Virus record (IMG/VR): IMGVR_UViG_3300046012_000400
Location: 1 to 32,008 of that record
From: a virus
Strand: one strand, 5' to 3'
DNA length: 32,008 nucleotides
In this document: positions 1 through 32,008 of the stretch, one piece after another
Numbering within the stretch: position 1 is the first letter of the stretch
Layout: every line of letters begins with the position of its first letter
Position numbers and translations under genes: made by a program
The notes under the pieces: model-generated
Databases searched by the model: none
The model's input: only the letters and a program-made list of their open reading frames with translations
Told to the model about the DNA's origin: nothing

Positions 1-2
1 GA

Positions 3-164
3 GACGCCTCCGGCATGGAGGGAGTTATAGATGACTACGGCATCGAGCGCTACGCCTACACCTGGTTCTCCATCCGCCCCGATGGCTGGTCCACTTCGAT
101 CGTGGTACCGGCCTGGGCGATGCAGGTCCCGACCATCCAGAAGATATCGCTTGACAAGCAGTAA
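3..164 (+). CDS. 3' end of an unidentified rightward gene (partial)
   Basis: The third frame is open from the window edge to a TAA and encodes 53 residues, beginning DASGMEGV and ending in SLDKQ. It has many aromatic residues (YAYTWF, DGWSTS) and looks like a folded beta-rich C-terminus. The start lies outside the window. I do not recognise the family. The last codons overlap a strong rightward promoter, so this gene appears to end one transcription unit just where another begins. Confidence 0.6.
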   Translation, partial: DASGMEGVIDDYGIERYAYTWFSIRPDGWSTSIVVPAWAMQVPTIQKISLDKQ

Positions 165-179
165 GCGGTAAGCTAGACT
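151..179 (+). promoter_or_regulatory. Sigma70-type promoter
   Basis: TTGACA (151-156), a 17-base spacer and TAGACT (174-179) form a near-consensus vegetative promoter reading rightward. The -35 box lies inside the last codons of the preceding gene. Nothing in the next 580 bases looks like a protein gene, so the product may be an untranslated RNA. Confidence 0.65.
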
Positions 180-767
180 GAGATTGTTGAGAGAGGGACT
201 GAGCACCCTTTCCACGCACTCCCGAAACCAACTCGCGGAAAACTGTCGGGTCCTCCCGATGCACCATCTGACACAGCGTCAGGTGACAGGGTGGGCAGGT
301 CAGCAGTAGGATAAGAGTTCGGGAACGATCGTTCCACATAAAGGGTTCGATCAAGGGTGGAAGCGGGCAGCAGAGGGCAGGTCTCGCTGCGTTCTGCGCT
401 CCTAACAAAGATCGATCACGTGATGTGAATGGGTTGGCGATGGGCGATGAGTGATCATGTCTGCCCCACCATGTAGTGAGCATGCATACCCTAACCCTCA
501 AGTAGAGGTTGAGCCTATAGCCTGTAGGTATGCACACTCACGCATGTGTGCGTGGCGTGATCATGTGTGCACGTAGCTGCCACGATGAGGGCATGCCTAC
601 TGCCCACCTGCCTGCACACACCACGTGGCCCATGCCTGCCTGCCTGCCCGCACTGCCCCCGTGCATGCACTGCATGCGTTATGCATGCGCCCACTACCCG
701 CGCGGATACACCCGCTGTGCTGCCCCCCATACATGGCAGTGCCCCGCCGCATGGGCGGGGTACTGAC
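165..767. other. Palindrome-rich stretch without a convincing gene
   Basis: No reading frame here has a good ribosome site or a believable protein. It holds several symmetrical elements: hairpins at 246-259 (TCGGG/CCCGA) and 265-285 (eight pairs, one G-T), a perfect 14-base palindrome GGAACGATCGTTCC at 322-335, and ATCACGTGAT at 415-424. From about 480 to 690 it is crowded with GCATGC-type sites and with TGATCATGT, which occurs twice. The first part lies just downstream of the promoter at 151-179 and could be an untranslated RNA. A packaging or regulatory site is another possibility. Function unknown. Confidence 0.45.
742..760 (-). terminator. Hairpin after the leftward operon
   Basis: CCCCGCC and GGCGGGG form a seven-pair, all-GC stem with a five-base loop. 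It lies eight bases beyond the stop of the leftward gene ending at 768. There is no U tract, so it is at best a weak or processing-type terminator. Confidence 0.4.
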
Positions 768-923
768 CTAGTCCAGCAACGCCAGGCAGCGGGCGCATAG
801 ATCCGCGCCGTATAACTCGTGCGTGTCCAGCGCGGACGTGGGCTGGGAGGCGCGGCACCGCGAGCACTCGCCCATCGGCGTGACCGCCACTGTGGGCGGG
901 CGACCGGCGGGAGTCAGATACAT
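768..923 (-). CDS. Small zinc-ribbon protein
   Basis: A 51-residue protein with two CxxC pairs (CSRC near residue 20 and CARC near residue 43), the usual arrangement for one bound zinc ion. The ATG at 923 is chosen because GAGG lies about eight bases before it; an in-frame TTG 66 bases further upstream has no ribosome site. It is the last gene of the short leftward operon. The family is not recognised. DNA or RNA binding is possible but not shown. Confidence 0.6.
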   Translation of the reverse strand: MYLTPAGRPPTVAVTPMGECSRCRASQPTSALDTHELYGADLCARCLALLD

Positions 924-933
924 CGGTGCCACC

Positions 934-1011
934 TCACGGGGACCCCCACCGAAGCGAGGCCAGAGCGTAACCCTGAGCGATGGGCGCAAGAATGGCGAGC
1001 CATGTGGTCAT
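934..1011 (-). CDS. Possible 25-residue membrane peptide
   Basis: An ATG close after the TGA of the upstream gene opens a 25-residue frame beginning MTTWLAIL and ending in RWGSP. The first 18 residues are hydrophobic and could form one membrane segment. It fills the gap between two better-supported genes, but it has no clear ribosome site of its own and would rely on translational coupling. It could equally be untranslated spacer. Confidence 0.35.
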   Translation of the reverse strand: MTTWLAILAPIAQGYALASLRWGSP

Positions 1012-1014
1012 GGC

Positions 1015-1350
1015 TCAGAATCCTCCGTTGTCGTGGTGGGCGATCACGCGCGCCACCATAGAGTCATACTCGGCGTGGGTCGGAGCGTCATAGCCGGTTT
1101 CCTCGAGGTAGTGCACTGCGCACATGAAATCATCGGCCGGGCTGCACGGGTAGTCCGCCTCGCACTCATCGCCGTCAAACATCGCGGGATCCACGGGGGT
1201 TTCCACATCGATCGGCCACACCGCGTCTTCGACCTGCCAGACCCAAGAGCCTGCCTCATCCTGCGAGACGTTCCCGTTCGCGACCTCGGTTGCGAGGAAC
1301 GCGGCAACAGCCTCTTCCGCCCGCTTGCGTGCTTCGTCTGCGTAGTACAT
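1015..1350 (-). CDS. Acidic hypothetical protein
   Basis: A 111-residue, strongly acidic protein starting MYYADEARKRAEEAV. It has an amphipathic N-terminal helix followed by a D/E-rich segment (VWPIDVETPVDP, DGDECEADYPC). GGAGGAGA lies six bases before the ATG, so the start is secure. A promoter at 1388-1416 lies just upstream and would drive this gene separately from the peptidase gene before it. I do not recognise the family. Confidence 0.75.
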   Translation of the reverse strand: MYYADEARKRAEEAVAAFLATEVANGNVSQDEAGSWVWQVEDAVWPIDVETPVDPAMFDGDECEADYPCSPADDFMCAVHYLEETGYDAPTHAEYDSMVARVIAHHDNGGF

Positions 1351-1387
1351 GAGTCTCTCCTCCGTAGGGTTGTGCGTACCTAGGCCT

Positions 1388-1416
1388 ATGATGCCTTACT
1401 CCTGCGCGATCGTCAA
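1388..1416 (-). promoter_or_regulatory. Leftward promoter
   Basis: On the minus strand TTGACG (1411-1416), 17 bases and CATCAT (1388-1393). The last bases of the spacer read AGTAAGG, as in the promoter at 23460-23488. It is placed between the C39-like peptidase gene and the acidic protein gene. Confidence 0.5.
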
Positions 1417-1419
1417 GCG

Positions 1420-2049
1420 CTACCCGGCGATGATCGCCATACCGTGCACGCCCATCGCGTTGGCTAGCTGCCCGGCGGTCACGGTCTCAGTCCGATGATC
1501 GGCTGAGCTATCCACTACGGTCACGGCATCGCCCACGATGCTTTGAACCACAATCGCGTGGTCGACGCCCTCAGCAAACTGCGCCGGGGTCGCGACTAAG
1601 TCATTCCCGTTGTCTTCCGCAACCCACAACGTCGGCCCATTGACCAGACCGATGACAGACTGCCCGTGGGCGAGTGCTGCGCGGATCGATGCCACGTCTG
1701 CCCAAACGAGCGATGCGGTCACGCCGTACTGCCCCAGCAGGCCGGGGACTGCACTCATGACGGTGCCACCACCCGGCGTGTAGGCGGTGCCCGCGGCGGT
1801 CTCTAGCTCGCCCACGGTCACAACCTGACCAGTGCGAGCACCGATGATGGCACGAGAGGCATACATGGCGCACTCTAGGCCTGCCTGCGGTTGCCAGTAG
1901 GCACTAGCCTGTCCGACTACCTGATCGGCATGCGGGGCGCTCACAGAGGCGGCTAGAGGGCTATTTGAGCCCTCTAGGCCCGCGACCGCCATTCCTACGG
2001 TGAAAACACCGAGAGCAACCCACCCTGTGGCGATGCGGCGATCAAACAT
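1420..2049 (-). CDS. Secreted or membrane-anchored C39-like cysteine peptidase
   Basis: A 209-residue protein. The N-terminus carries Arg residues followed by a hydrophobic stretch (about residues 9-25), a signal peptide or signal anchor. The rest fits the papain-like C39 fold: Gln53/Gln55 as possible oxyanion residue, Cys60 in GLECAMYASRA, His164 in VDHAIVV and Asp180 in VTVVDSS, in the order Q-C-H-D. Members of this fold cleave peptides, often after double glycine, or act on peptidoglycan bridges. The ATG follows GGGAG at about eight bases. No bacteriocin or ABC transporter gene is nearby. The catalytic assignment is by motif order only, and the substrate is unknown. Confidence 0.65.
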   Translation of the reverse strand: MFDRRIATGWVALGVFTVGMAVAGLEGSNSPLAASVSAPHADQVVGQASAYWQPQAGLECAMYASRAIIGARTGQVVTVGELETAAGTAYTPGGGTVMSAVPGLLGQYGVTASLVWADVASIRAALAHGQSVIGLVNGPTLWVAEDNGNDLVATPAQFAEGVDHAIVVQSIVGDAVTVVDSSADHRTETVTAGQLANAMGVHGMAIIAG

Positions 2050-2082
2050 GATGGGCTCCCGGCTCTGGTGGTGATCTTAGGT

Positions 2083-2190
2083 GTAAGGCAGAGCGACCTT
2101 TTCGCGAGGCGAACACCAACTGTTCGCACCTATCCGCCAGGGCCTCGGCTTGTCTGGCTCGGATCACTCGCTTGCGTCGCTCTGCCTTAC
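2083..2190. repeat. Perfect 15-bp inverted repeat enclosing a structured segment
   Basis: GTAAGGCAGAGCGAC at 2083-2097 is repeated inverted at 2176-2190, 78 bases apart. Between the arms lies a second hairpin, GCGAACA/TGTTCGC at 2109-2127 with a five-base loop. It sits just upstream of the peptidase gene, so in the leftward transcript it would be a folded 5' leader. No target-site duplication flanks it, so an insertion element is not indicated. Confidence 0.6.
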
Positions 2191-2259
2191 AACAACCAAT
2201 CTACGCTCAACTGAGAGCCTGCACATCGGCCGAACGGCTGATACCAAACCCAGACATTC

Positions 2260-2361
2260 TCACCACGGAAGTTTGCGACCGCCCGGCGTGCGTAGATCCT
2301 GCGGTGCCGGAGGCTTCGGCCGTGACTGGTCACTCTTGCGTATTTGTGTCTGTTGGCTCAT
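2260..2361 (-). CDS. Possible 33-residue basic protein
   Basis: A short leftward frame starting MSQQTQIRKSDQ and ending GGRKLPW. A long purine ribosome site (GGGAGGAGAG) lies eight bases before its ATG, better than many longer genes here. Upstream is a possible promoter (TTGACT at 2392-2397, 17 bases, GAGAGT). It is Lys/Arg- and Pro-rich without a recognisable domain. It would be the first gene leftward of control region A. Short length makes a chance frame possible. Confidence 0.4.
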   Translation of the reverse strand: MSQQTQIRKSDQSRPKPPAPQDLRTPGGRKLPW

Positions 2362-2402
2362 GAGGCAGACTCTCCTCCCTCAGGGGGCGAGAGTCAAGAC
2401 CA

Positions 2403-2590
2403 ATCGCGAGTCGTGACTCACGGACACGGGCAGTGTGTAGAAGAGCAGTCGAGGATCAACAGACAGTAGCTTAGTAGTTACATATAGTAATAATTATGTG
2501 TATTCCGTTATTGCGTTACGCTTGTTACATGGTCTACGCAGGGTTCTGTGACAGATAGACACGGGGGTCACGACTCACTAGTCACGACTC
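2403..2590. repeat. Divergent control region, copy A
   Basis: This segment lies between divergent operons and is colinear with 23763-23940. Shared pieces in order are AATCGCGAGTCGTGA, TCACGGACA, GAGGATCAACAGA, TAGTTAC and TTATTGCGTTACGCT, the first and last being 105 bases apart here and 106 there. GAGTCGTGAC at 2408-2417 recurs inverted at 2567-2576 and 2581-2590, flanking an AT-rich core (about 2461-2530) that stands out in this GC-rich genome. It may be a replication origin, a bidirectional operator, or both. Confidence 0.65.
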
Positions 2591-2671
2591 GACCAATCGT
2601 GAGTCTGTAGTGACGCTCAACCTGCCGAGCCGTGGGCATGCCGCGACACGCCCGACCGAACTGATTACTCC

Positions 2672-2708
2672 GAACCGCTTGACATGTACAGCACACCTGA
2701 GCCATTGT
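2672..2708 (+). promoter_or_regulatory. Rightward promoter with extended -35 element
   Basis: GAACCGCTTGACA (2672-2684) contains a consensus -35 TTGACA; a weak -10 CATTGT (2703-2708) follows after 18 bases. The same 13-base element occurs at 10857-10869 and 23483-23495 on the other strand. It would start transcription about 40 bases before the DUF932-like gene. Confidence 0.5.
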
Positions 2709-2753
2709 TCTTTCAGCGGGCACCTTGCCCGCCACACACACTCGGGAGTCACA

Positions 2754-3743
2754 GTGACCAAGGTCATCGCATCCAAAATCATGATCGGCTTCGGCCGTAA
2801 CAGCCTGCAGAGCAGCGCCACCACTGAGCTGTACTCGGGCGCCATCCCCGCGGCGGACGTCCGGGACCACCTGTTCGGTTGGGACGCGGTCCCAGCTCCA
2901 CTGTTCGCCAGTGTCAACGGTTCGCCCGTCGTGGTGCCGAACATGGTGGCCAACGTCCGCAGTGACAACGGTGCTGTGCTCGGGCTCGTGTCAGAGCGCT
3001 ACGCAATTCACCAGTACAGCGACTCGCTCGTGTCGGCAGTTGAGCGCATCACGGGCGCCGGTACCGACCTCGGGATCAGCGCGGCGGGCACGAACCGCAA
3101 CGGCGCCGTGGGCTGGGTCAGTGTCAGCCTGCCCGACACCCGGACCACTGCAGAGGGTGTCGAGTACCTGCCGAACCTGATCGCCTACGGCTCTCACGAT
3201 GGGTCGCTGGTCACGGGGTATAAGCGATCTGTTCTCAACATGGTTTGTAACAACCAGATGGGATCGATGCTGCACACAGGAGCGACCGCGGTGCGGGTGA
3301 AGCACACCCGCAACAGCGTTCTTCGGCTGGAGAGCGCGCAGCATGCACTCGGGATCCTGGCTGAGACTGCTGACACGTTCGCTGAGGGTGTGCGGGAACT
3401 GTGTCAGCTGCCCGTGTCAGAAGCGGACTTTGCCGCATTCCTCGCGGAGTTCGCCCCCATCCCGACCATCGAAGACGGTGCCAACACGCGCGGTCTCACG
3501 ATGGCGGAGAACAAGCGGGATGCGCTCAGCACCTTGTGGGCGTCGGACGCCCGCGTCTCCCCCTGGCGTGGCACTGCTTACGGCGTGGTGCAGGCAGTGA
3601 ACACGTACTCTCAGCACGTGCAGACGGTGCGCGGCGCGCACCGCGACGAGCGCAACCTACTGAGCACTCTGTCCGGCGATTGGGATGCGCTGGACACGAA
3701 CACCGCGGCGTCTGTCCGCCGCGTGCTCGCCCGCCGCGCCTAA
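2754..3743 (+). CDS. DUF932-like phage/plasmid protein
   Basis: A 329-residue protein resembling the DUF932 family (TIGR03299 phage/plasmid-like proteins), judged from the N-terminal WDAVPAPLF stretch, the VLGLVSERYAIHQYSDS segment and the overall length of about 330. The family's biochemical role is not established; members are common early genes of actinophages. The GTG at 2754 is preferred because GGGAG lies about six bases upstream and it falls after the promoter at 2672-2708; earlier in-frame starts would be untranscribed. It is the first gene of the rightward operon. Confidence 0.75.
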   Translation: MTKVIASKIMIGFGRNSLQSSATTELYSGAIPAADVRDHLFGWDAVPAPLFASVNGSPVVVPNMVANVRSDNGAVLGLVSERYAIHQYSDSLVSAVERITGAGTDLGISAAGTNRNGAVGWVSVSLPDTRTTAEGVEYLPNLIAYGSHDGSLVTGYKRSVLNMVCNNQMGSMLHTGATAVRVKHTRNSVLRLESAQHALGILAETADTFAEGVRELCQLPVSEADFAAFLAEFAPIPTIEDGANTRGLTMAENKRDALSTLWASDARVSPWRGTAYGVVQAVNTYSQHVQTVRGAHRDERNLLSTLSGDWDALDTNTAASVRRVLARRA

Positions 3744-3756
3744 GTATCGGCCGTTC

Positions 3757-3817
3757 GGGGGATACCGCGCCTATGCGGTATCCCCCAGTCTGGTGTTCCG
3801 GGCGAGAGACGCCCGGA
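3757..3817 (+). other. Two tandem intergenic hairpins
   Basis: GGGGGATACCGC/GCGGTATCCCCC (3757-3786) is a perfect 12-pair stem with a six-base loop; TCCGGGCG/CGCCCGGA (3797-3817) is a perfect eight-pair stem with loop AGAGA. Neither has a U tract. They sit between two rightward genes and just before the ribosome site of the second, suggesting partial termination, mRNA protection or translational control. Confidence 0.6.
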
Positions 3818-3839
3818 CCGACTCAACGGAGGTTTCACA

Positions 3840-4589
3840 ATGGCTCCCATCGCACTGACCCTGACCCGACGTCCGGCTACCGACACGCTGACCAATGTCG
3901 TGCTCAATCCGAAGTCCAGCAATGGCAAGACCGGCCCCATCCCGACGCTCAACCGTCCGATCAAGGAATCCTGCCCGCGCACCTGCCCGTTCCTGCCGAA
4001 GAACTTGGGTGGTAACGGTCTTTGCTACGCCAACGGCATGATCAATGCCGCTACGTCCGGCGTCGCGGGCACCCTGACCGTCGACGCCATCGTGGATCGG
4101 ATCAACGCGGGTAAGCACAAAGCCGGGGGTAAGGTCAAGGGCGAGACGTTCGGCGCACCTAAGTACATCCGGGATCGCGTCGTCGGGGACATCGTCACGG
4201 ACCCGGATGGCGACGCCCGCGCGGACGTTGACTACGTGCTGAACGTGGCTGAGGTTGCCGAGCGTGTAGGTATGGTCGCATACGGTTACACTCACGCTTT
4301 CTACATGCTGACCCCGGCCGACGTCGAAGCTATCAACGCATCCGGGTACGTGCTGAACGGGTCCGCCAACTCTGTCGAAGACGTGGAGCGCATTCTGGCG
4401 ATGGGCCTTCCCGCGACGATCGCCACTGACGACGTGGCCGATGGAACGATGATCGCCGGTAAGCGTGTCGTTCAGTGCCCGGAGCAGGTCAAGGATGCGA
4501 ACGGGAATGGCCGAGTGCGCTCCTGCGCCGATTGCGGTCTGTGCGCAAAGCCCGACCGCGCGGCGATCGTCCGCTTCGCGATTCACTAG
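3840..4589 (+). CDS. Conserved Cys-rich actinophage protein (GP88-like)
   Basis: A 249-residue protein with an N-terminal cysteine group (CPRTCPF at residues 45-51, then C62 in LCYANG) and a C-terminal one (C213, then C229, C232 and C235 in SCADCGLC). Seven cysteines so arranged suggest a zinc or iron-sulfur site. It resembles the phage 'gene product 88' type of conserved protein, but I recognise it only by general pattern and no function is known. AACGGAGG lies seven bases before the ATG. It directly follows two strong hairpins downstream of the DUF932-like gene. Confidence 0.65.
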   Translation: MAPIALTLTRRPATDTLTNVVLNPKSSNGKTGPIPTLNRPIKESCPRTCPFLPKNLGGNGLCYANGMINAATSGVAGTLTVDAIVDRINAGKHKAGGKVKGETFGAPKYIRDRVVGDIVTDPDGDARADVDYVLNVAEVAERVGMVAYGYTHAFYMLTPADVEAINASGYVLNGSANSVEDVERILAMGLPATIATDDVADGTMIAGKRVVQCPEQVKDANGNGRVRSCADCGLCAKPDRAAIVRFAIH

Positions 4590-4628
4590 CCAACCGACCC
4601 AACAACCCAACCATGAAAGGGCAATCCC

Positions 4629-4892
4629 ATGCCGCACTGCCTGCACACCCTCTGCACTACTGAGACCCTAGAAGACGGGCAGGTGCTCATGTCTCTTATC
4701 AACTACGACGGAAGCACTGCCCACGTCCGGGTAGCCAAATCACAGCGCGGCGCCAACCGCATCGCCGACAACTGGTCACGAGCCCGCGGGCTGTGCTGGT
4801 GTAATCGGCCACCTATCGACAATGACGTATGCGACGTATGCGGGACCTACGTAGTTACGGGCCACAAGGATACGTGTACCTACGCACTCTAG
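4629..4892 (+). CDS. Small protein with C-terminal zinc ribbon
   Basis: 87 residues starting MPHCLHTLCTTETL. The C-terminal third carries CWCN and CDVCG, a likely four-cysteine zinc site. The middle (HVRVAKSQRGANRIADNW) is a helix rich in basic residues. GAAAGGG precedes the ATG. It is the third gene of the rightward operon. Family not recognised; nucleic-acid binding is a guess. Confidence 0.65.
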   Translation: MPHCLHTLCTTETLEDGQVLMSLINYDGSTAHVRVAKSQRGANRIADNWSRARGLCWCNRPPIDNDVCDVCGTYVVTGHKDTCTYAL

Positions 4893-4904
4893 CCAACCTG
4901 CCAG

Positions 4905-4958
4905 TACGGTTCGCCCCCGCGGGATGCGGGGGCGTAGCCGTATCGGCAGGGTGCCGAT
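4905..4958 (+). terminator. Two tandem hairpins between rightward genes
   Basis: CGCCCCCGC/GCGGGGGCG (4912-4934, loop GGGAT) is a nine-pair stem that can be extended by TACGG/CCGTA. It is followed by ATCGGCA/TGCCGAT (4942-4958, loop GGG). No U tract follows either. They resemble the paired hairpins at 3757-3817 and probably act in the same way. Confidence 0.5.
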
Positions 4959-5020
4959 TGTCGGCGCAGCGCGCGCCGTCGTGAGGTAGCGCAAATGAAA
5001 CGTGAAGGGACGTGGAATCG

Positions 5021-5647
5021 ATGACCTATGCCGTAGTGGGGCAGTGTGTGTGTCCTTGTTCGGTCAATCAGCCGGATCCGGCGACGTTCGCCATCGATGC
5101 GGTGTGGGGTTGCTCGTTGTGCGGACAACTATGGGGACGCGCCACTAAGCGTTCGAACAACCGCGGCGGGGGCGGGATCATGATCCACCATGTGCTGGTG
5201 GGCGGCATGGCTCGCGCTCGTGACGTGCCTGCGTGGGTTAGGCAGGGTCGCAACGTCTCACGCGATGCCGCTACGGCTCTTGCGCGCGCTGAGCTAGAGC
5301 GCCAATACGTGGCGGACGCGGGCGCGCTACGCGCTGCTGTAGCGTCCGGAGAAGTGCCCGCAGGGGTAGGCGTACGCCGCTTCCGCGCACATCGTGATGC
5401 ACTCGCCCACCCTGTCGTCCGCCTGTTCGGTAGCACCGTCGGCGTGCTCGTGCTGCTCGGGCTCGCCGGGCTCGCCGGGCTCGTGCTCGCGGGCGTCGCC
5501 ACGGGAGCATGGCCGGGCGTGGCGATCCTCGCGGGCGTATGGCTCGTGATCGTTGCGGGCGCGTTGCGGGTAGGCGTAGCGCGTCGGCGCGAGGTCTCCA
5601 GCGCCATTCTAAGGGCCCTAGAGGGCAGGCCGGGGGTCAGAGCCTAG
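5021..5647 (+). CDS. Membrane protein with N-terminal cysteine cluster
   Basis: 208 residues. The N-terminus has CVCPC (residues 9-13) and CSLC (31-34), a possible zinc ribbon. Residues about 138-160 and 164-184 form two hydrophobic segments, and the C-terminus is basic. The ATG at 5021 is preferred over GTG 5012 because GAAGGGA lies ten bases before it and would overlap the earlier start. The first membrane segment is built on repeats of GGGCTCGCC in the DNA. It is the last gene of the rightward operon. Function unknown. Confidence 0.65.
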   Translation: MTYAVVGQCVCPCSVNQPDPATFAIDAVWGCSLCGQLWGRATKRSNNRGGGGIMIHHVLVGGMARARDVPAWVRQGRNVSRDAATALARAELERQYVADAGALRAAVASGEVPAGVGVRRFRAHRDALAHPVVRLFGSTVGVLVLLGLAGLAGLVLAGVATGAWPGVAILAGVWLVIVAGALRVGVARRREVSSAILRALEGRPGVRA

Positions 5648-5873
5648 GGCGGATCCCCGGCCCCGCTACGGGACGCACAGCGATTTCGACGGGCATGTCC
5701 GGGCATGGGCGGGTCTGTCTGGTTTCGGCACGTCTTGTCCCGATTTGCCCCGGTTTGTCTCCCGACCGACCGGTCGGATGTCCGATTTTTGGCCGGGGCC
5801 AAAAACCCTTGAGCCGTTTTTCGTGGAATTTTCGGCCGCCGCTCGGCCTCTTGAGCCAAAATCTCTGGCATTT
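5648..5873. other. Convergent intergenic region with palindromes
   Basis: Rightward and leftward operons meet here and no gene was found. It contains the perfect palindrome CCGACCGGTCGG (5766-5777) and a second symmetrical element at 5786-5805 in which TTTTTGGCC pairs with GGCCAAAAA across GG. The second could fold in RNA from either strand and may end transcription in both directions, though its T run lies inside the stem and not after it. Confidence 0.5.
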
Positions 5874-5957
5874 TCAGTCTTTCGGGCCCAGCACCCAGAT
5901 CAACACGACGAAGAACGCGAACATGACCAGCCACGTCAGCGCCACGAACGCCATCAT
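5874..5957 (-). CDS. 27-residue single-pass membrane peptide
   Basis: Starts MMAFVALTWLVMF and ends WVLGPKD; nearly all residues form one membrane helix with a charged C-terminal tail. The ATG overlaps the stop of the gene before it (ATGA), so it is likely translated by coupling. It is the last gene of the leftward block. Such tiny membrane proteins are common in actinophages, sometimes in lysis or exclusion, but nothing here proves a role. Confidence 0.5.
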   Translation of the reverse strand: MMAFVALTWLVMFAFFVVLIWVLGPKD

Positions 5958-6070
5958 CGGTCCCACCAAGGGATCTCGAGGGCGATGGAGCACGCCTCGC
6001 ACACGAGGTAGCGCCCGTCCACCAGCACCAGCTTCTCGGCCTGCTCGAGGCAGTTCTCGCACTCATCCAC
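5954..6070 (-). CDS. 38-residue zinc-ribbon protein
   Basis: Two CxxC knuckles, CENC (residues 4-7) and CEAC (about residues 25-28), separated by a beta-rich linker LVLVDGRYLV, are typical of a minimal zinc ribbon. The GTG start overlaps the end of the preceding gene (GTGGATGA). Its stop overlaps the next ATG. Family not recognised. Confidence 0.55.
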   Translation of the reverse strand: MDECENCLEQAEKLVLVDGRYLVCEACSIALEIPWWDR

Positions 6071-6200
6071 GCTGACTTCTGTTCCAGAGCGTCCAGCTGT
6101 TGAGTCGGTAAGCGTCATCGATAGCCAGGCCGTGGTAGCTAAGCTCCGGCCCGAGCCAGATGTTGTAGAGCGGGTCGTCCCAGAACGTCAGGTCGCTCAT
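6063..6200 (-). CDS. 45-residue hypothetical protein
   Basis: Starts MSDLTFWDDP and is rich in aromatic residues (F, W, Y). The ATG overlaps the upstream TGA in ATGA, which makes this start better than in-frame codons further upstream. No domain recognised. It is part of a run of at least eleven short coupled genes. Confidence 0.5.
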   Translation of the reverse strand: MSDLTFWDDPLYNIWLGPELSYHGLAIDDAYRLNSWTLWNRSQRG

Positions 6201-6391
6201 TTGACCTTCGCCACAATCGTGTTGGCCGCGCGGCAGCAGTCGCCCCAGCTCTTGTGTGCACCCGGCGTGGGACAGCCCGTCCGGCAAGCACCCCGGTCTT
6301 CCTTTTTCGGCTTCTCAGAAACTTCGAAAGGGGGGGTCCATCTTGGGCACCATGGGACGCAGGACTCATCGCAGGTGTGCTCGGTCATCAT
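6197..6391 (-). CDS. Small Cys-rich protein
   Basis: 64 residues with seven cysteines: CDESC and C15 near the N-terminus, CRTGC in the middle and CC near the C-terminus. GGGAGA lies just before the ATG, which overlaps the stop of the SprT-like gene. A metal-binding fold is likely. No family recognised. Confidence 0.55.
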   Translation of the reverse strand: MMTEHTCDESCVPWCPRWTPPFEVSEKPKKEDRGACRTGCPTPGAHKSWGDCCRAANTIVAKVK

Positions 6392-6780
6392 TCTCCCAGT
6401 TTAGTATACGGACCCAGCGTTGACGCCACGCCCCCGAGGGCGACGGCCAGATGCCGGTCGGGTATGGATTCAGTGTACGGCGGCAGGAAGCCGCAACGGT
6501 GCGCAGCTCTAGTGAACGCACGATTGTGTCCACGCTGAGGTCCTACAGAGATGTGCAATAGTTCGTGCATGAGCGTAGCTAGCACCTCGTCCTCGAGCAG
6601 CTCGGGCGAGAGATTGATCCGGCCGAGATAGCGATTCTCACGCCAGGACTCACCCACGAAATGAGGCTCCACATAGAGCATTGGCCCCACGGAGACACCA
6701 ATCTCGCGGGGCCATCTCTTTCGATGCGTGAGCGGGACCAAGGCCTCAGCGGCTTTGGCCAACCACTCAGCAGACTCCAT
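6388..6780 (-). CDS. SprT-like zinc metalloprotease
   Basis: 130 residues with the zinc protease signature HELLH (His72, Glu73, His76) followed by a third His at 85 in GPQRGHNRAF, the spacing seen in SprT/WSS1-like peptidases. Eukaryotic relatives cleave DNA-protein crosslinks; phage members are small and uncharacterised. It lacks the C-terminal zinc ribbon of bacterial SprT. The ATG at 6780 overlaps the upstream TGA; a GTG one codon earlier is possible. Role in the phage unknown; proteolysis of DNA-bound host proteins is a reasonable idea. Confidence 0.75.
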   Translation of the reverse strand: MESAEWLAKAAEALVPLTHRKRWPREIGVSVGPMLYVEPHFVGESWRENRYLGRINLSPELLEDEVLATLMHELLHISVGPQRGHNRAFTRAAHRCGFLPPYTESIPDRHLAVALGGVASTLGPYTKLGE

Positions 6781-7109
6781 CACTCGCCCTCTTCAGCTGC
6801 GATCTCTCCGCCACCATCGTGAACCGGGCGAACGTCCAGCCAGCTATTGAACTGGCCTGCTACCCAGTTTACAGCCAGACTGCCCGCCAGCAGCTGCCAG
6901 GGCCAGGTGTCGCCCCACACCAGCCCGGTCGCTACCCAGCCAACGGCCCAGTAATAGCCCGAGCAGAAGGGGCAGATGAGCGCTTCTTGAGCCCAGTTAG
7001 GACCTCGGTAGACCAGGTTACGGAAGCCGAAGCCGATGGCATCGATCGACGCCAAACGCCATGTCCGTGCGGAGGCTAATACGCACAGAACCCACTCGAT
7101 AGCGCTCAT
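6780..7109 (-). CDS. DUF1360-like membrane protein
   Basis: 109 residues. ICPFCSGYYWAV resembles the CxxC-S-xW signature of DUF1360 membrane proteins, flanked by hydrophobic segments near residues 55-75 and 80-95; the C-terminus is acidic. The ATG at 7109 is chosen because GGGAGG lies four bases upstream and TGATG couples it to the gene before. A longer frame to 7193 is not needed, as it would run over the preceding Cys-rich gene. Family function unknown. Confidence 0.6.
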   Translation of the reverse strand: MSAIEWVLCVLASARTWRLASIDAIGFGFRNLVYRGPNWAQEALICPFCSGYYWAVGWVATGLVWGDTWPWQLLAGSLAVNWVAGQFNSWLDVRPVHDGGGEIAAEEGE

Positions 7110-7288
7110 CAGTCCTCCCACGGTCCCCAGCAACGCAGGCGAGAGTCGCGCAAACAACCCTCGTTCTCGTTGTTGTAAACGTAGCAATTGCAACAGCCGC
7201 GGTGTCGGAGCTTACCCCTGCAAGGCTTGACATTCGGTTCTTCACATAGACGCTTGGGCAGGATGGGCTTATGGTTCTTCTGCTTCAC
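7109..7288 (-). CDS. 59-residue Cys-rich basic protein
   Basis: Starts with GTG (VKQKNHKPILPKRL) after GGGGAG and overlaps the previous stop (GTGA). Seven cysteines include the cluster GCCNCY (residues 31-36). The N-terminal half is strongly basic. The end overlaps the next ATG (TGATG). The frame is short but has good coupling at both ends. Probably metal- and nucleic-acid-binding; no family recognised. Confidence 0.5.
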   Translation of the reverse strand: MKQKNHKPILPKRLCEEPNVKPCRGKLRHRGCCNCYVYNNENEGCLRDSRLRCWGPWED

Positions 7289-7380
7289 GTCTTCTCCCCG
7301 AAACAGACGCAGACGCGACGGTTGGCCGTCACTTCACACGTCCAGTGCCTGCACTGGTCGCAGTAAGTACAGTCTCTCAC
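7285..7380 (-). CDS. 31-residue zinc-finger-like peptide
   Basis: Begins VRDCTYCDQCRHWTC and ends CVCFGEKT. Seven cysteines in CxxCxxC, C and CxC arrangement suggest a zinc-binding module. GTGA overlap with the upstream gene and GTGA overlap with the downstream gene support translation by coupling. Very short, so still uncertain. Confidence 0.45.
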   Translation of the reverse strand: MRDCTYCDQCRHWTCEVTANRRVCVCFGEKT

Positions 7381-7565
7381 GGCTTCTTCAATTCTCTGCG
7401 TTGCGTGACAGTTAGACCCTTTTCCGCCATATCCAGCCACTCATGGATGTCGAACGCAGAGGTCTCCCCGGCCAAGGTCCAGCAGCGTGCTGGGGTCTTG
7501 CCGGTGACCTCACAGAATTTAGCCAATCTCTTGTGCCAGGAGTAATCGCTGGGGTGATCAGACAT
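7377..7565 (-). CDS. 62-residue hypothetical protein
   Basis: Starts MSDHPSDYSWHKRLAKF; a helical, mixed-charge protein ending TVTQRRELKKP. GGAGA lies before the ATG, which overlaps the stop of the paralog-family gene upstream. No family recognised. Confidence 0.6.
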   Translation of the reverse strand: MSDHPSDYSWHKRLAKFCEVTGKTPARCWTLAGETSAFDIHEWLDMAEKGLTVTQRRELKKP

Positions 7566-7923
7566 TGGTGTCTCCGGTGAGCGCGCGGCGGATGCCCGGC
7601 ACGTACAGCGCGAGCGTCTCGTTACTGGCCAACCGTTCGCACTCGGCCAACCCGGCGGCGATGCGGGCCTCGGCGCGTGCCGTGGCGTTCGACGCCTCCA
7701 GGAACTCGTGTGTCAGGCGAGAGACCTCGGCTTCGGCGGCCTCGGCGCGGGCGACCTCTTCGGCCAAGCGCCGCTCCAGCCCTGCGCGCACGGTTTCCTT
7801 GGCGTCCCGTTCGGCGCGGGCGGCGTCCAGGGCGTCACAAAAGTCCAGGATCACCCCGGCCGGGTACTCGTACGCATCCCCACCCCACGCGCTTCGGACC
7901 GCGGCGGTGTCGATGTCGTTCAT
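7558..7923 (-). CDS. DIDTAAIRA-family protein, copy 1
   Basis: 121 residues, one of six paralogs here. It starts MNDIDTAAVRSAWGG, has CDALDAARAERD in the centre, AEAAEAEV and ARAEARIAA helical repeats and ends RRALTGDTNV. The whole centre is predicted coiled coil. The N-terminal third matches copy 2 closely (AWGG, YPAGVIL). The ATG at 7923 overlaps the upstream TGA. Its general style recalls Ead/Ea22-like phage proteins, which also begin with short Asp-rich motifs and contain long helices, but that link is tentative. Confidence 0.75.
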   Translation of the reverse strand: MNDIDTAAVRSAWGGDAYEYPAGVILDFCDALDAARAERDAKETVRAGLERRLAEEVARAEAAEAEVSRLTHEFLEASNATARAEARIAAGLAECERLASNETLALYVPGIRRALTGDTNV

Positions 7924-8114
7924 CAATGACCGCTTCCGGTTGCCAGGTTGATGCATGTTGCGAAGTCGGAGGCCGACTTACACGCCTGGACCTTGGCCAA
8001 GTACCGCTCTTGGTCGTTGTGCGACAAGATGAGCAGTAGGCTCATGAAGAACGTGAAGATCAGGGCAGCGATAAACGAGCCCATTAGGGTGTACCACTTG
8101 GTTTCAGTGCTCAT
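7923..8114 (-). CDS. Small single-pass membrane protein
   Basis: 63 residues: a short polar N-terminus (MSTETKWYT), one membrane helix (about residues 10-30) and a soluble tail with two cysteines, C45 and C54, that could form a disulfide outside the cell. It overlaps genes on both sides. Function unknown. Confidence 0.6.
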   Translation of the reverse strand: MSTETKWYTLMGSFIAALIFTFFMSLLLILSHNDQERYLAKVQACKSASDFATCINLATGSGH

Positions 8115-8289
8115 TGCTCTCCTCTAGAACCCATTTCAGGACGGCGCGACGACCGCTGATCTCCAGCAACGCACGCAGGTACACGCCTTGAGCCCACGGC
8201 TGCTTGGCAGCCAAGAAATGGCCTGCCAAGAATTCATGCTCGTCATTCAGGATATTCAGGTGCTCCCGCACCTGCCGCTCGTCCTTCAC
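8104..8289 (-). CDS. Small helical hypothetical protein
   Basis: 61 residues starting VKDERQVREHLNIL, fully helical, charge-rich. Tandem GTG codons at 8292 and 8289 are possible; GGAGG is six bases before the second, the better spacing. It is the first gene after the promoter at 8352-8380. No family recognised. Confidence 0.6.
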   Translation of the reverse strand: MKDERQVREHLNILNDEHEFLAGHFLAAKQPWAQGVYLRALLEISGRRAVLKWVLEESNEH

Positions 8290-8351
8290 CACCGGCCTCC
8301 ATGCCAGCAGGTTCCTGCGCCCTCTGTGTAGAGCGTCCTTACTTCTCTAGG

Positions 8352-8380
8352 AGACTAGCATCCCCTGCGCGAGCACGCAA
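8352..8380 (-). promoter_or_regulatory. Leftward promoter after the portal gene
   Basis: Minus strand TTGCGT (8375-8380), 17 bases, TAGTCT (8352-8357). It lies directly after the portal stop codon and before the run of small genes, giving that run a transcription start independent of the terminase-portal unit. Confidence 0.5.
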
Positions 8381-8383
8381 GGG

Positions 8384-10075
8384 TTATTTGGTTCCCGGTG
8401 CGCTTCCCGGATTCTGCCGAGGCGAACTTTCCGGGTTGTTGGATGTCTTGGGACCAGTTCCACGCTCGCCAGGGCCCTGCTGGGGCTGGTTAGGGCGTCC
8501 CTCGGAGGGCTGCGGCTGGGCCGCCGGGGGTACTGCATCGGTGGGGGCATTGGAGGCGTCTTTGCCGTCAAGAGCTGCACGAATCTGTGACACTACTGCC
8601 AGCAGGCCGGGCTCCTGGAACAGCTGCGGGGTGACCTGGCAGATCTTGAGCGCCATCTGCAGCGCACGGTCCACGCCCGCGTCCTCTTCGGGCATGTCCG
8701 AAAGCTCGAAGCCAGCAGCCGTGACGGTGGTGCCAGGCTTGAGCAGACCTAGCTTGTAGAGCGATTCGGCCTCGCTGGCCATGTTCGGTCGGGAGATGAG
8801 GTCTTCGCCATCAAGCTCGAAGAAGTACATCTCAGCATCTTCTTCGCTCATCCCGGCTTCGATCGCCATGGGGATGAGGAGATCAGTCAATACGGCGGTG
8901 CCAAAGAGGTTGACGCCGGGCATGAAGTGCAGGCGGACGGTGTCCTCAGCGACCTGCCACGATCCCCAGTGGGAGCTGGCGGCCAGCGCCATGCCCATCA
9001 TCTGCTCGGCAGGCATGTCGAAGCCGACAGCCAGACGCCGGATCAGTTCATCACGGAGATCCTTGGCGACCATGTCCAGCTGGGTGGAGAATGTCAGGTG
9101 TCGAACGGCGTCAGCAGCCTCGTCCGGCACGGTCAGGATCAACGGCACCACCGCAGCGGCGCTCGAGCGATCCTTGATCGGGGTGACCATGGCCTCGATG
9201 ATCGCCGCGACCGTGGGGTCCTCCTCCTGGTCGTCCTCGGGAGCGGTGGCGCCCAGGACGGTGGCTGAGTTGGGCAGGATCAGGACACCGGCGCCCGCTA
9301 GGCGGGAGTCGATGATGCTGGACACGTACATGGTCAGTGCGTTCAGCTCGCGCAGCACCGGCAGAACGGCCTGCATCGAGGAGATAGCCAGGCGGTGGAA
9401 TTGCGGATCCGGGCGGTAGAACTTGACCATCATGATGTCATCGCGGTTGTACGTCTTGCCGTCGATAATCACGCTCACGCCATCGCGGTCTTCCCGGACG
9501 TCGTCACGAGAGCGCACGCACCAGGTGTAGTCCAGCATGCGGGCCTTGGCCCGACGACGGTCACGAGGCTTGCTGGGCGTGGGCAGACCCACCAGGAGGC
9601 CCTCGCCCGCTATGAACAGCATGATGCCCGCGTAGCGGCGCATCTCCTCTGCACTTTGAGCGGAGGTGATCTCATCCCAGAGTGTCTTCATGATCTTGTC
9701 GTTGGCCGTCAGGCGCTTCTGCTCGCTCAGGCGCAGCGACGGGCCGTTCTCCTGCTTACGAGACAGGCACATCTGCACGCGACTCATGCCCGTGCCGTAC
9801 AGGTTGGCGGCGTAGGACACCTCTCCCACGATCTTGAAGAAGCCCCACGCCTCGCGCTGCCAGTCCTGAGACTGCACGCTGTACGGCAGGACGTCGCCGT
9901 CCTTGGTGCGCGTGATGACCTGGGAGGCTGCAGTAAGCGCGCGTCGCGAAACAGGCGCTTTTTCCCGATAAGCCAGCTTGATCGGGTGTCGAAGATCTGT
10001 GGGTGCGATCGGGATGCGCACGCTGGCCACTCCACTCGGGAGTGACTGCGACGGGGTCCAGGGAAGGGTAGCCAT
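8384..10075 (-). CDS. Portal protein
   Basis: 563 residues. It forms the dodecameric ring at the capsid vertex through which DNA is packed and which joins the tail. Recognised by actinophage portal features: the central SSMQAVLPVLREL and SSIIDSRLAGAGVLI region, the AEQMMGMALAASSHW stretch and a disordered Pro/Gln/Gly-rich tail from about residue 510. It follows the terminase genes in the same orientation, as usual. No ribosome site precedes the ATG; TAATAT ends six bases before it, so a leaderless mRNA is likely. Unusually, no capsid protease, scaffold or major capsid gene follows downstream. Confidence 0.85.
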   Translation of the reverse strand: MATLPWTPSQSLPSGVASVRIPIAPTDLRHPIKLAYREKAPVSRRALTAASQVITRTKDGDVLPYSVQSQDWQREAWGFFKIVGEVSYAANLYGTGMSRVQMCLSRKQENGPSLRLSEQKRLTANDKIMKTLWDEITSAQSAEEMRRYAGIMLFIAGEGLLVGLPTPSKPRDRRRAKARMLDYTWCVRSRDDVREDRDGVSVIIDGKTYNRDDIMMVKFYRPDPQFHRLAISSMQAVLPVLRELNALTMYVSSIIDSRLAGAGVLILPNSATVLGATAPEDDQEEDPTVAAIIEAMVTPIKDRSSAAAVVPLILTVPDEAADAVRHLTFSTQLDMVAKDLRDELIRRLAVGFDMPAEQMMGMALAASSHWGSWQVAEDTVRLHFMPGVNLFGTAVLTDLLIPMAIEAGMSEEDAEMYFFELDGEDLISRPNMASEAESLYKLGLLKPGTTVTAAGFELSDMPEEDAGVDRALQMALKICQVTPQLFQEPGLLAVVSQIRAALDGKDASNAPTDAVPPAAQPQPSEGRPNQPQQGPGERGTGPKTSNNPESSPRQNPGSAPGTK

Positions 10076-10081
10076 GTTGCT

Positions 10082-10087
10082 ATATTA
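10082..10087 (-). promoter_or_regulatory. -10 box for a leaderless portal mRNA
   Basis: TAATAT on the minus strand is followed by six bases and then the portal ATG. No convincing -35 hexamer is present at 16-18 bases, so this is only a candidate. Confidence 0.35.
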
Positions 10088-10108
10088 CGGCAAACCTGCT
10101 ACCACGTG

Positions 10109-10324
10109 CTAGCGCTCCGTACTGGCCGCCCTGGGGCAGTGTTTCAGATGTGGGTCCAGTCCGTCACAGTAGCAGGGTCTAGGATCTGTATCCATGTCCA
10201 AGATACCGAAGATCATGTTCAGCGCGCAGTCCACGCAGTGATACTCGTCCGCACAGGCGCTCTTGGCCACATCGATTCTATCTTCAAGAGACTGGATATA
10301 CTCGTCTGACCAGTTATCTTTCAT
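10109..10324 (-). CDS. Small Cys-rich protein
   Basis: 71 residues starting MKDNWSDEYIQSLEDR, with six cysteines (C24, then CVDC, CYC and a last one in KHCPR). GGAGG six bases before the ATG at 10324 fixes the start; a longer in-frame extension runs over the preceding small membrane gene. Probably metal-binding; no family recognised. Confidence 0.6.
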   Translation of the reverse strand: MKDNWSDEYIQSLEDRIDVAKSACADEYHCVDCALNMIFGILDMDTDPRPCYCDGLDPHLKHCPRAASTER

Positions 10325-10427
10325 CAGGAGCCTCCAGAGCCCACTCGTAGAGCGCATCGGTGCCCGCCAGAATGGACGCAGCGCCGATAAAGGCACCTAC
10401 CGCGATCAGGATCGCCCAGAGCGTCAC
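10314..10427 (-). CDS. 37-residue membrane peptide
   Basis: Starts VTLWAILIAVGAFIG, one membrane helix, and an acidic tail. The GTG overlaps the stop of paralog copy 2 (GTGA), and its own end overlaps the next gene by 11 bases. Supported by coupling and composition only. Confidence 0.5.
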   Translation of the reverse strand: MTLWAILIAVGAFIGAASILAGTDALYEWALEAPDER

Positions 10428-10747
10428 TCGGTACCCCCGGTGAGTGCGCGTCGGATGTCGAGGAACGCCCAGTTCCCCGACATGTTCAGGCCACCCACCA
10501 TCACGTAGGGCGCCATTACACCCAGCGCGGCGTTGATGCGGGCTTCGGCGGCCTCGGCGCGTCGCTCTGCTGCGTTGAGGTCCGCCATATCACCCGACTC
10601 GTACTCGTCCAGCAACCGGGTGGCGTCGTCCCGTTCGGCGCGGGCGGCATCCAGGGCATCGCACAGGGCCAGGATCACCCCGGCCGGGTACACGTACGGG
10701 GTCCCGCCCCACGCGGCGCGGGCCGCGTCGGTGTCGATGTCGTTCAT
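10424..10747 (-). CDS. DIDTAAIRA-family protein, copy 2
   Basis: 107 residues starting MNDIDTDAARAAWGG. The N-terminal third resembles copy 1 (AWGG, YPAGVIL, CDALDAARAERD), whereas the central RDDATRLLDEYESGDM and AERRAEAAEARI segments are identical to copy 3, so it reads as a mosaic. The C-terminus is DIRRALTGGTE. The DNA at 10545-10657 is identical to 13235-13347. The start ATG at 10747 overlaps the stop of the small membrane gene upstream. Function unknown. Confidence 0.75.
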   Translation of the reverse strand: MNDIDTDAARAAWGGTPYVYPAGVILALCDALDAARAERDDATRLLDEYESGDMADLNAAERRAEAAEARINAALGVMAPYVMVGGLNMSGNWAFLDIRRALTGGTE

Positions 10748-10827
10748 GACAGTCCACCCAGAATGAAGCCGATGATGAAACTGTACGTGAGGAGCAATGT
10801 CCGCTCCTGCCATCCCCATTTGCTCAT
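10744..10827 (-). CDS. 27-residue membrane peptide
   Basis: Starts MSKWGWQERTLLL and ends GGLS; one hydrophobic helix from about residue 10. It is the first frame after the promoter at 10834-10862, with its ATG seven bases from the -10 box, and its stop overlaps the ATG of copy 2. These positions favour real translation, possibly from a leaderless mRNA. Confidence 0.5.
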   Translation of the reverse strand: MSKWGWQERTLLLTYSFIIGFILGGLS

Positions 10828-10833
10828 GATCTG

Positions 10834-10869
10834 AGTTTGCTCTTCCTATAGCTGTAAGTCAAGCGGTTC
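10834..10869 (-). promoter_or_regulatory. Leftward promoter with extended -35 element
   Basis: On the minus strand GAACCGCTTGACT (10857-10869) includes the -35 TTGACT; 17 bases later is CAAACT (10834-10839). It differs from the element at 2672-2684 only in its last base. It restarts transcription after the terminase terminator, in front of a membrane peptide and paralog copy 2. Confidence 0.55.
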
Positions 10870-10891
10870 ACGGTAAGTCAGACTAAAAATT

Positions 10892-10970
10892 CTGCGGAAA
10901 AATGCGTGGCAGCCGGATCGGTATCAAGACACCCGTTCCACCACCGGCCCTTACCGGGTCACGGCCACGC
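10892..10970 (-). terminator. Terminator after terminase large subunit
   Basis: On the minus strand GCGTGGC (10964-10970) pairs with GCCACGC (10904-10910), immediately followed by ATTTTT. The 53-base loop is long and can fold internally (CCGG/CCGG). The T run makes it the best intrinsic terminator candidate of the leftward block, but the loop is unusually large. Confidence 0.45.
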
Positions 10971-10976
10971 TTTAGC

Positions 10977-12374
10977 CTATCTGATCCGATATTGCGTTAT
11001 TCTCAGCTTAGGCTTCTTCGCCACGACCTCAGCCTGCGGTACGTTGGTACCTCTCGGTTTGCGAGCGCCTACCTGCTTGACTACCCACGCAAAAGCGTGG
11101 CCCAGACTGTCCACCTGGTCGTCATACTTGCCGCTCGGGAAGCTCAACAGCTCTCCGAGGAAATCATCATTCCAGCGTCCGGGCGCCATCTCCACGTCCC
11201 CGGCAGCAATCAAAGAAGCAGGCAGACGCGCTCTAGTTAGCTTGTCGCCGCTGGCCGGGGTGGCCGATGTCGGGTAACCCATCAACCAACGCTGACGAAT
11301 GTCTCGCATAGCCAGCTTTCCGGCCGAGCCCAGCTCCTGCTCGATGACCTGAGTGATACCGCGCCCGTCCTTCTCGGCGGTGGCGCGCATAGTTTTCTCG
11401 AGCAGCAGCGGGTCGGCCTGAATCCGGACGACATCCATGATGCGCCACAGGCCCGTACGACGATCGTAGGCCAGCTTCGTACCCACGGCGTAGTCGCCCA
11501 CGCCCGAGGCCGCCAGGTCCCAGGCCCGGCACATGACCGCCCTGTCCCAGTTGCCGTTGGACTTGTGCTCGGGGACGGCAGCCAGCGTGCGGATGTCGAA
11601 GTAGCCCCCGGTGGGCTCGGCATCCCAGTTACCGTGCTCCATTTGGGCGCGGGTGTAGGGGTCCAGCTCGGCCAGCATCTCCCGGTAGGTCTCCACGTCG
11701 AGGTGAGGGTTGTCCGAGAGGTTGGCGGGTATGAACGTGCGCTGCTGTGCGGCCTCAGCCTCTTCCACGGTGGTGGGAGGAATGGGCTTGACGTAGCGGT
11801 CCTTCAGGTAGATGTGCGAGGCGCCGCCGGGGTTGCTGGCCAGGCGCATGCGCAACGGAGTGTCCGAGTTCACCCTGTCCTGCCGCAGACGAGTGAATAG
11901 GTAGCGCAGCTGGACCTCGCTGAACTGGCTGGCCTCATCGAAGCCCACGAAGTCCCAGCGGGAGGACTGATAGCGATACTTGTCTCCATCTGTGGCCATG
12001 TAGCCGAACACCAGCTTGGCGCCGGAGGGGAAATGCCATTCACGCCCCGCGTCCTTACGCTTGGCCTCGGTACCGTGCAGCCACTGATCGGCCAGGTCCA
12101 TAGGCGCACCGGGCAGGGCTAGGTCGGCGTAGGTGCGGCGCAGAATCAGAGCGCGGTAGCTGGGCTTGTCCACGTACAGCAGGGCGGCGGCCAGCATGGC
12201 GATCGTCTTACCGCCACCGGCTGCGCCGCCGAACATGACCTCGCGCTCCTCGGCCAGCACAAACTGCCACTGCTTCGGGGTTAGCTCGAATGGACAGTAG
12301 CCGGAGTTTCGCAGGAAGGCCATGCGCTCTTCCCAGCGCTTGACTCGAGCGATCTGCTCGGCCATGTCAGTCAT
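10977..12374 (-). CDS. terL: Terminase large subunit
   Basis: 465 residues, the DNA packaging motor with N-terminal ATPase and C-terminal nuclease. Walker A is GGAAGGGKT (residues 49-57) and Walker B ends in FDEAS with Asp146 and Glu147. The RNase H-like nuclease has Asp286 in RAWDLAAS, Glu345 in EQELG and the DDQVD group at 418-422, the three expected acidic positions. It overlaps the terminase small subunit gene by eight bases and precedes the portal with four small genes between them. An internal ATG three codons further in is an alternative start. Confidence 0.95.
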   Translation of the reverse strand: MTDMAEQIARVKRWEERMAFLRNSGYCPFELTPKQWQFVLAEEREVMFGGAAGGGKTIAMLAAALLYVDKPSYRALILRRTYADLALPGAPMDLADQWLHGTEAKRKDAGREWHFPSGAKLVFGYMATDGDKYRYQSSRWDFVGFDEASQFSEVQLRYLFTRLRQDRVNSDTPLRMRLASNPGGASHIYLKDRYVKPIPPTTVEEAEAAQQRTFIPANLSDNPHLDVETYREMLAELDPYTRAQMEHGNWDAEPTGGYFDIRTLAAVPEHKSNGNWDRAVMCRAWDLAASGVGDYAVGTKLAYDRRTGLWRIMDVVRIQADPLLLEKTMRATAEKDGRGITQVIEQELGSAGKLAMRDIRQRWLMGYPTSATPASGDKLTRARLPASLIAAGDVEMAPGRWNDDFLGELLSFPSGKYDDQVDSLGHAFAWVVKQVGARKPRGTNVPQAEVVAKKPKLRITQYRIR

Positions 12375-13107
12375 CTTCGGCCAAGCTTCCTTCGATGACC
12401 TTGTTGTTGTCCAGCAGATCCATGTACTTGTTTTGCGTGTCTACCATCAAGCGCAAAACGTCTTCGATGGACGTCAGATTCGCCTTCTCGGTGGACTCAA
12501 GCTGGGCCTGCTCCTCGGTGGCGGTAGGCAGCTCGAGCGGGGAGGCCACGTCCTCATAGCCCAGCGGGAGCGCCTGAGCGCGGTTGGCTCGAGAGGCTTG
12601 GGCGTCGTTGAGATCCTTGATGGACGCGGTGAGCGTGCGAAGCTCGTTCATCTTGACGTCCATCTTGTTCAGCTCACGTTTGCCCTTGGATGCGGCGTCA
12701 GCGTCTTTGGACCAGGCACCCACGGCTTCCTCGTACAACTCGTGGGCCTTCCGGTTATGCACAAACTGCAGCTTGTGCAGAGCCTCTGCAGCCTGGGCCG
12801 TGTACTCCCGGTCCATCTCCTGCCACTGGCGCATCTGCTGTTGCTGCTTGAAGTACACCAGCTGGCCACGGCGCCGGTCACGGCGGGCGTTCCAGCGGTG
12901 CTTAGCAGCCTGCTCATTGATCACGCGAACCGGGATAGCGTACTGCTCGGCCAGTCCTCGGTACGTAGGCCACTCTACGTTGCCGTCTTCGTCCGGTACG
13001 CCATTGATATATTCTCTTTCGGCGCACTGCAGGATCTTGATCCGCTCAGGATCCATCGGTGAATTTTCGTAGTTTGTAGGTTCGAACGGCACCATGAAAC
13101 TATCCAT
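12367..13107 (-). CDS. terS: Terminase small subunit-like DNA-binding protein
   Basis: 246 residues. Residues about 45-80 (TYRGLAEQYAIPVRVINEQ, then WNARRDRRR) form a helix-turn-helix followed by a basic stretch, as in DNA-recognition domains of small terminases. A long helical middle (about 85-165) would make the oligomer. Position immediately before terL supports the call. There is no ribosome site; the -10 box TAGGCT ends six bases before the ATG, so the mRNA is probably leaderless. Confidence 0.75.
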   Translation of the reverse strand: MDSFMVPFEPTNYENSPMDPERIKILQCAEREYINGVPDEDGNVEWPTYRGLAEQYAIPVRVINEQAAKHRWNARRDRRRGQLVYFKQQQQMRQWQEMDREYTAQAAEALHKLQFVHNRKAHELYEEAVGAWSKDADAASKGKRELNKMDVKMNELRTLTASIKDLNDAQASRANRAQALPLGYEDVASPLELPTATEEQAQLESTEKANLTSIEDVLRLMVDTQNKYMDLLDNNKVIEGSLAEDD

Positions 13108-13113
13108 GCCGTA

Positions 13114-13143
13114 AGCCTACCCCCCCGCAATACGGGGTAGCAA
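13114..13143 (-). promoter_or_regulatory. Terminase promoter overlapping a hairpin
   Basis: Minus strand TTGCTA (13138-13143), 18 bases, TAGGCT (13114-13119), then six bases to the terS ATG. The spacer contains the inverted pair CTACCCC/GGGGTAG (13117-13140), so a DNA-binding protein or a fold of the readthrough RNA could affect it. Confidence 0.45.
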
Positions 13144-13144
13144 G

Positions 13145-13456
13145 CTATTCGGTGCCCCCGGTCAGCGCGCGGCGGATCTGTGCGCGCGGGATGCCGTGGT
13201 CCGGGAGCATGGCCATCGCGGCGGCGATGCGGGCCTCGGCGGCCTCGGCGCGTCGCTCTGCTGCGTTGAGGTCCGCCATATCACCCGACTCGTACTCGTC
13301 CAGCAACCGGGTGGCGTCGTCCCGTTCGGCGCGGGCGGCATCCAGGGCGTCACACAAGAGTCGGGCCGCGTACTCCCAGTAGCTGCGGCACGAGTCGGTC
13401 ATGCCCTCAATCTGGTACGACCCGGCCCGGATCGCGGCGGTGTCGATGTCGCTCAC
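13145..13456 (-). CDS. DIDTAAIRA-family protein, copy 3
   Basis: 103 residues starting with GTG, sequence VSDIDTAAIRAGSYQ, then LLCDALDAARAERDD, a coiled-coil centre with AERRAEAAEARIAA, and a C-terminus QIRRALTGGTE. The middle is identical to copy 2 in protein and over 113 bases of DNA. The GTG overlaps the upstream stop (GTGA). It lies directly upstream of the terminase promoter. Function unknown. Confidence 0.75.
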   Translation of the reverse strand: MSDIDTAAIRAGSYQIEGMTDSCRSYWEYAARLLCDALDAARAERDDATRLLDEYESGDMADLNAAERRAEAAEARIAAAMAMLPDHGIPRAQIRRALTGGTE

Positions 13457-14106
13457 AGGTTCTCACCATTCGCTAGTCGCTCAAGTTCATCCAGGGCCGA
13501 ATCCAGGAACGCGGACTCGATGGCGGCCATATCGGAAGACCCCATGTAGCGGTCCACCTCGGCGAGAAACGACTCGAGCCGGTCAGCTGCTAGGTTCAGG
13601 AAGCAGTAGGTTGAGCCTCCGTCAGCGTCCTCTCCGGTCAGCTTGAACATCAATGTATCGTTGATGCCCCGCCAAGCTTTGATGTTGCCCTCGCCGATCG
13701 CATCATCCAGGATCTTCATCTTGAGAAGCGTCCGGATCATCGATAGGTCGATCTCCCACGGCTGCGTGTACCAGCGAGCCCACTCGGCGTCTCGGGCACA
13801 GGCGATGCAGATGAGAGTCTCGCCCAGGCCGTTGATCGTCGGGACGTTGATCGCGACCGTGCCATAAGGCATCGGCAGCAGGCACTGGTCGCAGATGTGT
13901 CCTTGCGGGTAGTTGCGGTCATCCAGAGGCACGCTGTCCAGGTTTATCGAGATGGCGAAGTCCATGATCAAAGGCTGTGCGGCTCCCCAGCCGTAAGCCA
14001 CCTCGGCGTGGTAGGTCTTGGTGTCCGCGGAGGTGACAACTCCGGGAGAACTGAAGTAGCAGTACTGTTCGGTCTCGTCGGTGCCCGGCTTATCGATGCT
14101 GTTCAC
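13453..14106 (-). CDS. Hypothetical protein with CxxC pair motifs
   Basis: 217 residues. CDQC near residue 92 and CIAC near 119 could bind one zinc ion. The rest is mixed alpha/beta with an acidic, helical C-terminal third (ESFLAEVDRYM, LDSALDELERLA). The GTG at 14106 follows GAGGAGAG and overlaps the end of the DUF3310 gene by 17 bases. Family not recognised. Confidence 0.65.
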   Translation of the reverse strand: MNSIDKPGTDETEQYCYFSSPGVVTSADTKTYHAEVAYGWGAAQPLIMDFAISINLDSVPLDDRNYPQGHICDQCLLPMPYGTVAINVPTINGLGETLICIACARDAEWARWYTQPWEIDLSMIRTLLKMKILDDAIGEGNIKAWRGINDTLMFKLTGEDADGGSTYCFLNLAADRLESFLAEVDRYMGSSDMAAIESAFLDSALDELERLANGENL

Positions 14107-14470
14107 GCGCTCTCTCCTCTTCGATCATTTCGATCTCTTTGTTGATGTAGGCGAGAGCTTTTCTCAAGTCCTGGATCACGTCATCTTTGTCGCCTGCGCG
14201 CCAGAGATACTTGATCGCTGTTCCCCTTAGGTAAGGGAAGTACTTGATCACGTCCCACGCTTCTACACCACGCACTTGGTTGGTGTAGTGCTTAGGGTGG
14301 GTGACAGCGTCGTGCTCGTCAAGGGGAGAAACCGGACCACTTTCGAGGGGGTCATAGACACAATTGGGGTCTTCACATACTAGATCGGGGGCTCCAGGAC
14401 CCAGATCCAGGAGCATGCAGCCGTGATCGCCGGGGCAGCAGAACTCACTGACTCTCGGGTAATCACTCAC
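14090..14470 (-). CDS. DUF3310-family protein
   Basis: 126 residues. The C-terminal half carries the DUF3310 pattern: HPKHYT (residues 58-63), GVEAWDVIKYF (68-78), GTAIKYLWRAG (83-93) and KDDVIQDLRKA (95-105). The family is a small helical domain common in phages, suggested to act in nucleotide metabolism but without proven activity. An N-terminal extension with four or five cysteines (CCPGDHGC, CEDPNC) looks like a separate metal-binding piece. GTG at 14470 follows GAGGAGAG. Confidence 0.8.
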   Translation of the reverse strand: MSDYPRVSEFCCPGDHGCMLLDLGPGAPDLVCEDPNCVYDPLESGPVSPLDEHDAVTHPKHYTNQVRGVEAWDVIKYFPYLRGTAIKYLWRAGDKDDVIQDLRKALAYINKEIEMIEEERAREQHR

Positions 14471-14786
14471 TGTCTCTCTCCTCGATCCAGCCATGCGCGC
14501 GGGCCGCCTTCATCATCGTGTACATGAGCTTAGCGGCGCCCTCTTTGGTGAAGCCCACGGTCAGGGCGGGTTCCTTGGTCAGCTCCGGGTCTCTCTCGTC
14601 CTTGTGGAAGTAGATCGAGATCAGCTCTTCGCCGTCGTTGAGAGAGGTGCCCGGCCCAACGTCGAAGTGATCGGGGCCCACCTTGAAGCCGCGCTGAATC
14701 ACTCGAGTATTGGCTACCTCCTCGAGCATGGCATCCAGATCGGAGCAAACGCAGGGCATGTCCGGATCACAGGAACAATCAGACAC
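14463..14786 (-). CDS. Hypothetical protein with Cys-rich N-terminus
   Basis: 107 residues from a GTG at 14786 that overlaps the WhiB gene's end. N-terminal CSCDPDMPCVC may bind a metal; the remainder is a beta-beta-alpha type domain (EELISIYFHK, ALTVGFTKEG, KLMYTMMKAA). An upstream in-frame ATG at 14957 would overlap most of the WhiB gene and is rejected. Family not recognised. Confidence 0.6.
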   Translation of the reverse strand: MSDCSCDPDMPCVCSDLDAMLEEVANTRVIQRGFKVGPDHFDVGPGTSLNDGEELISIYFHKDERDPELTKEPALTVGFTKEGAAKLMYTMMKAARAHGWIEERDSE

Positions 14787-15060
14787 CGCTACCACCGTCT
14801 TCCTCATCAAGGAGAAGTTGGCGCTCACGGGCCGTCCTACCGCCCCAGACGCCCCAAGCGTGACCAGCTTGCGAATCCAGCCGAATGGCCATCTCATAGC
14901 AGGAGTCATCCCCATCCGGACCAAACTTGCAAAATCCGCAGATAGATACTGCGACATCCTGGAGCGTTAAATCATCTGACTGCCAGGTTTCTGGGTCCAT
15001 CCCCTCCTGGGAGCACATGGCTCCAGGGAAGTCTTCGTCAAATAGCCCCAGTATCTGCAC
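14779..15060 (-). CDS. WhiB-like iron-sulfur transcription regulator
   Basis: 93 residues from a GTG. Four cysteines (C16, C41, C44, C54) would hold a [4Fe-4S] cluster, and GVWGGRTARER (residues 70-80) is the turn and basic motif that contacts sigma factor and DNA in Wbl proteins. The C44-C54 spacing of nine residues is longer than the usual five; the insert is Gly/Asp-rich. Phage WhiB proteins can inhibit host WhiB proteins, changing septation or superinfection. No clear ribosome site precedes the GTG, so the start is less sure than the family. Confidence 0.85.
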   Translation of the reverse strand: MQILGLFDEDFPGAMCSQEGMDPETWQSDDLTLQDVAVSICGFCKFGPDGDDSCYEMAIRLDSQAGHAWGVWGGRTARERQLLLDEEDGGSGV

Positions 15061-15063
15061 CGG

Positions 15064-15378
15064 CTAAACCCATTCGTCGTCGTAACTGCCCCAGGCCAGC
15101 GCCGCAGCGAAAAAATTAGATTGGCGCTCAAGATACAGGATAGCTGCATCCATGCTGGCTGTGGGGAAACCCAACACCTCACGGGGTAGACGCTCTCCGC
15201 AGAACAGAGCCTTACGCTCGCGCTGGATACCTACCAGCATCGCCCAGGTGTGGGTGGGTCGCTCACAATCGGGATGGATAGCCTGGGATACCCAAGACGG
15301 CATTTCCTTGAGGTTATTGTTCTCGGTAGCGCACAGGCGGGCCCAGCCTTCGAACACCTCGGTGCTGGAAACGGTCAT
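15064..15378 (-). CDS. Hypothetical protein
   Basis: 104 residues starting MTVSSTEVFEGWARL, mixed helix and strand, with three scattered cysteines. ATG overlaps the upstream stop in TGATG; a GTG one codon earlier is also possible. It is placed directly before the WhiB gene. No family recognised. Confidence 0.6.
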   Translation of the reverse strand: MTVSSTEVFEGWARLCATENNNLKEMPSWVSQAIHPDCERPTHTWAMLVGIQRERKALFCGERLPREVLGFPTASMDAAILYLERQSNFFAAALAWGSYDDEWV

Positions 15379-15593
15379 CACGACTGATCCAGCAGATCGG
15401 CCAGGTGATTTCTGAGCACTCGGTAATTAGTTTCGGCGGCTTTAGCCCTGCTCTCCAGCGCAAGCACCTGCACTCGAGCTAACGTCAGCTCCTTCTGATG
15501 AGCCAGAAGTAGATAGCCATTCTCCCTATGCTTACGCTCGGCCGCGTCCAGACGCTCCACGAACTCGCGCCAATCGCTCCTTGAAATGTACAT
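15378..15593 (-). CDS. Small coiled-coil protein
   Basis: 71 residues starting MYISRSDWREFVERL; almost entirely helical with heptad-like Leu spacing (ERLDAAERK, LARVQVLALESRAKAAET). GAGAGGA precedes the ATG at 15593 at a good distance. Its AKAAET helix recalls the AEAAEA repeats of the DIDTAAIRA family, but it lacks their N- and C-terminal motifs, so I do not include it in the family. Confidence 0.6.
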   Translation of the reverse strand: MYISRSDWREFVERLDAAERKHRENGYLLLAHQKELTLARVQVLALESRAKAAETNYRVLRNHLADLLDQS

Positions 15594-15594
15594 T

Positions 15595-16098
15595 TCAGTC
15601 CTCTCTAACACCATTGAAATTCAGCCCACTGAGCGCATATCTGTGATTCAAGCCGTAGTCCGTAACCTGCTGCACAACCTTGGCCAGTGCCTCTTGCGGT
15701 TGGTGCAGCCAGTGGCTCACGAACAGATAGCGGGCTCTCTGGTACAGGTACATCTGCCCGGTCCCCCAGCGAGCTACCTGCTCGCAAATGTCATCGGAGA
15801 ACCAGCTCTCATCCAGCAGTCGCAGAGTCCCAAGACGATTGGGCAGAGCGATTGGGTCTCCGGTCGGCACGTCCTCGAGCACTCGGGTCATACGACGGTA
15901 GAGAGGGTCCAGGTCGTCCGGCTGGAACTCGGGCGAGTTTACGTAGCGGTCACCGCACAGCAGACCGGTGGGCAGAACAGAGGGCAGCGTGTCGAAGCAG
16001 GCCCAGTTCAGCAACTCTGCGCGCTCACTGGCGGTCAGTGAGAACACCTGGGGCTTTGGCCTCCAGCCGTCATTTCCTCCGGCAAACATACCGAACAC
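15595..16098 (-). CDS. Hypothetical protein
   Basis: 167 residues, rich in aromatic and leucine residues (YLYQRARYLFVSHWLHQ), likely all-helical and soluble. GTG at 16098 lies just after the upstream stop; an ATG three codons inside is an alternative. No motif recognised. Confidence 0.6.
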   Translation of the reverse strand: MFGMFAGGNDGWRPKPQVFSLTASERAELLNWACFDTLPSVLPTGLLCGDRYVNSPEFQPDDLDPLYRRMTRVLEDVPTGDPIALPNRLGTLRLLDESWFSDDICEQVARWGTGQMYLYQRARYLFVSHWLHQPQEALAKVVQQVTDYGLNHRYALSGLNFNGVRED

Positions 16099-16266
16099 TC
16101 ACTCGCCCAACACGAACTTGATCAGCTTCTGCGCCTCGAGGAGTTGATCCTCGGCCTGGGGAAGAGCCATGCCGGTTTCCGCCCAGGCTGAGTCTCGAGC
16201 GATAACGACCTCGATCGCCCAGGTACGCACCTTGACCATCTGCTCTTCGGTCAACTCAATTGCCAT
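16099..16266 (-). CDS. 55-residue helical protein
   Basis: Starts MAIELTEEQMVKVRTW and ends IKFVLGE; two amphipathic helices. GGGAG lies nine bases before the ATG, and it begins a unit after the terminator of the collagen-like gene. A TATACA box sits about 30 bases upstream without a clear -35. No family recognised. Confidence 0.6.
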   Translation of the reverse strand: MAIELTEEQMVKVRTWAIEVVIARDSAWAETGMALPQAEDQLLEAQKLIKFVLGE

Positions 16267-16306
16267 AGCTTATGCTCCCGGTCGGTAAGATATGTATAGA
16301 TGAGGA

Positions 16307-16350
16307 GCCCGCCAGGGCCCTCGGGATTGAGGGGCAGCCCCCTGGCGGGC
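16307..16350 (-). terminator. Hairpin after the collagen-like gene
   Basis: GCCCGCCAGGG (16307-16317) and CCCTGGCGGGC (16340-16350) form a perfect 11-pair stem, with further GC pairing inside. It starts 15 bases after the leftward collagen-like gene. No U tract, but its strength and position suggest it limits readthrough into the genes beyond. Confidence 0.65.
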
Positions 16351-16364
16351 AGCTCAACTACATA

Positions 16365-17345
16365 CTACGCGGAGTGCTGACCACGACGTCGGGAAACCGC
16401 GATGAAGCCAGCGCCACCCGCGATGACCGCCAGGGCGATGCCGCCGATCGCCCAGTCCTGGGTCGAGCTAGCGCCAGTGTGGGGCAGAGCCGGGATCTCG
16501 GTCTCGGTACCGTCCTCATGGACGATGACGGTCTTAGAGACGCCGTCCTTGCCGTTGACCCCGGCGATGCCATTGATACCGTCAGCGCCCGGCAGACCGT
16601 CCTTGCCGTCCACGCCGTTGAGACCGTTGGCACCGTTGCACACCACGAAGGTGTCCTCGCCGTTGTAGATCGCGACACCGCCCGTGACGCAGACCTCGCC
16701 CGGCTCGAGGGTGCCAGCGGTCACCGAGGTGCCAGGGATACCCTGGACGCCCTGGACGCCGTCAGCGCCCTGCAGACCGGTGTCGCCCTTGTCGCCCTTC
16801 GGCCCCTGGGGGCCTACCGGACCCACGTCCCCATCCTTGCCATCGCTGCCAGCAGCGCCAGCAGCGCCCTGCGGTCCTGCAACTCCCGGAGTTCCCGGCG
16901 CACCTGTGGGTCCAACAGGGCCGACGAGACCGGCGGGGCCAGCCACACCAGGCAGACCGTTGGCCCCAGCGGGACCGGTCGCCCCGTCCTTACCATCAGC
17001 ACCCGGAAGGCCGTCCTTACCGGGGGCACCTGCATCGCCCGCAGGGCCCGCCGGTCCCTGAGCACCGTCAGCGCCAGTTGCACCCTTGTCACCAGTAGCA
17101 CCCTTGTCGCCCTTCTCTCCCTTGGCGCCCGTTGCGCCTGTGTCACCCTTCTCGCCCTTGGGGCCCTGCTGACTAGCAGTACCACACACGAAATGCGCGA
17201 CCTCGGTGTAGCTGGACTCGTTGTAGACCTGGACGTGCTGTCCGGGGCACGGGTCTTCGTGGTGGGCGCTAGCCGCAGCGGCGGTGGCGAGCGGAGCGCC
17301 GATCATGACCGCAGTCACGACCATGGCGCGAGTCTTGAGATTCAA
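16365..17345 (-). CDS. Secreted collagen-like protein with LPxTG sortase anchor
   Basis: 326 residues. Signal peptide at about 1-27 with Lys4 and Arg6; a short Cys-containing domain (28-60); Gly-X-Y collagen repeats (61-205); a small globular insert with two cysteines (206-238); a further Gly-rich run (239-269); then LPHTG (287-291), a membrane helix (about 298-317) and RRR, the full sortase sorting signal. The mature protein should be linked to the host peptidoglycan, unlike phage tail collagens, which have no signal peptide. TTG start after GGGGA; an ATG seven codons on would lose the basic n-region. It might alter infected-cell surface or block further phages. Confidence 0.85.
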   Translation of the reverse strand: MNLKTRAMVVTAVMIGAPLATAAAASAHHEDPCPGQHVQVYNESSYTEVAHFVCGTASQQGPKGEKGDTGATGAKGEKGDKGATGDKGATGADGAQGPAGPAGDAGAPGKDGLPGADGKDGATGPAGANGLPGVAGPAGLVGPVGPTGAPGTPGVAGPQGAAGAAGSDGKDGDVGPVGPQGPKGDKGDTGLQGADGVQGVQGIPGTSVTAGTLEPGEVCVTGGVAIYNGEDTFVVCNGANGLNGVDGKDGLPGADGINGIAGVNGKDGVSKTVIVHEDGTETEIPALPHTGASSTQDWAIGGIALAVIAGGAGFIAVSRRRGQHSA

Positions 17346-17386
17346 CTTTTCCCCTTGGGTCGAGGCGCCGGTTGCGCCGTCAAGAT

Positions 17387-17779
17387 CTAATCTACAGGAA
17401 CCGCTGAGCTTGTGTCAATGAGTTCTGGAAGATCTTCACTGGTGAGAAATTGCTGGGAGCCCTTGGACTGAATCACGGCCAGCGCCTCGCTCGGTGAGAG
17501 CACCGTGTCGGCCACGATCCCGGCGCGACGCAACTTGGCGATCGTGAGCTTCTGCAAAGGCGTGGAGCGGTTGCGCGCACGCTGCTGGCTCTCCCCGTTG
17601 CGCAGACGCTTGACCTCGAGGCCGTACGCCCGACCCTCCACGAAGCACATCAAGTCCGGGAAGCCGGTGGCCTGAAATAGGCTACCGTGCACCTTGAGCA
17701 CGTAGGCCTTCGGATACTGGGCCTTGATCGCCACCGTAATGGCAGCAACAACCAAACTTTCCGGGGTCTGCCTAGCCAC
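17387..17779 (-). CDS. VRR-NUC nuclease
   Basis: 130 residues. The VRR-NUC core is visible: GFPDLMCF with Asp42, then YGLEVKR with Glu55 and Lys57, and the TPLQKLTIAKLRRAGI helix with Gln76. Such stand-alone domains of about 100 residues are typical of phages and cut branched or flapped DNA (PD-(D/E)XK fold). GAGGAGAG lies before the GTG at 17779; the longer frame upstream would run over the HNH gene. It belongs to the recombination module with the Sak4-like and Fe-S nuclease genes. Confidence 0.85.
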   Translation of the reverse strand: MARQTPESLVVAAITVAIKAQYPKAYVLKVHGSLFQATGFPDLMCFVEGRAYGLEVKRLRNGESQQRARNRSTPLQKLTIAKLRRAGIVADTVLSPSEALAVIQSKGSQQFLTSEDLPELIDTSSAVPVD

Positions 17780-18206
17780 GGGCGTCTCTCCTCTTAGCGT
17801 AGTTACGTCGGTCTCGCTCCCGGATGCAGGCTCGGCGTTCACCCGTCTCTTGAGCACGGTTGGGGCGGAGTACGAGGTTATCTCCGGCCTTCAGATGACC
17901 TTGAGGGCAGTAGGTCGTATCGAGGCGAGCCCGGCGGAGGTTTTCTTTCTGTGTCACTGGCTCCAGATGCCCCGGATAGGCGCAGCACGGAACCCGGCAA
18001 AGGTGGTCTAGGACCAGGCCTCTCGGGATGGGCCCGACGAAAGCTTCATAGCTGAGCCGATGGGCCAGCTTCAGCTTCCGGCCTACCCCAATGACACCGT
18101 ACCCCTTGTTGTTCAGGTGAGCCGTCCACAACCAGCAATCGGTGACCAGGTCCACGATCACCTTGCTGACCAGGCGGTCAGCAATCGGCTCTACTTTTCT
18201 TGCCAC
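17772..18206 (-). CDS. HNH endonuclease (HNH_3 type)
   Basis: 144 residues. CWLWTAHLNNKGYG leads to AHRLSYEAFVG (His49), then LDHLC (Asp67, His68), PCCAYPGHLEPV (His80) and ENLRR (Asn89), the order of the HNH_3 family. The middle position usually held by Asn in C-x-N-P is Tyr here. A second Cys/His group (CPQGH) follows. GTG start after GGGAG. It may be a free-standing homing nuclease or serve recombination; there is no intron visible beside it. Confidence 0.85.
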   Translation of the reverse strand: MARKVEPIADRLVSKVIVDLVTDCWLWTAHLNNKGYGVIGVGRKLKLAHRLSYEAFVGPIPRGLVLDHLCRVPCCAYPGHLEPVTQKENLRRARLDTTYCPQGHLKAGDNLVLRPNRAQETGERRACIRERDRRNYAKRRDARG

Positions 18207-18225
18207 GCTACTCCCTATGAAGAGA

Positions 18226-18266
18226 CCCCCCAGGAGCCCACCGCTCGGTAGGTTGTTCCTGGGGGG
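18226..18266 (-). terminator. Terminator between DUF669-like and HNH genes
   Basis: CCCCCCAGGA (18226-18235) pairs perfectly with TCCTGGGGGG (18257-18266), ten pairs with a 21-base loop. It follows the leftward DUF669-like gene by about 25 bases and is followed by TCTCTTC in the leftward RNA. Confidence 0.65.
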
Positions 18267-18290
18267 CCAGTGCCGTCTTTAGCTTACCAT

Positions 18291-18869
18291 CTAGAGGCTG
18301 ATAGAGTCGTCCATCGCCCAAGGATCTTCGACCGTGTAGCCAGCGCCGCCGCCGCTGAGCATGGCGTCCGCGACCGCGGGGTCCACGGCCTTGGTAGCGA
18401 TCTCCTCATCGAAGGAGACGTCCTCGGTGAGGCCGGAGCCTTTCATCGGAGCGGTCTTCGGGACCGGCGCGTAACCTGCGACCTCGGACTTGACCCGGTT
18501 CTTGAACGGCTCGCCGTCCTCGAGCGTGGCGGTGACCTTGCGGCCGAGCAACTGCTTGTACGGCAGGCTCATGTCGTTCTGAGTGACCTTCAGGCCAGCG
18601 GCCCGCAGAAAGCCTGCGAAGCGCCAGAGCGTGGACTTCATGGTGTAGAAGCGGTCCACGATGTAGGTGTCCTCGAGCCCGGCGGGAGCGTTCACGGCCT
18701 TGTACCAGACCACGATGCCGGGGGTGCCCTCATTCGGGCCGGTCTTGATCTTCGTCACCTCGACGTCGACCACCTTGAGCACGTACTCACCAGCGGGAAG
18801 CAGGCCCGCCTCTTTCTTGTCTGCTTCGTCCCACTCGCCGAATGGGACATACAAAACGTCGTTCGCCAC
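18291..18869 (-). CDS. DUF669-like DNA recombination accessory protein
   Basis: 192 residues. The N-terminal two thirds (AGEYVLKVVDVEV, GIVVWYKAV, DRFYTMKSTLWRFAGFLRAAGL) resemble the OB-like DUF669 family found beside phage recombinases, where it is thought to bind single-stranded DNA. The C-terminal 60 residues are Gly/Asp-rich and end acidic (DDSISL), as in single-strand binding proteins that recruit partners by their tails. GTG start after a perfect AGGAGG. It lies directly after the Sak4-like gene. Confidence 0.7.
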   Translation of the reverse strand: MANDVLYVPFGEWDEADKKEAGLLPAGEYVLKVVDVEVTKIKTGPNEGTPGIVVWYKAVNAPAGLEDTYIVDRFYTMKSTLWRFAGFLRAAGLKVTQNDMSLPYKQLLGRKVTATLEDGEPFKNRVKSEVAGYAPVPKTAPMKGSGLTEDVSFDEEIATKAVDPAVADAMLSGGGAGYTVEDPWAMDDSISL

Positions 18870-18898
18870 CTAGTCCTCCTGGACTCTGGTTCGGTTGA

Positions 18899-19708
18899 TT
18901 ACTTACTGATCTTCCCCAGGGCACGCCCCAGGGAGGTGAGAGAGACGGACTTGCCGTCGCGTCCAAGGACGCTGGGGACCTTGCCACGCATGTGCGCGGG
19001 GATCCGGGCCTTCGTGGCGTAGTGCGTGTCCGGGCCTAGGCGCACCACGTAGCGCATCACGGCCTCGCCGTCCTCGGTCAGCTCCTCGATCACGTCGGTG
19101 TACAGGACGTAGTCGGGAGTGGCCATGGCGATAGAGCGGGAGCCCTTGGACACGTCTGGGTACAAACGCACCTCTCCCTCATCGTCCTCGTGCGCCTTGG
19201 TCTGGCAGGTGAAGACGACGTGCATCGGACGCTTACGATTGCCGTCCGCCAGGGACATCCAAAACGTGCAGGTGTCCGTCATGATCTCGAGGATTGTGCC
19301 CCACGTCCGCTGGTCAGCGGTCTGCCGACCCTTGCGGATCTCGGACACGGTGTCTTCCTCGAAGCCCAGCTGGAAGCGCATTGCGCTCTTCTGGACAGCG
19401 CCCAGCGAGTCTAGCACCACAGCCACATAGTCGTGGTCACCCTTGGCCAGCGCCTTGTAGATGGCGGTAAGCTCGACCACGGTCTTAGGTCGAACGAGGT
19501 CAATGTTCTTGGCGTACGGCGCCCCCTTGAATGAGGTGGTGCCTCTCTCACCGACCAGGTCAACGAACAGCGTCTTGCCGGTCTCGGCGATAGTGGACGC
19601 CAGCAGCGTCTTCCCGGAACCCGGTAGGCCATGCAGCAGAACGCGCATGCCATCATCGGGTGCATCTTCTGAGGGCCCAATGGACAGGCCCGGTATGTTC
19701 AAGCTCAC
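18899..19708 (-). CDS. Sak4-like RecA-fold recombinase ATPase
   Basis: 269 residues. Walker A GLPGSGKT (27-34), Walker B YVAVVLDS with Asp100, and the later HVVFTCQTKA strand match the AAA_24/Sak4 group of phage single-strand annealing ATPases. These load on single-stranded DNA with a partner binding protein to drive recombination, here probably the DUF669-like product encoded next. GTG start after CCGGAGG. It is preceded by a 275-base untranslated leader with a TATAAT box. Confidence 0.8.
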   Translation of the reverse strand: MSLNIPGLSIGPSEDAPDDGMRVLLHGLPGSGKTLLASTIAETGKTLFVDLVGERGTTSFKGAPYAKNIDLVRPKTVVELTAIYKALAKGDHDYVAVVLDSLGAVQKSAMRFQLGFEEDTVSEIRKGRQTADQRTWGTILEIMTDTCTFWMSLADGNRKRPMHVVFTCQTKAHEDDEGEVRLYPDVSKGSRSIAMATPDYVLYTDVIEELTEDGEAVMRYVVRLGPDTHYATKARIPAHMRGKVPSVLGRDGKSVSLTSLGRALGKISK

Positions 19709-19983
19709 TTGTCAGCCTCCGGCTCGACTTATGTGATGTGAAGTTAGCGCAGGTGAAGGAGCGACCTTCTGAACGGGACCTGCAACTCCGCCAGGACTTA
19801 CAGCACGTAGTATCCCGTCCCTTTTGGGGAACGTTCGTGTCCAGAGGTGGTCAGGCCTGGAATATTCAATTAGGTGGTCCTGGGACCGGAGCGTTCGATC
19901 CAGGACCCGCGAAGGACATTATAGGGTCCGAGTCCCCTAGCCTTCGGTACAGGCTGCGCAACCTCTCGGGCCGCTCAACTCTT
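19709..19983 (-). promoter_or_regulatory. Structured leader of the Sak4-like gene
   Basis: No gene is visible here. On the minus strand TATAAT (19918-19923) is a perfect -10 box without a good -35. The RNA made from it would contain an eight-pair hairpin, GGTCCTGG/CCAGGACC (19876-19907). A leader of about 200 bases before the GTG would be long for this genome and suggests control of the recombinase. Confidence 0.4.
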
Positions 19984-21084
19984 CTAGTGTACCGCACCCT
20001 CAGCTTTTCTGCGCAGTCCGTAGTCGGCCGGAACGATTTCGTCGTATGGCTGACGACCGCCCACCAGGTCTGCCCGGCATAGACTGCTGAACTCGCAGAA
20101 GCCGCAGTGCGAACCGTAGACCGGGATGCTGTTCTCCGTGGTCACCGTCTCGGCCCGCTCGGCCTGACGCGCAGCGCTGATTACGTGCTGACTGTAGACG
20201 TTGTAGAGAAGCGGCTTGCGGGTGAACCTGAACCAGCGGTCCCGCTGCCCGGACAGTTCGTCGTAGAAGGCCTGATCCAGAGGTAGCCCTTCCTCCTGAC
20301 ACCACTTCTTGTATGTGTATGCGTCGAAGTCGGTGGTGGACTTGGCCAGCCGGGGCGGAGAGTTCTTGGTGCCCTTGGTCATGGCCGGAGTAGCGGGTTT
20401 CTTGAAGCGTGCTCGCGCGTACTCCACCGCATCCGGCACCAGCTCTTTGTCCCCGGACAACTGGCGCAGCGAGTCGGCAACGCCCCAGGCATTGAAGTGG
20501 TTCTGGCTGTTGATCAGATCCTCGATCGCGGAGGCTGTCTGAGGCCAGGCCTGGTTCAGCTTAAAGTCCCGCACCACGACCTGGTTGGTTTCCGGGTCCA
20601 GGTACACCAGGTCGGCCCTACCGGTAGCCTCGAGCCCGTTGGGCAGCGTGCGGGTCCAGTCGAACTCGACCAGCAGTGGGCGGCCGAAGTCCTTGTCCAC
20701 GTTCCCGCTGTGGTTGAAGCGGATCCACAGATCCCACATACGTGCGGACAGCAGGTCGCCGTACTCCTCGCGCATGGCGTCGAGGAACTCGGACTCCTGC
20801 AGAATTTCCCACTCGCGCAAGGCGTCAATCACCCTATCGATAGTGGGCTCTGCGTAGACGCCATCAATGACCTGTATCTGATCAGGTACCCCCTGCAGCA
20901 GGGATCCCCAATATTGGCCCACGTTTAAAGCCTGGGCCTGCATCACGGAGTGCCATGCGCTCCCCCGGAGCAGGGCCCAAGGGACCTGTCCGGCGGGGCG
21001 CAGGCCCTCGCGATAGTGCAGAGCGAAACGTCGCTCACATTGCTGCAACTTGCCCAAACTGGAGTACGAATACTTCACATCCAC
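19984..21084 (-). CDS. Cas4/AddB-like PD-(D/E)XK nuclease with Fe-S cluster
   Basis: 366 residues. The start, YSYSSLGKLQQCERRF, carries the first cluster cysteine (C16); GSAWH gives His45; the nuclease centre is Glu140, Asp158 in GRADLV and Asp173-Phe-Lys175; C327, C330 and C336 in HCGFCEFSSLC complete a [4Fe-4S] site. This layout is that of RecB-family exonucleases such as Cas4 and AddB. It would resect DNA ends to give single strands for the Sak4-like protein. No CRISPR genes are present. GTG start after GAGAGAGG. Confidence 0.85.
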   Translation of the reverse strand: MDVKYSYSSLGKLQQCERRFALHYREGLRPAGQVPWALLRGSAWHSVMQAQALNVGQYWGSLLQGVPDQIQVIDGVYAEPTIDRVIDALREWEILQESEFLDAMREEYGDLLSARMWDLWIRFNHSGNVDKDFGRPLLVEFDWTRTLPNGLEATGRADLVYLDPETNQVVVRDFKLNQAWPQTASAIEDLINSQNHFNAWGVADSLRQLSGDKELVPDAVEYARARFKKPATPAMTKGTKNSPPRLAKSTTDFDAYTYKKWCQEEGLPLDQAFYDELSGQRDRWFRFTRKPLLYNVYSQHVISAARQAERAETVTTENSIPVYGSHCGFCEFSSLCRADLVGGRQPYDEIVPADYGLRRKAEGAVH

Positions 21085-21230
21085 CAGCCTCTCTCAGGGT
21101 TTTCCGGATGCTTCTCTTCGGGCGGATTTTCTACATCAAACTTCTCTATCGCCCACAAGACGATCAGCACCGACACAGCAGCGATGAGCGAGATGACGTA
21201 GATCCAGGTTCGGATCTCCCAGCTGGGCAT
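21075..21230 (-). CDS. 51-residue membrane protein
   Basis: Starts MPSWEIRTWIYVISL, with one hydrophobic helix (about residues 9-28) and a charged, Pro/Glu-rich tail ending GWWM. The ATG sits one base past the upstream stop codon and the end overlaps the nuclease start by ten bases. Function unknown. Confidence 0.6.
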   Translation of the reverse strand: MPSWEIRTWIYVISLIAAVSVLIVLWAIEKFDVENPPEEKHPENPERGWWM

Positions 21231-21475
21231 CAGTCGCGCGGATTGCCGAAGGCGTCCGGCTCTTTCTTGGATTGACCGCCCTTGCGGCTGTCCATCGTCT
21301 CCAAGATATGCGGCAGCTTGCTCTCAAACTCAGATCGGTCCAAGAGCCACTGGCCGTTGCGGCCGGGCAGCTGAGACACCTCGGTCAGCCAGGCCTCAGC
21401 GATCCAACGGCGGATGCAAGCCTTGCTGCGGTCCGCCTGCTTGGCGGCTTCGCTCAATGTGATGACGTTGTCCAT
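21230..21475 (-). CDS. Helix-turn-helix DNA-binding protein (excisionase/MerR-like)
   Basis: 81 residues. VITLSEAAKQADRSKACIR followed by RWIAEAWL and the basic wing QLPGRNGQWLL is the small winged helix-turn-helix of excisionase and HTH_17 proteins. AAGGAG lies seven bases before the ATG. No integrase is in the window, so a gene regulator is more likely than an excisionase. An inverted repeat with a -10 box lies just upstream and could be its own operator. Confidence 0.75.
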   Translation of the reverse strand: MDNVITLSEAAKQADRSKACIRRWIAEAWLTEVSQLPGRNGQWLLDRSEFESKLPHILETMDSRKGGQSKKEPDAFGNPRD

Positions 21476-21487
21476 CTTGTTCTCCTT

Positions 21488-21521
21488 AGTAGGCCCTGCG
21501 TGTTCTTCAGTATAGCCTACT
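21488..21521 (-). promoter_or_regulatory. Inverted repeat enclosing a -10 box
   Basis: AGTAGGC (21488-21494) and GCCTACT (21515-21521) are perfect inverted copies. Between them on the minus strand is TATACT (21509-21514). No good -35 is seen. Position just before the helix-turn-helix gene suggests an operator. As RNA it would be a seven-pair hairpin before the ribosome site. Confidence 0.45.
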
Positions 21522-21855
21522 CCCCCTCATACCAGTCGTCTTCAAACTCTTCGTCAGTCATGAGATGCGAGTCAGATCCATAGCGATATTTACCCACCAT
21601 CTCCGAGCGCCAGTACTCTTTCGGCCCAAGAGGATAAACCTCTGCCATCTCGTTCTGATGATACAGCTCTTCTTGAGCAAGGCCGTCATGATGAGCCAAG
21701 CAGATCTCGGATACGGATAGATCTCTAGAAGTTCTGCGAACATAAACCCCTACAGAACAACTTCCCCACGGGATAGAAACTCCACCCACGTTTAGCTGGC
21801 CATCTTTAGGCTCGGCCATTCCCACAAACTCAGCCGGTAGAATGTATGTCACCAC
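21517..21855 (-). CDS. Hypothetical acidic protein
   Basis: 112 residues: a beta-rich first half (LNVGGVSIPWGSCSVGVYV) and a very acidic C-terminus (MTDEEFEDDWYEGE). The GTG at 21855 overlaps the Mom-like gene by 26 bases; an ATG at 21819 is the other choice, and neither has a clear ribosome site. No family recognised. Confidence 0.55.
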   Translation of the reverse strand: MVTYILPAEFVGMAEPKDGQLNVGGVSIPWGSCSVGVYVRRTSRDLSVSEICLAHHDGLAQEELYHQNEMAEVYPLGPKEYWRSEMVGKYRYGSDSHLMTDEEFEDDWYEGE

Positions 21856-22549
21856 AACAGTCGGTCTCCCCTACGTCATGAATTTCGTTGAACTCGTGCC
21901 TTCCCCAAGGCCTTCTGCACACCGTCATGTATTGAGCTAGAGAGATTGAGACCACCGGCGGCGGTACTTCGTTCCAGTCCATCACGGTCCAGGCGCAGCA
22001 CTTGGCCAGCCAACGTCGTTCCCAGGCGTTCCCCGTGGTGATCCAGTACCTGACCTTGGGAAGTCGAGCAACCTTCATTCCAGTCTCGGGCGTCCAGGGC
22101 TCGGACTTGGAGGTGTAGCGCCCGTCCGCTAGTCGGTAGTCGTAGCACTGGTAGTCGCGGTCCATGTCAGTCCAGCCCGCGTATTTGAAGTTCAGCGCAC
22201 GGTAGATGATTCCTAGATGCCCTTCACGAGTATCGGCGTAAGAAACGACGATCCTAGCGGGCATCCTGCGCAGGCACTGACCCACGAACCAGGACTCAGT
22301 CAACTTTGGCATGGAATCGTGAACCCACAGTCGGTTCAGCTCTACTACGGCTTCCGGATAGCCTGGGCAGGCGGACATCTTGACCGCCCGCCCGGCAGGG
22401 ACTCCGAACGTGCATACTCCAACCATCTCGTCAGCCTTGAACAGGCCGAAGGGGAACGAAACACTGGGCTTTCGGTGGAGATAGTGTTCGCGTTCCACGA
22501 CTTCGCGCGCCAGGCTTGCTGTGATCTCCCGTACTTCAATCTCACCCAT
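21830..22549 (-). CDS. Mom-like DNA adenine hypermodification enzyme
   Basis: 239 residues. HYLHRKPSVSFPFGLF, VGVCTFG, VVELNRLWVHDS, RIVVSYADTREGHLG and IIYRALNFKYAGWT match the Mom family, a GNAT-like fold. Phage Mu Mom converts adenine in DNA to an acylated form that resists many restriction enzymes. A Cys-rich tail (KCCAW, CCGD) follows the core. Its own promoter lies at 22557-22585 and gives a start within about seven bases, so translation is probably leaderless; a GTG one codon earlier is the alternative. No separate cofactor gene is seen nearby. Confidence 0.7.
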   Translation of the reverse strand: MGEIEVREITASLAREVVEREHYLHRKPSVSFPFGLFKADEMVGVCTFGVPAGRAVKMSACPGYPEAVVELNRLWVHDSMPKLTESWFVGQCLRRMPARIVVSYADTREGHLGIIYRALNFKYAGWTDMDRDYQCYDYRLADGRYTSKSEPWTPETGMKVARLPKVRYWITTGNAWERRWLAKCCAWTVMDWNEVPPPVVSISLAQYMTVCRRPWGRHEFNEIHDVGETDCCGDIHSTG

Positions 22550-22556
22550 CACAGCA

Positions 22557-22589
22557 AGCTTACCTAACTGTTGAGCGGTTGTCTAGAGG
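22557..22589 (-). promoter_or_regulatory. Promoter of the Mom-like gene
   Basis: Minus strand TAGACA (22580-22585), 17 bases, TAAGCT (22557-22562). Bases 22563-22589 match 23466-23492, in front of the ParB-like gene, at 22 of 27 positions. The -35 box overlaps the stop of the ParB-like gene. Confidence 0.55.
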
Positions 22590-23413
22590 TGGTAGCTGTT
22601 TTTCTTGATCAGCCGATCCTTGCTTCGACCAGAATTGTAGGCGTCGATCAAAGCCCACATCAGTGCCGTGGAAGGAGCGATACTGCCCGTGTTCTGGTAC
22701 TTGAATGCCGTCGTGTTCAACTTGACCGCATCGGTCTTACGAAGTTTGTGCACCAGATCGTCCAGCTTGACGTTCGGGTAGGACAGGACGAAAGTGCCGA
22801 ACGCCTTGAGGATGCTGGACGGATTGCCGTTGGCGGCCCAGTGCTCGCCCAGCGACCCGTACAGGTACAGCACCTTGCCCAGTACGTTCTTCTTCCACAG
22901 GAACTCCAGCGTGGCGTCGCACTGAAGAGTGGTGAACTCCAGCTGCTGGGTTCGGTCGCTAACGGTGCGTAGCTTGAACCCGCTCATGGTGATCGTCTCC
23001 ATGATCGAGACCCACATCGGATCTTCGGCCACGAGGGACACCGCGGTGATTTCACGACGACCAACCGGGCGAGCGGTGTTGCTGCCCTTGAACACGTGCG
23101 CGGCTTCACGAAGCGAGGACACGTCCTGCAGTTCGGCGCGGCAGTGGGTGAAGCCCTGGATGTACATCTCCATGGTGCGGTGCTGGCCGTCAGCGACGTA
23201 AAGCCGATCGTTGAAGCGCACGACCTTGATGACCCCGACCTTGGAGGCGTCGAACGCCCCCACCTTGGCCCGCCACCCCTTCATGGAGATCTGGCGCTGA
23301 GCCTCAGGAAGAACCCGAGGAAGCTCCCCCGACATGAGGTCGGCCAGGCCGACCTCGACCAGCTTCGACCCGTAGGTCGGCATCTTTCGCACTGCAGTTC
23401 GCGTCATCTTCAT
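22583..23413 (-). CDS. ParB/sulfiredoxin-fold protein
   Basis: 276 residues. VIKVVRFNDRLYVADGQHRTMEM (key ADGQHR at 74-79) is the ParB N-terminal motif; relatives bind CTP or act as small-molecule kinases. The C-terminal 150 residues are helical and have no clear ParB helix-turn-helix, so plasmid-type partition is doubtful. It sits directly before the Mom-like gene, with which it shares a promoter motif. GAAAGAGA precedes the ATG. A role in DNA modification or in regulation are both possible. Confidence 0.7.
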   Translation of the reverse strand: MKMTRTAVRKMPTYGSKLVEVGLADLMSGELPRVLPEAQRQISMKGWRAKVGAFDASKVGVIKVVRFNDRLYVADGQHRTMEMYIQGFTHCRAELQDVSSLREAAHVFKGSNTARPVGRREITAVSLVAEDPMWVSIMETITMSGFKLRTVSDRTQQLEFTTLQCDATLEFLWKKNVLGKVLYLYGSLGEHWAANGNPSSILKAFGTFVLSYPNVKLDDLVHKLRKTDAVKLNTTAFKYQNTGSIAPSTALMWALIDAYNSGRSKDRLIKKNSYHL

Positions 23414-23459
23414 CGTTCTCTTTCGATTGTTTGGAGCGCCCTGCGCGCTTCTTAGTTGT

Positions 23460-23495
23460 AGGTTGCCTTACTGTTGAGCACTTGTCAAGCGGTTC
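23460..23495 (-). promoter_or_regulatory. Promoter of the ParB-like gene
   Basis: Minus strand GAACCGCTTGACA (23483-23495) with -35 TTGACA, 17 bases and CAACCT (23460-23465). The element is identical to that at 2672-2684. The spacer shares CTCAACAGT with the promoter of the Mom-like gene. Confidence 0.6.
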
Positions 23496-23670
23496 CGTGA
23501 TTTTCTTTTTCTGAGGTTAGATGATAGTCGCCGCAGTCGCAGCGGTACGACCGGATCAGCTTCTTGCCCTGGCGCGGGCCGTGCTTGCGCAGTCGGCGCA
23601 TCTCGCTCTCGGCGGTAGCTCGGCTGAAGTAACCGCGCTTACCGCTCCATGGGCACTCACTGTCGTACAT
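23485..23670 (-). CDS. Small zinc-finger-like protein
   Basis: 61 residues starting MYDSECPWSGKRGYF, with a second cysteine group YRCDCGDYHL. The layout C-x-G-K ... Y-x-C-x-C-G-x-(Y/W)-H-L is common among small actinophage proteins. GGGAAA lies five bases before the ATG. It is the first gene leftward of control region B. Function unknown. Confidence 0.7.
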   Translation of the reverse strand: MYDSECPWSGKRGYFSRATAESEMRRLRKHGPRQGKKLIRSYRCDCGDYHLTSEKENHGTA

Positions 23671-23700
23671 GGGGTTTCCCTAGGTAGTCGGTATGAACAG

Positions 23701-23738
23701 ACCTTACCACGAACCGCAGTCACCCTGTCAAGAGGTTC
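23701..23738 (-). promoter_or_regulatory. Leftward promoter at control region B
   Basis: GAACCTCTTGACA (23726-23738) differs by one base from the element at 2672-2684. TAAGGT (23701-23706) is the best -10, but the spacer is 19 bases, longer than usual. It would drive the leftward gene at 23485-23670. Confidence 0.4.
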
Positions 23739-23762
23739 ACGCAACCCTGGTGTCGGAGCCCG

Positions 23763-23940
23763 AATCGCGAGTCGTGAGTCACGGACATGCGGTGTGTGTC
23801 CAGGAGGAGTTGAGGATCAACAGAGAGTCATAATGTAGTTACTAAGAGAGAAGATTCGTCTATTAGGTTTATTGCGTTACGCTCATATCGGGGTACAGAC
23901 GTGCTGTTGTGGTTTGGAGAGACGGGGGGGTCCGTGACTC
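23763..23940. repeat. Divergent control region, copy B
   Basis: Colinear with copy A at 2403-2590: AATCGCGAGTCGTGA, TCACGGACA, GAGGATCAACAGA, TAGTTAC and TTATTGCGTTACGCT occur in the same order and spacing. GAGTCACGGAC (23776-23786) recurs inverted at 23930-23940, bracketing an AT-richer core. As in copy A, leftward genes begin on one side and rightward genes on the other. The rest of 23671-24025 holds only promoters. Confidence 0.65.
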
Positions 23941-23979
23941 GTGTCCGTAACTCGTCTGAGCCGTGATGCTCAGACGTGC

Positions 23980-24007
23980 TTGACTGTGACTACCAGACTG
24001 CTACTCT
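23980..24007 (+). promoter_or_regulatory. Promoter of the replication operon
   Basis: TTGACT (23980-23985), 16 bases, TACTCT (24002-24007). Transcription would start about 12 bases before the ATG at 24026, which lacks a ribosome site. The -35 is preceded by ACGTGC, only partly like the GAACCGC element. Confidence 0.5.
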
Positions 24008-24025
24008 GGGGACTTCCCCTCACTC

Positions 24026-24367
24026 ATGTCCGGAGGACGAGTGCGTCTACACAACTGGCACCAGTGGACTCCAGCCGAGCGCGAACTATGGCAGAACATG
24101 GAGAACATTCACGACAAGCGCGACTGTCAGCTGCGCGGCGGTCCCTGCTCGGTGCATAGGCCCAGCGATCATCACATGCGAACCTGGTACCCCCACTGGC
24201 GCAGCGACCGGGGCATCCTGGAACGGATCTGTGAGCACGGAATAGGACATCCTGACCCTGATCAGTTCCAGTACTGGAATCAGACAGATCAGGACTGGCA
24301 GAGGGTGCATGGCTGCTGTGGCTGCTGCTCAGATCCTGAGGGGGCCCACCTTGTCTCTCCTACCTGA
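24026..24367 (+). CDS. Small His/Trp/Cys-rich protein
   Basis: 113 residues. Highlights are RTWYPHWRSDRGILERICEHGIGHPDPDQ and a late CCGCC cluster. The H-x-x-C and C-x-x-H-G-I-G-H-P style is common in small actinophage proteins and probably binds metal. It opens the rightward replication operon with a very short leader. Overlap of 59 bases with the next frame is long, so one of the two starts may be misplaced. Confidence 0.6.
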   Translation: MSGGRVRLHNWHQWTPAERELWQNMENIHDKRDCQLRGGPCSVHRPSDHHMRTWYPHWRSDRGILERICEHGIGHPDPDQFQYWNQTDQDWQRVHGCCGCCSDPEGAHLVSPT

Positions 24368-25247
24368 AGCCTTGCGCTTGACGCAGTGGTTCAATGTGTT
24401 CCCCCTGGGCCCTGGGGGCAAGCCACTGGCCAACTGCTGGGACTGCTCTCGCTCCGGCGGCAACTCGTGCCCCACGCCCGAAGCGATGACCTCGTGCAGG
24501 TGCTGGCACTGCCACTCGATGTACCGAGCTACACCAGACCCCATCTCCGTGGAGAACGCCTGGTCGGAGATGGACAACCCAGGCTCAGCTCTGATCGGCA
24601 TCCGTACTGGCGGCGGGTTTGTGGTGGTGGACTTCGACAAGCACGGGGCTCACGACGGCACCGAGACGTTCAACCGCTGGCGGGAGGAGGGCGTCCTGCG
24701 CAACACCTGGATCGCTCGTACCGGCGGTGATGGGCTGCACCTGTACTACGCCCTGCCCGAGGACATGGTCGTGCGCAACGGACAGCCGTTGGGCACCGTT
24801 GGCGTGGACATCAAGGGCGACGGCGGCTACGTCGTAGCACCACCCAGCGCCAAGGAAGGCCAGGAGCCCTACCGCTGGGTGGACGGCAAGGCGCCATGGG
24901 ATCTGGGCATAGCGCCCATCCACCCGCAGCTGCTGGAGACGATCGTCGCCCGACCCGAGCGCCGCGCACCGTCCATCGAGCGCATGAACGACTCGTCCGC
25001 TACGCTGAACCTCTTCCACTGGTTCATGAACACCTTCCCGATGGACGGCGGCAACCGGAACAACTACCTATTCCAGGCTGCGTGCGTGGGCGGGGAGTGC
25101 GTGGAGCAGGGCTTCATCAGCGAGGGCGCCGTGATCGAGTTTTTGGGGGAAACCGCCCGCGAAGCCGGTCTGCGCGACGGAGAAATCCGTGCCACGATCG
25201 CCTCCGGAATCAACAAGGGAATCAACAACATCAGAGGAACTAAGTGA
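24309..25247 (+). CDS. Prim-Pol type DNA primase/polymerase
   Basis: 312 residues. FPLGPGGKPL, the Cys-rich insert CWDC/CRCWHC, then GFVVVDFDKH with Asp108 and Asp110, WIARTGGDGLHLYY (His144) and VDIKGDGGYVVAPPS form the Prim-Pol catalytic core (bifunctional DNA primase/polymerase N-terminal domain). It makes primers for replication. The C-terminal 100 residues are a helical primase-associated tail. ATG at 24309 has GAGGG before it; a TTG at 24351 after GAGGGGG would remove most of the overlap with the gene before. Confidence 0.85.
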   Translation: MAAVAAAQILRGPTLSLLPEALRLTQWFNVFPLGPGGKPLANCWDCSRSGGNSCPTPEAMTSCRCWHCHSMYRATPDPISVENAWSEMDNPGSALIGIRTGGGFVVVDFDKHGAHDGTETFNRWREEGVLRNTWIARTGGDGLHLYYALPEDMVVRNGQPLGTVGVDIKGDGGYVVAPPSAKEGQEPYRWVDGKAPWDLGIAPIHPQLLETIVARPERRAPSIERMNDSSATLNLFHWFMNTFPMDGGNRNNYLFQAACVGGECVEQGFISEGAVIEFLGETAREAGLRDGEIRATIASGINKGINNIRGTK

Positions 25248-25546
25248 CTGACATCGACACCGCCGCGATCCGGGCCTGGGTACTCGGGATCGATCCGTAC
25301 TACTCGGATGCCCGTGAGGTCGAGATCATCCGCGATTTAGTGGATGCCCTGGACGCCGCCCGCGCCGAACGGGACAACTGCAAGATGTGGCACGGCGACA
25401 ACGCCTGGTGCGAGAACCTCCTGGCCCGCGCCGAGGCCGCCGAAGCCCGCATCACCGCCGCTGTCGCTATCCACGATGACGTGCGGCTCACAGACGAACG
25501 CTGCGCGGCCGACATGTACCGCGCGCTCACCAGGGGCACCAAGTGA
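25244..25546 (+). CDS. DIDTAAIRA-family protein, copy 4
   Basis: 100 residues from GTG: VTDIDTAAIRAWVLG, then LVDALDAARAERD, LLARAEAAEARITAA and a C-terminus MYRALTRGTK. It sits between the primase and the P-loop ATPase and overlaps both by four bases (GTGA each side), so the operon would be intact without it. Its first 34 bases after the start codon are almost the same as in copy 5. Function unknown. Confidence 0.75.
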   Translation: MTDIDTAAIRAWVLGIDPYYSDAREVEIIRDLVDALDAARAERDNCKMWHGDNAWCENLLARAEAAEARITAAVAIHDDVRLTDERCAADMYRALTRGTK

Positions 25547-26925
25547 GTGTGGACCTGATGCCGTACCAGGGATTCTGGGATCGGCACGACGTATTGAAAC
25601 AGATTCGCGACATCGCCGACTCGCGCATGGTCCCGCCGTGGGCCGTGCTGGGTGTAACGATGGCACGTGTGATCAGTGCCGCTCCCCCTCAGATCGTGCT
25701 GCCGCCGATCATCCACGCGCCCGCCTCGCTGAACTTCTTCGTCGCGCTGACCGGTCCCAGCGGCGCTGGCAAGAGCGGCTCGAAGGCATGCAGCTACCGC
25801 TACATTCAGGTACCCGGCGAGGCCGACCGAAAGCCGCTGGGCTCGGGCGAGGGTATCGCTCAGTCATTCCTGGAGCCCGACCCCAACCACGTCGGCCGCG
25901 GGCCTCGACCCTTGGTGCGGAACATGGTCCTGGGGTTCGTGTTCGACGTGGATGAGATCACCTCGCTCGGGGAACTAAGCTCCCGCGATGGTGCCACCAT
26001 TCAGTCCACGCTGCGTACCGCCTGGTCGGGCGGCCAGCTGGGCCAGACCAACGCCTCCATCGACCGGGTCCGCCTGGTGGACGCTGATACCTATCGCGTG
26101 GCGATGGTGGCCGGTGTGCAACCGCGCCGCTCCCAGGTGCTGTTCCGGGAGGACGGCTCTGGCTCGCCGCAGCGATTCGTGTGGCTCCCCGCCATCGATC
26201 CCACGATGGAGTACGACGAGGATGCCCCGTTCACCGCCCCACGCGACCTGGTGCTGAACATGCCGCGCTTCCCCGACACCCACCACGAGTTCTTTGTCTG
26301 CGAGACGGCGTGGAAGGCGGTGCGCCGGGCCAACTGGGAAAAGCAGACCGGCAAGGAGGGCGCCCTCGACGGCCACTTGTTGTTGTGTCAACTAAAAGTT
26401 GCTGCTTCCCTGGTCCTGATGTGCGAGCGGAACTTTCGCATCACCGAGGAGTGGTGGGAGGCTGCAGGCGTCGTCATGGCTGTCTCCAACGAGACGCGGG
26501 CCTGGGCCGCCGGTGGAGCTTATGAGGAGATGCGGGAGAACTCAGTCCAGCGCGGCACGGAGTTCGGCATCTCCGACGCCCAGAAAGAGAACTCCAAGTC
26601 GGACGAGATCTGTCGCCGCGTGGGCGCCAACATTCTCAAGCACATGGACTCCTATCCGGACCTGGTCTCCAAGGCCACGATCTACCGACACATGTCTCCG
26701 GCCGACCGCAAGAACACCCACTCCGAAACGTTCGTTGATCCTGATGGCAAGCAGCGCCAGCGCCCCTACAGCAACTTCGACCTGGCGTGGGAGTGTCTTC
26801 TAGAGTCCAGCCAGATCCAGATCCTGTCCTACAACCGACAAAAGCACCCGCTGTGGCAGCGTACCGGCTTCTCGGTGACGGAGTATGCTGGTCAAGAGAT
26901 CCCTGAGGAGGCCAGCGGTGAGTGA
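25543..26925 (+). CDS. P-loop ATPase, likely replicative helicase (DUF3987-like)
   Basis: 460 residues. Walker A GPSGAGKS (71-78) and Walker B GFVFDVDE (131-138), followed by the helical domain with WSGGQLGQTNAS and QVLFREDGSGSPQRF, resemble phage primase-linked helicases of the DUF3987 kind. A C-terminal winged-helix-like part (about 370-440) may bind DNA. It probably works with the Prim-Pol encoded two genes upstream. GTG start overlapping copy 4. Confidence 0.7.
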   Translation: MSVDLMPYQGFWDRHDVLKQIRDIADSRMVPPWAVLGVTMARVISAAPPQIVLPPIIHAPASLNFFVALTGPSGAGKSGSKACSYRYIQVPGEADRKPLGSGEGIAQSFLEPDPNHVGRGPRPLVRNMVLGFVFDVDEITSLGELSSRDGATIQSTLRTAWSGGQLGQTNASIDRVRLVDADTYRVAMVAGVQPRRSQVLFREDGSGSPQRFVWLPAIDPTMEYDEDAPFTAPRDLVLNMPRFPDTHHEFFVCETAWKAVRRANWEKQTGKEGALDGHLLLCQLKVAASLVLMCERNFRITEEWWEAAGVVMAVSNETRAWAAGGAYEEMRENSVQRGTEFGISDAQKENSKSDEICRRVGANILKHMDSYPDLVSKATIYRHMSPADRKNTHSETFVDPDGKQRQRPYSNFDLAWECLLESSQIQILSYNRQKHPLWQRTGFSVTEYAGQEIPEEASGE

Positions 26926-27205
26926 GCACGAGGAAGATCTGGAAGAGGCGCTGGAGCCTACGATCCTGGACATGGACGACAATCCAGTCTGGATCCACGG
27001 TTGCGAGACGGTCATTGCCGGGGAGGAGGACGGAGTCCCTGCCATCCATGTGGTAATTAGCGCATACCGCGGCACCTGCAACATGGGCGACGATCACTTC
27101 ACCGAGGTGAACCACTTTTACGACAGTGCTCGGGCTCGCAAATTCGCCGCCGGTCTACTGAACGCTGCTGACATGCTCGATGAGTACATCGCTTCGGAGG
27201 AATAG
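26918..27205 (+). CDS. Acidic hypothetical protein
   Basis: 95 residues from a GTG that overlaps the ATPase stop (GTGAGTGA). Sequence starts VSEHEEDLEEALE; the C-terminus FYDSARARKFAAGLLNAADML is a long helix. Strongly acidic. The upstream ATG at 26885 is rejected because it lies deep inside the ATPase gene. Family not recognised. Confidence 0.65.
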   Translation: MSEHEEDLEEALEPTILDMDDNPVWIHGCETVIAGEEDGVPAIHVVISAYRGTCNMGDDHFTEVNHFYDSARARKFAAGLLNAADMLDEYIASEE

Positions 27206-27207
27206 AC

Positions 27208-27660
27208 GTGACCCGGAAGAAGCCTATCCGGCCGCTGATGGAGTCCTGCCCGCAGTGCTTAGCCAAGCCCGGAATCAAATGTACTGAGCAAGGTTTCGTG
27301 CTGGAACAAGTTCACATGTCTCGCTACAGCATTGCCTCCATCCGGCAGACTCCGCCGCCAAAAGCTCCGGATATTTCCGTCCTTTTGGTCAAGTGCCCGC
27401 GCTGTGGGGCCATGCCCCGCCGTACCTGTGCTGGTCCCCCCCCAATGCGTGACCCCAAGCCGTACCATAAAGAGCGATGGCTGGAGAAGTTCAAGCTGGA
27501 TAACGCCGGGCGTCGGGCACAGGGCCTGGAGCCGCTCACTCCCGAGCAGTGGGGCAGGCCGTGGCTCGAAAATCGGGATGCGCCTCCGGCTAAGGTCGTT
27601 GGATGGCGCGAATTGCAGGAAGCTCGTGAGCAGAAGGAAGAGATGAGACAGGATGACTGA
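27208..27660 (+). CDS. Tandem zinc-finger DNA-binding-type protein
   Basis: 150 residues with two copies of one module: C14-x2-C17-x7-C25-x10-H36 and C63-x2-C66-x7-C74-x12-H87, each beginning CPxC and followed by a basic helix with Arg (SRY, KERW). This CCCH arrangement is known from many small actinophage proteins thought to bind nucleic acid. GGAGGAA precedes the GTG start. The C-terminal 50 residues are charged and helical. Confidence 0.75.
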   Translation: MTRKKPIRPLMESCPQCLAKPGIKCTEQGFVLEQVHMSRYSIASIRQTPPPKAPDISVLLVKCPRCGAMPRRTCAGPPPMRDPKPYHKERWLEKFKLDNAGRRAQGLEPLTPEQWGRPWLENRDAPPAKVVGWRELQEAREQKEEMRQDD

Positions 27661-28102
27661 CATCGACACCGCCGCGATCCGGGCCTGGATACGGAATCCC
27701 AAGGACGACTGGATGTTGTCGTTCGGCGACGTGGCCGATCTGTGTGACGCCCTGGACGCCGCCCGCGCCGAACTCCGCATCTGCACCGAGAACCGCGATC
27801 TGGTGAAGACCCGCGCCGAGGCCGCCGAGGTCCACAACCGCAACTACCTGCGGGTCATCAAGGGCCTGGAGCTGCGCGCCGAGGCCGCCGAAGCGTCCGA
27901 GGTGAAGATGGCGAAGCTCATGTGCGACGCGACTTCCCGCGCCGAAGCCGCCGAAGCCGACCTGATCCACGCGCATGAAACAGCGGACATCTACCTAGCC
28001 CGCGCCGAGGCCGCCGAAGCCCGCATCACCGCCGCCCTGGCGATGGGTCCGGACCATCTAAGCGTTCAGGCGTTTGACGCTCTCGGAGGGTACGACGAGT
28101 GA
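27653..28102 (+). CDS. DIDTAAIRA-family protein, copy 5
   Basis: 149 residues, the longest copy. MTDIDTAAIRAWIRN, DLCDALDAARAELR, then four AEAAE-type repeats (TRAEAAEVH, RAEAAEASE, RAEAAEADL, RAEAAEARI). The usual C-terminal RRALTGGT is absent; it ends FDALGGYDE. It lies between the zinc-finger gene and the helicase gene, overlapping by eight and four bases. Coiled coil is predicted over most of its length. The differing repeat number suggests expansion by recombination. Confidence 0.75.
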   Translation: MTDIDTAAIRAWIRNPKDDWMLSFGDVADLCDALDAARAELRICTENRDLVKTRAEAAEVHNRNYLRVIKGLELRAEAAEASEVKMAKLMCDATSRAEAAEADLIHAHETADIYLARAEAAEARITAALAMGPDHLSVQAFDALGGYDE

Positions 28103-29574
28103 CGTATCAATTTGCTACGCCCGCGCCCTACGCCCACCAGGCGGAGGGCGTTCAGCGTCTCATGAAGAGCGACGGTGTCTACATGCTGGCCTACGACGTG
28201 GGCACCGGCAAGACCCGCTGTGTCATCGACTACCTCGGGCTGCTCGCGGTCCACGCCCAGCAGGAGGTGCGGGTGCTGGTGTGTGCGCCTAAGAGCGTAG
28301 TGGACACATGGGAGTTGCAGGTCAACCAATGGTCCAGTCGGTCATGTGACTGGAATGTCAAGGCATTGGTCGGTTCGATCCAGCAGAAGCAGGAGCAACT
28401 GGCTAACCCGTACACGCTACAGGCAGTGCAGGACGGTCCCTCCGTCGAGATCCGGGTAGTGAACTACGAGGCACTCTCCTCCCGACGCACGCGCGGGGGC
28501 AAGCTGGACTCCGACCACTGGTTGAATGCAGTCAAAAAATACGCGCCCCACGTCCTGATCTGCGACGAGTCGCAGCGCGCCAAGGGCAACAGTTCCAATG
28601 TAGCCCGGCTGCTGCACCGTATCGCTCCGCTAGTGAAGCGCCGGATCCTACTTTCCGGCACACCGATGCCTCACTCGCCACTGGACATCTACAGTCAGTT
28701 CAAGATTCTAGATCCCACCGTGTTCTGGACTGGCTCCAAGCCTATGACCTACAGCCAATTCGAGGCCAAGGTAGCCATCATGGGGGGCTGGGCCGGGAAG
28801 CAGATCACCGGCTGGCGAAACCTGGACTGGCTGGAGAGCAAGATGGCCGCGCGCAGCCACGCCCTGCGCAAGGAAGAGTGCCTGGATCTGCCGCCCGTAA
28901 CTCACGTGGACGTGCCGGTGCGCCTCTCCGAGCGGGAGCAGAAGGCCTACGACAAGGTCAAGCGGGAGATGGTCTTGGCCCTCTCCAATGGTGAGCTGAT
29001 GTCCACCCCATCCATGCTCATCAACCGCCTGCGCCTGCGCCAGCTGACGTGTGGCTTCGCGAAGGAAGACGATACCGGTGAAGTTCATTGGCTCGGCAGC
29101 TCTCGTATCGATAGCGCTGCAGACCTTGTGTCGTCTCTGCTGGAGAGCCAGGATCGAGTGGTCGTGTTCGGCTGGGCGCTCGCGGAGATCGAAGCGCTCA
29201 AAGAGCGACTCGGGGACGTCGCCCACCTAATCACAGGCAAAACGCCTGATGCCCAACGTCTGCTACTGCGCCAGCAGTTCGGAGACACAAAAAAGTTCCC
29301 CGAGAAGATGGTGATCATCGCCCAGTGGCGCACGATTAGTCTAGGCATCAACGAGCTGGTCACAGCCAGTCACGCGGTCATGATGTCCCTCACCGAGCAG
29401 CGTGAGGATATTCTGCAGGCCATGGGACGACTCGATCGTCCGGGCCAGACTTCCCCGGTCTTCTACCACTGGCTCCTGGCGCGTGGTACCGTGGACGAAG
29501 TGGTTAGGCGTTCACACCTTGAGCGCACAGACCTAGAACGCGGGCTTCTGGACTACCTAAGGGACAATGCATGA
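28099..29574 (+). CDS. SNF2-like superfamily 2 helicase
   Basis: 491 residues. Motif I DVGTGKT (33-39), Ia VLVCAPKSVVDTW, motif II DESQ (156-159), motif III LSGTPM (185-190), and in the second domain VVVFGW, SLGINELVTA and QAMGRLDRPGQ (motif VI). These define an SNF2/Rad54-type DNA translocase as found in many phage replication operons. DESQ replaces the usual DEAH/DEGH box, within normal variation. GTG start overlaps copy 5. Confidence 0.9.
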   Translation: MTYQFATPAPYAHQAEGVQRLMKSDGVYMLAYDVGTGKTRCVIDYLGLLAVHAQQEVRVLVCAPKSVVDTWELQVNQWSSRSCDWNVKALVGSIQQKQEQLANPYTLQAVQDGPSVEIRVVNYEALSSRRTRGGKLDSDHWLNAVKKYAPHVLICDESQRAKGNSSNVARLLHRIAPLVKRRILLSGTPMPHSPLDIYSQFKILDPTVFWTGSKPMTYSQFEAKVAIMGGWAGKQITGWRNLDWLESKMAARSHALRKEECLDLPPVTHVDVPVRLSEREQKAYDKVKREMVLALSNGELMSTPSMLINRLRLRQLTCGFAKEDDTGEVHWLGSSRIDSAADLVSSLLESQDRVVVFGWALAEIEALKERLGDVAHLITGKTPDAQRLLLRQQFGDTKKFPEKMVIIAQWRTISLGINELVTASHAVMMSLTEQREDILQAMGRLDRPGQTSPVFYHWLLARGTVDEVVRRSHLERTDLERGLLDYLRDNA

Positions 29575-30005
29575 CCGATATCGACACCGCCGCGATCCGC
29601 GCCGAGTTCGTCCAGACGAGGCACAGTCAGGTGGACGTGACGATCGGTGCGCTGTGTGATGCCCTGGACGCCGCCCGCGCCGAAGCAGACCGGCGCATGA
29701 GCCCTCCCGAGATGTACTGGCGCAAGAAATGCGGAGAGGCCGCCGCCCTGTACGTCAAGGAGATGGAGGCGAAGTTTCGGGAGCAGATCCGCGCCGAGGC
29801 CGCCGAAGCCAAGTTCGAGAAGCTCACCGAGCAATACAGGGACGTGGTGGGCGAACTGCTAGACCGCGCCGAGGCCGCCGAGGCCCGCATCGCCGCCGCC
29901 CTGGCCGTCCATTCATGGCGCGAGATTGACGGTGATACCGGCGATCAGGGCGAGCCTGTTGTCCTTCAGTCCGACGTCCGTCGCGCACTCGGGGACATCG
30001 GGTGA
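29571..30005 (+). CDS. DIDTAAIRA-family protein, copy 6
   Basis: 144 residues: MTDIDTAAIRAEFVQ, LCDALDAARAEADR, IRAEAAEAKFE, DRAEAAEARIAAAL and the C-terminus DVRRALGDIG. It overlaps the helicase stop (ATGA) and the next gene (GTGA). A longer middle section (KKCGEAAALYVKEMEAKF) is unlike the other copies. The conserved ends suggest swapping of central segments. Function unknown. Confidence 0.75.
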   Translation: MTDIDTAAIRAEFVQTRHSQVDVTIGALCDALDAARAEADRRMSPPEMYWRKKCGEAAALYVKEMEAKFREQIRAEAAEAKFEKLTEQYRDVVGELLDRAEAAEARIAAALAVHSWREIDGDTGDQGEPVVLQSDVRRALGDIG

Positions 30006-30157
30006 CTGACAAGATCGCTCCGTGCGAGTTCACCGGCCGACACAAGCCTCACCTATACAAGAGTCACCCTTCCGAAGACGGTGCCAACTGGCACTGTCCC
30101 GGACTGGGAGTAACGTCCCGTAGAGTTGAAAACGTAGAACTTCCCGAAGAGGAGTAG
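30002..30157 (+). CDS. 51-residue hypothetical protein
   Basis: From GTG: VTDKIAPCEFTGRHKPHLYK, with GANWHCPGLG in the middle and an acidic end. Two Cys and several His residues could bind one metal ion. GTGA overlap with copy 6 supports translation. No family recognised. Confidence 0.6.
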   Translation: MTDKIAPCEFTGRHKPHLYKSHPSEDGANWHCPGLGVTSRRVENVELPEEE

Positions 30158-30159
30158 AG

Positions 30160-30387
30160 ATGGCCAAGGTCACCGTCCGCGCGAAGAACCCCTTCTCTCT
30201 GGTTCTGGGCGCCGTGCTGCTGCTCGTAATTCTGTGGCTGCTGCTGGGCTGGCTCATCATGAACGGACTGGACATCATCCACGACGACTGGGCGGCTGTC
30301 CCGGCGCTGGGCTATGCGTCCAGCCTGCAGGTCGTTATCTTGACGTATGTCGTCGGAGGTCTCTGGAGCCTGGCCAATTCGAAGTAG
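30160..30387 (+). CDS. Two-pass membrane protein
   Basis: 75 residues. A basic N-terminus (MAKVTVRAKNPF), a hydrophobic helix at about 12-34, an acidic loop DIIHDDW and a second helix at about 48-70. GAAGAGGAG precedes the ATG. It is the only membrane gene in the replication operon. Holin-like shape is noted, but there is no lysin gene nearby. Confidence 0.65.
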   Translation: MAKVTVRAKNPFSLVLGAVLLLVILWLLLGWLIMNGLDIIHDDWAAVPALGYASSLQVVILTYVVGGLWSLANSK

Positions 30388-30393
30388 TACAAT
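30388..30393 (+). promoter_or_regulatory. -10 box for a leaderless mRNA
   Basis: TACAAT is followed by six bases and then the ATG at 30400, which has no ribosome site. No clear -35 is visible. Confidence 0.35.
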
Positions 30394-30399
30394 CAGACC

Positions 30400-30516
30400 A
30401 TGGCACCATCGAAGCTGGTCTGCTCTGTTTGCTTCAAGCAATACGTAGTCCCCTCGCTAGCAGAGTCCTGCTGCTGGGACTGGAAGTATGACGAGGAAGA
30501 GGAAGAGGAAGAGTGA
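30400..30516 (+). CDS. 38-residue zinc-ribbon peptide with acidic tail
   Basis: MAPSKLVCSVCFKQY, then ESCCWDWKYD and a run of seven Glu. CxxC plus CC suggest one zinc site. The stop overlaps the GTG of the polymerase gene (GTGA). The acidic tail arises from a GAGGAA repeat, which also serves as the ribosome site of the polymerase gene; that could be its main use. Confidence 0.5.
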   Translation: MAPSKLVCSVCFKQYVVPSLAESCCWDWKYDEEEEEEE

Positions 30517-32008
30517 GCTTCGATCCCGCCGGGCTTATCCACGTCGTGGATGGGCTCGGCTTGAAGCGTCTCTGCGGGGAGTTGCGCAGCGGTCCTGCCG
30601 TGGCCGTGGACCTCGAGACCACTCAGCTGTCTCCGTTCGGACCCGACGCTCGCGTCGTGTGCGCTGCTGTGACCTTCAAATGTCAGAAGAGTACCGAAAA
30701 CGGTACGCTAGTGACATACGTAGTGGGCCTATCCCACCCTGACTCGGGATTGCACCGTCGGTGGAAGTGTGCTCTAACGTATCTGGCTGATACGTTGCGC
30801 ACCAATCCTCTGATCGCCCACAATGCCTCGTTCGACTTGACCTGGATCAAGGTCCACACCGGGGTAAACCTGTACGATCAACTGCTGTGTGACACCGCGC
30901 TTACGTCTCACATTCTGGACGAGAACTCCTCCGCCGGGCTCAAGCCCCGCGCCGTACGCGATCTCGGAGCCAAGCCCTGGCTGGACTTCTCCTGGAAGGA
31001 TCTGGAGGCTGACGAACGCGCCAACCCGGACGGCCGGAAGCTGGCCGAGCGGGAAGAATACTACCGCATGACGGAATACTGCGCCGAGGATACCTACTGG
31101 ACCTACCGCCTGTACGAGAAGCACGCTGCGGAGATGGACCTGTGGGGCACGGACTACGCGCTGCAGGACGAAGCCCAGCACGACCCAGACGCCCGCAACG
31201 CCATTCGCCTGGGCGAGTACTACAAACTTGTAGGACATCGCACCGTGTGCGCCCTGGCCGCGATCGAGGAGAACGGCTTCGCGCTGGACCGGGCCTGGTG
31301 TACAGAACGTCTGGCCTCTAATGCGCAAATCGTCTCGGATGCCGATTCCTGGCTTCTCAAGTGCACACTGGATGCCCAGGAACAGATAGAGATGGGCGCC
31401 GTTCGGGTTACCGAGGAGCTGGAGACAGCCCTGAACTACGTGACTACATCAGAACCGATGTGGTCAGCAGGTTCCAAGTGGTTCCTGTGCTGGGCCCAGC
31501 TGATGTGCGCGGTCGGGGAACTCCGCGTGGCTTCTCGCACCCCTAAGGGCCGTCCCCAGTGGTCCAAAGAGGTGCTTGACAAGCAGGCCCGTGAGGGCTC
31601 GCTGGTCGCCGCCAAGCTGCGCGAGATGCGCGTAGCGATGACCGAGAGCGCCTACATTCAGTCCTGGCTCAACGAGGCCCAGGCTGACGGTCGGATCCGG
31701 GCCAGTTACAACTACGCCACGAGCCCCCGCGAGACCAGCGACGCTCCGGTGACTGGGCGCCTGTCCTGCAGTAAGCCGAACCTGCAGCAGGTCGCCAGGA
31801 GCGCCAAAGCGGCCTTCTGCGCCGCGCCGGGCCATGTCCTGGTGTCAGCGGACTACAGCCAGGTTGAGGTCCGCGTAGGGGCCTTCCAGGCCCGCTGTGA
31901 GCCCTTGATCGCTGCATACAAGGAGGGCCTGGACGTACACACGCTCATGGCTGCCTCCACCAGTGGCCTGCCGTACGACCAGATCACCCCGGGACTCCGA
32001 CAGGGGTT
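30513..32008 (+). CDS. polA: Family A DNA polymerase (partial, 5' part)
   Basis: 498 residues are visible; the gene runs off the window. The 3'-5' exonuclease domain has ExoI VAVDLETT (Asp33, Glu35), ExoII IAHNASFDLTW and ExoIII EYCAEDTYWTY. The polymerase part shows GRLSCSKPNLQQV and motif A, VSADYSQVEVRV with Asp447. It is the replicative polymerase type of many actinophages. GTG start overlaps the previous stop and has GAGGAAGAG before it. Motifs B and C lie beyond the edge. Confidence 0.9.
   Translation, partial: MSFDPAGLIHVVDGLGLKRLCGELRSGPAVAVDLETTQLSPFGPDARVVCAAVTFKCQKSTENGTLVTYVVGLSHPDSGLHRRWKCALTYLADTLRTNPLIAHNASFDLTWIKVHTGVNLYDQLLCDTALTSHILDENSSAGLKPRAVRDLGAKPWLDFSWKDLEADERANPDGRKLAEREEYYRMTEYCAEDTYWTYRLYEKHAAEMDLWGTDYALQDEAQHDPDARNAIRLGEYYKLVGHRTVCALAAIEENGFALDRAWCTERLASNAQIVSDADSWLLKCTLDAQEQIEMGAVRVTEELETALNYVTTSEPMWSAGSKWFLCWAQLMCAVGELRVASRTPKGRPQWSKEVLDKQAREGSLVAAKLREMRVAMTESAYIQSWLNEAQADGRIRASYNYATSPRETSDAPVTGRLSCSKPNLQQVARSAKAAFCAAPGHVLVSADYSQVEVRVGAFQARCEPLIAAYKEGLDVHTLMAASTSGLPYDQITPGLRQG

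Follow-up and report, generated by a model that had tools for sequence, protein, structure and literature searches.

Six homologous open reading frames (ORFs) of 100 to 149 amino acids were found between essential genes, on both strands, in an uncultured, soil-type phage, and their conserved segments are shared between copies as short blocks of nearly identical DNA. The explanation we consider best, with an even chance of being right, is that they are ORF cassettes, lacking a nuclease, which would come and go and become homogenised through recombination at short homologies while operon coupling is kept, and which would encode helical rods with exchangeable segments.

The window, meaning the whole stretch of 32,008 bases that was analysed, is IMG/VR virus record IMGVR_UViG_3300046012_000400, here called phage A. 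It had no megablast match among 50,697 phage records, and among named phages its portal protein was closest mostly to those of Microbacterium phages, at ∼33% identity. All six ORFs (W1 to W6) were open at the coordinates given by a first-pass annotation of the sequence and carried the motifs reported there, while its assignment of neighbouring genes was corrected for the portal and large terminase. The copies and relevant neighbours are as follows.

7558 to 7923, minus strand: W1, family copy of 121 amino acids at site S2
8384 to 10075: portal gene
10424 to 10747, minus strand: W2, family copy of 107 amino acids at site S3, between the large terminase and portal genes
10744 to 10827, minus strand: hydrophobic ORF of 27 amino acids; its stop codon and the W2 start overlap at ATGA
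10977 to 12374: large terminase gene
13145 to 13456, minus strand: W3, family copy of 103 amino acids at site S4
18899 to 19708, minus strand: Sak4-like single-stranded DNA annealing protein (phrog_124, E 1e-25; PF13479)
19984 to 21084, minus strand: PD-(D/E)XK exonuclease, the proposed partner of the annealase
24309 to 25247: Prim-Pol primase gene
25244 to 25546, plus strand: W4, family copy of 100 amino acids at site S6, between the Prim-Pol primase and ATPase-helicase genes
27653 to 28102, plus strand: W5, family copy of 149 amino acids at site S7
28099 to 29574: helicase gene
29571 to 30005, plus strand: W6, family copy of 144 amino acids at site S8, past the helicase gene
30002 to 30157, plus strand: ORF of 51 amino acids, starting with GTG and overlapping the W6 stop at GTGA

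In the alignment of W1 to W6, the D-I-D-T, DALDAARAE and EARI segments were invariant, with variable stretches between them. Overlaps with neighbours were mostly of four bases, and the neighbours overlapped by W2 and W6 include the very small ORFs listed. Several copies overlap the genes on either side. The earlier claim that all copies overlap the next gene did not hold for W3, which does not overlap the downstream gene. Elsewhere, the window encodes a Mom-like DNA modification protein (21830 to 22552; PF25680, E 2e-31) and a collagen-like tail fibre protein (16365 to 17345; many PHROG tail matches). It also contains an 80-nt direct repeat (79%; 2402 to 2481 and 23763 to 23842) that is apparently non-coding, includes CGTGASTCACGGACA, is placed upstream of rightward genes at 2610 and ∼24026, and resembles a shared promoter or operator.

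Searches with the portal, terminase and ATPase yielded two related phages, B (IMGVR_UViG_3300025914_000050, extended by IMGVR_UViG_3300009545_000053, to which it is 99.98% identical across 11,772 nt) and C (IMGVR_UViG_3300005577_000050). Their amino acid identity to phage A was ∼90% for the terminase and 87 to 91% for the portal. The comparison covers three related genomes, all incomplete and metagenomic, with B and C close to each other. Both carry the same coiled-coil family, and a profile built from their copies detected all six copies of A (E 1e-5 to 2e-9).

The DNA-level likeness was confined to the family. Four conserved segments, GACATCGACACCGCCGCGATCCGGGCC, GACGCCCTGGACGCCGCCCGCGCCGAA(CGGGAC), CGCGCCGAGGCCGCCGAAGCCCGCATC and CGCGCGCTCACCGGGGGCACC, occurred 4 to 6 times each with no more than 3 mismatches, and motif DNA, scanned for across the window, was found solely within the six genes. 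The 27-nt core GACGCCCTGGACGCCGCCCGCGCCGAA was present six times (up to 3 mismatches) and the DNA of the AEAAEARI module five times, each in the six genes only and with no occurrence in 100 shuffles. When 18-mers recurring at distances above 500 nt were mapped across the window, all their clusters likewise fell within the six genes, and the dispersed clusters of B and C were confined to family genes in the same way. Dispersed 18-mers numbered 56 per 10 kb in phage A versus 0.2 to 5 in three named phages with related portals, and no comparable repeats were observed in the distant relatives L011, L012 and L039.

Identical codons at identical residues were observed in 519 of 672 cases versus 370 ± 13 (maximum, 427) when synonymous codons were permuted within each gene in 400 permutations (z = 11). 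A likeness limited to low-complexity Ala/Glu helix, which the first-pass annotation had named as a possible undoing of its reading, is countered both by this match and by the profile from B and C.

The blocks were ∼20 to 40 nt in size and nearly identical between copies, while the intervening segments were mostly unrelated. W2 and W3 have in common a 144-nt block at 10522 to 10665 on the minus strand, repeated at 13213 to 13356, with 113 exact nucleotides set between unrelated N- and C-terminal parts, and W1 and W2 have the N-terminal half in common (121 nt, 86%). Mosaic exchange among the copies is the best interpretation of this patchy sharing, and the 144-nt block is apparently a recombinant segment of W2 and W3.

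Occupancy of the sites in the three phages was as follows.

S1: copy in C only; off the contig in B; in A, a gene for an SprT-like metallopeptidase lies nearby (6388 to 6783; HELLH, under the Pfam cut-off)
S2: copy in A, B and C
S3, terminase/portal: copy in A and B, absent in C
S4: copy in A and full copy in B; in C, only an ORF of 52 amino acids, of uncertain homology
S5, 16090 to 16110, minus strand: stop/start junction unoccupied in A, copy in B and C
S6, primase/ATPase: copy in A, cleanly empty in B
S7: copy in A; a different ORF of 47 amino acids in B
S8: copy in A; a dCMP deaminase gene in B (L029, 12942 to 13391)

Contrasts between occupied and empty sites ran in both directions, with one exact to the start-stop overlap. 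Site S6 reads CTCA-GTGA-GTGTTG in B, where it is empty, and GTGA flanks the cassette on both sides in A. The first-pass annotation would have been contradicted by related phages carrying an identical set of copies at identical sites with ordinary vertical divergence; the sites of A, B and C coincided only partly. Taken with the likeness at the DNA level, these partly different sites support the cassette-like, spreading nature it had suggested.

Around the S2 copy, B and C have in common a block of ∼1.3 kb at 99 to 100% identity (G002, 1 to 1330; G001, 35823 to 37150), which ends sharply inside the portal gene, with ∼85% identity beyond. The block points to recent recombination among these phages, in an exchange that carried one family copy. 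The S2 copy of B (G002, ∼542 to 1010, and the same in C) continues the open frame of a hydrophobic stretch that precedes it, MMWAVCIGLGIFLGAEQ, in the manner of a fusion to a small membrane ORF.

Each lineage was found to have its own signature. Copies in A read DIDTAAIRA, LCDALDAARAERD, RAEAAEARI and RRALTGGTE, and those in B and C read ELDLDAL, LIAELRACRAERD, RAERAEARIAAAL and RRALTGGDQ. Among IMG/VR contigs, none contained the exact A block, and B and C alone contained the B/C block. A tree of the blocks separated the A copies from the B/C copies with 100% bootstrap support. Nucleotide identity of the blocks averaged 81% within A and was 55 to 64% between A and B/C copies at the same site; that of the flanking portal and terminase genes was ∼81% between A and its relatives. 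Paralogs within a lineage were therefore more alike than copies at the same site in different lineages, the pattern of a concerted multigene family. Since three of the four sites of B are also sites of A (P ∼0.02 under random choice), old shared sites with subsequent concerted evolution are a better fit than spread that was independent throughout. The split could also have been produced without gene conversion, if a single founder had been amplified separately in each lineage.

The first-pass annotation was mistaken in reporting no recombinase gene, as the window encodes both the Sak4-like annealase and the exonuclease listed above. Sak4 of HK620 is an ATP-dependent annealase that anneals single-stranded DNA (PMC5928155), and lambda Red recombines genes that are 22% diverged (PMC2327257). 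The family blocks, at 20 to 40 nt, are near the usual minimal homology of ∼30 bp (as cited in PMC2327257). Sequence RTGA (ATGA or GTGA, in which the stop and start codons of coupled phage genes overlap) was present at the start of 10/10 copies with a known start versus 12/31 other genes (p = 0.0007), and at the end of 6/10 copies versus 9/31 other genes, an enrichment that was not significant (p = 0.13). As read from these junctions, RTGA may be either an insertion target or the outcome of selection for translational coupling.

Under the cassette explanation, each unit would begin with RTGA and usually end with it, so that it would fit an operon junction with neither neighbour harmed and would be translated through coupling to the essential gene upstream. 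The conserved 20- to 40-nt blocks, designated N (DIDTAAIRA), M (LCDALDAARAERD), R (RAEAAEARIAAA) and T (RRALTGGT), would provide the short homologies. Recombination of the annealing type, for which the Sak4-like protein and exonuclease encoded by the phage are the probable agents, would copy blocks between sites; sites would thereby be homogenised within a lineage, while the segments between blocks were exchanged. The conserved blocks would probably hold an oligomer together, and the variable N-terminal, rod and C-terminal segments would probably touch different targets. Counting against this explanation are the missing downstream overlap of W3, the commonness of RTGA starts in operons and the lack of significant enrichment at the ends.

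From the patchy sharing between copies we infer exchange, and two other accounts of the blocks were weighed against it. The family may instead have arisen by lineage-specific duplication only, an ancestral gene having multiplied independently in A and B/C because dosage or subfunctionalisation favoured it, with the blocks as residual recent identity and no continuing exchange. The division of the copies into two clades and their great difference outside the blocks fit this account, but simple duplication predicts even decay, and the observed identity is patchy, with nearly identical blocks of 24 to 39 nt beside unrelated segments and, in W2/W3, 113 exact nucleotides between unrelated flanks. 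The coincidence of most B sites with A sites is a further difficulty, and we consider the account doubtful. It is very improbable that purifying selection on protein function alone maintains the motifs, for example at a dimerisation interface, with a GC-rich codon bias mimicking DNA identity. The codon usage of the family is indeed biased (toward GCC, CGC and GAC) and the blocks are largely helical in the structural model, but permuting synonymous codons removes the excess of identical codons, and the motifs of A differ from those of B/C and are therefore not functionally invariant.

The junctions themselves might suggest a true mobile element, whose cassettes transpose by a trans-acting enzyme (a recombinase or homing nuclease encoded by the host or at another place in the genome), with RTGA as target site and repeat. 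Insertion exactly between genes on both strands is consistent with this, as is S6, with GTGA once in the empty site of B and on both sides of the cassette in A. However, no inverted ends were seen at the copies, the cassette is without a nuclease, RTGA at both ends is also expected from selection for translational coupling, and the sequence between blocks is not conserved as it is in the MPMEs of mycobacteriophages (PMC4351075). Transposition of this kind thus seems unlikely.

For the protein, an AlphaFold2 model of W6 from the 12-sequence alignment (mean pLDDT, 85.7; pTM, 0.47) placed helices at residues 6 to 13, 20 to 42, 45 to 120 and 133 to 140, with the conserved blocks largely helical. 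The family protein is accordingly predicted to be a helical rod in which short helices at the N terminus precede a long coiled coil, variable in length, and a small helix closes the C terminus, and a partner-binding role would suit this model. The family had no Pfam or NCBIfam match above the curated cut-offs, no PHROG match was found below E 0.04, and a Foldseek search of the model against viral models gave nothing below E 6. A single match in a PDB-sequence profile search (E 0.06) was judged to be chance, and weak matches to DeaD_dimer, FGase and Asn_synthase in Pfam and to LmuB and SMC in PADLOC/NCBIfam were dismissed as arising by chance or from coiled-coil sequence. Genome searching with the 12-member alignment was prevented by its variability; family-profile searches of IMG/VR returned known relatives or nothing. 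Nothing was found with the terminase in GTDB genomes, and when a B copy, W3 and the Cys-rich C terminus of one copy were compared with named phages by tblastn, nothing significant emerged. No reverse transcriptase, a sign of a diversity-generating retroelement, was detected among the genes scanned, and literature searches returned no description of such a family.

The likeness to Ea22/Ead proteins of lambdoid phages that had been suggested found no profile support: PF13935 was unmatched at E ≤ 1 by the six window and six B/C copies, and a PHROG match was also lacking. Ea22 has a short N-terminal domain, a variable coiled coil and a variable C-terminal part with conserved last residues, and is oligomeric in lambda (PMC7093339, PMC10834534). 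A prolysogenic role is among the traits of the Ea22 group. The family model resembles it in this general layout only (compare PMC10834534). Unlike Ea22, which lies between exo and xis, the family has many copies per genome, stands among structural and replication genes (portal, terminase, primase and helicase) on both strands, and shares blocks as DNA.

Other parallels are found among small phage genes that move between other genes. MPMEs are elements of ∼440 bp with one ORF of ∼120 amino acids, inverted repeat ends and conservation of the whole element (PMC4351075). Like them, the family consists of small single-ORF units between phage genes, with hybrid copies and with presence and absence at a site in close relatives (here S3, S5 and S6), but only its internal blocks are conserved. 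Free-standing homing endonuclease genes, in which domains are swapped (PMC10448857), also adjoin essential genes, have a lineage-specific distribution and shuffle domains between copies; the family proteins, in contrast, are predicted helical rods of 100 to 180 amino acids in which no nuclease domain was detected with Pfam, NCBIfam or PHROG. The start-associated sequences of Cluster K mycobacteriophages and the 17-bp repeats of Cluster O (PMC3203893, PMC4351075) are comparable as genome-specific, dispersed short DNA repeats, many at gene starts or junctions. The former, however, lie just upstream of the start codons of different genes and the latter are dyad sequences often between genes, whereas the family repeats are coding blocks of one gene family. 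The family would accordingly count as a variant of mobile intergenic phage genes.

More tentatively, and below an even chance, the family may be a self-renewing system in which the same conserved coding blocks would both mediate oligomerisation and give recombination its landing pads, so that a repertoire of partner-binding coiled-coil proteins could be multiplied, relocated and reshuffled at operon junctions without a dedicated nuclease or transposase. Phage genomes are compact, and the filling of several essential-gene junctions by one unclassified gene therefore implies a strong benefit or efficient spread. It offers a concrete case of a gene family that is apparently both homogenised and diversified by short-homology recombination inside a single phage lineage. 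If the family's products bind varied targets, it would supply phages with effectors that change rapidly.
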